Source: a virus. Taken from it: 46,845 bases of DNA. This document shows positions 1-46,845 of the stretch, in pieces; positions within the stretch are counted from its first letter, which is position 1, and every line of letters starts with the position of its first letter. Position numbers and translations under genes: made by a program. The notes under the pieces are model-generated. The model saw only the letters and a list, made by a program, of their open reading frames with translations, made no database searches and was not told where the DNA came from. The stretch lies in the IMG/VR virus record IMGVR_UViG_3300020020_000058, positions 1 through 46,845 of that record; one strand, 5' to 3'.

Positions 1-126
1 AAGAACTTCTCCAGCATGTCCTTATATAGAGCAGCCTGCTGTTCGTTATGTTGCAAGACAACAGTTTGGTAGTTAACTGGAGGCATCTGTAGGCCGACTT
101 CGGTAGCTGTTCTACGGATAAGGCGA
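1..126. repeat. terminal direct repeat, left copy
   Basis: These 126 bases are identical to 46719-46844; the next base differs (C at 127, T at 46845). The repeat lies inside the helicase gene, and joining the ends restores that reading frame exactly. This is most simply an assembly overlap of a circular or circularly permuted genome with a unique length of 46,718 bp, rather than a biological terminal repeat. Confidence 0.95.
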
Positions 127-1178
127 CCTTTAAGAATTTCCTTAAGAACTCTCTCGCTTTGGAGTGTCATCTTAAATTCTCCAGAGACATCCTTAAATGC
201 CTGGAATTGACGAGCAAACTTGCGAGCGTTATCAAACAAGATAGGATCAAAGATATGTAGGTAACTCCATATCTCTTCAATACGGTTAGCTACTGGAGTA
301 CCAGTAAGCATAAGAACAAAGCCTCTAGAGAGATTCTTTGTAGCCTCCCAAATAGCTGTAGGCCCGGATGCGTTAGCTCCGCCTCTAAGCTTATGGACTT
401 CATCCATAATCACAAAGTCCCAGTGGATTTTCTGTGCTCTCGGGGTATTCTTAACAGTTTCGTAGTTGGTGATAACACACATACCACCCATCTCTGCAAA
501 CTCGAATACCATATCCTTAGAGGCAGCATTATCAGCCCCTCTAACTGGAAAGCACTTAAGATCAGGAAACCAACGGCGAGCCTCATTAAATGTACCGCCG
601 GTCTCAACGATTGATTTCTTAGTCAACCAAAGAATGGTAGGCTCCGCACCGTTGTGCTTTTGCTTGTGGATTTCGATACAGATATATAATGCGACAAGAG
701 ATTCAAACGTCTTGCCTAGCGCCATATCGTTGGCGTTCATAACTCCAGTAGAACCGATTGTGTACTGGTGAACAATACGAACAACATCTTCTACTTGATA
801 TTCACGGGCCATATGCCATGATGCGAAATCAGCACATATCTCTTTGATCAATTGGACAGTAGTTTCATAGGCAGCATTCTTTGCCTCTTCCTCTTTCTGT
901 CTACGCAAAGCAGCAAGCTTAGAAAGATCTTCGTCATGTTGATCACGAGCTTTACGAAGGTCTTCGTACTTAGCCTTATGCATAATGTCCAATTGCTCAC
1001 GAAGTTTCTGAATCTTCGCAGTAATTTCATTATGCTTATGCCAATGCTCTGTCTCTATAGTATGAACCAAATCAGCGTGACCATTAACAGATTCAACTAG
1101 CTTGCGAATCTCTGCATCAATATCAAAGAACTGGGGCTTATCAGGTTCTTCTCCGCCTAGTCTCTTATTAAGTTCCAT
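1..1178 (-). CDS. SNF2-family DEAD/H-box helicase, N-terminal part (split by linearisation)
   Basis: This is the N-terminal 60% of a superfamily 2 helicase that continues at 46718-46034 when the ends are joined; the whole protein is 620 aa. Residues about 50-115 look like a charged coiled coil. The SNF2-type Walker A NDMALGKT is at 150-157, the Walker B DEVH box at 259-262 and motif III LTGTP at 291-295. Phage proteins of this type translocate on DNA and are thought to serve replication, recombination or transcription restart. The ATG at 1178 overlaps the stop of the upstream gene as TAATG, so translation is probably coupled. The frame offset across the joined ends is a multiple of three (364 codons before the methionine at 46804), which confirms one intact gene. 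Confidence 0.9.
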   Translation of the reverse strand, partial: MELNKRLGGEEPDKPQFFDIDAEIRKLVESVNGHADLVHTIETEHWHKHNEITAKIQKLREQLDIMHKAKYEDLRKARDQHDEDLSKLAALRRQKEEEAKNAAYETTVQLIKEICADFASWHMAREYQVEDVVRIVHQYTIGSTGVMNANDMALGKTFESLVALYICIEIHKQKHNGAEPTILWLTKKSIVETGGTFNEARRWFPDLKCFPVRGADNAASKDMVFEFAEMGGMCVITNYETVKNTPRAQKIHWDFVIMDEVHKLRGGANASGPTAIWEATKNLSRGFVLMLTGTPVANRIEEIWSYLHIFDPILFDNARKFARQFQAFKDVSGEFKMTLQSERVLKEILKGRLIRRTATEVGLQMPPVNYQTVVLQHNEQQAALYKDMLEKF

Positions 1179-1375
1179 TAGTCTATATTCTCCATTATTT
1201 TTTCCCAGCATTGGGCATGAATACCTGTCATTAGTAATTCTCTTTGATCAGCGTCAAGCTCAGGGAATGCGATTTGAATGCGAGTACCTTTCTTCCAATT
1301 ATTGTAATGCTCTTCATTGACTTCAATAGCACCAGTGTTATTACACATAATGCAGGGCTTAGTTGTTACAATCAT
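1178..1375 (-). CDS. small Cys/His protein, 65 aa
   Basis: Function is not recognised. The N-terminus carries CIMCNNTG, a single CxxC knuckle, and a later GIHAQCWEK segment adds one His and one Cys, so one zinc could be bound. The rest is charged and helical. The ATG overlaps the stop of the 59-aa gene upstream as ATGA, and its own stop overlaps the helicase start as TAATG, placing it in a tightly coupled leftward operon. It could be a helicase accessory factor or one of the many small host-takeover proteins of phages; nothing in the sequence decides between these. Confidence 0.75.
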   Translation of the reverse strand: MIVTTKPCIMCNNTGAIEVNEEHYNNWKKGTRIQIAFPELDADQRELLMTGIHAQCWEKIMENID

Positions 1376-1551
1376 TTTCCGTTGATTTCCTTATCTAGCT
1401 CTCGCATATGTTGTGACGCATTAATGCAATAGCCGCATTGTCCGTGAACTTCGCATGGCTTATCGCAATGAGGGCATTTTGATATTTCAAGTGCATGTCT
1501 CATGTAAATACTTAATGCTCGGTTACACCAAGTGCAAAGCTTCATTTTCAT
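1372..1551 (-). CDS. zinc-ribbon miniprotein, 59 aa
   Basis: The frame opens at ATG 1551 and translates to 59 residues with three CxxC knuckles (CTWC, CPHC and CGYC) plus a further Cys in DKPCEVHG. This fits a small zinc-binding fold of one or two sites. A second ATG two codons downstream is an alternative start. The first ATG overlaps the upstream stop by one base (TAATG), and its TGA overlaps the next start (ATGA). The function is unknown; DNA, RNA or protein binding are all possible. Confidence 0.8.
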   Translation of the reverse strand: MKMKLCTWCNRALSIYMRHALEISKCPHCDKPCEVHGQCGYCINASQHMRELDKEINGK

Positions 1552-1832
1552 TATGCACCTCCCGGCTTACACCATTCACAATAGCAATAGGGTAGAGGTA
1601 TACGGAAACGAATCTTACCTACAGGGGGAGGGAAGCCTTTATTACTTCTAGCAATCTCCGCTTCCTCTTCCAGTAGCTTTATTAGTTCGGGGTCAGGTCT
1701 TTTAATAGCAAGCCGTCTCTCTAAGATTTGGTTTCTACGAGAAAGCCGTTCGTTCTCTTTAGCAAGCTTATTAACTTCCCGCTTTAAACGAGCAACCATA
1801 TCCACCACCAGTTCAAAGGTACTCTCTTCCAT
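1551..1832 (-). CDS. coiled-coil protein with C-terminal CxxC, 93 aa
   Basis: Residues 1-45 form a strongly charged amphipathic helix (repeated RLKREVNKL-like heptads), very probably a coiled coil and so an oligomer. A proline-rich stretch follows, and the C-terminus holds CYCEWC, a compact metal-binding knuckle. The start ATG at 1832 overlaps the upstream TAA (TAATG). No known family is recognised. The combination of coiled coil and zinc knuckle would suit a dimeric adaptor or nucleic-acid-binding protein, but that is inference. Confidence 0.8.
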   Translation of the reverse strand: MEESTFELVVDMVARLKREVNKLAKENERLSRRNQILERRLAIKRPDPELIKLLEEEAEIARSNKGFPPPVGKIRFRIPLPYCYCEWCKPGGA

Positions 1833-1975
1833 TAGTCATAGACCTTTCCGTGCTTAAACTTAAAAGGGATTTGTGGCCATAACAGTTCACCACAGCTACA
1901 GACTGTTAAGTGGCTTACAAAATTGGCTGTATGAAGTTTTCCACATTTGCAATGGAACCAAGGTTGCAGTAGCAT
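1832..1975 (-). CDS. zinc-ribbon miniprotein, 47 aa
   Basis: I place the start at ATG 1975, one base past the TAG of the upstream 222-aa gene, rather than at an ATG 60 bases further upstream inside that gene. The 47 residues contain HCKCGKLH and CSCGELLW, the two CxCG knuckles of a rubredoxin-like zinc ribbon of the kind found in many small phage proteins. The stop overlaps the next start as TAATG. No function can be assigned. Confidence 0.8.
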   Translation of the reverse strand: MLLQPWFHCKCGKLHTANFVSHLTVCSCGELLWPQIPFKFKHGKVYD

Positions 1976-1976
1976 T

Positions 1977-2645
1977 CTAGTTCTTGACCTTTCCGTACTT
2001 AATGTCACAATCAGGATTAGCGTCAATCCAATCAATCAAATCGGCGACGTTCAAAGGCTCAATACCTAGACGCTTACAAACAGCTCTAGGATTATTGTAC
2101 TGTGCAGTCTCGTTTCCAAATACAAACATATACGGAACTGAAAGGCCTACAGGTGAGCCGTAGTTTCCAGGAAGGGGCTTCAATGCTTCGGGTGGTTCAA
2201 TGCCGCATGCATCAAACATTTCCAATAGGTTCATTGCGTCAATCCACCGCTGAAATCCCTTGCGCAACTTAATGTATTGGAGGTTAGCTAGCGGCTTATC
2301 CAAATCGCCTACTTCCTTAACGATCTCTGCTTGTGCCCTATCTTTTTCCATCCAATCGATTTGCCCAGCTGTTTTACGCAAACGGCTGGCCACTTCCTTA
2401 AGATGTTGAGTTGGCACGTTGTCGTCAACCCAATACCAAAAGGCATTAATCATCTTGTCTACTTCGGTGTAATCGTAGTCCTCTTTGGGGAGGTTAGCTA
2501 AGTAGTTGGCAACTGAGTTGTTGGACTTAAGGATGTCCTTTAGTTCTTCACCCTTCTCATGAACAGCCTTTGCAAAAGCGGCTGGTTCAGTCATAGCCTT
2601 GGAATAGTCTATCTCCAGATCATCCCAGAAATTAGAATCACTCAT
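1977..2645 (-). CDS. hypothetical acidic protein, 222 aa
   Basis: No family is recognised. The protein is soluble, largely helical and Trp-rich, with FWYWVDDNVP near residue 70 and WMEKDRAQAE near 100, and no membrane segment or Cys pairs. The ATG is preceded by GTAGGAGAGAAG, a good ribosome binding site, and overlaps the end of the 45-aa gene upstream by 8 bases. It sits near the start of the leftward operon fed by the promoter at 2820-2848, a usual position for early host-directed phage genes. Confidence 0.85.
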   Translation of the reverse strand: MSDSNFWDDLEIDYSKAMTEPAAFAKAVHEKGEELKDILKSNNSVANYLANLPKEDYDYTEVDKMINAFWYWVDDNVPTQHLKEVASRLRKTAGQIDWMEKDRAQAEIVKEVGDLDKPLANLQYIKLRKGFQRWIDAMNLLEMFDACGIEPPEALKPLPGNYGSPVGLSVPYMFVFGNETAQYNNPRAVCKRLGIEPLNVADLIDWIDANPDCDIKYGKVKN

Positions 2646-2775
2646 TGTCTTCTCTCCTACTTTCTAATAGCAATTCGGCGACTTCCTGCTGAGTCAGCGT
2701 ATGGATTTCCCCGTCTTCACTGAATAGCTGCTCTAAACGTCTATCCATAAAAGTGTAGTCTACTTTTGAATGCAC
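2638..2775 (-). CDS. small acidic protein, 45 aa (GTG start)
   Basis: A GTG at 2775 preceded by AGTAGGAGGAATAAA, one of the best ribosome binding sites in the window, opens a 45-codon frame ending inside the start of the next gene. The C-terminal half (LTQQEVAELLLESRRE) reads like a short helix-turn-helix half or amphipathic helix. It is the first gene after the promoter at 2820-2848. The strong SD, correct spacing and 8-base overlap with the following gene support it despite its size. Confidence 0.7.
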   Translation of the reverse strand: MHSKVDYTFMDRRLEQLFSEDGEIHTLTQQEVAELLLESRREDNE

Positions 2776-2819
2776 TTTATTCCTCCTACTTGTTTCAGGG
2801 CATGCTTGTGCCCACCACT

Positions 2820-2848
2820 AGCTTAGCAAACCAGGGGACAGATGTCAA
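2820..2848 (-). promoter_or_regulatory. leftward sigma70-like promoter
   Basis: Read on the minus strand there is a perfect -35 TTGACA (2848-2843), a 17-base spacer, and a -10 TAAGCT (2825-2820) that fits the actinobacterial TAnnnT consensus. Initiation would fall near 2813, giving a leader of about 40 nt before the GTG at 2775. It lies just after the end of the winged-helix regulator gene, so the operon running to the helicase can be expressed separately from the regulator. Confidence 0.75.
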
Positions 2849-2891
2849 GCTTTTTCTTGTTTTATATGCCTATAATAAGAAATTTCTTGCG

Positions 2892-3413
2892 TTAGTCTTT
2901 GTCTGCTCCATGAATGAAGTGGACAGCCTTATCGTAGAAGTCTACCATCTTCTCGTCTGTTTCTCTAGGGATTATGTCTTGTGTAGGTCGTTTGAACTTA
3001 AAGCCCCTAGAAGCAAAGTAAATTAGAACGAGTGGTAACAGTAGTTCTGTGTTGTCTAACTCTAAATAGTCTGCTGCATTATTTATGACGTGCCTACAGT
3101 GGGCAGATGTGTTGGCTAGTTCCCAATCAATGTAATTAATTAAGTTGTCAGTTTGTGGTTTAGGCTTTTTCTTAGCGGATGAGGTTATAAACTTATTTAG
3201 GCTAGGATCACTTTCTATTGTAGACTTACCTTTATCGGTTATTACCCAGTACCCATTAGATTCGGCGACTAAACCACTCTTCTTTAGCTCAGTAAGGGCC
3301 TTAGTGATAGACCAATAACTGCCGCTTAGTTTCTCCTCTATAGTAGATACTTTAGTGGCAACACCTATCTCAGCTAAGGCTGCGAAGACTCGTTGTTTAA
3401 CTGTTGCCATCAT
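2892..3413 (-). CDS. winged-helix DNA-binding regulator, 173 aa
   Basis: Residues 1-65 read as a winged helix-turn-helix: KQRVFAALAEIG, a TKVSTIEEKLSG turn, a recognition-type helix SYWSITKALTELKKSGLV, and the wing ESNGYWVITDKGK. This is the pattern of MarR/DprA-C-like wHTH domains. After a Lys-rich linker a second helical domain (about 85-173) may serve dimerisation. It is the second gene after the promoter at 3566-3595, downstream of a cluster of palindromic TCTGCA repeats, so autoregulation through those sites is likely but unproven. Two tandem ATGs (3413 and 3410) follow AGGA and either may be used. Confidence 0.8.
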   Translation of the reverse strand: MMATVKQRVFAALAEIGVATKVSTIEEKLSGSYWSITKALTELKKSGLVAESNGYWVITDKGKSTIESDPSLNKFITSSAKKKPKPQTDNLINYIDWELANTSAHCRHVINNAADYLELDNTELLLPLVLIYFASRGFKFKRPTQDIIPRETDEKMVDFYDKAVHFIHGADKD

Positions 3414-3532
3414 TTCCTACTCCTTTTGTTTCTCTTATTATCTTGGTGTGCTTCAATACTAGCTATAAGCTCATGGTAACCTAAGGCTAGGTATTTGAAG
3501 TATTGCCTAGCAAAATAGGGTATCTCTGGCAT
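3410..3532 (-). CDS. small basic protein, 40 aa
   Basis: ATG at 3532 is preceded by AAAGGAGAAAAC, a strong SD with good spacing. The 40 residues start with an aromatic helix (PYFARQYFKYLALGYHELI) and end in a run of Lys and Arg. The TGA overlaps the first ATG of the winged-helix gene (ATGA), so the two are probably coupled. The function is unknown; it could be a short partner of the regulator. Confidence 0.7.
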   Translation of the reverse strand: MPEIPYFARQYFKYLALGYHELIASIEAHQDNKRNKRSRK

Positions 3533-3565
3533 GTTTTCTCCTTTTGTCCAAGCGGGCTTATGAGA

Positions 3566-3595
3566 TTTATAGCACCTGATGGGCTGTCAAGTCAA
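3566..3595 (-). promoter_or_regulatory. leftward promoter for the regulator operon
   Basis: On the minus strand, -35 TTGACT (3595-3590), an 18-base spacer and -10 TATAAA (3571-3566) form a good sigma70-type promoter. An overlapping TTGACA at 3590-3585 is too close to this -10 to be the -35. The start of transcription would be near 3559, about 27 nt before the 40-aa gene. The palindrome at 3627-3642 lies just upstream of the -35. Confidence 0.7.
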
Positions 3596-3626
3596 GAACT
3601 TTTTGGATAGTGAGAATGTATTATTG

Positions 3627-3911
3627 CTCTGCATATGCAGAGTAACTTACGAAAGTCCATTTTAATTATTCACTCTGCATGGTTACTGACGGTTACACCT
3701 ATCTACCAGGGGTTATGCCATTTGGAGGTCTGCATGTGGATAAGTGATCGGTAGCCATTCTGCATTGGTTCTGCGTTGATTCAGTACCGTTCTGCATTGG
3801 TTCTGCATTGGTTTGGTATTCATTGTGCAGTAGAGTGGGTCTAAAGACCGATCGTGGATCTTTATAGACCCACAGGCTCAGCATAGTAGAGTGAGTAAGT
3901 AGGTATGCAGA
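3627..3911. repeat. cluster of TCTGCA-centred repeats (operator or iteron candidate)
   Basis: A perfect 16-bp palindrome CTCTGCATATGCAGAG lies at 3627-3642. Further TCTGCA or TGCAGA copies occur at 3674, 3729, 3759, 3791, 3802 and 3906. TTCTGCATTGGTTCTGC is repeated exactly at 3758-3774 and 3790-3806, 32 bp apart (about three helical turns), with units inside each pair 11 bp apart. The regular phasing suggests protein binding, either by the nearby winged-helix regulator or by a replication initiator. Apart from one doubtful short frame at 3958, no gene lies between 3533 and 4160. Confidence 0.75.
3837..3871. repeat. imperfect inverted repeat
   Basis: GGGTCTAAAGA and TCTTTATAGACCC face each other around a loop containing CGATCG, giving a stem of 7 plus 4 pairs with a two-base bulge. 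There is no T tract, so it is not an intrinsic terminator. It lies between the TCTGCA repeats and the terminator at 4115-4148 and may be part of the same control or origin region. Confidence 0.5.
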
Positions 3912-3957
3912 ACGATGTTACGAATATGAGCATTGTAACACCTGTAGGCAAACAAGA

Positions 3958-4059
3958 ATGTGCGAAGAAAAAAGTACTGAGAAAGAAATAGAAATGGAGA
4001 GACTAACAAGAAAAAAGGAACAAATACAAAATCAAATACAATCTATTGCTGGAAAATAA
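3958..4059 (+). CDS. possible 33-aa charged miniprotein
   Basis: A short rightward frame encodes 33 very charged residues (MCEEKSTEKEIEMERLTRKK at its start) that would form one long helix. The only SD-like bases upstream are TAGG, and no convincing promoter is seen. The strong terminator at 4115-4148 follows and would end a rightward transcript too. It may be a chance frame in an A-rich stretch; it is listed because the gap otherwise holds no gene. Confidence 0.25.
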   Translation: MCEEKSTEKEIEMERLTRKKEQIQNQIQSIAGK

Positions 4060-4114
4060 AGGTAAACGAGATAAAGGGTATTCGAGTGGCTTGAATTGCG
4101 ACTTCGTGCAAACG

Positions 4115-4148
4115 AAAAAAGGACTAGTCTCCCGAAAGAGACTAGTCC
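4115..4148 (-). terminator. intrinsic terminator after the 128-aa gene
   Basis: GGACTAGTCTC and GAGACTAGTCC (4121-4131 and 4138-4148) form a perfect 11-bp stem with a 6-base loop CCGAAA. On the minus strand it is followed by six T. It stands 13 bases after the stop of the gene at 4161 and should end leftward transcription there. The plus side has a weaker TTTAATC tail, so it may act in both directions. Confidence 0.9.
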
Positions 4149-4160
4149 TTTAATCTTACT

Positions 4161-4547
4161 TTAGAGATTGAAGAAAGCGTTAGCCTTCTCTTCGGTCGTT
4201 GGCTTAGTAACCTTACGGCCAGGAGTCTCTGCGTCATCCTTACGTGGCGCACGAACCCATTCGACGGATTCGGGAAGCTTGCCATTCTTACGGTTCTCCC
4301 AGACAACCGGATCGAATCGGCCACGGATTGACGTATTGAAATCGTTTAGCCGCTTTACAACGGCTGACAGCTTCTGTTGAGACGCTAAGTCCCACGTAAG
4401 CCATTCCTTGCTTTCGACAATTGGGTCGAGCGCAACCATGACTGTACGGAGCGCAGACATTACGGCTGGCACCGTAACTCCACGGAATTCGGAGATTTCC
4501 TCTCCGTCGGGATTGACGACAGTTGTCGTCTCTTGCTGAGTGGACAC
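4161..4547 (-). CDS. hypothetical protein, 128 aa (GTG start), self-contained gene
   Basis: I choose GTG 4547, placed 5 bases after AGTAGGAAA, over an ATG 81 bases upstream that would add a hydrophobic leader with no SD. The 128-aa product is soluble: a Thr/Glu-rich start, a helical core (VPAVMSALRTVMVALDPIV) and a Lys/Glu-rich tail ending in ANAFFNL. The acidic tip with terminal aromatics resembles phage ssDNA-binding protein tails, but no OB-fold motif is clear. It stands alone between a structured upstream region and its own strong terminator, so it is transcribed as a single gene, probably at high level. Confidence 0.8.
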   Translation of the reverse strand: MSTQQETTTVVNPDGEEISEFRGVTVPAVMSALRTVMVALDPIVESKEWLTWDLASQQKLSAVVKRLNDFNTSIRGRFDPVVWENRKNGKLPESVEWVRAPRKDDAETPGRKVTKPTTEEKANAFFNL

Positions 4548-4648
4548 TTGTTTCCTACTTTCTGTCTCTGTCGAGAATCTCCCCGACAAGAACAGTATGA
4601 CAGAAACGGCGACCAAAAGATAGAGCAATCGAAAGATTCTTGTGTGAC

Positions 4649-4772
4649 ATTCGTCACATGTTAGGTATAGGCTACATGTAACATAAGCAACCGGTTAGTA
4701 TAAGCTAGGTGTAGCATAGTACATGCCAAGCATAAGTAATGTATGTCCTATGCTACAACATGCCTAGGTTTT
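4649..4772. repeat. inverted-repeat-rich intergenic stretch
   Basis: GTGAC/GTCAC flank ATTC near 4651-4665. TGTAGCATAG (4710-4719) pairs perfectly with CTATGCTACA (4748-4757), and the loop between carries TACAT/ATGTA. Three related units (TAGGTATAGGCTA, TAGTATAAGCTA, TAGGTGTAGCATA) follow one another. A+T-rich sequence comes next. The position, between the two divergent arms, would suit an origin or the control region of the gene at 4547. Confidence 0.6.
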
Positions 4773-4882
4773 AATTAACCCCTTTGTGAAATTTACATAT
4801 GCAGTTGATGGCATAGGATAATAATTACCAGAGAACGAATTGATCCCCATTATGCGATAATGAAATGTTTCATTTTGTTAGT

Positions 4883-4996
4883 GAGTGCTAGATTTTTTAG
4901 AATTCTCTTTTGGGCACTAGATTTTTTCATTTTTGCTTTTGAGCACTAGGTTCTTATTTTTGGAATTTTTTTCTCACTTGACAAACTGAGCACTGA
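4883..4996 (+). promoter_or_regulatory. 29-bp-spaced operator-like repeats before the late promoter
   Basis: GAGTGCTAG at 4883, GGGCACTAG at 4912 and GAGCACTAG at 4941 are exactly 29 bp apart, each followed by a T-rich block. A fourth copy, GAGCACTGA, is at 4988-4996 inside the spacer of the promoter at 4978-5006. A site between -35 and -10 with upstream helpers is the usual layout for repression, or for cooperative control by a phage regulator. Confidence 0.7.
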
Positions 4997-5006
4997 ATGT
5001 TATTTT
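4978..5006 (+). promoter_or_regulatory. rightward late promoter, leaderless
   Basis: A perfect -35 TTGACA (4978-4983), 17-base spacer and -10 TATTTT (5001-5006) stand immediately before the terS gene. Transcription would begin at about 5012-5014, on or next to the ATG at 5014, and no SD precedes it. Leaderless mRNAs are common in actinobacteria, so the first late message probably begins at its own start codon. Confidence 0.75.
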
Positions 5007-5013
5007 CATGGTA

Positions 5014-5823
5014 ATGGAACTCAAAACTCAACTAAAGGAAACCGACGGTTTCTTAGCTACACTAAAGAAGTTCCACCAACAAGAGGAAGATGAACAAGAG
5101 GAAGATTTTCAGAAAGACTTTCCAGAAGAGGAACCAACGAAACTGGTCTTCTCAAAGGGCTTCCGATTCGAAAAATGGCCAGAAAAAGAACGTGACGAAC
5201 GGAAAGACTTTATAACTTTCTGCGAGCGGCATTACTTCGAGTTCAAGAGTCTTCCTAATAGAGCAGACTTCGAGCAACATTTTCCGAAGAACATACTTCC
5301 CAAAACTATAGAAGAGTGGAAGCCCTTCTTAATGGACTTAATTGATCCATTAGAGGCAAGAGGGATTAAGCCTTATGACGTTCCATTTGAGTATTTGGAG
5401 CCTCAGTTTGTTACCGCTGTAACCTTCATTACAGACGTAAACGACAAGAGAAGTGTAACTGCTAAGCTTAAGCAAGTAGGATTAAGCACTAAGACTTGGC
5501 AAGCCTTGTTAGCGCAACCAAAGTACAAAGAGTACTACAAGAAGAGAATTGACGACCTCACAGAAGGTTTGGAGCAGGACGCTAAACTGAACTTGGCTAC
5601 ATTAGTTCAGGCAAAAGACCTACAGGCTATTAAGTTCTTCTTTGAGTTGCAGAACATCTACCGCCCTAGGGATAATGCTAACGACAAGATCATGCTTGCA
5701 CTACGAGCCATTATGGAAATTCTTCAAGAAAACGTCGAACCCCACGTTTTGGCTAAAGTGGCAGCACAAATCCGTGGCAGCGACCTTTTGAACCAAACGG
5801 CAATTGAAGCCAAAGCAAGTTAG
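5014..5823 (+). CDS. terS: putative terminase small subunit (DNA-binding), 269 aa
   Basis: I assign the small terminase subunit from position, two genes before the large subunit at the head of the late operon, and from content. After an acidic N-terminus (about 1-45) a central region has a helix-turn-helix of the type seen in phage terminase small subunits (VTAKLKQVGLSTKTWQALL). Helical oligomerisation segments follow (NLATLVQAKDLQAIKFFFEL). Such proteins recognise the packaging site and load the motor. ATG 5014 is preferred over ATG 5008 because the promoter's -10 ends at 5006. The exact family is uncertain. Confidence 0.65.
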   Translation: MELKTQLKETDGFLATLKKFHQQEEDEQEEDFQKDFPEEEPTKLVFSKGFRFEKWPEKERDERKDFITFCERHYFEFKSLPNRADFEQHFPKNILPKTIEEWKPFLMDLIDPLEARGIKPYDVPFEYLEPQFVTAVTFITDVNDKRSVTAKLKQVGLSTKTWQALLAQPKYKEYYKKRIDDLTEGLEQDAKLNLATLVQAKDLQAIKFFFELQNIYRPRDNANDKIMLALRAIMEILQENVEPHVLAKVAAQIRGSDLLNQTAIEAKAS

Positions 5824-5833
5824 AAGGACTAGA

Positions 5834-6484
5834 ATGAAGTTAATTCCTAGAAGTCGCTGGACTAGTGTTGTACCTAAGATCACTACTGTAGGCGACAACC
5901 ACATAGACTTTTCTTACTTCCAGCAAGAATCTTTGCAGATTTTACCTACGGAGTTCTACCCTGTAGGTAAGGACATTCTGTACGTCTATAGGAATCCTAG
6001 CGTAGAGCTTAGCCAGTTGGTTAAAGAGGCTACGTACGGAACGGGATTGAGTGACATCGACTTTAACTACGCAATTGCACAGAACGTGGAAGGGGCGTTC
6101 GTGTTACGAGGTAGAGCAACTAAGTGTAGTAATACACACGCTCCGAGAGTTCTTCTGCTCTTAGGAAAAAACGAGGAACCAACTGATTTACTTAAGAAGA
6201 ACCAGCAAGACTTTCTTTCAAGTTTCCCCCCTGTAGGCAACTTAATTCCCGGTCCAACTCTTAGACCTGGAGACCAGAACATTCACGTATTTGATTTGAT
6301 CGAGTACCTTTCGGAAGTAGGGCTGTACGAAGGTAGAAACGACGCTTATTATGGGCCGTTTCTTCAAAGAGCCGTAACTAAGTTGCAACATATATACAGA
6401 CTTTCTAACCTTACAGGTGTTTGGGACGAGTGGATTTACACTAAGGTTAAGGAACAAGACAGGGAGTACATTACTCTTGCCTAA
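5834..6484 (+). CDS. PGRP-like (degenerate amidase_2) protein with peptidoglycan-binding domain, 216 aa
   Basis: Start ATG 5834 follows AGAAGGACTAGA. Residues 1-115 resemble a peptidoglycan-recognition/amidase_2 domain: IPRSRW like the family's ISRAEW opening, then SDIDFNYAIAQNVEGAF and LRGRATKCSNTHAPRV like the YNFLIG..VYEGRG..GAH region. The usual second zinc ligand set (H..CPG) is absent, so catalysis is doubtful. Residues about 150-210 match a PG_binding_1 repeat (DAYYGPFLQRAVTKLQ, then GVWDEW). It lies between terS and terL, an unusual place for a wall-binding protein, and may be a virion-borne wall binder. The true endolysin is at 21985-22956. Confidence 0.6.
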   Translation: MKLIPRSRWTSVVPKITTVGDNHIDFSYFQQESLQILPTEFYPVGKDILYVYRNPSVELSQLVKEATYGTGLSDIDFNYAIAQNVEGAFVLRGRATKCSNTHAPRVLLLLGKNEEPTDLLKKNQQDFLSSFPPVGNLIPGPTLRPGDQNIHVFDLIEYLSEVGLYEGRNDAYYGPFLQRAVTKLQHIYRLSNLTGVWDEWIYTKVKEQDREYITLA

Positions 6485-7991
6485 GCCTAAGGAAGACGAC
6501 GAATTCGATATTGGTACAATAGCTCTTTTAACTGAGGAGCTATTAAGGAAGGCTGCCACTCAGCCGGGTATTAAGGCTTACAAACCACATCCTAGCCAGA
6601 AGAGGTTTCATGAGGCTAAGCACAAAGAAAAGCTTTACATCGGAGGAAACAGAAGTGGAAAGACTGTTGCCGGTGTTGCAGAAGACGCTATGTGGCTCAC
6701 AGGACAGCATCCTTATAGAGATGACATACCACCTCCCCCTATTAGAGGAAGAGCGGTCGCAGTTGATATCGAAGACGGAATTAAGAAAATTCTACTCCCA
6801 GAGTTTATAAAATGGATTCCTCAGAGTTTCTTAAGGAATGGCTCCTTCGAGGATTCTTACGACAAGCAGTCGAGAACGCTAACCCTAACAAACGGTTCGT
6901 TCTTGGAGTTTATGTCATACGAACAGGATTTTGCGAAATTTGCTGGGACTTCAAGGCACTTTACACACTTTGACGAAGAACCACCGGAGGACATTTTTAA
7001 CGAGTGTCTAATGCGTTTAGTAGATACCAATGGTAGCTATTGGATTTCAATGACTCCACTGATTGAGATGTCCTGGATCAAAGATGGTATCTATGATCCG
7101 TGGGCGAAAGGAGAGACGAGTGTTTTCGTTCTCGAAGTGGATACTGAAGAGAACCCTTATATTTCGATTGGTGCTCTCAATCGTCTTACTCGTAATCTTA
7201 GTGCCGCTGAGCGTGAAAGTCGCCGAAAGGGGACATTTATTACTCACACTGGGCTGGTTTATGCTGGTTCTTTTAAGCCTAGGGATTATCTCGAAGGTGG
7301 AAACTTAATTGAAGACATACTAGATGAGAATTTTCGAGAATACACAAGAGGATGGGGTCACTTCGTTTGCATGGACCACGGATACGCCAATCCTACTGTC
7401 TTTCTGTTTTGCGCATTTGACGGAGATGGACGTATTATTATCTACGATGAGATATATGTCACGAGAAAAATCATCAAAGATAATGCTCTAACCTATTTAG
7501 CCCGACTTGAACAGCTGAAAGTTCATCCTCTATATTGCGTCGGTGACCCCTCGATCAAGAATACACAGCCTATCACAGGAACGAGTATTCAATCGGAATA
7601 CATGGAACATGGGGTCCCTATCTCGTTGGGCAACAACGATATTAGAGCAGGCGTCGCAAGAGTCCAAAATCGTTTTGACACCAACAATCTTTATATTACC
7701 AGACGATGTGTCGAAACAATTAAAGAGTTGGGCAACTATCGCTGGGACCGATACGCAACAAGTAAACTAGAGAGTCGCAGAAATAAAAAGGAAGTTCCTC
7801 TTAAGAGGAACGACCATTGTATGGATGCAATGCGTTACGGTGTAATGTCTCGTCCAGCAATGGAAGGCGAAGAAGAAAGTATTAGAGGAAACGTTCTGAT
7901 GGCAGCAACTCCAGCTAGTGATTTCGATTATGAGTTAGTGTTTGCTAATACAAACAACAACTATGATGAGCAGTTAGGAATTGAGTGGTAA
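6477..7991 (+). CDS. terL: terminase large subunit (packaging ATPase/nuclease), 504 aa
   Basis: This is the ATP-driven packaging motor and headful or site-specific nuclease. Numbered from TTG 6477, Walker A GGNRSGKT is at 56-63, Walker B THFDEE at about 163-168 and the coupling motif SMTP at 191-194. The RNase H-like nuclease has CMDHGYANP (Asp300), GDPSIKN, and a C-terminal DHCMDAMRYG. I prefer TTG 6477, 10 bases after AGGGAG and overlapping the previous gene by 8 bases, over ATG 6417, which would overlap by 68 bases and add a non-conserved leader. The length is normal for the family. Confidence 0.93.
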   Translation: MPKPKEDDEFDIGTIALLTEELLRKAATQPGIKAYKPHPSQKRFHEAKHKEKLYIGGNRSGKTVAGVAEDAMWLTGQHPYRDDIPPPPIRGRAVAVDIEDGIKKILLPEFIKWIPQSFLRNGSFEDSYDKQSRTLTLTNGSFLEFMSYEQDFAKFAGTSRHFTHFDEEPPEDIFNECLMRLVDTNGSYWISMTPLIEMSWIKDGIYDPWAKGETSVFVLEVDTEENPYISIGALNRLTRNLSAAERESRRKGTFITHTGLVYAGSFKPRDYLEGGNLIEDILDENFREYTRGWGHFVCMDHGYANPTVFLFCAFDGDGRIIIYDEIYVTRKIIKDNALTYLARLEQLKVHPLYCVGDPSIKNTQPITGTSIQSEYMEHGVPISLGNNDIRAGVARVQNRFDTNNLYITRRCVETIKELGNYRWDRYATSKLESRRNKKEVPLKRNDHCMDAMRYGVMSRPAMEGEEESIRGNVLMAATPASDFDYELVFANTNNNYDEQLGIEW

Positions 7992-8203
7992 TGAGAACTT
8001 TCTTTCTCGAACGAATAGAAGATGAGACGGGAATTTCTGGAACTGGTATTGTAGCGGAAGGTGTTGAGTTCTCTGATGGGCAAATCGCAATGAACTGGAT
8101 TGTAGGCGATTTCCGTTCAGTAGTTATTTGGCGACAGGGGATTTCTGCCGTCGAAGCCATTCATGGACATAATGGTAAGACTAAAGTAGTTTGGAAAGAC
8201 TAA
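7991..8203 (+). CDS. small conserved phage protein, 70 aa
   Basis: The sequence DETGISGTGIVAEGVEFSDG followed by a tryptophan-flanked strand and EAIHGHNGKTKVVW follows a small beta-rich protein pattern that I recall from many phages; its function is not known to me. The ATG at 7991 shares a base with the terL stop (TAATG), and its own stop overlaps the next start the same way, so it is co-translated with terL. An upstream in-frame GTG at 7985 is less likely. Confidence 0.8.
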   Translation: MRTFFLERIEDETGISGTGIVAEGVEFSDGQIAMNWIVGDFRSVVIWRQGISAVEAIHGHNGKTKVVWKD

Positions 8204-8703
8204 TGACGATTATAATGAGGTTGCCTACCTTTCCACCATACGTTTGTATTGTCTGTGGTGTAGGCGACGACCGTCGTAAATGGTACGCTGATATTCAGAT
8301 TAATCTTGATAATCACTTTAATCCTGTTATGGATGGGGTAGTCTATTACTGCAATGAATGCTGGGAGTCTCTCGCTACTGATGTGATGAAACAAGCCCAG
8401 CTTTTCTTGTTTGGAGTAGAACCCTGGACGAAAGATGAGGAATATGTACCACCTAGTTATAACAATGAAACTGAGTTGATAAGCAATGAACCTACAGACA
8501 ATGGACAACTTAAGCAACGAGCAGATAATGCAGAATTGGTTGTTCGATCAGATGAGAATTCAGATAGAGAGCCAGCAGGCGACGATCAAAGCTCAAACGG
8601 AAGCGATGCAGAGCCTGTTAGTAGTGAACAGCCAGTTGAGTCAGCAACTGATGACGAACCGGTACGAGAATTTAGAGCCCATTTCGGAAAGTCAGGTTCC
8701 TGA
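8203..8703 (+). CDS. zinc-knuckle protein with long acidic tail, 166 aa
   Basis: Residues 10-60 hold CIVCG and YYCNECW, two CxxC knuckles that together would bind one zinc. From about residue 85 the chain turns into a disordered Asp/Glu/Ser-rich tail. The last 218 bases (8486-8703) are also read in another frame by the next gene. Starts at 8203 (TAATG coupled) and 8215 are possible. A role in head assembly is suggested only by its place before the portal gene. Confidence 0.7.
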   Translation: MTIIMRLPTFPPYVCIVCGVGDDRRKWYADIQINLDNHFNPVMDGVVYYCNECWESLATDVMKQAQLFLFGVEPWTKDEEYVPPSYNNETELISNEPTDNGQLKQRADNAELVVRSDENSDREPAGDDQSSNGSDAEPVSSEQPVESATDDEPVREFRAHFGKSGS

Positions 8704-8773
8704 TCAAGAAGAAGAGGGCGAAGAATACACTGGTTTTGATCCGGTTGATTTCCCAGAGCTAATAGAGGAGTAA
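8486..8773 (+). CDS. coiled-coil protein, 95 aa, overlapping the previous gene
   Basis: A Gln-rich helix (FDQMRIQIESQQATIKAQTE and onward, residues 21-57) is followed by a very acidic tail ending VDFPELIEE. The frame ends just before the SD of the next gene. It overlaps the zinc-knuckle gene by 218 bases in the +1 frame, and both products look protein-like there. The start may be 8486 or 8501; neither has a strong SD, so translation may depend on ribosomes from the upstream gene. A scaffold- or portal-associated role is possible but not shown. Confidence 0.6.
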   Translation: MNLQTMDNLSNEQIMQNWLFDQMRIQIESQQATIKAQTEAMQSLLVVNSQLSQQLMTNRYENLEPISESQVPDQEEEGEEYTGFDPVDFPELIEE

Positions 8774-8774
8774 A

Positions 8775-9233
8775 ATGAACACCCCAGTAACGGTGAAGAA
8801 AGAAAAGGATCTGTCGGACGATCCTCGGTTTAATTTCGGCCCACCCCGAATTCAAACCGCAGAAGATGCACGAGAAGCTTATCTTCGTGAGGAAATTGAC
8901 GAGGAAACTTTTCGTGCGGCACTTGGTAAGTTTGGGATCAATGACCCGACAGTCTTGTTTGGTCCCAGACCCGTTAGCGCAGTCCGAGTTGATGATGGGT
9001 TTGAACGGAAGATTCCTGATGATCTTCTTAACCCAGTTCAACCAGTTTTTGACGTTAAGGAACAGGCTGACGCAAAAGATGCAATGCGTGAGCAGGTTAG
9101 GAAAGACGCTGAGAACGATAAGACAGTTGAGGAAACCCAAAAGAGGGAAGCCGATGCTGCGTATCGTGAGAAGCTTGAACAGAAGCACAGTGTTGATCCT
9201 ATTACTGGCGACAAGGCAAGCGTTAAGAAGTAA
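8775..9233 (+). CDS. hypothetical charged head-region protein, 152 aa
   Basis: The ATG follows AGAGGAGTAAA, a good SD. The protein is acidic and highly charged, with DAREAYLREEIDEETFRAAL near residues 32-50 and a long helical Lys/Glu/Asp-rich segment from about 90 to 140 that is probably a coiled coil. No family is recognised. Its location just before the portal gene suggests a morphogenesis role, for example an assembly chaperone. Confidence 0.75.
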   Translation: MNTPVTVKKEKDLSDDPRFNFGPPRIQTAEDAREAYLREEIDEETFRAALGKFGINDPTVLFGPRPVSAVRVDDGFERKIPDDLLNPVQPVFDVKEQADAKDAMREQVRKDAENDKTVEETQKREADAAYREKLEQKHSVDPITGDKASVKK

Positions 9234-9235
9234 TA

Positions 9236-11437
9236 ATGGAGCTTGTGAGCGGGTCGGCTGACCAAAAACTTATAGAAAAGTGGAGCGGAAAAATCCGGTC
9301 CGCTCAACAAGCTCGTATTAAATTCGAGAAGCAATGGCACGAGAATATGTTGTTTTTCGGGGGAAAACAGTGGATTCAGATAAATAAGACAGTCAATGGT
9401 GGATTTAGTATTGTCGAGACTGTCTCGAAGGATAACTGGCGGGTTAGGCATACAGCTAACCGAATTAAGAGAATCATCCGTACCGAGCTTACTAAGTGCT
9501 CAAAAGAGCAGACTCAATGGTTTGTTCTTCCTGATTCTATGGATGAGTCAGATAGACTTGCAGCAATGGCGGGAGAGTCTATCGCAGAGTTCTTGCTTCG
9601 TACGAAGTATTTTAACCGGCGGCGAACAGTAGCTACATTCTGGGCACTTATCTGTGGCACTAGCTACTTAAAGAACTGGTACGATCCCAATAAGATTGAG
9701 AACGACGGATTACCTGGTAAGATTGATTTCGAGCCCGTTACTGCTTTCCATTTGTTTGTAGAAAACCTACAAGCAACTGAAATGGAAGAGCAGCCGTGGG
9801 CAGATCATGCCCGTACAATGAGTCCAGAGGACGTTTACAATTGTTATGGCATTGAAATTGAGCCTGGGACAGATGCTTCTAGACTGTTAGTTGATTCACG
9901 ATTCCTACAGTCCATTGGTATCAATCAAACAAAGTCTGCCGACAAGCAATGCTATCTGCATGAAGTCTACGTCAAGAAATGTAAGGATTTTCCCAACGGC
10001 GCTATGTTCATCTTCGCAGATGAGACAATGGTCTATGTCTATGAAGCTAAGACGCCCGATGAAATGCTTCCAGCCGGGATGCCTTTGGAAAAAACGGATG
10101 ATCCATTGGCTACATTAGATCAACCTGAATCAGATGAGCCACCTGTAGGCCCTCTCCCCCCTGTAGGTTATCCAAAATCTGCTCATGAAGGTTTAGAGGA
10201 TTATAAACACGAATTCCCCTACAGGCACGGAAGATATCCATTTACAAAGATCGATCATATTCCTACAGGAATGTGGTATGCAGACTCAGTTATTAAAGAC
10301 TTGATTCCTCCGCAGAAGGAATACAACCGAACTCGGTCTGCAATGATGGAATATCGCAATATGGCGGCAAAGCCTCAGTATTGGCATATTTCTGGAGCAT
10401 TTGATCCTCGTAAGTGGAATTCAAAGCCGGGTCTAACTCTTCCAGTTCATATGGGATTTGAGCCGCCTAAACCTATTGAACAGCCTGACCCTCCCTCATT
10501 CTTGCAAAATGAGCTAGACAATATTGTCCGAGATATGGACGATATTTCTTCTCAGTCAGAAGTTTCTAAGGGCAAAACTCCTCCTGGTGTTGAAGCTGCT
10601 TCTGCTATTGCTTATCTCGCAGAAGAGAATGACTCTATTCTGCTGCCGACTATTGAATCACTAGAAGCTTGTATCCAGGAAACTGGGGTACAGGTTCTTG
10701 CTAACGTTCACGATTATTGGGACCCTCAACGTGTTGTTAGAATGACTAGTAAGAATCAGTATCTTGAAGTTCGTGAATTCATGGCAAAGGATTTGAACCC
10801 ATTAACTGACTTCCGTGTGGAACCTGGTTCAATGGCTCCTAGAAGTCTTGCAGCCAAGCAAGCCTTTATGATTGAAATTATCAAGCTTGGCGCAGTTCCT
10901 CCTGAAAAGGTTCTTAAGTATCTGCAAATGTCTGAGACAGATAAGCTTTATGATGAGTTGATGCTGGACGTTAGACATGCTAGTCGTGAGAACGTCTACA
11001 TGATGCAGGGAATGCGTCTAACTAAGCCTGATATTAATGCTCAGCCACAAGTCGATCCTGAAACTGGTATGCTTTCTACAGAACCTGCAATGAAGAGTGC
11101 AGAGTTGATTAATCCAGAAACTCAGGTGCCAGAGGTTGATCCTACAACGGGTCAACCTATGTTGTATCAGGTTACAACTAACTCATACGATAATCATTCT
11201 GTTCATGTAGAAGAGCATGAAAAGTTCCAGAAATCACAAGAATACGAATTACTTCCTCCCGAGATTCAACAGATTATTCAAGATCACGTTGATGAACATA
11301 AGCTTGAAATGATTAAGGAAACTATGGTTGTTAATCAACAACAAATGGCACAAGGAATACCACCAGAAGAATCTAAACAACTAGAATCCGTTAGTCCGAA
11401 TGGAAATGGAGAGGCTCCACAATATGGATCCAGTTAG
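9236..11437 (+). CDS. portal protein, 733 aa
   Basis: Length, position and sequence match the large portal proteins of P22-like podoviruses, the dodecameric ring through which DNA is packaged and ejected. Recognisable parts are an opening helix region (QARIKFEKQWHENMLFFGGKQW), NRIKRIIRTELTK, the clip/stem region around FPYRHGRYPFTKIDHIP and GMWYADSVIKDLIPPQKEYN, and a GKTPPGVEAASAIAYLAEEN helix near residues 445-465. The C-terminal 150 residues are Gln/Glu-rich and may form a barrel or disordered extension. It follows the 152-aa gene by two bases, and scaffold starts inside its end. Confidence 0.9.
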   Translation: MELVSGSADQKLIEKWSGKIRSAQQARIKFEKQWHENMLFFGGKQWIQINKTVNGGFSIVETVSKDNWRVRHTANRIKRIIRTELTKCSKEQTQWFVLPDSMDESDRLAAMAGESIAEFLLRTKYFNRRRTVATFWALICGTSYLKNWYDPNKIENDGLPGKIDFEPVTAFHLFVENLQATEMEEQPWADHARTMSPEDVYNCYGIEIEPGTDASRLLVDSRFLQSIGINQTKSADKQCYLHEVYVKKCKDFPNGAMFIFADETMVYVYEAKTPDEMLPAGMPLEKTDDPLATLDQPESDEPPVGPLPPVGYPKSAHEGLEDYKHEFPYRHGRYPFTKIDHIPTGMWYADSVIKDLIPPQKEYNRTRSAMMEYRNMAAKPQYWHISGAFDPRKWNSKPGLTLPVHMGFEPPKPIEQPDPPSFLQNELDNIVRDMDDISSQSEVSKGKTPPGVEAASAIAYLAEENDSILLPTIESLEACIQETGVQVLANVHDYWDPQRVVRMTSKNQYLEVREFMAKDLNPLTDFRVEPGSMAPRSLAAKQAFMIEIIKLGAVPPEKVLKYLQMSETDKLYDELMLDVRHASRENVYMMQGMRLTKPDINAQPQVDPETGMLSTEPAMKSAELINPETQVPEVDPTTGQPMLYQVTTNSYDNHSVHVEEHEKFQKSQEYELLPPEIQQIIQDHVDEHKLEMIKETMVVNQQQMAQGIPPEESKQLESVSPNGNGEAPQYGSS

Positions 11438-12242
11438 TTTCGGTGGTTCAGACGCTCCAGTCCAGGAACCAGCTGCAAACGTTGAACCAACGAATACCCC
11501 CGAAACATCTAAGTTTGAAGGATTTTCTGATTTCGCCTCACCCATTCTTAACGAGGTATCACCGGAGCATAGAGCAATCGTTGCGCCGTACCTTAAGAAA
11601 TGGGATGGAGCAGTTACTCAGAAATTCCAAGAGAATGCTAAGAAGCTTAAGCCCTATGAAGAGCTTGGTTCCTACGATGATGTTGCGAAGTTTACTAACT
11701 TCGCACGTAATTTTAGTAAAGACCCGGAAAAAGCATTTGCAGTTTTGTGGAGTGCTTTAGCAGAACAATACGGAGAGGAATTCGCAGACGTTCATCTGCC
11801 TCGTATCCTCGGATTGGAAGAAGGAATGTCTGACGAACAAGAACTTAATCAAGTTTCTGATGAACCAGACCCTAATGAGGTTTTTCAACAGAACGTAACC
11901 AGCGAGCTTGAAGAGCTTCGTCAGTTTAAGACTCAATATGAAGAGTCTCAGCAACAGGCGCAGCTTGACAAATACCTCACAGACCTGCATAATAAGGTTG
12001 GTGACTTCAATGATGATTTCTTCCTTTTGAAGGTATCAGAAGGAATGCAACCGCAAGACGCTCTTAAAGCGTGGAATGATGAAATTCAGAAATACAGCCA
12101 GAATGGTGCTCGTCGACAAGCCCCAGTAATTATGGGGGGTCAGGGTGGAGTTCCTACAGGCCAGGTAGATGTAACTAAGTTGAGAGGACAAGAAAGACGG
12201 GCAGCCGTCATGAACGCATTATCGGCTATTGATAATAGCTAG
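11424..12242 (+). CDS. scaffolding protein, 272 aa
   Basis: Between portal and capsid lies an acidic, helical, Gln/Glu-rich protein with a predicted coiled coil (ELEELRQFKTQYEESQQQAQ, about residues 160-180) and a short basic C-terminal domain (LRGQERRAAVMNALSAID) that could contact the capsid protein. This is the standard form of a podovirus scaffold. I choose ATG 11424, which follows GGAGAGG, over ATG 11400, which would place eight more codons inside the portal gene. Confidence 0.8.
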   Translation: MDPVSFGGSDAPVQEPAANVEPTNTPETSKFEGFSDFASPILNEVSPEHRAIVAPYLKKWDGAVTQKFQENAKKLKPYEELGSYDDVAKFTNFARNFSKDPEKAFAVLWSALAEQYGEEFADVHLPRILGLEEGMSDEQELNQVSDEPDPNEVFQQNVTSELEELRQFKTQYEESQQQAQLDKYLTDLHNKVGDFNDDFFLLKVSEGMQPQDALKAWNDEIQKYSQNGARRQAPVIMGGQGGVPTGQVDVTKLRGQERRAAVMNALSAIDNS

Positions 12243-12254
12243 AAAGGTTAAATC

Positions 12255-13454
12255 GTGTCTGCAACCCTGACCACGGTTAACGCAATCCTTAAAGAAATTT
12301 ACGAGGGCAACATTAATGACCTGCTCAATAATGAGCGGGTTACAATGAAGCGCATCGAAAGGACTGCGGAAGGTACTGTTACGGATGCTGTAGGCGGTAA
12401 GTACGTTACGTTTCCCGTTCGTACTTCTCGCAACGCAGGTATCTCGTATCGTTCGGAAAATACGCAGCTTGCTCCTGCCGGTAGGCAAGGACTTAAGGCT
12501 GCTACTGAGACTCTCGCTTACGGATATGGTCGTGTCCGTTTGACGGGGCAGTTGATTGCGCTTGCAGAAAGTAATAGACAAGCTTTCTCATCTGCAATGG
12601 ACATCGAAATGGACGGACTTAAGGAAGACCTTCTTAAGGACGAAAACCGTGTTGCATACGGTCACATTGATGCAGCGGTTGCTTCCGGTATTAAGGCAAA
12701 GGTTACTGCTAACTCAGCAGGTACTACGCTTACGGTTGACTCTACTGACTATGTTGATGAAGGCATGGTTATTGATGTTACCGCTGCTGGTACTCCTGTT
12801 GCCGGCGGTACTGCTGTTACTGTTGTTGCCATTCTTACGGCTACTACGTTTACTGTTTCTGCTGCTGTTACTGGCGCAGTTATCGGTAACTATGTTTCTC
12901 GTACTGGTGACTACAACAAGGAGCCTCATGGTCTTAATAAGATCGTAGACTCTACTGGTGCACTTCACGGACTTGATCCAGCTACTACTCCAAAGTGGGC
13001 GGCTTTTGAAGACGTTGCTACTACTGCATTGACTGAACTGTCGATGATTAAGGCGGTAGACGAAATTCGTAAGTCTGGTGGATCAATCATCTCGGCTATC
13101 TTTATGAGCCTTGGTGTTCGTCGTGCTTATTGGAACCTGATGACTTCACTCCGCCGCTACAATGAACCGAAGAAGTTCGAGGGTGGTTTGACGGGTCTTT
13201 CCTTTATGTATGGTGAAAAGGATATGCCGGTTGTTGCTGATCCAGATACTCCTGCTAAGCACGCTTTCTATCTTACTGAGTCTGAACTTAAGATTTGGCG
13301 AGATAAGCCGTGGTATTGGGAAGATAGGGACGGTAGCGTTCTTAAGTGGGTCGTGGACTTTGATGCCTTTGAAGCTCTTATGAAGCAGTATTGGCAGCTT
13401 GGTACTCACAAGCGTAATGCCCATGGCAAGCAATCGAACATTACCGAATCCTAG
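12255..13454 (+). CDS. major capsid protein (HK97 fold with inserted domain), 399 aa
   Basis: The start is GTG 12255 after AAAGG. The N-terminal arm and E-loop region (residues 30-80) and the P/A-domain stretch ELSMIKAVDEIRKSGG to IFMSLGVRRAYW are typical of phage capsid proteins. Residues about 146-220 form a Thr/Val/Ala-rich beta insertion with repeated short strands, like the inserted domains of P22-type capsids. Strong codon bias toward few codons suits a highly expressed protein. It is the only capsid candidate in the window. Confidence 0.88.
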   Translation: MSATLTTVNAILKEIYEGNINDLLNNERVTMKRIERTAEGTVTDAVGGKYVTFPVRTSRNAGISYRSENTQLAPAGRQGLKAATETLAYGYGRVRLTGQLIALAESNRQAFSSAMDIEMDGLKEDLLKDENRVAYGHIDAAVASGIKAKVTANSAGTTLTVDSTDYVDEGMVIDVTAAGTPVAGGTAVTVVAILTATTFTVSAAVTGAVIGNYVSRTGDYNKEPHGLNKIVDSTGALHGLDPATTPKWAAFEDVATTALTELSMIKAVDEIRKSGGSIISAIFMSLGVRRAYWNLMTSLRRYNEPKKFEGGLTGLSFMYGEKDMPVVADPDTPAKHAFYLTESELKIWRDKPWYWEDRDGSVLKWVVDFDAFEALMKQYWQLGTHKRNAHGKQSNITES

Positions 13455-13511
13455 GAGTTAGTCGCACTGGCGAATCTTATAGATTATGACCAACTAATCT
13501 CCCGGCGGACG

Positions 13512-13544
13512 TGTGTCCCTCTTGCTTTAAGTAGGAGGGACACA
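13512..13544 (+). promoter_or_regulatory. hairpin enclosing the ribosome binding site of the 47-aa gene
   Basis: TGTGTCCCTC (13512-13521) pairs perfectly with GAGGGACACA (13535-13544) around a 13-base loop. The 3' arm contains most of the SD (GTAGGAGGG) and ends on the A of the ATG at 13544. With no T tract after it, this looks like a translation-blocking stem or an RNA-processing or polarity element after the capsid gene rather than a terminator. Confidence 0.65.
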
Positions 13545-13687
13545 TGCCGTTTAAGAGTGAAACTCAGCGTAAATGGATGTGGGCTAACAAGCCAGAACTT
13601 GCTCGCAAATGGACCGAGAAGTATGGTGCTGTCATTATTCGCAAAAAGGCTTATGAGGAGTTAAAGAGGCAGAAAAATGACCGATGA
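13544..13687 (+). CDS. small conserved phage protein, 47 aa
   Basis: The product starts MPFKSETQRKWMWANKPELA and continues with RKWTEKYG. This is close to a very widespread phage small-protein motif (PFKSxAQxRxMxAxxPxxAxxWxxxY), usually of about 50-80 residues and of unknown role. The SD GTAGGAGGG is strong but lies in a hairpin. The end overlaps the next gene by 11 bases. Although very short, I consider it certain because of the motif match. Confidence 0.85.
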   Translation: MPFKSETQRKWMWANKPELARKWTEKYGAVIIRKKAYEELKRQKNDR

Positions 13688-14294
13688 AAATGATTATTTC
13701 ATCTACGAAAGTAGAGAAATTAATATTGCTAGTGGTAAGTCGTTATATATAAACGGTAAGCTTGTTCTTAATGGTTCTCCTTTTGATCCAGTAGCTTCTA
13801 GCAATAAGATAGTGTTTTCTGGTTCTTCTGGTAGTGCCTTAGCAGCTGCGGCTGGTGTTTATATTCCAGTTCCATGTGGCCCTGGTAGGATTATTGGAGT
13901 TCTTGTTGAAGTAATTACTACTCCAGGTGGACCTGGTTCAGTAATTAGGGCTGGTATTCATGATACTAACCCAGATGTTTCTGAACCTTTTAATAGATTA
14001 TCTGATGGCACTGTTTCCGGTACAACTAACGGTCTTAAAGAAATTGCTTGTGATGTAAACTGGCCCGGTGGAGTGACTTGGATTTTGGTTGCAGGTCAAG
14101 GTTCTCCTTCTCCGCAACCAACGTTAAGAATAACTAGCTCTCCTTTAGTAGGGGCAGCTATTCCTTCGGGAATTTCCACGCTCCAATCGTCATTTCTTCA
14201 AGCAAGCAACCCGGCTGGTGCTCTTCCTGCTACTGCTGGAATTAATGCTTTACCAGTAGCAATAGGTCCTGCTGTAGGTCTGAGGTTTGCCTAA
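13677..14294 (+). CDS. virion surface protein (head or tail fibre-like), 205 aa
   Basis: A beta-rich, Gly/Pro/Thr-rich protein with no charged clusters and no membrane segment. The N-terminus (EINIASGKSLYINGKLVLNG) resembles the start of the next protein and may be a shared attachment module that docks both to the virion. The body suggests a jelly-roll or lectin-like fold. It lies directly after the capsid genes and before the long fibre, so a head fibre or receptor-binding role is likely. The ATG follows AGAGG inside the preceding gene. Confidence 0.65.
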   Translation: MTDENDYFIYESREINIASGKSLYINGKLVLNGSPFDPVASSNKIVFSGSSGSALAAAAGVYIPVPCGPGRIIGVLVEVITTPGGPGSVIRAGIHDTNPDVSEPFNRLSDGTVSGTTNGLKEIACDVNWPGGVTWILVAGQGSPSPQPTLRITSSPLVGAAIPSGISTLQSSFLQASNPAGALPATAGINALPVAIGPAVGLRFA

Positions 14295-16426
14295 TGACAC
14301 AGCCAGAAACAGTAAATGATAGAGTTCTTTATGCTCCTAATAATATTCATGCAGACCGTAATGTAATCATTCGGCTGCTTGATGGATCTGTATTAGAAGT
14401 ATGGGGAGAAGTTTTTTTTAACGGTCTCCCTATTCAAGATGTTGGGGCACTTCCAATTGCTTCACAGGCTGAGGCGGAAGCTGGCGTAGATAATACTAAA
14501 GTAATGACGCCTCTGCGTACATTACAGTCTATTGATGTAAATGCTCCTGGCGGGGGTGGTGGGGCTGTTGATTCGGTTAATGGTGCAACAGGTGTTGTTG
14601 TTCTGGATCAAGATGATATTGGTGATGGTGTAAGCTTTAAACAATTTTCGGCGGCCGAAGAAACTAAATTAGCTGGAATTGCTACCGGGGCTACTGCTAA
14701 CTCAACAGATGCTCAGTTGCGGGATCGTACTACGCATACAGGTGTTCAGGCTATCTCTACTGTCACTGATCTACAGACTACATTAGATGCAAAGCAGCCT
14801 ATTGATACTGACCTTACTACAATTGCTGGGTTAACGGCTACTACCAATAACATGATTCAATCTGTTGGATCAGCTTGGGCTAGCCGTACACCGGCTCAAG
14901 TTAAAACGGCCCTAGCTATTGCGCAATCAGATGTTACTAACTTGGTAACCGATCTTGCTGCTAAACAACCATTGGATACTGATTTAACTACTATTGCGGG
15001 ATTAACTGCTACAACGGATAATATGATCCAATCTGTAGGTAGTGCTTGGGCGTCTAGAACGCCTACGCAAGTTAAAACTGCCTTGGCATTGAATAATGTA
15101 GATAATACTACAGATGCTAATAAGCCAGTTTCTACTGCTACACAAACAGCCCTAAACTTAAAAGTAAATAATACTGGCTCCGAAACTATCGCTGGTGTAA
15201 AAACTTTCTCTAGTGATCCTTTAATTCCAGATGAAGTGTATAATGCGACAAACTGGAATGGTGTGCTAGAGCCCCCGACTAAGAACGCTGTAAGAGACCA
15301 ATTTGTTGCCATTGATGCTTTATATGTGCATGGTACAGGTAATGAAGTTATTACTGGAGAAAAATCATTCCTCGACACTTTGAGCCTACAGGGGACAGCC
15401 CTTAGTATTGACGACGCCGGTAATGTTCAGATAGGTACAATCTCTCCTGATTCAGGCGGTGTTAATTATAACGTTGTTGATACGGGGGATACACATGATT
15501 TTACGATTAATGGTGTAAATAAGTTAGTAGTTAGTGATACGCAAATCACGGCTTCTGTAGATGTTGCGGTTCCAGATGAAGCTTATAATGCTACTACTTG
15601 GGATGGAAATGTTGACGTTCCCACAAAGAATGCTGTCCGAGATAAGATTGAGGCTCTTGTTATAGGTGGTGGCGGGGGAACTGTTGATACAATCGTACCA
15701 GGAACGGGTATCACAGTAGATGCTACTGATGCTGCTAATCCAATTGTAGAAGTTGATTCTGCTTATGCTCCTCTACTGGCAGGTAATGTTGTTGATGGTG
15801 ATAAGGGTGTTATTACAGTAACTAGCGGTGTTTGGGCATTAGACTCCAATACTGTAGGCGGAACTCAGCTTGCTAATAACGCTGTTTCTCAGTCTAAGTT
15901 GAACGACAATGCTGTAGGTACGGCAGAATTGCTTGATGATAATGTTACGTACGCAAAAATTCAAGATGTATCAGTTACAGATAGGTTATTGGGCAGAGTT
16001 ACAGCAGGTGCAGGAGACATCGAAGAAATTGCTTGCACAGCTGCCGGAAGGGCTATACTTGATGACGCTGACGCTTCTGCTCAGAGAACGACTCTCGGTC
16101 TTGTAATTGGAACTAATGTCCAAGCGTTTGATGCAGACCTATCTACTCTTGCCGGCCTTGCTGCTACTACTGATAACTTCATTGTATCAGTTAGCTCCGC
16201 ATGGGCTTCGAGAACCCCAGCACAGGTTAAAACAACTCTGGCGCTCAATAATGTAGATAATACATCAGATGTGAACAAGCCAGTTTCAACGGCAACGCAA
16301 ACCGCCTTGGACGATAAAGTAGAAAATGGCGGAGGAATTACAACTGCTAGAGCATTGTCACAGGCTACATATGACGGTCTTGGTGGTGGCGTAGACGCTA
16401 ACACTGTTTATTTTATTACAAGTTAG
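14294..16426 (+). CDS. long tail fibre with internal repeats, 710 aa
   Basis: Three copies of a repeat of about 60 residues run DLTTIAGLTATT, SVGSAWASRTPAQVKT, ALALNNVDNT and VSTATQTAL; one is split or partial. Two copies of PDEVYNATNWNG with PTKNAVRDQ are also present. The C-terminal tip YDGLGGGVDANTVYFITS is a common end of phage upper-fibre proteins. Ala/Thr/Val-rich composition and repeats suit a trimeric beta-helical fibre for host adsorption. The ATG shares a base with the preceding stop (TAATG). Confidence 0.85.
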   Translation: MTQPETVNDRVLYAPNNIHADRNVIIRLLDGSVLEVWGEVFFNGLPIQDVGALPIASQAEAEAGVDNTKVMTPLRTLQSIDVNAPGGGGGAVDSVNGATGVVVLDQDDIGDGVSFKQFSAAEETKLAGIATGATANSTDAQLRDRTTHTGVQAISTVTDLQTTLDAKQPIDTDLTTIAGLTATTNNMIQSVGSAWASRTPAQVKTALAIAQSDVTNLVTDLAAKQPLDTDLTTIAGLTATTDNMIQSVGSAWASRTPTQVKTALALNNVDNTTDANKPVSTATQTALNLKVNNTGSETIAGVKTFSSDPLIPDEVYNATNWNGVLEPPTKNAVRDQFVAIDALYVHGTGNEVITGEKSFLDTLSLQGTALSIDDAGNVQIGTISPDSGGVNYNVVDTGDTHDFTINGVNKLVVSDTQITASVDVAVPDEAYNATTWDGNVDVPTKNAVRDKIEALVIGGGGGTVDTIVPGTGITVDATDAANPIVEVDSAYAPLLAGNVVDGDKGVITVTSGVWALDSNTVGGTQLANNAVSQSKLNDNAVGTAELLDDNVTYAKIQDVSVTDRLLGRVTAGAGDIEEIACTAAGRAILDDADASAQRTTLGLVIGTNVQAFDADLSTLAGLAATTDNFIVSVSSAWASRTPAQVKTTLALNNVDNTSDVNKPVSTATQTALDDKVENGGGITTARALSQATYDGLGGGVDANTVYFITS

Positions 16427-16436
16427 GTGATCTTCT

Positions 16437-16892
16437 ATGACAATGTTCAGCATTTCTACAGCTATCGCAGGGTTAACTACAGCTACTACTCTCTACACTG
16501 ACGGTGACGTATTGGGTACTAACCCAATGTCGTTTAACCTTGGCGTAGATCAGGGTCATATTACAGGAGCAGTTTTAATTAACGCTACAGTCAATATGGG
16601 TGCTGTTGATTTGTTTCTGTACGATAGGTCAGTAACATCGGCAGCTAATAACGCTGCTCATGCTATCTCTGACGCTGATAGACTGTTCTCATTAGGAATG
16701 ATAAACTTTCCTGCCTGTCAGCTAGGACAAGATACTAACGGACAGATGTCTTGTATTGATTCCTTAGCTATTCCCTTTGACGCAAATGCTTCTAATACCA
16801 TTTTTGGTATTCTTGTTACTCGCTCTACTCATACTGTTCACTTTGGCGCAGCGACAGATATTACTGTTAAACTGTTGGGAGTAGCAGCCTAG
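16437..16892 (+). CDS. virion accessory protein, 151 aa
   Basis: A small, neutral, beta-rich protein (SFNLGVDQGHITGAVLINAT, LFLYDRSVTS) with few charged residues, like capsid decoration or fibre-tip proteins. The ATG follows TTAGGTGATC. It lies between the long fibre and a lectin-like protein, so it is probably part of the adsorption apparatus. No specific family is recognised. Two cysteines (ACQLGQ and MSCIDS) could form one disulphide. Confidence 0.65.
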   Translation: MTMFSISTAIAGLTTATTLYTDGDVLGTNPMSFNLGVDQGHITGAVLINATVNMGAVDLFLYDRSVTSAANNAAHAISDADRLFSLGMINFPACQLGQDTNGQMSCIDSLAIPFDANASNTIFGILVTRSTHTVHFGAATDITVKLLGVAA

Positions 16893-17581
16893 TGGGAAGA
16901 CGTTTTACATCAGGAACATCTGATAGAATTACAGTTCAGAATGCTGCTGACTTAGCTGGCTTGTCGTGGTTATTTGGAACAATAGCGGCATTGATTTATA
17001 GATCAGCTGATGTTGCCAACTTTGAAACTATTATATCAACAAATGAGGCAGGGGCTACTACTAACCAATTTTGTATAGGTAGCACTGATTTGCTAACTGT
17101 ATATGATAACCCAAATATTCGAACATTGACAGGAGCTATTGCTACAGGGCAGCATATTCTGCTTGGGTTTACAAAACCTACAGGAACAGTAGCCGGTCGT
17201 GGACATAAATATGTATTTACAACAAATACATGGACACATGCAGCGATGTCTGGAACGGTAGCTAATGCTGGAGCTACTGCCTCATTGCAAATAGGCTCAG
17301 CAACTAATGCTGGTGTCGAATTCTTGTCGTCAGAAGTATGGGCGATAGGAATGTGGGACCGAAATATGACAGATAAAGAGTTTGAGCGTTTGTCAGCAGG
17401 TAGGTGGCTTGATTCTGTACCCTCTTTTTATGAGCAATGGTCTGACGGGCGAGAAGTAGGGGATATGCCTAAAACACTTGGTAGGTTTCCAACTAGGCAA
17501 ACTGCCAGAACTGGAACTACTAGAGGTATACAAAAACCTCCTCCAGGATTTCGCATGTGTAAGCAGCGTAGAAGGCGATAA
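16892..17581 (+). CDS. concanavalin A/LamG-like fibre protein, 229 aa
   Basis: The start is GTG 16892, overlapping the previous stop (TAGTG). Residues 10-170 read like a concanavalin A-type sandwich: LSWLFGTIAALIYR, TNEAGATTNQFCIG, GQHILLGFTKPTG, and a terminal strand VEFLSSEVWAIGMWDRNMTD of the sort that closes LamG domains in phage surface proteins. This fold often binds sugars. The tail is basic (FRMCKQRRRR). A receptor-binding function is inferred from fold and neighbours. Confidence 0.7.
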   Translation: MGRRFTSGTSDRITVQNAADLAGLSWLFGTIAALIYRSADVANFETIISTNEAGATTNQFCIGSTDLLTVYDNPNIRTLTGAIATGQHILLGFTKPTGTVAGRGHKYVFTTNTWTHAAMSGTVANAGATASLQIGSATNAGVEFLSSEVWAIGMWDRNMTDKEFERLSAGRWLDSVPSFYEQWSDGREVGDMPKTLGRFPTRQTARTGTTRGIQKPPPGFRMCKQRRRR

Positions 17582-17584
17582 GTT

Positions 17585-17761
17585 ATGCCTCATGGACCAG
17601 GTGGACACTTAAATACTATTCTGCTACAAGGTGGAGGTACACCACCGGCAGATATATTTAAAATAAGAGTCGGTTCTGTTACGCCATCTAAAGTGTATGT
17701 AGGCGCAACTCAAGTTCTTAAGATTTATGTAGGGTCAACTGTAGTATGGGATGATGTGTAA
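17585..17761 (+). CDS. small virion protein with repeated VYVGxxxV motif, 58 aa
   Basis: The product is Gly-rich at first (MPHGPGGHLNTILLQGGG) and ends with two matching strands, SKVYVGATQVLKIYVGSTVVW, a motif seen at the ends of many small phage tail or collar proteins. The TAA overlaps the next ATG (TAATG). The exact role is unknown; a plug or fibre-linked protein is plausible. Confidence 0.75.
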   Translation: MPHGPGGHLNTILLQGGGTPPADIFKIRVGSVTPSKVYVGATQVLKIYVGSTVVWDDV

Positions 17762-18240
17762 TGGAATACGCAACAGGTACAGGCAATTTTATTATGGTAG
17801 ACGATTATCTTGTAGAGAAGGACGCTCTACGAATAGCAGAGGCGATTAAGGAATATGATCCTAATATTGAGGTACTGTGCCTTGATCCATCTAGGGCAGA
17901 AGGCGTTACGGAAGAGCCTTTTATCATTGCAGAGAAATGTAAGGATGGCGTCCTTAGGCCAATTTTTAAGGTCTGGGAATTAAACGATATGGTGCTCCTG
18001 CGAATTAAGCTCGCAGACGGTAAAAATTTTAATGCTCTTAAAACTATCGAACAAACCGAAGCTGACTACAAGGCGGCGAATGAACGTCGTTACAAAGAGT
18101 TTAGGGAAGAAGCGGCAGATAAGGTTAAGCATATTGCGGGGATGAAGTCAAAGTACACAGTCGAGGATAGTATTACAGGAGAATTGATTACGTTCTATGA
18201 TGATAGGCCGTCTACTAGAACTCCTGTGAAAGGAAGCTAA
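17761..18240 (+). CDS. hypothetical protein, 159 aa
   Basis: No family is recognised. The N-terminal half is alpha/beta (FIMVDDYLVEKDALRIAEAI, IEVLCLDPSRAEG, PFIIAEK) and the second half is a long charged helix (ADYKAANERRYKEFREEAAD) followed by a short tail. It sits between fibre proteins and the connector, with one-base stop/start overlap upstream and direct abutment downstream. It may be a minor head-tail protein or an assembly factor. Confidence 0.75.
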   Translation: MEYATGTGNFIMVDDYLVEKDALRIAEAIKEYDPNIEVLCLDPSRAEGVTEEPFIIAEKCKDGVLRPIFKVWELNDMVLLRIKLADGKNFNALKTIEQTEADYKAANERRYKEFREEAADKVKHIAGMKSKYTVEDSITGELITFYDDRPSTRTPVKGS

Positions 18241-18888
18241 ATGGACGTTACAACGGCAATGCGCCGAATTAAACGATACTTCGGAGATGAGTACGATATC
18301 CTCATTAATGATGACGATATCTTTGGCTGGCTTTATGATGCCGAGTCTGAAATCATTAGAAGTTCGGGACAGAATGAAAACGTAGCTAGTACCACTGTAG
18401 GCACTATTGGTGTCGCCGGTTCAGCAGTTCCTACATCGGTTCATATTAAGCGTGTCGTTATTAATGACGTGGCGCTTAGTCATATTGAACGTGACGAACT
18501 GGATATGATTAGTGCTTCCGAAGTTTCTCCTGGTACTCCGCTTTATTGGTATGTTGTAGATAAGAAAGTCTTTCTATGGCCTATTGATGCAGCGTCTACT
18601 ACTCCAGTTAAGATTTATTACAACAAGACGCCTGTAATGATTACTGGTACTGCTGCCGCACCTACACCCACTACATTTGTAGTCCCTGAGATTCATCACA
18701 ACGACCTTATTAAGTATTGTATTGCTAGAGCGCATGATAAGAATAAAGACGGTGCTAACTCTAAGGTAATGCAGGACTTGTTCGATCGTAATATTGGCGC
18801 ACGTAGGGATGAATCTATGTCGATTGACGCCCCTATCTATAAAATTCCTGATCCTATGGATTATGGAGATTACGCTGGAATGTATTAA
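18241..18888 (+). CDS. head-to-tail adaptor (P22 gp4-like), 215 aa
   Basis: The N-terminus MDVTTAMRRIKRYFGDEYDI followed by DIFGWLYDAESEIIR is typical of podovirus adaptor proteins that ring the bottom of the portal. A beta-rich middle follows (VHIKRVVINDVALSHI, PLYWYVVDKKVFLWPI), then a C-terminal helix with HHNDLIKYCIARAHDKN. Its place directly before the propeller-like nozzle protein repeats the P22 gp4-gp10 order. I infer a connector role in the short tail. Confidence 0.75.
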   Translation: MDVTTAMRRIKRYFGDEYDILINDDDIFGWLYDAESEIIRSSGQNENVASTTVGTIGVAGSAVPTSVHIKRVVINDVALSHIERDELDMISASEVSPGTPLYWYVVDKKVFLWPIDAASTTPVKIYYNKTPVMITGTAAAPTPTTFVVPEIHHNDLIKYCIARAHDKNKDGANSKVMQDLFDRNIGARRDESMSIDAPIYKIPDPMDYGDYAGMY

Positions 18889-20606
18889 TGTCTAATACGT
18901 CTGATGTAGAACAAGAACAATATTATCCCGTGCCTGTAGGCTCGGGTATGTATACCGCTGATATCCCTTCTGCTATTCCAGACGGTTATTCTTCTGTGTG
19001 TTACAATATGGTAGCTACAGGAGACTCAGTTGAGAATAGGATTGGAATTAAGCGACTCTCGTTCGACTTTAAAACGCTAGAGATTTCGCCAGGTAGCCAT
19101 CAATTCTTACCTGGTACCTCTACTACTAGGTCAGATCATTTGAACTATTTTTGTGCGATTGATCCTTGGGGCAAAGATTCTACTAAGCCTGCTTTTATGT
19201 GGGGTGCTAGAGGATTGGCTGTTCCTAGCGAAGCTCTTAACGGAAATGTACTTAATTTAGTTCGAGCTTCTGGAGCTACAGATGCCAATGACGGTTTTAT
19301 GTCAGTATCTGTATCTGCGGAAGTTTTAGGTATTTGTGAATATGGCGGTACTATTTACTATTCACTACGTGGAGACGGTGTTAAGAAAATTACGAATATT
19401 AACTGGGCTACTGACGCAGTCACTTCTTCTGCAATAGTTTCTTCTGGTACTGGTACGCTTCACGGTCTCTTTTCATTTAAGGATAGACTATGGGGGTGGG
19501 GTAGTACGGGCTCAAGTCATATTCTTTTCTTTACAGATATACCCGCTGCAGGAGGTCAACCGGAAACTTGGGCTTTTGCTGTAAATAGAATTCCCTTCGT
19601 AGGGCCAGGCGGTGCTGGGGCAATTAAAAAGATCGTTCCTCTTGGCAACAGGTTAGCCGTCTTTACTACAAACGGCTTGTTCACGTTGCTTGTGGAAGGT
19701 GCTCCTGCTTCGTGGATTCTTCGGGTTCTTGATTCTAAATCAATTTCAACGACAAGTCAGTGTGCTTTTGAATCAAAGGGTATTATCTATTACGTTAATA
19801 CTCAGGGTGTTTGGGCTACTAATACACTCTCAATTACCCCACTTAGCGCAGTAATTGAAGATCAGTGGTTCTTGGCTAAAGGTAATAGATGCCATACTAT
19901 TAATATGTATGAAGATGGAATGGTTGTCTCGGTTGCTAAGATGCGAGTAGCTGATGATAGGTTCTTTGATAAAGACACCTGTAGGACATTTTATTCCAAA
20001 CTTAATCCAATTGCCTGGACTGAGTGGAATATTAATAGAAATGAGCTTGGAGAACTTCCTGAGAATATTGCTCTTATTTGGTCTATGACAGATAAGATTC
20101 CTACCTATCTTAACTCAGAGCCTACAGCCTATGTGCTATCTTTTGTTACTGATTCTACTGAGGCTGTTTCTAGGTATGCTGTTGCTCAGTTGTTAATTAT
20201 GGACAGTGGAGTAGATCAGTATATAGATAGATCAAATACAGCCAGAGAACTCCCTGTAGGCATTTTCCTTAAGACGAAATTGTTTGATGGTGGTAATCCG
20301 TATCGTCTTAAGCAAACTAAGAGAGGGCTACTAGAAGTTTATACTTCTGACACTGAACATATGTTAACTACTTCGTGGGATTTAGATATGACTACAAGTG
20401 GCGCTTCGGAAGTAGAGACTAGAGAGTTTGAAGACTTCACTATTGGTTTAGGTTCAAACTTGCTCTCAGTATTAGGACAAGTATTTTATAGGCGTGCAGC
20501 GCTTAATCTTCGTGCTACACTCCAAACCGCTACATCACAGATTAAGGTTAAAGATATTGCAGTAGTTCAAGATGTTGGTAGAAGTGTATATGAGCAGGTG
20601 GGTTAA
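18888..20606 (+). CDS. tail nozzle / DNA stabilisation protein (P22 gp10-like beta-propeller), 572 aa
   Basis: Repeated blade-like segments mark a beta-propeller: VLGICEYGGTIYYSLRGDGV, LHGLFSFKDRLWGWGS, IKKIVPLGNRLAVFTTNGLF, AFESKGIIYYVNTQGVWATN. The opening with IPDGYSSVCYNMV and ENRIGIKRL is the conserved start of podovirus packaged-DNA stabilisation and nozzle proteins. These plug the portal after packaging and carry the fibres. Size and gene order agree. The ATG overlaps the previous stop (TAATG). Confidence 0.82.
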   Translation: MSNTSDVEQEQYYPVPVGSGMYTADIPSAIPDGYSSVCYNMVATGDSVENRIGIKRLSFDFKTLEISPGSHQFLPGTSTTRSDHLNYFCAIDPWGKDSTKPAFMWGARGLAVPSEALNGNVLNLVRASGATDANDGFMSVSVSAEVLGICEYGGTIYYSLRGDGVKKITNINWATDAVTSSAIVSSGTGTLHGLFSFKDRLWGWGSTGSSHILFFTDIPAAGGQPETWAFAVNRIPFVGPGGAGAIKKIVPLGNRLAVFTTNGLFTLLVEGAPASWILRVLDSKSISTTSQCAFESKGIIYYVNTQGVWATNTLSITPLSAVIEDQWFLAKGNRCHTINMYEDGMVVSVAKMRVADDRFFDKDTCRTFYSKLNPIAWTEWNINRNELGELPENIALIWSMTDKIPTYLNSEPTAYVLSFVTDSTEAVSRYAVAQLLIMDSGVDQYIDRSNTARELPVGIFLKTKLFDGGNPYRLKQTKRGLLEVYTSDTEHMLTTSWDLDMTTSGASEVETREFEDFTIGLGSNLLSVLGQVFYRRAALNLRATLQTATSQIKVKDIAVVQDVGRSVYEQVG

Positions 20607-21640
20607 TGGCTACTGAAGACTCACAATATAAAGAGGAATATCTTACTCATCGTGAGCATATGGATCACGACAAGCATTTTATTGGTGAGTCTCTTCCTAT
20701 CCCTACACAGAGTGAAATTGCGGCTACTGTAGGTTCAGTCTCTGCTGTAGGAGAATCTACTTTTCCTGCTAGAGCAGATCATATCCACAAAGTGGGTAGA
20801 TTGAATCATATGTTGGAAATAGTTACTCCGGGTCAGGGGATTGCACTAGCCAGATCAGATGCAGATGGTGCACATATTGGTTTCTATGGCAGCCCGATAG
20901 GAGCAACAGCACCCTTAGAAGATAGAATTGCATATATTCAGGCTTTAGACAGTGGTTTGATTATTCAAGCTGGTGGCTCTGTTGTAGGTGCTACTGCGAT
21001 TAGATTCGTGTTCGACGGAACTGAACGAGCACGTTTCGATTCGGCTGGCAGCATGTTCATTGGAAAGATTAGTGCGGACTTAACTGTTGATGGATGTGAA
21101 CTGTTTCAATCTGGACGTATATTTAGTACCGTCATTGCCGGTAATACTCCTAACTTCATTGCGAATGTAACCAGTGGAGTAAGTGGAAACCAGTTAATTA
21201 GTTTCCGTCGTAACAACGGTACAATCGGGTCGGTTACTATAACAGCCGCTCTAACAGGTGTGGCTTATAATATCACTTCGGATGAAGAGTTAAAGGAAAA
21301 TATTCGGCCTATTCCAGATGCTGAGGCATATACAGCTATGCGGGATATTCAGCCATTGCTATTTGAGTGGAAGGAAATGCCTGGAGATAAGCAAGTAGGA
21401 TATGTCGCCCAAAGAGTTGCGGCTGCATGGCCCTTGTCTATTAAGATAGGAGTTGTTACACCTGGTAAAGGTGTTCAAGGCGATCCTGATTATATGCCGT
21501 GGCAGATGGATATGAGTAAACTTGTACCTGTTCTCCACTCTGCTTTGCAAGCAATTGATCGTCGTATGGAATTATTTAGAACACAGGCCTTGAATAAAAT
21601 TCAGGAGCTTGAAGCCAGACTTACTACATTGGAGTCGTAA
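20606..21640 (+). CDS. tail fibre/spike with Peptidase_S74 intramolecular chaperone, 344 aa
   Basis: The N-terminal part has short beta repeats with ADHIHKVG, a motif common in phage fibres. From about residue 225 an S74 chaperone domain is clear: TSDEELKENIRPI holds the catalytic Ser-Asp pair and the LKENI signature, followed by LFEWKE, QVGYVAQRV, PWQMDMSKLVPVLHSALQAI and a terminal coiled coil. S74 domains drive trimerisation of the fibre and then cleave themselves off. It is probably a second, trimeric receptor-binding protein. Confidence 0.88.
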   Translation: MATEDSQYKEEYLTHREHMDHDKHFIGESLPIPTQSEIAATVGSVSAVGESTFPARADHIHKVGRLNHMLEIVTPGQGIALARSDADGAHIGFYGSPIGATAPLEDRIAYIQALDSGLIIQAGGSVVGATAIRFVFDGTERARFDSAGSMFIGKISADLTVDGCELFQSGRIFSTVIAGNTPNFIANVTSGVSGNQLISFRRNNGTIGSVTITAALTGVAYNITSDEELKENIRPIPDAEAYTAMRDIQPLLFEWKEMPGDKQVGYVAQRVAAAWPLSIKIGVVTPGKGVQGDPDYMPWQMDMSKLVPVLHSALQAIDRRMELFRTQALNKIQELEARLTTLES

Positions 21641-21819
21641 TGGGTAGACAAAAAGCGTTATATGGCCTACAGGATGCACGTTCTATGCGAGGTATTTTAG
21701 CTCGTGGGCCTGCTAGATATGGTCCTGGTGGTGCACCAAAAACAGGTAACTTGTTTGACGTGCAAAAGGCTGCTAAGGCTAGACTGAAGAAAATGAGAAA
21801 TAGAAAGGTTATTAAATAA
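21640..21819 (+). CDS. small basic protein, 59 aa
   Basis: A very basic product (many Lys and Arg; LFDVQKAAKARLKKMRNRK at the end) with a Gly/Pro-rich middle ARGPARYGPGGAPKTGN. Starts and stops overlap its neighbours (TAATG on both sides), so it is co-translated with the fibre. The high charge suggests nucleic-acid contact, or being carried in the head, but no family is recognised. Confidence 0.7.
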   Translation: MGRQKALYGLQDARSMRGILARGPARYGPGGAPKTGNLFDVQKAAKARLKKMRNRKVIK

Positions 21820-21992
21820 TGAAACATTATGATGATAATGAAAGTGATACTCCTGGAGACCCTACTTTAGATGACGTTAATCCAGGTTATCTAAAAGCTC
21901 TTCAAGTTCATATTAACGATATTAATAAAATCAAGAATCCTATAGTTAAAGCCAAGCTTGTCGAAAATCTTGTGAGTAGTCTTAATGGGTAA
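21819..21992 (+). CDS. small acidic protein, 57 aa
   Basis: An acidic start (DDNESDTPGDPTLDDV) is followed by an amphipathic helix (YLKALQVHINDINKIKNPIV). It lies between the basic 59-aa gene and the endolysin, overlapping the latter by 8 bases. Opposite charge to its neighbour would allow the two to interact, but this is only a guess. The function is unknown. Confidence 0.7.
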   Translation: MKHYDDNESDTPGDPTLDDVNPGYLKALQVHINDINKIKNPIVKAKLVENLVSSLNG

Positions 21993-22956
21993 GTACTGGC
22001 TTCATAACGCTCTTGTTCCTTTGCAGAAGGCATTAGGGCCTAAACTTAAATTGTATTCTGGCTACGAAACCAGATCACGATCTACAGGTGGGTTTGAACA
22101 AATTCGTGGCATTCTAATGCACCACGATGCTGACCCTACTTCTGGAAGTGATGATAATGTTCTCGACTACGAATACAAGAATGCTACCGATAAACCTATC
22201 GGGAATTTCCACGTTCAACGTGATGGCGATGTTTGGTGGGGTGCAGCAGGCGCTTCAAATCATGCTGGAAAAGGTGGACCGGTTCCTACTTCCAGAGGAA
22301 CTGTTCCACTCGATAAAGGGAACTTGTATTTGATTGGAATTGAAGCTTCTAACAACGGAACAGGAGAAGTATGGGGTACTCCTATTATGGAGAGTTACCT
22401 TACCTTAGTAGCTACTCTCTGCAAGACATTTAGTCTTAAGCCGTTAGAAGATATTTATGGTCACTGGACCTACTGTGAGCCTTCTTGTCCTGGCCGTAAA
22501 ATTGACCCCTTGGGACCAACTCCTTCTTACTCTAAGTTTGGTGGTACCTCAGGTAAGAACAAATGGAATATGCAGGAAGTCCGCAAGGAAATTAACGCTA
22601 GGCTTCAAACTACTCCACCTCCTGTTCCGGAGAGTGATTGGGTAACTTTAGGCCGTTCTTATCCTACTCCTCCTGGAACTCCTATTCTTAAAAAGGGTGT
22701 TATTCACGCTAACGTTCCCTGGCTGCAAGCAATTCTTTGTTCAATGAACACTCTTCCAGAGGATGGGAATAAGCCTATTTATAACCCTGCTTGGGTAGGT
22801 GCAGATTCTATGAATGGCGGACAGTCGGTAGTCAATCTGTTTGGGGACGCCACTTATAATGCGCTTGTCTACTGGGAATCAAAGAACAGTTTGACAGCAG
22901 ATGGGGTATGGGATAATGTAACGGCGCAAAAGATGCTTAATGTTAGGGGTAAATAA
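21985..22956 (+). CDS. endolysin: N-acetylmuramoyl-L-alanine amidase with C-terminal wall-binding domain, 323 aa
   Basis: Residues 35-175 form an amidase_2 (PGRP-type, zinc) domain that cleaves the amide between muramic acid and L-Ala. RGILMHHDAD gives the first His ligand (46/47), then IGNFHVQRDGDVWWGAAG and LIGIEASNNG, and GHWTYCEPSCPGRKIDP (160-175) supplies the second His, the Cys ligand and the catalytic Lys region. After a Pro-rich linker the C-terminus (about 220-320) looks like a peptidoglycan-binding repeat (GDATYNALVYWESKN, LTADGVWDNVTAQKM). A holin-like gene follows directly. Confidence 0.92.
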   Translation: MGKYWLHNALVPLQKALGPKLKLYSGYETRSRSTGGFEQIRGILMHHDADPTSGSDDNVLDYEYKNATDKPIGNFHVQRDGDVWWGAAGASNHAGKGGPVPTSRGTVPLDKGNLYLIGIEASNNGTGEVWGTPIMESYLTLVATLCKTFSLKPLEDIYGHWTYCEPSCPGRKIDPLGPTPSYSKFGGTSGKNKWNMQEVRKEINARLQTTPPPVPESDWVTLGRSYPTPPGTPILKKGVIHANVPWLQAILCSMNTLPEDGNKPIYNPAWVGADSMNGGQSVVNLFGDATYNALVYWESKNSLTADGVWDNVTAQKMLNVRGK

Positions 22957-22958
22957 TA

Positions 22959-23162
22959 GTGGTTATCGTTCTAATAGGGATTCTGTTTGCATTAGCAGGA
23001 ATGTTTGCGCTCTATCATAGAGGGACTACAGGCTGGCTTGTCGCTGGAATTGTCTTAATAGTTATTGCTGTTCTTCTTATCTTCCTCGGAGTTTCCGGTG
23101 GAGATAGCAATGATTTAGATGTAAGCCCAAGGCACACAGTATGGACCTTCCAACACTTTTAA
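22959..23162 (+). CDS. holin, two membrane segments, 67 aa (GTG start)
   Basis: GTG 22959 follows TTAGGGGTAAATAATA. Residues 2-18 (VIVLIGILFALAGMFAL) and 25-46 (GWLVAGIVLIVIAVLLIFLG and onward) are strong membrane helices joined by a short HRGTTG turn, with a hydrophilic tail. Size, topology and position two bases after the endolysin gene fit a holin that opens the membrane at the end of infection. A small membrane regulator of lysis is the alternative. Confidence 0.75.
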   Translation: MVIVLIGILFALAGMFALYHRGTTGWLVAGIVLIVIAVLLIFLGVSGGDSNDLDVSPRHTVWTFQHF

Positions 23163-23175
23163 CAACTGGTGAATA

Positions 23176-23772
23176 ATGGCTGAAACCTACGAAGAAAGAG
23201 AAATGGCGGCAGGTGGCTCACGGCCGGTACCTGATCCTACAGTTCTTACATCAAGAGCGGTTGATGCTCTTCGTAAAGAACAGACAGATATTAAGGCTGT
23301 AGAACTTGCAGCTATACGAAAAGAAATACGATCCTTAGCTAAACTTACTAATGAGCAATTTAAGTCTGTAGCTGCACAATTAGAAGTTGCTGAAAAGCTT
23401 CGTTTAGAACAAAAGGTTGATACTAAAACAGCTGTTGACGCTGCTCTTGCTGCACAGAAAGAACAAGCTACACAACAGACCCAAACCTTTGAAGCACAAA
23501 CGAATAAAACTGAAAAGGGATTCTCAGAGCAAATAAAGGGTATGGACGCTGCAATGAAAACAGCGGGTGCAGCACAAGACGTTCGACATAATGATTTAAA
23601 GGACCGTGTTACTCGTATAGAAGAGCGTAAGATTGGTGCTCAAACAGCTGTAGCAGCAGGTGCTACTGTTTTGGTTGCGTTAGTTTCTTTGTTTACGTTC
23701 TTAGCTATAAATGATAGTAAAACCAGAACGCCTGATTCTGTAGTAGTGGAAGTACCAACGGAGACACCATGA
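23176..23772 (+). CDS. coiled-coil membrane protein, lysis region, 198 aa
   Basis: Residues about 25-160 form a long charged coiled coil (AIRKEIRSLAKLTNEQFKSV, then Gln/Ala-rich helices), followed by one membrane helix (TAVAAGATVLVALVSLFTFL, about 160-182) and a short tail. It lies between two small membrane proteins in the lysis block. It may be a holin partner or a membrane-anchored rod; a spanin in the Gram-negative sense is unlikely for an actinobacterial host. Confidence 0.7.
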   Translation: MAETYEEREMAAGGSRPVPDPTVLTSRAVDALRKEQTDIKAVELAAIRKEIRSLAKLTNEQFKSVAAQLEVAEKLRLEQKVDTKTAVDAALAAQKEQATQQTQTFEAQTNKTEKGFSEQIKGMDAAMKTAGAAQDVRHNDLKDRVTRIEERKIGAQTAVAAGATVLVALVSLFTFLAINDSKTRTPDSVVVEVPTETP

Positions 23773-23972
23773 ACCCAAAAGAATATATTAAGGCTATTTT
23801 AGCTGGTCTGGGTACATTGATGACTGCTTTGGGAGTAGCTGCTAAAGATGGTATTGATCTTTCCGAAGGATTGATCGTTACAGGTGGCACGCTTGGCGCA
23901 TTTGCATTAACTTATGCTTGGCCTAATAAAACGCCTACAGAAATAGAGAAGGCAGAAGATGGCCGCAATTAA
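23769..23972 (+). CDS. small membrane protein, holin-like, 67 aa
   Basis: Two hydrophobic stretches, AILAGLGTLMTALGVAA and LIVTGGTLGAFALTYAW, flank DGIDLSEG, and the tail is acidic. This pattern is seen in many actinophage holins. The ATG overlaps the previous stop (ATGA). Together with the genes at 22959 and 23176 it gives three membrane proteins after the endolysin; which one is the pore former is not clear from sequence. Confidence 0.7.
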   Translation: MNPKEYIKAILAGLGTLMTALGVAAKDGIDLSEGLIVTGGTLGAFALTYAWPNKTPTEIEKAEDGRN

Positions 23973-24324
23973 CCCTGCTGTTCTTAATGCTCTTACTCTA
24001 GACTGGGGTAGGAACAAGGCTGATCTAGACGATCAGAAGAATAGGTATCGTATTAACTATAATAGCGCTCTGGATAAGATGCGGCGGGGTTATACTGATA
24101 CTACTCTTAAGAGCAAAGAGGGATTTGCCGACAGAGGAATGACACACTCTGGCCCTGCTTTGGGTCAGAATATTAAACTTCGTGATGAATATAACCGGCA
24201 GCAATCACAAGCCGGGCAAATGTATAATACCAATCTAGCCACGGTAGCCCGACGGAGATTGGAAGCAGACCAGAAATTTAATTCGGATAAGATTCTAGCA
24301 ACCTTAGGTTTAGTACCTAAGTAA
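23959..24324 (+). CDS. hypothetical helical protein, 121 aa
   Basis: A soluble, basic, mainly helical protein with many Arg, Asn and Gln (WGRNKADLDDQKNRYRINYN, KLRDEYNRQQSQAGQMYNTN). It contains GFADRGMTHSGPA, a Gly-rich loop of a type I associate with phage proteins near virion genes. It overlaps the preceding gene by 14 bases. It starts the block of probable internal virion proteins that runs to 31595. Confidence 0.7.
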   Translation: MAAINPAVLNALTLDWGRNKADLDDQKNRYRINYNSALDKMRRGYTDTTLKSKEGFADRGMTHSGPALGQNIKLRDEYNRQQSQAGQMYNTNLATVARRRLEADQKFNSDKILATLGLVPK

Positions 24325-24333
24325 GGGGTTATC

Positions 24334-25083
24334 ATGGCTTTCGGAAGTTATTCAGGTTGGGGTGGTAGCAGCAAGACTAAGTCTGTTCCTAGAAGTGTAA
24401 AAACTAGTTCACCTAAGAAAACTTCTGCTCCAGTTAAGTCTAAGTCTGTCCCTCGTAGTGTTAAGCCTCCGACTGGCCCTAGTAAAGCTGCGTTAGCAGT
24501 TCAAAAGGCAGCGCAAGTTGCACAAGCTCAACAGGCTGCGAAAAAGGCTGCTGCTGCACAAGCTGCCCAAAAAGCTGCTCAACAGGCACAGGCACAAGCA
24601 GCTGCTAGACAAGTTGCTCAGCAAGCACAAAAAGCTGCCGCTGCTAAACAGGCTGCACAAAGAGCCGCACAAGTTAAGGCTGCTCAGCAATTAGCACAAC
24701 AGGCTGCTGCTAAAAAGTTGGCTCAACAAGCCGCTGCTATTGCTGGAGCTAAGAAGGCTGCTAGCACTGCAAAGGGAGTTTCCACTCCATCTACTAGCGG
24801 TGGTGTAAGAGCACCTGCTTCTCCTGCTGGTATTGCAAGACCACCAGCTACTTCTCCTACAAGTCCTGCTCCGTCAGTTAGTGCACCTGTTCAACCAAAG
24901 CCAGTTACTTTGAATCCTGGTGAACAGAATCCAATTAATGCAGGAAGCTTCACTAGTACAGGTAGAGGCGGAACATTTGGACGTTTCCAAAGAGAACGTA
25001 TGAGTCGTGGACCACGGTCTGGTACTTCTATGACTCCTGAAATGTTGCGTCGTGCTGCAATGCAAAGGATTAGTGGTAGGTAA
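24334..25083 (+). CDS. Ala/Gln/Lys-rich low-complexity virion protein, 249 aa
   Basis: After a basic start with two KSVPRSVK repeats, residues about 50-145 are an almost pure Ala/Gln/Lys helix built of AAQ/AQQ/KAA units, like histone H1 tails. A Pro/Ser/Thr-rich linker and an Arg-rich end (FGRFQRERMSRGPRSG) follow. A long basic Ala-rich helix suits binding DNA in the head or inserting into a tube during ejection. It lies before two very large proteins that are probably ejected. SD AAGGGG at 24323. Confidence 0.7.
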   Translation: MAFGSYSGWGGSSKTKSVPRSVKTSSPKKTSAPVKSKSVPRSVKPPTGPSKAALAVQKAAQVAQAQQAAKKAAAAQAAQKAAQQAQAQAAARQVAQQAQKAAAAKQAAQRAAQVKAAQQLAQQAAAKKLAQQAAAIAGAKKAASTAKGVSTPSTSGGVRAPASPAGIARPPATSPTSPAPSVSAPVQPKPVTLNPGEQNPINAGSFTSTGRGGTFGRFQRERMSRGPRSGTSMTPEMLRRAAMQRISGR

Positions 25084-27854
25084 TGGCTCATGATGATCTT
25101 ATCAAAGGCGCCCAGCAACTTGCTAGCATTGCTAAGATTGTTCGGGGTCTTAAAAGAGTTCAGGCAGGTTCTACACAGGGATTACAGAGTGGTCCTCAAA
25201 GAGCTTACTTGTCTGGTGGTAGTTCTGGTGGCGCCGCTCCTAGTACTTTGGCATCTTTACCTCAAACCCCTGTAATTAAGGATTTGATCGCTAAAGGTCT
25301 AATTAAAGAAGGAATGCCGCCTGAACAAATTCAGGCTATCATCGCTATTAGCCAGCAGGCTTCTGGTGTTCCTGTCGACATTAAGGCTTTGATGGATCAA
25401 ATTAAAGCTGACTACGCTTCTACTACAGGTGACATTGGTACTGCTGGCGCTGATTGGATGAAGGAAATCCTCGGAGCTAATACTCCTGATGATCCTGCCA
25501 TGGCTGCGTTATTTGCACAAGACCCATCTATTACTGGTTATGCTGGTAGTCTTGGGCAAATGCAAGAAACAGCTGATCTTAACCAGGCTACCGATTTGGC
25601 TTGGTTTAGTAAACAACAGCAAGCAATGGTTGATTACTATAACGGTCTAATGCAATCTGTTTCTGCTGCTCCGATGGTTCCAGAAGGTGGATCAGGTGGT
25701 GGAGGGGGAAGCGGAGGTTATGGAGGCGGTGGAGGTTACGGTTCAGGTGGTGGAAATAGTGATGGATTATTTGGCGACCCACGAACACAAGTAACTAGAC
25801 AAGAACAACTTAGAGCGCAAGCAGCCTCTAAGGTTTCTGAACGTCACCCAGATTTCTACACTAATTTAACCGGTGCTTTTGCTCCTGGTTCAGAGGGTGC
25901 TCTTTACGCTCACGATATGTTCATGGACGTTGGACAAGATCCAATGGACGTTGGGGCAGCTATTGTTAGAGAACGCCAAGCACAAGAAGCTATGCAGGAG
26001 CAAGCTGGTCTTATTGACGAAAGTAATGCAGCTTGGGAATCTGCTCTTCCTGGAAACACACAGACTGAACTTGCTCAGTATATGAATACGTTCGGAGTTC
26101 TTCCTGGTGACAACCCAGAAACAGAAGATATCGTAGAAACTAGCTATACTAACCCTGAAGCTGTCCTTCCTGCTAATTTACCTTTCTCTGAGGAACTACA
26201 AAATCAACAGGGTAGAGGTATGGCTTTAACAGAGCAGATGTTCAACCCTGATCTTGCAGGCTATGGACCAGATGTTAATGAAAAAGCGCCTGCTCTAATT
26301 AATAACTTAGCCTATCTTGGTCAACTTGCTCGCCAACGTTTAGGTGGCGGTCAAGCTATTCCTCAGGCTGGCGGTAACCCTGTAGAAATGATTTCAGCGG
26401 CAATGCAAGCTGTTCAGGGTGGACAGGGATTAGCAGAGAATATCCCTGTAGGCCAGTCCCAACAGCAATATGATGACTACATTGTTGGTCAGGGAATTAC
26501 TCCTAGTCCTACTAATGTTGGACCTACAACTGGTAGTAATTATACTGGAGTTGACTATGATCCTCTTACCGCTGCCCCACCAATGGGTATGGGAGAAGAT
26601 GATCCCAATCTTTTGATTCCTGATCCTAATACCGGTCTTTGGGGTCCGCAGTCACAAATCGGTCCTCCAGTTTCAGAAGACGCTCCTTGGGGTTCACCAC
26701 AGCCAATTGATCTACTAGATGATCCTGGTACTTATGAAGAGTTTCTCCGTCAGCAACAAGCTGGAGATGAATATGGCGGAATTCCTCCTGTAACCATTAA
26801 TGGTGTTCCTAATCCTGAGTATCAAGAATGGCTTACTGCTAATCAAGAACAAATTGCTACAGGGCAACCTGGTCCTGGTGGAGTAGGAGAACAAGGCCTC
26901 CCATTTTTTAATCAGATGGCTTCTGGAATGCGACAAGCATTTAATCAAACTGGTGAAGAACCAGAACCAGGGCCTTTGCCTTTAGGTGAAGTTCTTTCTA
27001 AGGTCGCTGCATTTAGTAAGGCAATGGGCAACACTAGTCTTGTTAATCAGCTTGGCTCAGTCCAAACTGGAGCACAAACACAACTTGGTCCTAGTGATGA
27101 ATCTGCTGTTACTCAGGAATTCCTACAGACCGACCCTAATGATGTTCCTGGTCTTTTAACTGGTGAAGGTGTTCCTGGACAATGGGGTGGACCTGCTACA
27201 ACTCAGGGATTTAATGAAGGTTGGGGAGCTTCTGCTATTAATAACGGCAATGTTCGTCCAGACGTTCTTGATTTCCTTCGTAAGCGTAGTGTTGATGATG
27301 TTGGTGCAATGGAAGCTGCGTGGGATAATGACGTGGTTCCGTTTGAAGCGCCTGAAACAGGGTATTATCGTGAACCTGTTGATCCACAAGAACTCGCAGA
27401 CGCAGCACGTACTATCCAGTTCCTAAATGTAATGGAACCTATTGCAATGCAACATAATACCTATGTTGGACCTGCTGAGTATAGTCGTGACCTTACAGAT
27501 ACTGCAACTGAAACAGCTACTAATAATGTTCGTTCTAGTAGCTATGATCCAGCCACAGCTAATTTAGTAGGCGGAGACCCAAATAGTTTTATGCTTGATG
27601 ATCTTGATTTGATCGAAACTGCTGATACTGGTGCTCCTACTATGAGTGGTGGAGACTACGGAGTTAATACGAACATGCTGATTGCTAATGCGCTTAGGGG
27701 TATTGGTAGTCAGAAGACTCCAGTTACTCCACCAGTACAGAAGGCAGGAGTTAATAGAATTTCTCAGGGCCTACAGCAGGCAGCAGTTAGTCGAATCGGA
27801 ACTGGACTCGATAGAGTTCGTAGACTTGCAGGAGTTCTCGCAGGATTTAAATAA
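25083..27854 (+). CDS. large internal virion (ejection) protein candidate, 923 aa
   Basis: No enzyme motif is recognised. The protein is acidic, Gln/Pro/Gly-rich and mostly disordered in the middle (about 440-640, rich in GPNPxDPN-like segments), with a pure Gly/Ser/Tyr-rich linker at about 205-225. Ordered parts include LIKGAQQLASIAKIVRGLKR at the start and VLSKVAAFSKAMGN. Position after the lysis genes, size, and pairing with the 1246-aa gene match the internal ejection proteins of podoviruses. The ATG overlaps the previous stop (TAATG). Confidence 0.6.
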   Translation: MAHDDLIKGAQQLASIAKIVRGLKRVQAGSTQGLQSGPQRAYLSGGSSGGAAPSTLASLPQTPVIKDLIAKGLIKEGMPPEQIQAIIAISQQASGVPVDIKALMDQIKADYASTTGDIGTAGADWMKEILGANTPDDPAMAALFAQDPSITGYAGSLGQMQETADLNQATDLAWFSKQQQAMVDYYNGLMQSVSAAPMVPEGGSGGGGGSGGYGGGGGYGSGGGNSDGLFGDPRTQVTRQEQLRAQAASKVSERHPDFYTNLTGAFAPGSEGALYAHDMFMDVGQDPMDVGAAIVRERQAQEAMQEQAGLIDESNAAWESALPGNTQTELAQYMNTFGVLPGDNPETEDIVETSYTNPEAVLPANLPFSEELQNQQGRGMALTEQMFNPDLAGYGPDVNEKAPALINNLAYLGQLARQRLGGGQAIPQAGGNPVEMISAAMQAVQGGQGLAENIPVGQSQQQYDDYIVGQGITPSPTNVGPTTGSNYTGVDYDPLTAAPPMGMGEDDPNLLIPDPNTGLWGPQSQIGPPVSEDAPWGSPQPIDLLDDPGTYEEFLRQQQAGDEYGGIPPVTINGVPNPEYQEWLTANQEQIATGQPGPGGVGEQGLPFFNQMASGMRQAFNQTGEEPEPGPLPLGEVLSKVAAFSKAMGNTSLVNQLGSVQTGAQTQLGPSDESAVTQEFLQTDPNDVPGLLTGEGVPGQWGGPATTQGFNEGWGASAINNGNVRPDVLDFLRKRSVDDVGAMEAAWDNDVVPFEAPETGYYREPVDPQELADAARTIQFLNVMEPIAMQHNTYVGPAEYSRDLTDTATETATNNVRSSSYDPATANLVGGDPNSFMLDDLDLIETADTGAPTMSGGDYGVNTNMLIANALRGIGSQKTPVTPPVQKAGVNRISQGLQQAAVSRIGTGLDRVRRLAGVLAGFK

Positions 27855-30800
27855 ATGGCAGAAGACCCAATAGAGCGCTTTAATAGGCTCCTCGGTAATA
27901 GACGAGGAACGCCTATGAGGCGGTTTAATCCAGCAACTCAGACCCCACGATATAACCCTAGCGGAAGAGCCGCTAGGGTTCGTCGTATTGCACGTGGCTC
28001 TCAAATAGTTCCTAGTGCAACCACTCGTGCTTATAATAAGGCTATTGGTGGAGGAGTTGGTGGGGCAACTAGCTTAACTCCTAGATCTGCTACTAATATT
28101 TGGCAGAAGACTTACGACGATTTGAATGCTGAATTCATGCAAACGGCCACTGAGATGCAGGCTGTTGAATCTGCTAATCAAGCTCAAAACCCTCCAGAAG
28201 ATGAAGACCGTCCGTGGTACGGAGATTTGGCTGAATTTGGTGGAGACGTAATAAGCGGCATTCCAGGTGTTAGTAATATTCTTGGGACTAACACTACAGG
28301 CGGCTTTCAGAACTCTCCTGCTGGTAGAGCAATGGACATTCTTTCTCGTCCAATGTATGGAGTTAGTGAAGGTCTTCAAAGTCTTGCAGAAGTAGAACAT
28401 CCTTTAGGAGTATGGGAGACATTTAGAGAATTCGGCTCAGGTGTAGGCCGAGGGCTTACCGGAGAAGATAAGACAGGGTTCGGTCAAGTTTATGAAACTG
28501 TTAAGGATAACCCTAGTACTGGAACTGGTGCTGTTCTTCGTGAGTTTGAAGAAAGGCATCCAACGCTGGAGCAACGAATTGCTCAGGGCATTGGGTTTGC
28601 CGGAGAAGTAGGTCTTGATCCTCTTAATGCCCTCATTCCTGCTGCGCCTAACATTATACGTGGTACGGGAGAAATAGCAGATTCGGCTGCCCTACAACGG
28701 TACTTCCTTAATACGGCTGAGGATGCGACTAACGATTTCTTGACTAACTCCGGGCGGGTGGCTGCTATCTATAGACAGAATCCGTCGCTTCTTACAGACC
28801 GCATTAGAAACGCTGTTCTTGATACGTATAATAGAAGCGTGGTTGATGTTCAACAGGGTGGTTCTAGCGCTACTCGCTTAATGAATGATAGTTCTTGGCC
28901 GGCCATTGTTGCTGAACGTACTCGTGAAGAGATTCAGCAAGCTATGATTCAACCGTTCCAGCAAAAGGTTGATGACTTGCTAACTAACGGCCGAGCCGAT
29001 GGAGTTTATGAGTCCACTGTTCTTGCTAACATGCAATACAGTGATGATTACGATTTCTTCTGGCGTGAGCTTGAAAAGAAGCTTGAAACCTCTAATTTGG
29101 TTCCGGCTAATCCTTCAATTGATGATGTCTTGAAGGTTATAGAAAGCGGCCGTGGCAAGAATATCATTAATGATACGCTGACTGACGTTATGGTTCGTTA
29201 TCAGCCAAGCCTGGAACAAGTCCATGACTCAGTATTCACTAGGGCAATGAATCCTACCTACAGGACTGTAGGCGTTAAATTAGGTAATAAGACAATACCT
29301 ATGCGCTCTGTAGGCCGAGCCTACGATTACGCTTCTAGCCGTGTACTTAATAAGACATTCCCGAACAGAGCTACTTGGCAAACAGATACTTTCTTTGAGA
29401 GTGCCTTCCCTGGCGTATTTGGAATGAAAACTGCTAGGGCACGTGCTCTTGGCTTTAACGTCATGGAAGACTTTAAAGACGAGTTGCAGAAAATGGGTAG
29501 AAGGTTTACCCAAGATCAGGCTAAAGAACTTCAAGACTTACGAGCCAGAGGGGTTCGCCAAACTGGTGATCCTTTGATGGATGAAGGTCTTAAATTTCTA
29601 GACGAACATTATGAAGCTATGTTCCGTGAAGAACAGACTCTAGGTGCAAGAGCCGTTAACGTTCCACATAGGTCTAAAGTAGCGGGTTCTACTAAGGGAG
29701 ATAACTTCACTTATATCTTTAATCGTGGTGGGACTAAGGAAGCTCGTACTGCATTCAAGAAAGGCCGAAAGGCTGCTTGGAATGATCCTGCTAAAATAGG
29801 TTCAGGAGATTGGACTATGGCTAAGGCTAAAGCAGATGGTCTTAAGCCGGTCGAGAATGCTTTCGAGAATTTATTCTTCCGCTATATTAAGTCTAGGCGA
29901 GATATTACTAGGTCTTTGTTCCGAACGGACCTAGTAGAGAATTACAGTATCTTCGGTGGAAAGCCTATTGCTAAGATTCCCAAGAAGGTTCTAGAAGCTA
30001 GAGGAATTACAGAAGTTCCTTATCATAGACTTCCAGAGAGCTTTCGACAAATGGCTGATAAAGTTTCGGGTGGAGGACATTTCTATCTACCTAATGAAAT
30101 AGATAGAATCGCTAGTAAGTTCTACGAACTTTCATCTTGGTCTTCGGCGGATTGGGGTAAACTTGGTCGTATGTATGCTAATGTTATTAGCAAGCTTAAG
30201 GCTACTCTTACTCTACCCTACCCTGGATTCCACACTAAGAACATGCTTGGTGACGTTTTTATGGGTTTGCTTGATGATATTAATCCGGGAGCTTATCAGA
30301 GAATTGCTAAGCAATGGGCTCTAAACAAGGCGGGTAAGGCTACAAAGATTGATATCATTCCAGGGCATATAGATTTTAACTTCAAGCAGATGCTCATGGA
30401 CTTTAGGGATCATGCAGACGCAGGGTTCTTTAACGTTGAGTTTGGAACTTACAACTCACTAACGGCTGGAGCTATTCCTCGCCGTATGGGTCGTAAACTC
30501 ACGAATACAGTACGTAATATCAGCGACGATAGAGAAGTAATTCCTAGATTCGTCCACTACGTTGAAGCCTACAAGCAGGAAGCGCAAGCTCTTTGGAAAA
30601 AGGGCGTAAGAGACATAGACGCTATTAAAAAGCAGGCAGCTGATGCCGCTCTTTGGCGTACAAACCATTACAAGTTCGACTACTCTGCTTTGATGCCTTG
30701 GGAAAAGACTATTAGGACTCTAGCTTTCCCATTCTATACTTATCTTCGTAAGGCCGTCCCTGTTCTTCTAGAGCAGATGTACATGAACCCTAAGTACTTT

Positions 30801-31595
30801 GCTCTAATTAACAGATTTATGCAGTACAACGATGGTTCTGGATCAGATGTCTTTAACCATCTTAATGTTCCTAGTTGGATTAAGGACATTGGCTTTGGCA
30901 TGCTTACAGACGAAGAAGAGCCTTGGGCTTTAACTCAGGACATTCTTCCTATGAACGCTCTAGACATTATCGGCAGTGGTGGGCCAGAAGAGTTAGCTCA
31001 GAATGTAATGGCTAATCTTAACCCTATTGCTAAGGCGCCCGTAGAGCTTGGTACTGGAAAGAGTCTTTTTGATGATCGTCCCCTACAGGGAGATGCTCCA
31101 GATTACTTCTGGAATAATCTTCCTTTTGCTAGTGAGTTTCAAGAGCAAGTCTATGACGTTCCAGGTATTCCAGGTGGCGAGCAAAGTACTGAACAATTAA
31201 TCGGAGGCGAAAGCCCTTTACTTGGTATGGACCGTATTAATAACCGTCTAACTGGTTTAGGGCTTCCGTTCCGAGAAATTACTTTCGGTCAGCAAGAGCA
31301 ACAGTTGCAAGCTAACAAGGACCGTTTAATTGATGAGCCTTTGCAACAGTTTAACTACTCCCAGGATTTGTATCGGATTTCAACTGCTGTGAACGAAGTA
31401 GGTCAGACAGTTTATCGGGTGCGCCAGAATTCTCTCTCAGGTGAAGAAGCGATTCTTGCAGAATTTGCAACTCCGAACGAAGCAATCGCATTTGCCTCAC
31501 AGCTTCCTGGAGCCGACTTTCAAGCTCCAAATACGAATTCACTTCGCCCTCCGACTGCCGAAGACCTGATGTCACAGATTGCTGGGATGCAGTAA
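27855..31595 (+). CDS. very large internal virion / ejection protein candidate, 1246 aa
   Basis: This is the largest gene and the last of the late operon. The N-terminus is very basic (MRRFNPATQTPRYNPSGRAA). GFAGEVGLDPLNALIPAAPN near residues 250-270 is a segment I associate with big phage internal proteins. Residues about 780-1000 hold TLPYPGFHTKNMLGDVFMGL, FVHYVEAYKQEAQALWKKGV and PWEKTIRTLAFPFYTYLRKA, amphipathic stretches that could enter a membrane. No lysozyme or nuclease motif is found. I infer a protein ejected with DNA. The last 245 bases lie opposite the leftward gene at 31351-31749. Confidence 0.65.
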   Translation: MAEDPIERFNRLLGNRRGTPMRRFNPATQTPRYNPSGRAARVRRIARGSQIVPSATTRAYNKAIGGGVGGATSLTPRSATNIWQKTYDDLNAEFMQTATEMQAVESANQAQNPPEDEDRPWYGDLAEFGGDVISGIPGVSNILGTNTTGGFQNSPAGRAMDILSRPMYGVSEGLQSLAEVEHPLGVWETFREFGSGVGRGLTGEDKTGFGQVYETVKDNPSTGTGAVLREFEERHPTLEQRIAQGIGFAGEVGLDPLNALIPAAPNIIRGTGEIADSAALQRYFLNTAEDATNDFLTNSGRVAAIYRQNPSLLTDRIRNAVLDTYNRSVVDVQQGGSSATRLMNDSSWPAIVAERTREEIQQAMIQPFQQKVDDLLTNGRADGVYESTVLANMQYSDDYDFFWRELEKKLETSNLVPANPSIDDVLKVIESGRGKNIINDTLTDVMVRYQPSLEQVHDSVFTRAMNPTYRTVGVKLGNKTIPMRSVGRAYDYASSRVLNKTFPNRATWQTDTFFESAFPGVFGMKTARARALGFNVMEDFKDELQKMGRRFTQDQAKELQDLRARGVRQTGDPLMDEGLKFLDEHYEAMFREEQTLGARAVNVPHRSKVAGSTKGDNFTYIFNRGGTKEARTAFKKGRKAAWNDPAKIGSGDWTMAKAKADGLKPVENAFENLFFRYIKSRRDITRSLFRTDLVENYSIFGGKPIAKIPKKVLEARGITEVPYHRLPESFRQMADKVSGGGHFYLPNEIDRIASKFYELSSWSSADWGKLGRMYANVISKLKATLTLPYPGFHTKNMLGDVFMGLLDDINPGAYQRIAKQWALNKAGKATKIDIIPGHIDFNFKQMLMDFRDHADAGFFNVEFGTYNSLTAGAIPRRMGRKLTNTVRNISDDREVIPRFVHYVEAYKQEAQALWKKGVRDIDAIKKQAADAALWRTNHYKFDYSALMPWEKTIRTLAFPFYTYLRKAVPVLLEQMYMNPKYFALINRFMQYNDGSGSDVFNHLNVPSWIKDIGFGMLTDEEEPWALTQDILPMNALDIIGSGGPEELAQNVMANLNPIAKAPVELGTGKSLFDDRPLQGDAPDYFWNNLPFASEFQEQVYDVPGIPGGEQSTEQLIGGESPLLGMDRINNRLTGLGLPFREITFGQQEQQLQANKDRLIDEPLQQFNYSQDLYRISTAVNEVGQTVYRVRQNSLSGEEAILAEFATPNEAIAFASQLPGADFQAPNTNSLRPPTAEDLMSQIAGMQ

Positions 31596-31749
31596 TAATA
31601 AGCCCCACAATGCCCTCAGCTTCATACTTATTAGTAAACGTTGCAATCTTAGTGTGATAAGCATTACAACCTTTTTCTAAACACAATTTATGAACTGTGT
31701 ATTTCCCATCTTCTGTCTCAATTGCTACTGCTGCTGGCTTTTCGTTCAT
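31351..31749 (-). CDS. hypothetical protein, 132 aa, antisense to the end of the 1246-aa gene
   Basis: ATG 31749 follows GGGAGTTTGGAAA. Residues 1-55 look like a compact alpha/beta domain (PAAVAIETEDGKYTVHKLCL, TKIATFTNKYEAEGIVGLII) with two Cys. The rest, which lies opposite the end of the large virion gene, is Leu/Gln/Arg-rich and could be a coiled coil. No stop occurs earlier in this frame, so the overlap of 245 bases is real if the gene is used. The start overlaps the stop of the upstream HTH gene (ATGA). Confidence 0.65.
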   Translation of the reverse strand: MNEKPAAVAIETEDGKYTVHKLCLEKGCNAYHTKIATFTNKYEAEGIVGLIITASQQSVTSGLRQSEGEVNSYLELESRLQEAVRQMRLLRSELQILQESLLHLRENSGAPDKLSDLLRSQQLKSDTNPGSS

Positions 31750-31976
31750 TTTCCAAACTCCCTTATAATGTAAGTGTCTAAACTTAGATCGCACATATCT
31801 GCTAATCTACAAGCCGTTCTTAATGATAATGGCGGGAACTTCTCTTTCAAATATCTACCAAGACCAGCTGCTCTGAATAATTCTGTCTTGGTTATTTTAT
31901 TTCTCCACATGTAGAAGTTTATATCTTTCCAAAACTCTTCAACTTTAAAGAACTCGGTTTGAATCTTTCCAGCCAA
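31746..31976 (-). CDS. small helix-turn-helix regulator (Cro/CI-like), 76 aa (TTG start)
   Basis: Residues 26-66 fit an Xre-type helix-turn-helix: TKTELFRAAGL as the first pair of helices and LSLRTACRLADMCDLSLDTY as the second, with the turn at the expected spacing. The start is TTG 31976 five bases after GAGG. It is at the far end of the early side, next to the convergent end of the late operon. Binding sites are unknown; the repeats at 4883-4996 are one candidate. Confidence 0.7.
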   Translation of the reverse strand: MAGKIQTEFFKVEEFWKDINFYMWRNKITKTELFRAAGLGRYLKEKFPPLSLRTACRLADMCDLSLDTYIIREFGK

Positions 31977-31989
31977 TTTAACCTCGATT

Positions 31990-32125
31990 TTCGTAAGTTA
32001 GGTCGGGCACCCCTGGGAGGCTGCATCGCTCCTGGTAGATGGCCTGAAATTCTGCCCCCACAGGCCCTGTACGGCCCTGTGGCGAGAGTAAAGATATTCC
32101 TTTACAACTCATGGCCGAAAGTGTA
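31990..32125. other. G+C-rich structured gap
   Basis: This gap is richer in G+C than its surroundings. Stems seen are CCACAGG/CCTGTGG (near 32059-32084) and, on either strand, GTAAAG/CTTTAC around ATATTC. GGCCCTGT occurs twice in tandem. Short frames on both strands have no SD and poor protein character. It separates the KOW-like gene from the HTH gene and may be a structured leader of the latter; no tRNA fold is seen. Confidence 0.4.
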
Positions 32126-32132
32126 TAACGGC

Positions 32133-32435
32133 CTACAGAGGGGCAGAGGGTAGATGGTAAGTTACGTAAAGTATCTGCATTTCTGACGGAACAAACCAAG
32201 CATCTGTACGAACATTTGCAAGTTGATTCTTAGGTACGTTTTCCTTAACTGAGAAATTAACTCCATACTCTACGTACAACTTTCCTGACATAAATATCTG
32301 TTCGTTAACTGCAACAATAGTACCCTCTCTTCCTGCGTACCTTGTAGAGATATTCCTAGAGCGAATCACTACTCTAGTGCCTACAGGCAGCACGCCATTA
32401 TTTCTAGGTTTAACTAGTTGGGAGTTAAGTTTCAT
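32133..32435 (-). CDS. KOW/SH3-like small protein, 100 aa
   Basis: Residues 15-75 read as a small beta-barrel: LPVGTRVVIRSRNISTRYAG then REGTIVAVNEQ and LYVEYGVNFSVKENVPKNQL, similar to KOW/SH3-like domains of ribosome- or polymerase-associated proteins. ATG 32435 is preceded (minus strand) by AAAGGTCTTCC. Its ATG and the WhiB ATG on the other strand share the sequence CATG, so the two genes diverge from overlapping start codons. Function unknown; RNA or protein binding is likely. Confidence 0.7.
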   Translation of the reverse strand: MKLNSQLVKPRNNGVLPVGTRVVIRSRNISTRYAGREGTIVAVNEQIFMSGKLYVEYGVNFSVKENVPKNQLANVRTDAWFVPSEMQILYVTYHLPSAPL

Positions 32436-32889
32436 GGAAGACCTTTCTTGGCATAAGCTCGGGACTTGTCACGCAAGACCAGAAATAACTCATCTGTTCT
32501 TTCAAGAGAAAGGGGAAGGCGTTCCTTGGGATGCTCTACGATACTGTAAGGAATGCCCTGTTACAGATGAATGCTTGATGTTCGCAATACATCATTGTGA
32601 ACCGGGCGTTTGGGGCGGAACTACACATCGAGAACGTAGACGTATGGTTACTAGCTCACATGTATTGGGAGTGCCCGTAACTTCTTTACGGCATAATATA
32701 CTACGTGTGCCAGAGCATCCTCTTTGTGTTTCCCTTTCGCACCTTTCTTGTAGACCATTCCCGCAAAAGCATAACCAACCACCCGTTGTGAAGGCTGCTG
32801 TGGCTTTGCGATTAGTTCAGTTTCCATCAACTTACAAAGCGTTGTTAGCGAGCCAATCACTTTCTCTGCTGGAACGTTCTGCCAGTTAA
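32434..32889 (+). CDS. whiB: WhiB-family Fe-S transcription regulator, 151 aa
   Basis: The four iron-sulphur cysteines are Cys12, Cys38, Cys41 and Cys47 (C-x25-C-x2-C-x5-C), followed by the family turn GVWGG at 58-62 and a basic DNA-binding stretch HRERRRM. WhiB proteins are confined to actinobacteria and their phages and act with the primary sigma factor; phage versions may alter host transcription or block superinfection. ATG 32434 follows GGGAG. The domain ends near residue 75; the rest (Leu/Ser/Pro-rich) lies mostly opposite the RuvC-like gene and is unlike known WhiB tails. It is the only rightward gene of the early side. Confidence 0.9.
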   Translation: MEDLSWHKLGTCHARPEITHLFFQEKGEGVPWDALRYCKECPVTDECLMFAIHHCEPGVWGGTTHRERRRMVTSSHVLGVPVTSLRHNILRVPEHPLCVSLSHLSCRPFPQKHNQPPVVKAAVALRLVQFPSTYKALLASQSLSLLERSAS

Positions 32890-33091
32890 AGTCTCCTTTT
32901 TCTGCCATATCTGGCCTAATCCAATAGCCTTCATAAACTACTAAGTCTGCTCTCTCTATTTGGTCCTTAAGCTCTATTAAAGTCATATCTCGGGTTACGC
33001 CCCAATCGGCTGGAGTGATCTTATGATCCTCACCAATCTCAATAGCGGCCCAACCAGTAGCTTTGCCTGGATCAATTCCTAGTAGTCTCAT
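32651..33091 (-). CDS. RuvC-like Holliday junction resolvase, 146 aa
   Basis: The RNase H-fold resolvase signature is clear: LGIDPGKATGWA at the start (Asp7), VVYEGYWIR with Glu54, and HKEDALAHVVYY near the end with Asp125. RuvC-type phage enzymes cut four-way junctions before packaging, or act on replication intermediates. The ATG overlaps the TGA of the 58-aa gene upstream (ATGA). Its last 239 bases lie opposite the C-terminal tail of WhiB. Confidence 0.88.
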   Translation of the reverse strand: MRLLGIDPGKATGWAAIEIGEDHKITPADWGVTRDMTLIELKDQIERADLVVYEGYWIRPDMAEKGDFNWQNVPAEKVIGSLTTLCKLMETELIAKPQQPSQRVVGYAFAGMVYKKGAKGKHKEDALAHVVYYAVKKLRALPIHVS

Positions 33092-33264
33092 AGTCTTGCT
33101 TCTATAGGTATACCTAGAATTTCTTGCTCTATCCTAAATGCAATACCAACAAGTTCTTCGGGATCAGCTACAATGTTCACACTAATAAGTCCGTCATAGA
33201 ACATCATCTGCCATTGACCGTTAGGTAGAGGGAAAAGATGGGTAGAGAAGTCTTTAATTATCAT
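33088..33264 (-). CDS. hypothetical protein, 58 aa
   Basis: The frame opens with MIIKDFSTHLFPLPNGQWQM and ends EQEILGIPIEARL, a small alpha/beta protein with no Cys. It overlaps the upstream gene by 11 bases and the RuvC-like gene by 4 (ATGA), so it belongs to the same operon. No function is recognised. Confidence 0.7.
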   Translation of the reverse strand: MIIKDFSTHLFPLPNGQWQMMFYDGLISVNIVADPEELVGIAFRIEQEILGIPIEARL

Positions 33265-33460
33265 CTAGAATCTTTCTTGCGTAAGCCTTTGCCTTAAGCT
33301 GCTTGCGGCGCTTAATAGGATGCCACTTAGAGATAAGAGGTCTCTGTAATACGGCTACAGCAAAATGTCTTTGGGCTACACTTACATTAGTTAGCTGTCG
33401 TGTAATGGCTTCCTTGTAGTAAGTACTAAGAATATTAGTTATGTCATTTAATCCAACCAT
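33254..33460 (-). CDS. small basic protein, 68 aa
   Basis: A basic, helical protein (ITNILSTYYKEAITRQLTNV, then WHPIKRRKQLKAKAYARKIL). The charge suggests nucleic-acid binding. It shares a base with the upstream stop and overlaps the next gene by 11 bases. No family is recognised. Confidence 0.7.
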   Translation of the reverse strand: MVGLNDITNILSTYYKEAITRQLTNVSVAQRHFAVAVLQRPLISKWHPIKRRKQLKAKAYARKILDDN

Positions 33461-33675
33461 CAGTTGCTTTCATTCTCTAGATGAGTTTGCGCTACCACTA
33501 AATCGTCTAGAGCTTGTGAAGTTTGATTGATGATCCGCTGAATGATGAGTGGATCAGGTTCTTCCTTAGACTGCTCTTCTCTTCCAGCGAAGTGTAGATA
33601 TGCGATGCGCTTCGCAATCTTTAGGACTTCATTTTGCGGGCCTAGCAATCGTTGACGTTCTGCACTACCCATCAT
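33460..33675 (-). CDS. hypothetical protein, 71 aa
   Basis: A helical, acidic protein (NEVLKIAKRIAYLHFAGREE, then IINQTSQALDDLVVAQTHLE). Two tandem ATGs follow CAGGGAGAAAA, and the first has the better spacing. It overlaps the end of the 92-aa gene. Function unknown. Confidence 0.7.
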   Translation of the reverse strand: MMGSAERQRLLGPQNEVLKIAKRIAYLHFAGREEQSKEEPDPLIIQRIINQTSQALDDLVVAQTHLENESN

Positions 33676-33943
33676 TTTTCTCCCTGTGGGCTTCTTCCTT
33701 ATCTTTCCATTCTTCTTGCTTTCTGATGTTACGATCTATTTCAAGTTCCCGAACATCCATACGAGGAAGTTCATCTTCACCAAAGAATTGATTTTTTTGT
33801 ATTTCTTCCCATTCTCCTTCTGCACTTAGGAAATGGGTTTTAACATCATATTGATTCTCATCATTAATTGTGTAACGAAAAAGAGCTAGTACTACTGCAT
33901 CGAAGTCAATGGCCCTCTTAAGAGAAATTCTATACTTAATCAT
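33665..33943 (-). CDS. hypothetical protein, 92 aa
   Basis: The N-terminal half is a beta-alpha-beta-like unit (YRISLKRAIDFDAVVLALFR, YDVKTHFLSAEGEWEEI) and the C-terminus is a very charged helix (DRNIRKQEEWKDKEEAHREK). Its start overlaps the 52-aa gene by 8 bases. No family is recognised. Confidence 0.7.
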   Translation of the reverse strand: MIKYRISLKRAIDFDAVVLALFRYTINDENQYDVKTHFLSAEGEWEEIQKNQFFGEDELPRMDVRELEIDRNIRKQEEWKDKEEAHREKNDG

Positions 33944-34094
33944 CTTCTGTCACCTTAACGAACTCAGAAAATCTTCTAGTGTTACGATTAAAGAATGCCA
34001 TAGAAGGTGGAGGTACTACTTCTTTTGTCTTCCAAGGTATCTCTAGCGTTACGGTTTCTTCTGTGGATTCATTATAGTATCTAACCTTAATCAT
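33936..34094 (-). CDS. hypothetical protein, 52 aa
   Basis: ATG 34094 follows AGGGGTAAAAAGAG. The product (MIKVRYYNESTEETVTLEIP and onward) is beta-rich with a Pro run VVPPPS and an acidic end. The junctions at both its ends use the same GATGATTAA overlap, which suggests that this and the neighbouring gene ends share ancestry or selection for coupling. Function unknown. Confidence 0.65.
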   Translation of the reverse strand: MIKVRYYNESTEETVTLEIPWKTKEVVPPPSMAFFNRNTRRFSEFVKVTEDD

Positions 34095-34395
34095 CTCTTT
34101 TTACCCCTATTTGTTTTCTAATGAACTCAACGGCGGCTGTAACGTCATTATAAGATGAGCGTGTAGTAGAATAATCTAAATCCATATATGCCCAATCTTC
34201 TAGAGACGTAGCTAAAGCTTTCAATCTGTCAAGCTCTTCATCATCTTTTCTCATTTCCAACCAGAGTTGATCTAGCTGATCCTTAATTATATTTACAACT
34301 TCTTCTGTGTGCCAAGGATGCTGTACGATTATCGTGCCTCCGTAATTATCTGCATCATCTAGTACTGTTATAATGTATTTCATATCTTTTATCAT
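34087..34395 (-). CDS. hypothetical protein, 102 aa
   Basis: An acidic protein with a beta opening (MKYIITVLDDADNYGGTIIV), then charged helices (LWLEMRKDDEELDRLKALAT) and a basic end. The start may be ATG 34395 or 34383; the SD AAAGGA is close to the first and far from the second. It overlaps the upstream gene by about 40 bases. No family is recognised. Confidence 0.65.
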   Translation of the reverse strand: MIKDMKYIITVLDDADNYGGTIIVQHPWHTEEVVNIIKDQLDQLWLEMRKDDEELDRLKALATSLEDWAYMDLDYSTTRSSYNDVTAAVEFIRKQIGVKRDD

Positions 34396-34783
34396 ATTCC
34401 TTTCTTAATGCAGAAGGCCAACTGTCTTTAGGATATTTCTTATGAAATTCGTGAAAGTTAATACTCCAAGTATGATCCTTTCTACAAGAAACGCCCACTG
34501 TTTCTTCAATGTAAAATTTAGCGTAAGCAATAGGACAGGCACATACAAAACAGTATCTTTTATCTTCTGTCTTAATAGGCCATTGAACGAATAATCTGCC
34601 ACAAATACTTCGGTGTATATTTAAGCTCAGAGTTTTAATAGCACCTGCTATAGGCTCTAGTTCTATATCAGCCCTATAACTTACAAACTTATCTGAATCA
34701 ATAAATTCTACAGTATAAACATAATCTTGTATAGACACTTTATTTTGATCGAATGGCCCTCCACGTACTTCTACAGTATTCAT
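34355..34783 (-). CDS. hypothetical protein with Cys pair, 142 aa
   Basis: I choose ATG 34783, which overlaps the stop of the 53-aa gene (TAATG) and lies nine bases after GGGAAG, rather than an ATG 24 bases upstream inside that gene with no SD. The start TVEVRGGPFDQNKVSIQD resembles a GGPxDG-type opening that I recall from small phage proteins. CFVCACPIAYAKF and a later CRKDH supply metal-binding residues. Function unknown. Confidence 0.7.
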   Translation of the reverse strand: MNTVEVRGGPFDQNKVSIQDYVYTVEFIDSDKFVSYRADIELEPIAGAIKTLSLNIHRSICGRLFVQWPIKTEDKRYCFVCACPIAYAKFYIEETVGVSCRKDHTWSINFHEFHKKYPKDSWPSALRKEYDKRYEIHYNSTR

Positions 34784-34944
34784 TAGTGTAATCTTCCCTG
34801 ATGCCATCTTGTATGGTTATTTCTATTAGCATCATTATTGGTATAATCCATGACGCAAGCAAAGCATTTAGGACAAACCCAAACACCGCAGTCTGCTAGA
34901 GTTATCTCTCCAGTAGCTGCAATGTATACGTACTCAGGTTCCAT
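34783..34944 (-). CDS. zinc-finger miniprotein, 53 aa
   Basis: ATG 34944 is preceded by AAGGAGATGAACTA. The protein holds VWVCPKCFACVMD with three Cys and a terminal Cys/His set (NNHTRWHQGRLH), consistent with one zinc. Stop and next start overlap as TAATG. It belongs to the set of very small Cys-rich early proteins in this phage. Confidence 0.75.
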   Translation of the reverse strand: MEPEYVYIAATGEITLADCGVWVCPKCFACVMDYTNNDANRNNHTRWHQGRLH

Positions 34945-34986
34945 TAGTTCATCTCCTTATTTTCCGGGCTACACTTCATTAGTATT

Positions 34987-35262
34987 TCATTCTTCAATAA
35001 GTGCAAGACGAGGAGCTTGAGTTGTTTCAATCAAAGGATGCCCATTTGGACATAGAGGGATACCGTCTCTTGGGACTAAATTTTTCTTTGTCCCACTCCA
35101 TTCTCCAGCAACACATACTACCTTAACATACTTATCTCCATAGTTCATAAGAACTACTCCCAATGACAGCAGAAAATCTTCTCCAAATGCCGCTTGGCGG
35201 TAGTCTATCTTCTGCTTGATATTTTCTATATCTGATGTGTTAAGAACTCTAATTACTTTCAA
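34987..35262 (-). CDS. hypothetical protein, 91 aa (TTG start)
   Basis: TTG 35262 lies inside the last codons of the polymerase gene (4-base overlap) after AGGAAGAGA. The product opens KVIRVLNTSDIENIKQKIDY, has a hydrophobic core (FLLSLGVVLMNYGDKYVKVV) and ends with CPNGHPL, a single knuckle. It is co-translated with the polymerase and may be an accessory to it, but no family is recognised. Confidence 0.7.
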   Translation of the reverse strand: MKVIRVLNTSDIENIKQKIDYRQAAFGEDFLLSLGVVLMNYGDKYVKVVCVAGEWSGTKKNLVPRDGIPLCPNGHPLIETTQAPRLALIEE

Positions 35263-36953
35263 TTCAATCTCTTCCTATCTGTTCTAAAGCTTAGGCCGAA
35301 GATTGGCTTTGTCCAATCTTCCATTATGTGTTGAGCTTCTTCTACTTCTTTCTCATTATCTACTACGATCCAGACTGAGTCGTGGACTTGGTTTGCAATG
35401 TCAAAGCCCGCTTCATCCAGTCGTATAAGGCTTCGTTTAACGATCTCGAAAGCTCCTCCCTGTATAACTGAGTTGAATGCCTGGCGACATTCAGAGGGGT
35501 ATCGGAAGTGTCTTGTTCTTCCTGACCATAAATCAATTTCCATGTCGTCTTCGGCGATTCGTTGGGCTTCATCAGCCTTGTCGAAGATTTCTGGATAACT
35601 GGCTTTGTATGCTTTGTGAATCTGTTCAGCCACGGAATACTTAACTCCAAGCTGCTTTTGAAGAACTCCGACCCCACCACCAAACGACATGAGATAATTA
35701 ATTGTCTTAGCTTTGAATCTCTCAATCGGTATTTTAAGTTTACTTGAAACATCATCCGCCACAAGTTGATGAAAATCTCCTTCGTTTTCAAAAAGGTCAA
35801 GGAGTTTTGTGGAACGAGCATATACTGCCTGTAATCTATACTCAATGGTCCTAAAGTCAATCTCCCAAAGTTCTTTTCCTTCCTCAGGGAGAAAGAGTTT
35901 TTTAACGTGCGCATCTGCGTATTCCTCTCTAGGTATCTGCTGTAGGTTGGGGTTCTCGCAGGAAAGACGCCCCGTCTCGGTGCCATTCTGCTTGAAATTG
36001 GGGTGGAGCCTCGGATAGTCCCTGGTAGTGAACCTAAGATAGGCTGAAAAATAGCTTGACTTTTGCTTGGCTAATTTGCGATACTCGTATACGAGGGCGG
36101 TCACCGGATGACCAACCCCCTCTAGCCACGCAAGTGATACCTGTGGTTGGTTAGTCTTAGGAGTACGGGATGGAACAGTTAAACCTAAACCAAATGGTGG
36201 TTCGTCAAAGAGTTTGGGATGCAATTGAGATGGTTTGGCTGGATCAAATTCTAATTGTTCCTGAATCTCACGAAGGCGAAGATCGGCAAGATTCTCCCAT
36301 TCGAGACATTTCTCCCGATCGACCAAAATCCCACGTTCCTCGATTTTGTTCAGCAAGATCATAAATGGACGGTCGTACTTCTCCCATTGCTCTAGATGGA
36401 TTGGCTTAGACTTGTTTCTAAGAACTTCATAGAGCTTTGGGAGAGGACTAACGTCTTGCTCGCAATAAACTCCCATAGCCCACGGTGGCGCAGTAACCCA
36501 CCCAAATTTCTTAAGCGCCTTCTGTTCCATAGTCTTCTTACGCTCGCCAATGTAAGTAGCTAGAACGGCATCTAGGTCGTGGCCAGGGATATGGTTCTCA
36601 TCAATATATACTGACATCATCATTGTACACCACAAGTTCCCTGTAGGTACTTTCACTCCCGCATTGGGAAGTACTTCTAGACAGTCGAACTTTACATTGT
36701 GTGCAATAATAGGATTAGTGAAATCTTGGCACAGATCATTAGGCACCTGTAGGTTATTAACTATTTCACCCATGAAGGGTTTATGGCCTACAGGAATGTA
36801 CCAAGTATTAAAGTCAGTCGTTACTCCTAATCCTAGTAGATAGCGTTCTTTACGTAACTCAGTGTAATTGGTCTCCGTGTCTAAAGCCAATACCTTTGAA
36901 TCCAATACTTCTCGGCGTATCTGTTCCAGTTGTTGTGCTTCCGTCACTAACAT
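35259..36953 (-). CDS. polA: family A DNA polymerase with 3'-5' exonuclease, 564 aa
   Basis: This is the replicative polymerase. The proofreading exonuclease is intact: DTET (Asp25, Glu27), NVKFD (Asp90) and YCEQD (Asp167). There is no 5' nuclease. Motif A is WEIDFRTIEYRL (Asp366). Motif B is KAKTINYLMSFG, with Tyr420 at the E. coli Phe762 position. Motif C is QVHDSVW (Asp525), with Ser526 in place of the usual Glu. Tyr at 762 is the T7-like state associated in the literature with lytic phages. The gene starts 95 bases inside the primase-helicase gene and uses ATG 36953 after AGG. Confidence 0.95.
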   Translation of the reverse strand: MLVTEAQQLEQIRREVLDSKVLALDTETNYTELRKERYLLGLGVTTDFNTWYIPVGHKPFMGEIVNNLQVPNDLCQDFTNPIIAHNVKFDCLEVLPNAGVKVPTGNLWCTMMMSVYIDENHIPGHDLDAVLATYIGERKKTMEQKALKKFGWVTAPPWAMGVYCEQDVSPLPKLYEVLRNKSKPIHLEQWEKYDRPFMILLNKIEERGILVDREKCLEWENLADLRLREIQEQLEFDPAKPSQLHPKLFDEPPFGLGLTVPSRTPKTNQPQVSLAWLEGVGHPVTALVYEYRKLAKQKSSYFSAYLRFTTRDYPRLHPNFKQNGTETGRLSCENPNLQQIPREEYADAHVKKLFLPEEGKELWEIDFRTIEYRLQAVYARSTKLLDLFENEGDFHQLVADDVSSKLKIPIERFKAKTINYLMSFGGGVGVLQKQLGVKYSVAEQIHKAYKASYPEIFDKADEAQRIAEDDMEIDLWSGRTRHFRYPSECRQAFNSVIQGGAFEIVKRSLIRLDEAGFDIANQVHDSVWIVVDNEKEVEEAQHIMEDWTKPIFGLSFRTDRKRLN

Positions 36954-38547
36954 CTTGTGTACCTATCCTAGTAAACCATAGGTTTTTGTTACGTTGAACC
37001 ATGAATGCGAAGTCTGGCCCGAATCTAACCTTAACTGCTGAAAGCTCCATACCCTTGTGGTCTTTCCAGAGTTGTAGTACAGATTCGGCGACTCGACCGA
37101 AATGGTAAGAGTCTGCCAAGTCAGCTAAGCTCTTAGGTTTCTTATTGCCCTCTGTAGCTTTTCTGTTGTGGTGAATCAATACAACAGAGACACCATACCT
37201 GCGTCGGATTTTCTTGATCCATTTCAATAGTCTAAGAGCTTCTGCCGCTGCTCCATCTTCTCCCTTTTCAGTTAGTTCCGAAGCACTGTCGATCAACACT
37301 GTGTTAATATGCTGCTGTTCGATAATGTCTTCATACTTAACAAGCGGCGTAGTTTCGTCTAATACCACTACACTAGGCTTAGCCTTGTGCTCTTTGGACT
37401 GGTGACCGATAATGTACTTAAGGCTTCTCACGTCCATTTCCAAGGACATAATTAAGCATTTCTGCTTGCGTGTAGGTAGCCAACCCATAAAGCGTTCCTG
37501 CTGATCTAAACAGTAAGCTAATTGGCAAATCCACTGAGTCTTGCCTACACCTGGGGCAGAGGAAATAATTAAGAAGCCAGTGCCATGTAAGACGCCGGGG
37601 ATAACCCAATCTAAATCATCGACGTGATGTAAAATGTCGTCGAAGGAATAGAGAACTATCTCATCCTCAGCAATGTGCTTATGGATGGCGTAGTCGGCTA
37701 TCTGACTCAATCTCAGGAGTTGGTCGTTACGGCCTTCAAACTTCTTGATTCGTCCGTCTACGTATTTAAGTAGAGAGACAACCTCAGTATGTCCTAGACC
37801 TTCTTCGGCTAACTCATTAGCAAGTCGGGCTAAAAATCCACTCCTATGGGGTTCCACTGGAGTTTCAATTTTCAGCATCTTTAACAGTTTCATCGGAAAC
37901 GTAAAGTTCCTAAGAATCTGCTCGAATGAGATTAGATTCTCGGGTACAACTGTTATAGATGGGCCCTTGACTTGTGGCACGTAGTCAAAGTCTATAAGCT
38001 TATGCTTAGACCGACTACACGAGCTAAGAACTACCGGTTTTGCTGTGTCTCCGAATTCCTCGTATTTATGATTCAGAGTTTCCGGCGGTCTTAGTAGTTG
38101 GGTTGAGTCCCAGCCACCATTGTCAGCTTCTAAGTAATATGTTAACCTCCTGCTAGTTTCTTCGATGGTTTCAAAGTCACTTGGCTCTACTCGCCAGTAA
38201 CAGTGAACTTTGGTACTTGCACTGGTTTGAACTATTAATGACGGATCAGGTAAGTCTTTGAATGAGAGGAACCTATCTGTGCCATCGAAGTCTACCCAAA
38301 CTGTCTGAATCTTTTTGATAGCATCCTTAGTCCCCCTGCGTTCTGAATAAACGGCGGGACTAATGTAGATGTCTCCCCTACCCCGCCTAACATGCGCAAC
38401 CAATTCGTCTTTTTGTTTGGGCCATTCAAACCAATTTGTTTCCCAACCTGCTGGGTTTTCCTTTGTTATCTCTACTTTTGCTGGAGAATAAACTAACCCC
38501 TGTAGGCCATCGAAAAGGGTGTCCAAGTAAACATCTAAATCACCCAT
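36859..38547 (-). CDS. primase-helicase fusion (AEP/RepB-like primase + RepA/DnaB-like ATPase), 562 aa
   Basis: Residues 1-190 resemble an archaeo-eukaryotic-type (RepB-like) primase: VWVDFDGTD supplies the metal-binding Asp86/Asp88 and SASTKVHCYWRV the substrate-binding His115. Residues about 310-500 form a hexameric RecA-fold helicase with Walker A SAPGVGKT (330-337), IMSLEM with Glu370 as in DnaB, and Walker B VLID (417-420), then SVVLIHHNRK. Such fusions unwind the fork and prime the lagging strand for the adjacent polymerase. SD CAGGAGCGAG precedes ATG 38547. A large hairpin lies just upstream. Confidence 0.85.
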   Translation of the reverse strand: MGDLDVYLDTLFDGLQGLVYSPAKVEITKENPAGWETNWFEWPKQKDELVAHVRRGRGDIYISPAVYSERRGTKDAIKKIQTVWVDFDGTDRFLSFKDLPDPSLIVQTSASTKVHCYWRVEPSDFETIEETSRRLTYYLEADNGGWDSTQLLRPPETLNHKYEEFGDTAKPVVLSSCSRSKHKLIDFDYVPQVKGPSITVVPENLISFEQILRNFTFPMKLLKMLKIETPVEPHRSGFLARLANELAEEGLGHTEVVSLLKYVDGRIKKFEGRNDQLLRLSQIADYAIHKHIAEDEIVLYSFDDILHHVDDLDWVIPGVLHGTGFLIISSAPGVGKTQWICQLAYCLDQQERFMGWLPTRKQKCLIMSLEMDVRSLKYIIGHQSKEHKAKPSVVVLDETTPLVKYEDIIEQQHINTVLIDSASELTEKGEDGAAAEALRLLKWIKKIRRRYGVSVVLIHHNRKATEGNKKPKSLADLADSYHFGRVAESVLQLWKDHKGMELSAVKVRFGPDFAFMVQRNKNLWFTRIGTQDVSDGSTTTGTDTPRSIGFKGIGFRHGDQLH

Positions 38548-38564
38548 CTCGCTCCTGAGAGAAT

Positions 38565-38638
38565 GTTAACCCCTAACTTAGTTCGCCTTGAAAATTGAAG
38601 GCAATCCTGTTGTTTAAGGTACTAAGTTAGGGGTTAAC
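38565..38638. repeat. 18-bp perfect inverted repeat with nested hairpin before the primase gene
   Basis: GTTAACCCCTAACTTAGT (38565-38582) pairs without mismatch with 38621-38638. The 38-base loop contains GCCTT/AAGGC (38585-38589 and 38598-38602). No T tract follows on either strand, so an intrinsic terminator is unlikely. It lies 17 bases before the primase-helicase start and could be a priming hairpin, an origin element or an RNA structure that sets expression. Confidence 0.9.
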
Positions 38639-38645
38639 GATCTAA

Positions 38646-39086
38646 TTAAACTGCGTAGAAGTGATCAAATTTAGCAACAATAAACTTCTTGCGAAGTGGG
38701 TCATTCTCGGTATCGGAAGCCTTCTTATAGGTGTCATGAGTAAGGATCGCTCCAACCTTCATTCCGATAAACTCGGCAGGCTTAGAGACATCAATCTTGA
38801 CGTTTTCCAATGATGCACCAGTAAGAGCAGAGAAGAAAGCCAAGGCCGCAAAAGGATTCTCATAGTTAACATAAAGGTTATGGAAGACCTTCAGTTTTTC
38901 AGAAATTCCCTCTGCGTCAATGTGGAAGGTAAGGGCAATATTGAATCCCAGGTGTTGCCTATCTTCATCGTTTACTGGCTTAGGATCAAAGGCATCAACA
39001 ACGAGAGTATAGTTTCCTTCCTCTGGGAAGATAAACTCAGGCTGTTCCTTAACGTTACCAAAGTCAATTGTAAATACATCAGACAT
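38646..39086 (-). CDS. DUF669-like ssDNA-binding protein, 146 aa
   Basis: The pattern FTIDFGNVKEQPEFIFPEEG, YTLVVDAFDPKP, LGFNIALTFHID, VFHNLYVNYENPFAALAFFS and FIGMKVGAILTHDTYK matches phage DUF669 proteins. These are OB-fold-like and encoded beside Sak4/ERF/RecA-like proteins; they are thought to coat single-stranded DNA for annealing. It overlaps the Sak4-like gene upstream by 8 bases. Confidence 0.75.
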   Translation of the reverse strand: MSDVFTIDFGNVKEQPEFIFPEEGNYTLVVDAFDPKPVNDEDRQHLGFNIALTFHIDAEGISEKLKVFHNLYVNYENPFAALAFFSALTGASLENVKIDVSKPAEFIGMKVGAILTHDTYKKASDTENDPLRKKFIVAKFDHFYAV

Positions 39087-39753
39087 CGAATAAATCTTTC
39101 CATGTTGGGTTATCGATATAAGTCTTTTGGATGTTGAGACGATTCTTCGCCTCGATCAGTGCTGTTTTATTTATGTATAGTCTTCTCTTTGCTCCTTCTA
39201 CAATTGTGTTAGACTCGGCTTCTAGATATGCGACAACATTCACAAGCTGGATATAGGAGTTTCTTAGCTTGGGAGTAATGTCGGGAAAGATTCCTTTTAG
39301 GATAAGATGCTGCGTTTTAACATCTCTTTCGTAGTATTTGTTTTCATGGCCTATAATGCAAACATTGATTGGTGCCCGCTGTAGGAAATTGAACAGCTTA
39401 GCGAACTCTTCTGTAGCATGTTTGAATACTAGAGAGTCTGTGTCGTGGTCACGAATATAGTAGCTAAGGGCCGTTGTAATTGTGTCAATCACAATCGTCT
39501 TAGCTTCCTTATTCTTGACTATTCGTTCGCAAGTAGCTCTGAGTTCTTTTACATCTTTAGGTGTAATAGTAGGAATACTTTTGTACGGCTCAGGCCAGTT
39601 CCTTAAAGTCTCTGTTGACTTCTCGAAATCACACCAAGCTGGTTCAGGTGCATCAGCGCAAAAACGAGTTTTACCTGAACCAGGTGGGCCGTATAAGCCT
39701 AACTTCGCATATTGTATTGTATCTTTAACTTTTGTAAATCCGGCGATTTCCAT
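39079..39753 (-). CDS. Sak4-like RecA-fold ATPase (single-strand annealing/recombination), 224 aa
   Basis: Walker A GPPGSGKT is at 22-29 and Walker B TIVID at 86-90, with an IGHENKYYERDV segment near 145 and no large lid. The length and the pairing with a DUF669-like protein and a RecB-like exonuclease are typical of phage Sak4 recombinases, which anneal complementary single strands. The start overlaps the upstream Zn-finger gene by 55 bases. Confidence 0.82.
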   Translation of the reverse strand: MEIAGFTKVKDTIQYAKLGLYGPPGSGKTRFCADAPEPAWCDFEKSTETLRNWPEPYKSIPTITPKDVKELRATCERIVKNKEAKTIVIDTITTALSYYIRDHDTDSLVFKHATEEFAKLFNFLQRAPINVCIIGHENKYYERDVKTQHLILKGIFPDITPKLRNSYIQLVNVVAYLEAESNTIVEGAKRRLYINKTALIEAKNRLNIQKTYIDNPTWKDLFDV

Positions 39754-39977
39754 TCTAGTCTAAATAGCTTTCTATTGTATATGATTTGATTTGCTTGAAC
39801 TGCTTTAACTAGTCTCTTCCATCTACATATATCGCACAAATCTTCTTCTGGATCACCTACAGAGCAGAAGGGGCATTCTTCCTTCATCCATAGTAGAGGG
39901 CCGCTAATTCTTTCTCTTGGGTTTGGATCATTTATGATTCTAGCCAAACCGTAAGGAGGGAACTGAACTTTTCTCAT
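39699..39977 (-). CDS. zinc-finger protein, 92 aa
   Basis: CPFCSVGDPEEDLCDICRW (residues about 35-53) gives four Cys in two CxxC pairs, a small treble-clef or ribbon zinc site, followed by a basic helix (KRLVKAVQANQIIYNRKLFR). Its C-terminal 18 codons overlap the Sak4-like gene. It may help load a recombination protein; that is a guess based on position. Confidence 0.75.
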   Translation of the reverse strand: MRKVQFPPYGLARIINDPNPRERISGPLLWMKEECPFCSVGDPEEDLCDICRWKRLVKAVQANQIIYNRKLFRLEWKSPDLQKLKIQYNMRS

Positions 39978-40114
39978 TCTTCTCTAAGGAATCCTTCATC
40001 TTGTAGACGTTGGGCCGCTGCCACACTAGCATCAATCGTAGGACTATTCTCCGAGAGATAGTCGTGTGGGCCATATATATGGTAGATAGCTGCGGCAACT
40101 TCATCAATTAACAT
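39974..40114 (-). CDS. small acidic protein, 46 aa
   Basis: ATG 40114 directly follows the stop of a 13-codon frame that has the strong SD (TAA ATG). The 46 residues (MLIDEVAAAIYHIYGPHDYL and onward) form a small helical, acidic protein ending with QRLQDEGFLREE. The TGA overlaps the next start (ATGA). It resembles the first half of a helix-turn-helix (ASVAAAQRLQDEGF), without a visible DNA-recognition part. Confidence 0.65.
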   Translation of the reverse strand: MLIDEVAAAIYHIYGPHDYLSENSPTIDASVAAAQRLQDEGFLREE

Positions 40115-40156
40115 TTAAACTCCAATTCCGTCTCGTGGGCCACGAATAATAGGCAT
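40115..40156 (-). CDS. 13-codon miniprotein / leader frame with very strong SD
   Basis: ATG 40156 follows AAGGAGGGAGGTAATTAAA, the best SD in the window, yet the frame has only 13 codons (MPIIRGPRDGIGV) before a TAA that abuts the next ATG. It may be a translated leader that delivers ribosomes to the 46-aa gene, or a genuine peptide. Confidence 0.5.
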   Translation of the reverse strand: MPIIRGPRDGIGV

Positions 40157-40157
40157 T

Positions 40158-40238
40158 TTAATTACCTCCCTCCTTCTTTGTGTAGATACAGTCTACTCCT
40201 ATAGGACAGGATAGACATTCGTCATATAGGCTCGCCAT
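40158..40238 (-). CDS. possible 26-aa Cys-rich miniprotein
   Basis: A 26-codon frame from ATG 40238 contains DECLSCPIGVDC, a C-x2-C-x5-C arrangement similar to the Fe-S cysteines of WhiB or a small zinc knuckle. The SD is weak. It overlaps the end of the gene upstream (40222) and its last codons contain the SD of the next frame. Translation is uncertain. Confidence 0.4.
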   Translation of the reverse strand: MASLYDECLSCPIGVDCIYTKKEGGN

Positions 40239-40437
40239 GCAGGCTCTCTGGCTTACAGGCAACATAGGCTTGGAAGGTTTTGAATTGGACTTGTCCCCCA
40301 GTATAGAGACTTTCTTTGAAGTACCCACTAGCTCCTTCCTCCACTTCTATAGTTTTACTAGTCCCGTCTGTTAGATTAACTGTGAAGCTTTTTATTGGGA
40401 GCGTCTCCTGAGGCGTATTCGTCGGTAAAAGAGGCAT
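40222..40437 (-). CDS. hypothetical protein, 71 aa
   Basis: I start it at ATG 40437 after TTAGGA, although an ATG at 40494 in frame is possible. The product (SFTVNLTDGTSKTIEVEEGA, then GYFKESLYTGGQVQFKTFQA) is a small beta-rich acidic protein. It overlaps the end of the exonuclease gene by 62 bases. No family is recognised. Confidence 0.6.
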   Translation of the reverse strand: MPLLPTNTPQETLPIKSFTVNLTDGTSKTIEVEEGASGYFKESLYTGGQVQFKTFQAYVACKPESLHGEPI

Positions 40438-41350
40438 GTTTCCTAACAGGTTCCTTAGTAGTAAAGTGTTGAAGGATAATTGGTGTTGAGTCAATCCCTT
40501 TACGTTCAGCGTAACACGGTCCCTGATAAGGGCAGTACGTACAGGCTTGGCTGTAGTTCGGGATTGATTTAGACCCTAGCATACTCTCTACCAACATGCA
40601 AAGATGCTCAAAGTATTGCTTTAGTTCTTTCTTGTTATAACCTACTACAGAGAATGTGTAAGACTCTGCATGGCTAGGAATTTTCTTGACGTACTCCTTA
40701 GTGTTAATGTAGCTAATTTCCCCGAACGGTATTTCACCCGTCAACATAAACACCACAGTAACATAGAACAATAACTGAGCAGAGTTGATAGCATCTAGCT
40801 TAGACCAAGACCTTTCCCCCGACTTGTGGTCACGTACTCTAGGGTTCCCACCGTTATCCCAATACAGAAGATCAGTAAACCCTGAGAGAATTACATCGGA
40901 ACTTACTGGATATGCGACTTCAGCTTCTACGCTCTCAACAGTAATTCCAGCATCTATCCTTGGTGACTGCTCTTTAATATAACGCTGGAACATCTTAGCG
41001 ATGACTGCAAACGTAGTTATTAAAGAACCGTCACCTGGATTACCTTGTAAATAATGAGTCACATCTCTTTCTATTTTAGCCGTTATTAGAGCTACTGCAT
41101 GATCGCTTCCAGGATCAACTCCAGCCTTAATTAGTTTGTAGTATTCGTGAGCAAGTTCGTGAAAATAGTTGCCTTTATTGAAATGTCCTTTAGGTGCTGC
41201 CTTAGGCACTATCTGCATTACATACAGATAGTGAAACTTCTTAGCACACTCTTGAAATACTTTAAGCCGACTCGGCGAGACGAATGTTACTTCGCTCGGG
41301 GCCAGTATTGGTAGTAAGTTCGCCTGTGGTAAGCCCGTCGATAATTTCAT
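40376..41350 (-). CDS. PD-(D/E)XK exonuclease with Fe-S cluster (RecB/Cas4-like), 324 aa
   Basis: The RecB-type nuclease signatures are present: SPSRLKVFQECAKKF (Cys35), NYFHELAHEY (His64), SGFTDLL (Asp160), VRDHKSG (Asp174, Lys176) and QLLFYV. Three Cys near the end (CTYCPYQGPC, 270-279) with Cys35 complete the 4Fe-4S site of the Cas4/AddB type. It probably resects DNA for the Sak4-like annealing protein encoded two genes downstream. The N-terminus overlaps the 55-aa gene by 89 bases; ATG 41350 seems the only good start. Confidence 0.87.
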   Translation of the reverse strand: MKLSTGLPQANLLPILAPSEVTFVSPSRLKVFQECAKKFHYLYVMQIVPKAAPKGHFNKGNYFHELAHEYYKLIKAGVDPGSDHAVALITAKIERDVTHYLQGNPGDGSLITTFAVIAKMFQRYIKEQSPRIDAGITVESVEAEVAYPVSSDVILSGFTDLLYWDNGGNPRVRDHKSGERSWSKLDAINSAQLLFYVTVVFMLTGEIPFGEISYINTKEYVKKIPSHAESYTFSVVGYNKKELKQYFEHLCMLVESMLGSKSIPNYSQACTYCPYQGPCYAERKGIDSTPIILQHFTTKEPVRKHASFTDEYASGDAPNKKLHS

Positions 41351-41429
41351 CTAAGGTTATTCCTGAGTCTCTTAAATTAGTTAACCAATCGAGCAAGTCC
41401 ATCAATTGATCTGGATTAAATACGGTCAT
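41262..41429 (-). CDS. small protein, 55 aa, overlapping the exonuclease start
   Basis: ATG 41429 follows GGAGGTGAAGT, a strong SD. The first 30 residues (MTVFNPDQLMDLLDWLTNLR then GITLDEIIDG) make a plausible helical protein. The last 30 are read opposite no gene but in another frame of the exonuclease start, so that part may be constrained by the overlap. Function unknown. Confidence 0.6.
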   Translation of the reverse strand: MTVFNPDQLMDLLDWLTNLRDSGITLDEIIDGLTTGELTTNTGPERSNIRLAESA

Positions 41430-41667
41430 ACTTCACCTCCCTATAACGCATAGAGAGATTATAATGTATCTCTCTATTCTTTAGTTTAGACCTACATTCA
41501 TCACAAGTCAAATATCCTATCTTAGCTATATTTTTGTTACATTCTTTACAAATTCGTGGTTCAACCTTACCCGGATTCCTTGTACAAAGATAGATTGCTA
41601 CGCCTGTAGCTATATCGAAAGTGATTAGGATAGGGTTGAACCCAACAAGAAGCCACAATAACGTCAC
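41416..41667 (-). CDS. membrane-anchored zinc-ribbon protein, 83 aa (GTG start)
   Basis: Residues 2-27 (TLLWLLVGFNPILITFDIAT and onward) form one membrane helix, followed by CKECNKNIAKIGYLTCDEC, a four-Cys zinc ribbon on the cytoplasmic side, and a basic tail. GTG 41667 overlaps the TGA of the preceding 20-codon frame (GTGA). A membrane-bound zinc ribbon could act on a host envelope or transport protein, but no family is recognised. Confidence 0.7.
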   Translation of the reverse strand: MTLLWLLVGFNPILITFDIATGVAIYLCTRNPGKVEPRICKECNKNIAKIGYLTCDECRSKLKNREIHYNLSMRYREVKYDRI

Positions 41668-41726
41668 GACAGCAAAGCTGTAAGTAGACGAGATAGGCCG
41701 ATAAGGATCAGCATAAGCTCATTCAT
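41664..41726 (-). CDS. 20-aa hydrophobic miniprotein with strong SD
   Basis: ATG 41726 follows AAAGGAGGAAATAG. The whole product, MNELMLILIGLSRLLTALLS, could be a single membrane helix. The stop overlaps the GTG of the next membrane protein. It may be a real micropeptide or a leader that couples translation to the weak GTG start. Confidence 0.5.
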   Translation of the reverse strand: MNELMLILIGLSRLLTALLS

Positions 41727-41738
41727 CTATTTCCTCCT

Positions 41739-42083
41739 TTAGCCGTGAGAACCGACTACTGAATAAACAGTGCAGCCCGTAGAAACTGGACATTGTGTCC
41801 ACCTATAATTACAAACCCTAGTCCAGGTAACGCATCCTCTAGAAGCTGCTGGAACTTGTGCTGCTGAACCCCATGCTGTTCCGTAATACGCAACTCCGTT
41901 CTTGAAGTAATAGTAATACGCCTTAGCATAGTAAATGCCCGACCCACCATTACAATCTCGATAAAATGAACCGCCTTGTGCAAAGGACGTACAGGTTGAG
42001 TGGTTAGCTTTAACTGGCTCAGCTACTGTAGCAACAGTCATGCCAAGTATCAGACCAACTACTGCTATTACTTTCTTAAACAT
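41739..42083 (-). CDS. secreted six-cysteine protein, 114 aa
   Basis: A typical signal peptide (KK, hydrophobic VIAVVGLILGMTVATV, then AEPVKA before NHS) is followed by about 88 residues with six Cys and many Tyr, Gly and Thr (YYAKAYYYYFKNGVAYYGTA). Six Cys suggest three disulphides and an extracellular fold. No enzyme motif is seen. The gene sits in tandem with a second secreted protein. It may act on the outside of the infected cell, for example in surface masking or superinfection exclusion. Confidence 0.75.
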   Translation of the reverse strand: MFKKVIAVVGLILGMTVATVAEPVKANHSTCTSFAQGGSFYRDCNGGSGIYYAKAYYYYFKNGVAYYGTAWGSAAQVPAASRGCVTWTRVCNYRWTQCPVSTGCTVYSVVGSHG

Positions 42084-42085
42084 TA

Positions 42086-42487
42086 CTACTTCTTTCTCTT
42101 AGTCGCTGGTAAGCGTTGGGAATTCGGCTGGGTTGACAATTCTTCTGTAGTGGTAGGCACAACAGATTGTGGGTCTGTTGTTGTCGTAGTAGTTCCAGGA
42201 GAGACCGAAGTACTTGGCGTAGTCGGATTTACTGATGATGAAACAACAGGTTGGGTCGTAGTAGTATCCGCTATCGAACTTGTAGAGGACGAAATGTCCG
42301 GTATGGTTGTAGATGTTGAATCCGGAATTGTTGTTGTAGATTGGGGGGTGGTTGTCGTCGATGATGTTGATACCTCTGTAGTTGTAGTGTTGTAGCAATC
42401 CTTTTTACATTGTCTGCCACCTGCTTCTACCGATACGGCAGTTAAGCAAGCTGCAATAGCAACTGAAATAGCTAGTACCCTTTTCAT
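42086..42487 (-). CDS. secreted Ser/Thr-rich mucin-like protein, 133 aa
   Basis: Signal peptide KRVLAISVAIAACLTAVSVEA (with a Cys inside), then CKKDC and about 90 residues made almost only of Thr, Ser, Pro and a few Asp/Val, ending in a basic RLPATKRKK. Such Thr/Ser-rich regions in actinobacteria are often O-mannosylated or span the wall. SD AAAGGAAAATA. Stop and the next start are two bases apart. With the gene at 41739 it forms an exported pair. Confidence 0.75.
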   Translation of the reverse strand: MKRVLAISVAIAACLTAVSVEAGGRQCKKDCYNTTTTEVSTSSTTTTPQSTTTIPDSTSTTIPDISSSTSSIADTTTTQPVVSSSVNPTTPSTSVSPGTTTTTTDPQSVVPTTTEELSTQPNSQRLPATKRKK

Positions 42488-42521
42488 TATTTTCCTTTAT
42501 TGTTTGAGACTAGAATGGGGA

Positions 42522-42914
42522 GCACCCAGTTACTTCTACGGGGGAGAGAGTAACTGGATGCTTCTACCCATAACTGGGGGAAGTAGGAAAACCCCCAGAA
42601 AAGAAAGTACGAGAGTTAGGGATAGTAAAACATGTTTCGAATTACTATCCCTAACACTCTCAATTGCAAGGCGGTAACTATCCTCGCTATCGACGATCGA
42701 CGACAGTTTGAATATTACCTTTCCTGTAGGTTTTCTCTCCTACAGATTAATTGCGGAATAGCTTAGCTATCCTAGGTCTAAGCTATTCCGTCGATACTAG
42801 TGTACCGAATAACCTACCAGTATTATCGCAACTGATAGGTTGCTAGTTTTGTTTATTTGTCTAGCATTTGATTATGTGGGGAGTAAGGGGTTAGCGAACT
42901 GCCCTACTCCCCAC
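42522..42914. repeat. array of at least seven inverted repeats in a gene-free region
   Basis: The region 42488-42920 has no gene. Stems: 42526-42534/42549-42557 (9 bp, 12 with one mismatch), 42574-42580/42592-42598 (CTGGGGG), 42615-42628/42642-42655 (14 bp perfect), 42724-42730/42739-42745 (CTGTAGG/CCTACAG), 42754-42766/42778-42790 (13 bp perfect), 42811-42821/42831-42841 (10 of 11) and 42876-42885/42905-42914 (GTGGGGAGTA, the terminator-like end of the 257-aa gene). Loops are 8-19 bases. It may be a structured RNA, a replication origin or a packaging site. Confidence 0.85.
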
Positions 42915-42920
42915 GAACTA

Positions 42921-43694
42921 TCAGTCTTCGGATTCCTCTTCGCCAGGCTCGGCGTTTTCGTTCTCTTCGGACTCTTCCTTCTTCTCAGCCTCAACAAGCT
43001 TGCCATTGATATTAACAGAAATCTTATCAGGCGGGTTCTTCGTATCGATGTTATTCGGCTCGTTACGAAGCAACTCAGTGAATTCCTTCTGAGTTTCGAA
43101 TCCGAGATAAAGAGCAGTACCCTTAACGGAATCGCTACCATCGAATTCACCATTACCATCGACAGTCCAAACGTAGGAAGTCAATGCACGTTGTCCACGT
43201 CTACCAGAAGCACCACGACGCTTAGCCAATGGCCAAGGTCCACCATTTTCTGGTGTAGTAAGCTGGAAGGTATCTGCCATATCGACAATAGCCTTCTGGC
43301 GCTTAAACAGTTCGGAACGAGCATCAGAGATTTCCTTACGCTCTTCATCCGAAAGCTTCTCTTCCTCGGAAACAGGGAGAAGGGCGACCTGTTCGGTGAT
43401 ATAGTTATCAACCTTCTCCTTATAGGCAGCAAACATATGCCGACTAATTCCGTAGAGAACACCAGCCAAAACATCCGGCGGGAATTCAGCCATCTGTGAA
43501 ACGATGTCATCTGCAACACCCTTCCACTCTTCCTCTGCATTTTCGACCAGAGCATTAGTGAACTTCCGCTTTCCAGCGGATTCTGAGCCAGCATCAAGCT
43601 TAGCATCATGCTCTGCAATACTCTTTGTAACAGCATCATAAAAACCCCGAAGCTCACCCGTAGGGGCGGCTGGAGCAGTTGCGGTATCAGTCAT
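42921..43694 (-). CDS. abundant acidic protein, 257 aa, function unknown
   Basis: No family is recognised. Residues about 20-135 are helical and charged. Residues 160-215 contain a basic patch then a beta segment (GASGRRGQRALTSYVWTVDG, then DGNGEFDGSDSVKGTALYLG), and the last 25 residues are nearly all Glu with a few Asp, Asn and Lys. An acidic tail plus a basic patch resembles ssDNA-binding or nucleoid-associated proteins. It has a strong SD (AGGAGAATAAACTAAA), its own promoter, a hairpin at the end, and a narrow codon choice, all suggesting high expression. It stands as a near-monocistronic gene. Confidence 0.8.
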   Translation of the reverse strand: MTDTATAPAAPTGELRGFYDAVTKSIAEHDAKLDAGSESAGKRKFTNALVENAEEEWKGVADDIVSQMAEFPPDVLAGVLYGISRHMFAAYKEKVDNYITEQVALLPVSEEEKLSDEERKEISDARSELFKRQKAIVDMADTFQLTTPENGGPWPLAKRRGASGRRGQRALTSYVWTVDGNGEFDGSDSVKGTALYLGFETQKEFTELLRNEPNNIDTKNPPDKISVNINGKLVEAEKKEESEENENAEPGEEESED

Positions 43695-43747
43695 TTTAGT
43701 TTATTCTCCTGTGTTTATTGTTGTTGACAGTCCCTGCGGACATCTCA

Positions 43748-43777
43748 GTTATACACCCGTAGGTGCTATGCCCACAA
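43748..43777 (-). promoter_or_regulatory. leftward promoter for the 257-aa gene
   Basis: On the minus strand a weak -35 TTGTGG (43777-43772), an 18-base spacer and -10 TATAAC (43753-43748) precede the gene by about 50 bases. The gap to the upstream gene (43695-43803) has no other feature on this strand. The -35 match is poor, so an activator or a phage-specific factor may be needed. Confidence 0.45.
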
Positions 43778-43803
43778 GGGGATTCTGACAGTGGGATTGT
43801 GAT

Positions 43804-44019
43804 TTAGTTATCTGTTAAACTTACATTCGTTTCATAGGGTGGTTGGTACTCGTCTGGATAGTCGATGGCTAGAAAGAGTAGCAGTATACCCAATACTAAT
43901 GCTCCGATCAAGCCGAGCGCTAGCAACATAACTGAAAGCCTATCGTAGAATCTCTTTTTCTTATAGAGTAATCTTATAGTTTCATTAATATACTCGTCTA
44001 ATTCATCACCCTTTACCAT
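43804..44019 (-). CDS. single-pass membrane protein, 71 aa
   Basis: A charged N-terminal helix (DEYINETIRLLYKKKRFYDR) leads into one strong membrane helix (LSVMLLALGLIGALVLGILL, about residues 28-50), then an acidic Pro-rich tail. It overlaps the HNH gene upstream by 7 bases. It is not near the lysis genes, so it is more likely to act on the host membrane early in infection. Confidence 0.75.
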   Translation of the reverse strand: MVKGDELDEYINETIRLLYKKKRFYDRLSVMLLALGLIGALVLGILLLFLAIDYPDEYQPPYETNVSLTDN

Positions 44020-44372
44020 AAGTTGACTTTCTTTTGAGGGATTCCCTTAGGAGTCTGTCTATCTTGTGCTTTATGATGCGGGTCGCATCTCCATTCTAGA
44101 TTCTCAACTTCATTGTTCTGCCAATCCTTAGTAACATGATCGGCTTGAAGCTGACTAGTTAAAACTCTGTACTCTTTCGGCCAGAGTTCATTGAACCATG
44201 CTGGTGCATCTTTCGGTGGTTCGATAGTTGTCTTACCACATTTGATTTTAGTGCCGTCAAGCTTAGTATAACCGACACACTTGTAAGGAACATAGGCAGC
44301 ATACAATTCTCTACGAGCTTTTCTGCGGCCAGTGCTACGCCAGTCTTTGATTTTGGATTCATCCTTGGTCAT
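44013..44372 (-). CDS. HNH endonuclease, 119 aa
   Basis: HNH motif: ADH at 77-79, NNEVENLEWRC with Asn91, and PHHKAQD with His99/His100. Structural zinc ligands come from YKCVG (Cys32), KCGK (Cys45) and Cys96. In many phages an HNH protein assists terminase or makes nicks; here it lies in the early operon, so a homing or host-DNA role is also possible. SD AAAGGAAAG precedes the ATG. It overlaps the 94-aa gene upstream by 14 bases. Confidence 0.85.
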   Translation of the reverse strand: MTKDESKIKDWRSTGRRKARRELYAAYVPYKCVGYTKLDGTKIKCGKTTIEPPKDAPAWFNELWPKEYRVLTSQLQADHVTKDWQNNEVENLEWRCDPHHKAQDRQTPKGIPQKKVNLW

Positions 44373-44643
44373 ATCTTTCCTTTAGTAGTTTTTGTACATA
44401 GTCTTCTCTCAAGATAACTGGATGACTGTGAACATGGTAAGGATCTAAGCAAACTAAAAAGAAACTTTCAAGGCCAGTTCCAGTTGCCCAACGCTCATCT
44501 AACCATGCTCTCGCAACTGCATCGTGGATAGAAGGTAAATTGTAGTACTGTCTCATATCAATGGCATAAGTATCATACCATTTCCCCGACTCTCTGAAAC
44601 GATCTACCCTTACACTTGAAGGGCTTTCTGAAAAATGTGTCAT
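44359..44643 (-). CDS. hypothetical protein, 94 aa
   Basis: A soluble, mixed protein (VDRFRESGKWYDTYAIDMRQ, SIHDAVARAWLDERWATGTG, LVCLDPYHVHSHPVILREDY) with several His and aromatic residues. No family is recognised. The ATG overlaps the previous stop (ATGA) and the gene overlaps the HNH gene by 14 bases. Confidence 0.7.
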   Translation of the reverse strand: MTHFSESPSSVRVDRFRESGKWYDTYAIDMRQYYNLPSIHDAVARAWLDERWATGTGLESFFLVCLDPYHVHSHPVILREDYVQKLLKERYDQG

Positions 44644-44840
44644 TTTTTATTCCTTAGGGGTGGATTTCGACACCAAGGGCCTAAATGCCAACCGATTATT
44701 TCGTCATCTTCTATAATTAGATGACACAAAGCATTGTGTGGACCACCTGTAGGCATTCTTATAAGAATCTGTCCACAGGATTTGCAATGCGAAAAAAACT
44801 TTGCTTTAGGGTGAATAGGTTTAATAAGAACATTATTCAT
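44640..44840 (-). CDS. zinc-ribbon protein, 66 aa
   Basis: HCKSCGQILIRMPTGGPHNALC supplies one CxxC pair plus another Cys and His residues, then a beta hairpin (HLIIEDDEIIGWHLGPWC) and a basic end. This resembles a treble-clef zinc knuckle. The start overlaps the upstream stop (TAATG) and the end overlaps the next start (ATGA). Confidence 0.75.
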   Translation of the reverse strand: MNNVLIKPIHPKAKFFSHCKSCGQILIRMPTGGPHNALCHLIIEDDEIIGWHLGPWCRNPPLRNKK

Positions 44841-45019
44841 TAAAATGGTTCCTCTTCTTTTTTAACTTGATGAATTTTAGCGACATGAATTTCATAGTGA
44901 AAGACTAGACCTGAAAGAGTAGAGAAACCAGAGATACTCTTAGCTCCACAGTCAATACACTCCCAGTGCCAGATATCTACATAATGTACACGCCTCCATA
45001 TAGTGAAACGCTCATACAT
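44840..45019 (-). CDS. C2H2-type zinc-finger miniprotein, 59 aa
   Basis: From ATG 45019 the frame reads WECIDCGAKS, a CxxC pair, and about 20 residues later LVFHYEIHVAKIH with His residues spaced like a C2H2 finger, then a charged end. It overlaps the upstream stop by 8 bases and the next ATG by one (TAATG). DNA or RNA binding is plausible. Confidence 0.75.
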   Translation of the reverse strand: MYERFTIWRRVHYVDIWHWECIDCGAKSISGFSTLSGLVFHYEIHVAKIHQVKKEEEPF

Positions 45020-45410
45020 ATCCGAATTTCTTCCATCTCTCGAAGAAGTTTTCTCCTTCCCAGCCTTCTGGTTTGTACCCTAATACATGACATTGATGTT
45101 GAGAGAAACAAGTAGTATCTCTACCATGCCCATGAACTATATGAGTTCCTTTATGCAAGTCTTCTCCTATATTCCAAATATGTAGATTACCCTCATCCAT
45201 GTAGTGGCTATAAATAAAATCGGACCACTCGAAGCCTACAGGATAGAGGACACTAAAGCATTTGTGCTCATAAACTAAACCTTTGTACCCATTAGCAAAA
45301 AGATTAGGTAGATCGCCTACAGGGCGCTTATTCTTTGTTGAGGGCTTTTGTCCTATAGGACTAGATAGTAGCGCTTTGGCACTTGCTCGTAATTCCTCTA
45401 AACTAGCCAC
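45012..45410 (-). CDS. hypothetical protein, 132 aa (GTG start)
   Basis: GTG 45410 starts one base after the upstream TAA; an ATG 81 bases upstream would lie wholly within that gene, so I prefer GTG. The start ASLEELRASAKALLSSPIGQ is helical, then a Tyr/His/Trp-rich body (GLVYEHKCFSVLYPVGFEWS, GTHIVHGHGRDTTCFSQHQC) with clustered His and Cys that could bind a metal. No enzyme family is recognised. Confidence 0.6.
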   Translation of the reverse strand: MASLEELRASAKALLSSPIGQKPSTKNKRPVGDLPNLFANGYKGLVYEHKCFSVLYPVGFEWSDFIYSHYMDEGNLHIWNIGEDLHKGTHIVHGHGRDTTCFSQHQCHVLGYKPEGWEGENFFERWKKFGYV

Positions 45411-45411
45411 T

Positions 45412-45645
45412 TTATATATCCATAGTCTGAGAGACAAACTCATGATTAGTAATGTCTCGTCTAAAGTAAGCTTTAACATTCGTCCAAGCAAGAGGAGACA
45501 TACTAGCCCTAAGTGTAGTGACTATATATGCGATGTCTTCTGCTAGCCCTTCTGGATCGGATTCCTCGATTAGTCCTATGATGGCATTTAAATCGTATTT
45601 CTCCGCAGAGTTAACGATTGTTACCACATTACGATAACGCTCCAC
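45412..45645 (-). CDS. hypothetical helical protein, 77 aa (GTG start)
   Basis: GTG 45645 overlaps the previous stop (TAGTG). The product is acidic and helical (SAEKYDLNAIIGLIEESDPE, LAEDIAYIVTTLRASMSPLA). Function unknown. Confidence 0.7.
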   Translation of the reverse strand: MERYRNVVTIVNSAEKYDLNAIIGLIEESDPEGLAEDIAYIVTTLRASMSPLAWTNVKAYFRRDITNHEFVSQTMDI

Positions 45646-45857
45646 TATGATACTTTCCTTTGAACTAATGACTGATGGACCAAACGTGCTCTATGGGCCT
45701 TGTTAGTCTTAACAAAGACTACAAAGCCATGCTTCTCATGCTTAAACGGCTTGTTAGTAACAGTGCCGTACCTATCCCCTCTCATCCAATCATCCATAGC
45801 CGGATTGAATTCTACTATATCCCCAACCTTTAGGTTATCAAACTCTGTCATGTTCAT
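45645..45857 (-). CDS. KOW/SH3-like protein, 70 aa
   Basis: FDNLKVGDIVEFNPAMDDWM, RGDRYGTVTNKPFKHEKHG and FVVFVKTNKAHRARLVHQSL form a small beta-barrel pattern (VGDxVEF..GTV..) like SH3/KOW or hypothetical phage DUF proteins. The SD is AGGAGCTATTATA. It overlaps the next gene by one base. It may bind RNA, DNA or a host protein. Confidence 0.75.
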   Translation of the reverse strand: MNMTEFDNLKVGDIVEFNPAMDDWMRGDRYGTVTNKPFKHEKHGFVVFVKTNKAHRARLVHQSLVQRKVS

Positions 45858-45869
45858 TATAATAGCTCC

Positions 45870-46034
45870 TTAGAAATCATGTAGACATACAGAACAAGCA
45901 AAACCTTTAGGCTCCTTTGCATAATGGTGGTGGCACTCAAAGCATCTCCAATCTTTATCTTTGCCTACAGGCACTTCAAATCTATGGTGGTACCAACACA
46001 TAAATCTATTAATTGCTTCTAACCACCAGCCCAT
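45870..46034 (-). CDS. zinc-ribbon miniprotein, 54 aa
   Basis: CFECHHHYAKEPKGFACSVC makes two CxxC knuckles 16 residues apart, a classic zinc ribbon, after a basic helical start (MGWWLEAINRFMCWYHHRFE). The ATG shares a base with the helicase stop (TAATG), so it is co-translated with the helicase and may be its partner. Confidence 0.8.
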   Translation of the reverse strand: MGWWLEAINRFMCWYHHRFEVPVGKDKDWRCFECHHHYAKEPKGFACSVCLHDF

Positions 46035-46845
46035 TACAGTAGTTCCTTAAGTAGACGCTTCCATTCTGATGCGGGGCGAAGTTCAGAAGCTTCAGTAAGG
46101 TTACCTAGTTTTTGCGATTTCTCATCACAAAGGAACTGAATGAAGTAATCAACTGAGTTCTCAACTTTGTAGTCATAAACAAAGACAGGTTCCCCAGCAG
46201 TCTCACCAGGACGAACTGCTCTAGCAATGCACTGGTTATTACGTGCATCGTTCCACCACTTATCTAACATATGTACTGCTCTTGCTCCGCCCAGCCACTT
46301 AGCCTTATCCTTATGCAGATTAAGGCCTTCACCCATTGCAGAGTTAAGCAACAGAACATGAATCTTTCCGGCTTGGAAGTCTGTCTCATAAGTACTCATC
46401 TTATCTGCGTACTTACTAGAGATAATGGCAGAGGACAATCCCTCTATCTGTAGGCGCATCGCTAATTCTTCTAATGGCTCATTGAATGAACAGAAGACAA
46501 TAGCCTGGTCGTCTGTTTGGACAATCCTATCTAGGCATTCGTCTAGCTTAGAAGAATCTCGCACGTCAAGAGTAACCCTACCAATTTCGTTGCCTTCCTC
46601 GTCTTTATCGACAAAGGTACAAACGGGCAGAACATTGATCTGACGTAGACGAGTCAACTGAGCTAGCAAACTCATAGCAGGAAGCAGCTTGTCTGGGTCT
46701 TGCTTATCGACAAAAACAAAGAACTTCTCCAGCATGTCCTTATATAGAGCAGCCTGCTGTTCGTTATGTTGCAAGACAACAGTTTGGTAGTTAACTGGAG
46801 GCATCTGTAGGCCGACTTCGGTAGCTGTTCTACGGATAAGGCGAT
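46034..46845 (-). CDS. SNF2-family helicase, C-terminal part (continues at 1-1178)
   Basis: This is the second RecA-like domain of the helicase that begins at 1178. YKDMLEKFFVFVDKQDP opens the domain, DQAIVFCSFNEPLEELAMRL is motif IV, LNSAMGEGLNLHKDKAKW motif V, and IARAVRPGETAG (46174-46220 region) the motif VI arginine finger. It ends in a short helical tail. Bases 46719-46844 repeat the left end of the window, so the frame appears in both places. The stop overlaps the ATG of the 54-aa zinc-ribbon gene. Confidence 0.9.
   Translation of the reverse strand, partial: RLIRRTATEVGLQMPPVNYQTVVLQHNEQQAALYKDMLEKFFVFVDKQDPDKLLPAMSLLAQLTRLRQINVLPVCTFVDKDEEGNEIGRVTLDVRDSSKLDECLDRIVQTDDQAIVFCSFNEPLEELAMRLQIEGLSSAIISSKYADKMSTYETDFQAGKIHVLLLNSAMGEGLNLHKDKAKWLGGARAVHMLDKWWNDARNNQCIARAVRPGETAGEPVFVYDYKVENSVDYFIQFLCDEKSQKLGNLTEASELRPASEWKRLLKELL
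46719..46844. repeat. terminal direct repeat, right copy
   Basis: Exact copy of 1-126 (see left copy). Base 46845 is T where position 127 is C, which may be a sequencing or assembly end error. Confidence 0.95.

Follow-up and report, generated by a model that had tools for sequence, protein, structure and literature searches.

The window analysed here, i.e. the whole stretch of 46,845 nucleotides of DNA from a soil-bacterium virus (IMG/VR record IMGVR_UViG_3300020020_000058), bears 126 identical bases at its two ends, a terminal redundancy, and encodes on its minus strand a predicted primase-helicase, a family A DNA polymerase, a Sak4-like annealing protein and a Cas4/PDDEXK_1 exonuclease (Table 1). 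Rfam and tRNA searches of the window gave no matches. The octamer CCTGTAGG is present in 30 copies (14 on the plus and 16 on the minus strand) and its heptamer core CTGTAGG in 58 copies (31 and 27, respectively), vs. 1.28 and 6.3 copies expected under an order-2 Markov model. Given the terminal redundancy, the heptamers at positions 87 and 46805 are a single site, which leaves 57 distinct heptamers. The initial annotation, which had estimated about 30 octamers and 55 heptamers against about 1 and 5 by chance, on both strands and inside as well as outside genes, was thus close to the counts. Its close pairs were also found, namely the 10142/10160 tandem, the head-to-head pair at 29257 (minus) and 29266 (plus) and the hairpin stem, which spans 42723-42746, except that the tandem CTGTAGG heptamers starting at 20727 have their second member at 20745 and not at 20743. 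As for the long octamer-free gaps it listed, these contain heptamers, and the longest one (21673-26445) was missing from the list.

Table 1. Replication genes and CCTGTAGG octamers in the window.
Feature	Position	Strand	Basis
Predicted AEP-type primase (residues 1-300) fused to RecA-fold DnaB/RepA-like helicase; proposed motif reader	36859..38547	-	Pfam AAA_25; PHROG DNA primase and primase/helicase families
Family A DNA polymerase with 3'-5' exonuclease	35259..36953	-	Pfam PF00476 E=8.9e-55, PF01612
Sak4-like RecA-core annealing protein	39079..39753	-	phrog_124 E=1.9e-34
Cas4/PDDEXK_1 exonuclease	40376..41350	-	Pfam PF12705 E=3.7e-27
Octamer	3941..3948	+	word count
Octamer	5960..5967	+	word count
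Octamer	6230..6237	+	word count
Octamer, tandem with 10160 copy	10142..10149	+	word count
Octamer, tandem with 10142 copy	10160..10167	+	word count
Octamer	18933..18940	+	word count
Octamer	19978..19985	+	word count
Octamer	20253..20260	+	word count
Octamer	26445..26452	+	word count
Octamer	36640..36647	+	word count
Octamer	36746..36753	+	word count
Octamer	38499..38506	+	word count
Octamer, possible hairpin with CCTACAG 42740-42746	42723..42730	+	word count
Octamer	44746..44753	+	word count
Octamer	1618..1625	-	word count
Octamer	2146..2153	-	word count
Octamer	5619..5626	-	word count
Octamer	10218..10225	-	word count
Octamer	10262..10269	-	word count
Octamer	12153..12160	-	word count
Octamer	15385..15392	-	word count
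Octamer	17177..17184	-	word count
Octamer	21666..21673	-	word count
Octamer, head to head with CTGTAGG at 29266 (+)	29257..29264	-	word count
Octamer	31082..31089	-	word count
Octamer	32380..32387	-	word count
Octamer	36787..36794	-	word count
Octamer	45235..45242	-	word count
Octamer	45316..45323	-	word count
Octamer	45964..45971	-	word count

The expected number of octamers rises with the order of the Markov model, from 1.2 (order 1) to 2.25 (order 3), 4.3 (order 4), 13.4 (order 5) and 24.9 (order 6), and for CTGTAGG orders 4 and 5 give 16.8 and 36.8. The excess is strong at orders 1-4; at order 6, which the initial annotation had proposed along with order 5, the z-score of the octamer falls to about 1, but only because the heptamer is itself the signal. 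A palindromic, HIP1-like dispersed repeat was discarded, CCTGTAGG being asymmetric and its palindromic variants CCTATAGG (two copies) and CCTGCAGG (none) not enriched.

Within the coding sequences of the window, 27 octamers and 50 heptamers were observed vs. 4.0 and 8.5 after a within-gene shuffle of synonymous codons, which rules out a codon or amino-acid artefact and upholds the independence from codon use claimed earlier. About 12% of the window is non-coding, and eight of the 58 heptamers are fully intergenic. Genic heptamers run with the gene in 27 cases (24 of them in the frame NCT-GTA-GGN) and against it in 23, the latter being spread over frames. As a whole, the signal resides in the DNA itself and depends on neither genes nor codons.

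The analysis was extended to about 25 related and unrelated viruses. The cultured relatives of the window phage infect Arthrobacter, Cellulosimicrobium and Microbacterium, and nothing indicated the acI/Nanopelagicales host suggested initially. The word is common to related phages: relatives as distant as 37% terminase identity retain CTGT-core words whose 3' half is specific to the lineage (CTGTAGG, CTGTAGC(C), CTGTAGCG, CTGTGG(GA) and CTGTCG), and all lineage words vary around [C/G]TGT[A/G/C][G/C]. Jasmine and Gorgeous, which share the host Arthrobacter sp. ATCC 21022, carry CTGTGG (101 vs. 16 expected) and GTGTGC (93 vs. 24 expected), respectively, Commonplace carries CTGTGCT (36 vs. 6.6 expected), and Zuko an evenly spaced GTGTGG. 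GTGTGG is the top or near-top over-represented word in Gordonia, Mycobacterium, Microbacterium, Serratia and Pseudomonas phages, and its copies show even spacing in a Streptomyces phage. In phages with unrelated capsids and hosts and a homologous primase (GTE2, Cozz, BigChungus, Muddy, Eleri, Triscuit, Serbin, PMBT14, Lebethron and Gorgeous), GTGTGG or GTGTGC ranks among the words in greatest excess. Both orientations of the word are equally frequent in the window's family, with no regional switch of the window octamers along the genome; several GTGTGG phages display a two- to three-fold orientation bias. A replication module with an AEP primase is common to these carriers, and, judging from the genome sequences, the word follows this shared phage module and not the host.

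Zuko, BSTP10, CN1A, Desulfofustis and Strzyga fit this pattern less well. The primase of Zuko shares no more than 22-25% identity with the others, its PolA, Cas4 and Sak4 being 44-55% identical to those of GTGTGG phages, and BSTP10, in which CTGCGG is enriched and evenly spaced, has a DnaG/Toprim-type primase instead of an AEP one. In CN1A, which possesses an AEP primase, CCGTGCG is enriched but lacks even spacing, and Desulfofustis and Strzyga have full primases and only weak CTGTG words. No such word was found in KSY1, which has PolA, Cas4-like and Sak4-like genes, nor in ctLwi270, which has PolA and Cas4-like genes, a marginal Sak4 match and no primase homolog. STP9 carries GTGTGG; it was left out as evidence since its partial genome shows no primase. 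In Shocker, CTGTAAAGG was rejected as the word, the evenly spaced one there being CTGTCG, common to DS1; CTGTAAAGG looks like a separate element.

On each strand, the copies are more evenly spaced than by chance in most lineages. While the coefficient of variation (CV) expected by chance is about 0.95, the per-strand CV is 0.40 in Triscuit, 0.41 in Commonplace, 0.47 in G002, 0.53 in Zuko, 0.58 in Eleri, 0.60 in Muddy, 0.62 in Gorgeous and 0.65 in Jasmine. The combined Fisher probability is about 1e-23 over 26 genomes and 1e-6 over the window's family, related genomes being counted separately. For most other enriched words of the same genomes, the CV is close to 1 or higher. When one strand was rotated relative to its partner, the pooled spacing stayed the same, i.e. 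the strands are not coupled, and even spacing per strand without such coupling fits a directional reader of single-stranded DNA. The window itself, with a copy every 1.5 and 1.7 kb on its two strands, is not significantly even (CV 0.88, P=0.28), nor are ctEqG8, G006, G007, G009, Serbin and Lebethron. The sites are also conserved: 74 of 87 between Jasmine and Adat vs. 584 of 949 same-composition words (P=3e-6), and 45 of 64 between GTE2 and Cozz vs. 169 of 330 (P=0.003). If primers began with purines, pyrimidines should prevail 5' of the motif; such a preference is only weak and not uniform.

A full-length fold search with the primase was dominated by DnaB/RadA-like ATPases, and the N-terminal domain was consequently modelled alone. 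The model of residues 1-300 (pLDDT 85) matched RepB' (3h20, E=1e-8, probability 1.00) and the S-2L PrimPol (6zp9, E=3e-8), with only E=0.09 for the pRN1 primase; a PDB search with the primase sequence gave no match. Five modelled helices at 208-298, a candidate for the C-terminal helix bundle that would read the template, are spanned by the full-length RepB' match, with a poor superposition. AEP motif I (hhhDhD/E) reads TVWVDFDG, and among 12 homologs D88 is invariant and residue 86 is D or E. H115 of motif II (sxH) is invariant in the window's family and His or another residue in distant homologs, as in PrimPol-PV1, where Gln or Tyr may replace His. Motifs III (hD) and IV correspond to the invariant D147, R153 and N159, the Asn lying six residues past the Arg, the same spacing as Arg231 and Asn237 of PolpTN2. 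The N-terminal part thus has, according to the model, an AEP fold of the PrimPol-PV1/RepB' kind.

We conclude that (C)CTGTAGG(C/T) is probably the site at which the AEP-type primase-helicase encoded by the phage recognises its single-stranded template for priming. This builds directly on the enrichment of the word, its DNA-level nature, its co-occurrence with the module across unrelated hosts and the modelled AEP fold, as well as on per-strand evenness in most lineages and site conservation in two genera; the primase as reader, and the priming step itself, we infer. By analogy with the pRN1 and NrS-1 primases, GT[N] in the unwound template would be bound by the putative helical-bundle domain. 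Synthesis would begin on the bases immediately 5' of it, i.e. the invariant T and the preceding base, opposite which the first two nucleotides would be linked, and the primer would then be elongated by the family A polymerase. Sites would be kept every 1-3 kb or so per strand as starts of Okazaki fragments, and, since a site of 7-8 bases is too rare by chance for such a density, selection would maintain dozens per strand, the motif changing by lineage together with its reader. It also seems fairly likely that, more generally, a widespread group of AEP-primase phages of actinobacterial and proteobacterial hosts marks both strands with evenly spaced start sites of 6-8 bases co-evolving with the primase. 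Counted against a primase reader are Zuko, BSTP10, CN1A, Desulfofustis, Strzyga and the spacing in the window and the other genomes without significant evenness, together with the flexible site use of the NrS-1 primase. Moreover, genes for Cas4-like, Sak4-like and helicase proteins are found alongside the primase, so that presence and absence cannot single it out.

This co-occurrence makes a phage-encoded Chi-like system the main rival: the word would be an orientation-specific signal read by the phage's recombination module (Cas4-like exonuclease, Sak4-like annealing protein and SNF2-like helicase) in end resection or recombination-dependent replication. In almost all phages tested these genes do accompany the motif, evenness per strand would likewise follow from a reader working in one direction, and Zuko and BSTP10 fit a recombination module better than an AEP primase. 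We nevertheless hold it to be unlikely, in view of KSY1 and ctLwi270, which lack the word despite their PolA and Cas4-like genes, and of the match between the words and the GTG-type sites of AEP primases. Furthermore, in RecBCD and AddAB Chi is read by a scanning subunit, to which nothing corresponds in the Cas4-like protein, a nuclease domain of about 320 residues, and annealing proteins are not known to be sequence specific. That the site is a host Chi, or another host-read site carried against host nucleases, as the initial annotation proposed, is very improbable. Like E. coli Chi (GCTGGTGG), the word is on the octamer scale, asymmetric, dispersed and over-represented, and would likewise have an orientation-dependent reader; Chi also varies among bacteria as the word does among phages. 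However, Chi is specific to a host, whose own RecBCD/AddAB reads it, whereas the word tracks phage replication genes across hosts; the idea was rejected, from the phage genomes, because different words occur on one host strain (Jasmine and Gorgeous) and the same GTGTGG occurs in phages of six host genera (Gordonia, Mycobacterium, Microbacterium, Streptomyces, Serratia and Pseudomonas). The balanced orientation in the window's family speaks against it as well.

A site for a phage regulator or DNA-organising protein (repressor stoperators, ParB, a nucleoid or packaging protein) has a precedent in the stoperators of Cluster A mycobacteriophages, which number roughly two to three dozen, are asymmetric, measure 13 bp and co-vary with the repressor, and the dozens of asymmetric genome-wide sites varying between relatives do recall those of L5 type. 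Stoperators are mostly intergenic and oriented with transcription, unlike the mainly genic, unoriented sites found here; a double-strand binder is not expected to yield evenness per strand uncoupled between strands, and among the gene families compared, none outside the replication module is common to all carriers. We therefore consider such a site improbable. A mutational or compositional by-product without function would agree with high-order Markov models absorbing much of the octamer count, but hardly with the excess at lower orders, the lineage-specific words in unrelated phages, the even spacing and the conservation above same-composition words, and we give it almost no credence.

Start sites of primases are as a rule too short to leave more than a faint mark on a genome, and lagging-strand starts are therefore unreadable from sequence; the long site described here leaves a clear statistical trace, being enriched, even per strand and conserved. 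No genome-wide primase motif in phages was found described in the open-access literature, and, as far as we could find, an evenly spread primase start signal of this kind has apparently not been described before. If the priming reading is true, the specificity of an uncharacterised phage primase and its lagging-strand start points could be read from the genome alone, primase specificity would become predictable for hundreds of phages, and Okazaki-fragment spacing could be viewed at the sequence level as a selected trait. It would also explain why such words look Chi-like and yet do not track the host.

The closest characterised AEP primases (RepB', pRN1 and NrS-1) use GTG-containing templates. 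NrS-1 PrimPol, likewise a phage AEP-type primase, reads a short single-stranded site, TTTGGTTA or GTGA/GTGG, with flexible site choice, and starts just 5' of it (PMC8718748); its GTGG is contained in the GTGTGG and CTGTGG words. Genome-wide enrichment or even spacing, as seen for the words found here, is not known to have been reported for that site. The NrS-1 enzyme acts as a polymerase too, a role for which the window phage has a separate family A enzyme. The pRN1 primase (ORF904) and RepB', the latter being the best structural match of the window primase, combine AEP catalytic and helix-bundle domains: pRN1 uses the GTG within its template CTGTGCTCA, pairing the first base at the T preceding GTG, and the GTG in ssiA of RSF1010 is proposed as the start for RepB' (PMC11009956, PMC4434180). 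The Commonplace word is identical to bases 1-7 of the pRN1 template. Both are plasmid enzymes, and RSF1010 has one ssi site per strand vs. dozens per strand here. The (G/T)2GTC sites of T7 gp4 are likewise primase recognition sites spread along a phage genome, read by a DnaG/Toprim-type primase with a short site; in T7 they show no even spacing and are at most mildly over-represented (GGGTC 94 vs. 57, TGGTC 141 vs. 125 and GTGTC 85 vs. 68). Finally, the per-strand spacing in the window falls inside the 1-6 kb range of used primase sites and Okazaki fragments in T7 (PMC12839067).

The window is terminally redundant, with 126 identical bases at both ends, and has a genome size of about 46.7 kb. 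Its kin are podoviruses of actinobacteria, among them Arthrobacter phage Jasmine, whose portal is 32% identical. As the initial annotation had indicated, the octamer CCTGTAGG is strongly over-represented, with 30 copies (14 on the + strand and 16 on the - strand) vs. 1.3 expected under an order-2 model. The heptamer CTGTAGG occurs 58 times, 57 of these being distinct, vs. 6.3 expected. Under the order-5 and order-6 Markov models that annotation had advised, the octamer excess is smaller, since the 6- and 7-mers that the word contains are over-represented in their own right. The conserved unit is CTGTAGG, with C favoured on its 5' side and C or T on its 3' side. Copies run both with and against the direction of the genes and are also found in gaps. 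Shuffling synonymous codons within genes left 4.0 octamers and 8.5 heptamers, vs. 27 and 50 observed in coding sequences, which rules out a codon effect as the source of the copies and bears out the earlier view on this point. Another word, GGATCA/TGATCC, is also in excess (55 vs. 20 expected), but clustered rather than evenly spread.

When the ends are joined as a circle, the gene for an SNF2-like helicase (59% identical over 623 positions to that of the larger related contig G001) runs uninterrupted across them, and the apparently gene-free start of the window is therefore coding. The window has a + strand WhiB-like gene that overlaps a RuvC-like gene on the - strand; in the annotation of Jasmine and Adat, a WhiB-like gene at the convergent junction also overlaps a - strand gene.

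Coordinates of the features of the window
Position	Strand	Feature
1-126 and 46719-46844		Terminal direct repeat; the final base of the contig differs
46034-46718, then 1 to ~1178	-	SNF2-like helicase gene
32377-32889	+	WhiB-like gene, overlapping a RuvC-like gene (-)
36859-38547	-	RecA-fold helicase with a fused primase domain at its N-terminus

A search of IMG/VR with the terminase and the polymerase provided 73 loci. The excess of a CTGT-core word is mostly kept down to about 37% terminase identity, while its 3' half differs by lineage. In the furthest terminase relatives (L059-L068), neither a CTGT-core excess nor, in their fetched stretches, a primase was found. Related words also occur in phages that carry a homologue of the primase but whose capsid genes are unrelated, and all share the form [C/G]TGT[A/G/C][G/C].

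Words in the window, larger related contigs and cultured relatives (first five rows) and in phages with unrelated capsid genes
Word	Genomes	Copies vs. expected
CTGTAGG	window, G001, G011, ctEqG8	
CTGTAGC	G003, G004, G005	
CTGTAGCG	G007	63 vs. 1.3
CTGTGG	Jasmine, Adat, Casserole	90-101 vs. 15-16
CTGTCG	DS1; Shocker	116 vs. 28 (DS1)
GTGTGG	Gordonia GTE2, Cozz, BigChungus; Mycobacterium Muddy; Microbacterium Eleri, Triscuit; Serratia Serbin; Pseudomonas PMBT14, Lebethron	
GTGTGC	Arthrobacter Gorgeous	
CTGTGCT	Curtobacterium Commonplace	

Streptomyces phage Zuko shows only a mild enrichment of GTGTGG, yet with very even spacing. No comparable word was found in lambda, T7 or ctLwi270, which are without the window-type primase domain; in T7, similarity to the window protein is confined to the helicase. 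The word thus follows the phage replication module. It is not set by the host, as a host Chi-like site of the kind first envisaged would be, since Jasmine and Gorgeous share one host strain but have different words and GTGTGG spans Actinobacteria and Proteobacteria.

Other repeats and biases were met in these genomes. In Microbacterium phage Shocker (L085; 63% GC), CTGTAAAGG has about 40 copies vs. about 0.1 expected, 13 of the 45 copies of CTGTAAAG are fully intergenic, with copies accumulating at the genome ends, and TTAGGGTA is over-represented too (15 copies); together they look like a separate regulatory element. Cellulosimicrobium phage DS1 (L084) has a second repeated element, AGGCTAT/ATAGCCT (27 vs. 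3.9 expected), with conserved flanks. In siphophages L126-L128, L130, L134 and Lebethron (L153-L155), GTGTGG is about 1.6-2.4 times as frequent on the + as on the - strand, perhaps reflecting a dominant replication direction.

In most lineages, per-strand spacing is more even than random, with a coefficient of variation of 0.40-0.71 vs. about 0.95 (Triscuit, Commonplace, G002, Zuko, G003, Eleri, Muddy, G011, Gorgeous, G005, Jasmine, BigChungus, PMBT14 and Shocker). Each of the 16 genomes that were compared with control words of similar abundance fell below the control mean, nine with a rank P < 0.05. Fisher combination gave about 1e-23 for 26 genomes and 1e-6 for the window's own family, values to be taken as guides only, since related genomes were treated as independent and words were picked for their excess. 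The window itself is not significantly even (0.88; P = 0.28). Rotating one strand against the other left pooled spacing the same in nearly all genomes, and the strands are therefore uncoupled. Sites are also conserved: 85% are kept between Jasmine and Adat vs. 62% for words of the same composition (P = 3e-6), and 70% vs. 51% between GTE2 and Cozz (P = 0.003). Such a pattern is predicted by a reader acting on single strands, not by a duplex-binding protein.

Residues 1-300 of the window primase, modelled together with 11 relatives (pLDDT 85), best matched in the PDB the RSF1010 RepB' primase (E = 1e-8) and the cyanophage S-2L PrimPol (E = 3e-8), with the pRN1 primase behind them as a weak structural match. 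The window primase carries AEP motifs I, II and III together with the Arg/Asn motif IV known from PrimPol-PV1. From this fold and its motifs, the GTG-type sites of AEP primases and a spacing in the Okazaki range, we propose that the word is the template recognition site of the phage's own primase.

The main rival, a Chi-like site read by the phage's own Cas4-like exonuclease/Sak4 module, appears improbable to us. In its favour, Cas4-like, Sak4-like and helicase genes accompany the primase, and Zuko retains GTGTGG despite a very diverged primase, its PolA, Cas4 and Sak4 being similar. PolA is an unlikely reader because none was detected in Commonplace. In CN1A, Desulfofustis and Strzyga, the primase is present and the words are weaker or irregular. 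Bacillus phage BSTP10 (L181-L183) has evenly spaced CTGCGG (57 vs. 9.5) and a zinc-finger/Toprim DnaG-type primase-helicase spanning the record ends; its CTGCGG copies would be either sites of another primase family or sites read by another shared protein.

Sequence-specific AEP priming is already known; no description of a genome-wide, lineage-specific and per-strand even array of AEP sites in phages was found in the open-access literature searched. GTG-containing template sites are known starts for AEP primases: the pRN1 primase reads GTG within CTGTGCTCA, the first nucleotide pairing with the T that precedes it; GTG has been proposed as the start site of RepB'; and NrS-1 PrimPol uses GTGG/GTGA and TTTGGTTA. 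When aligned to the pRN1 site, all of the words found here take the form [C/G]-T-GT[N]-[G/C]. Sites in the window average one every 1.5-1.7 kb on each strand, which falls inside the Okazaki range of 1-6 kb reported for T7.
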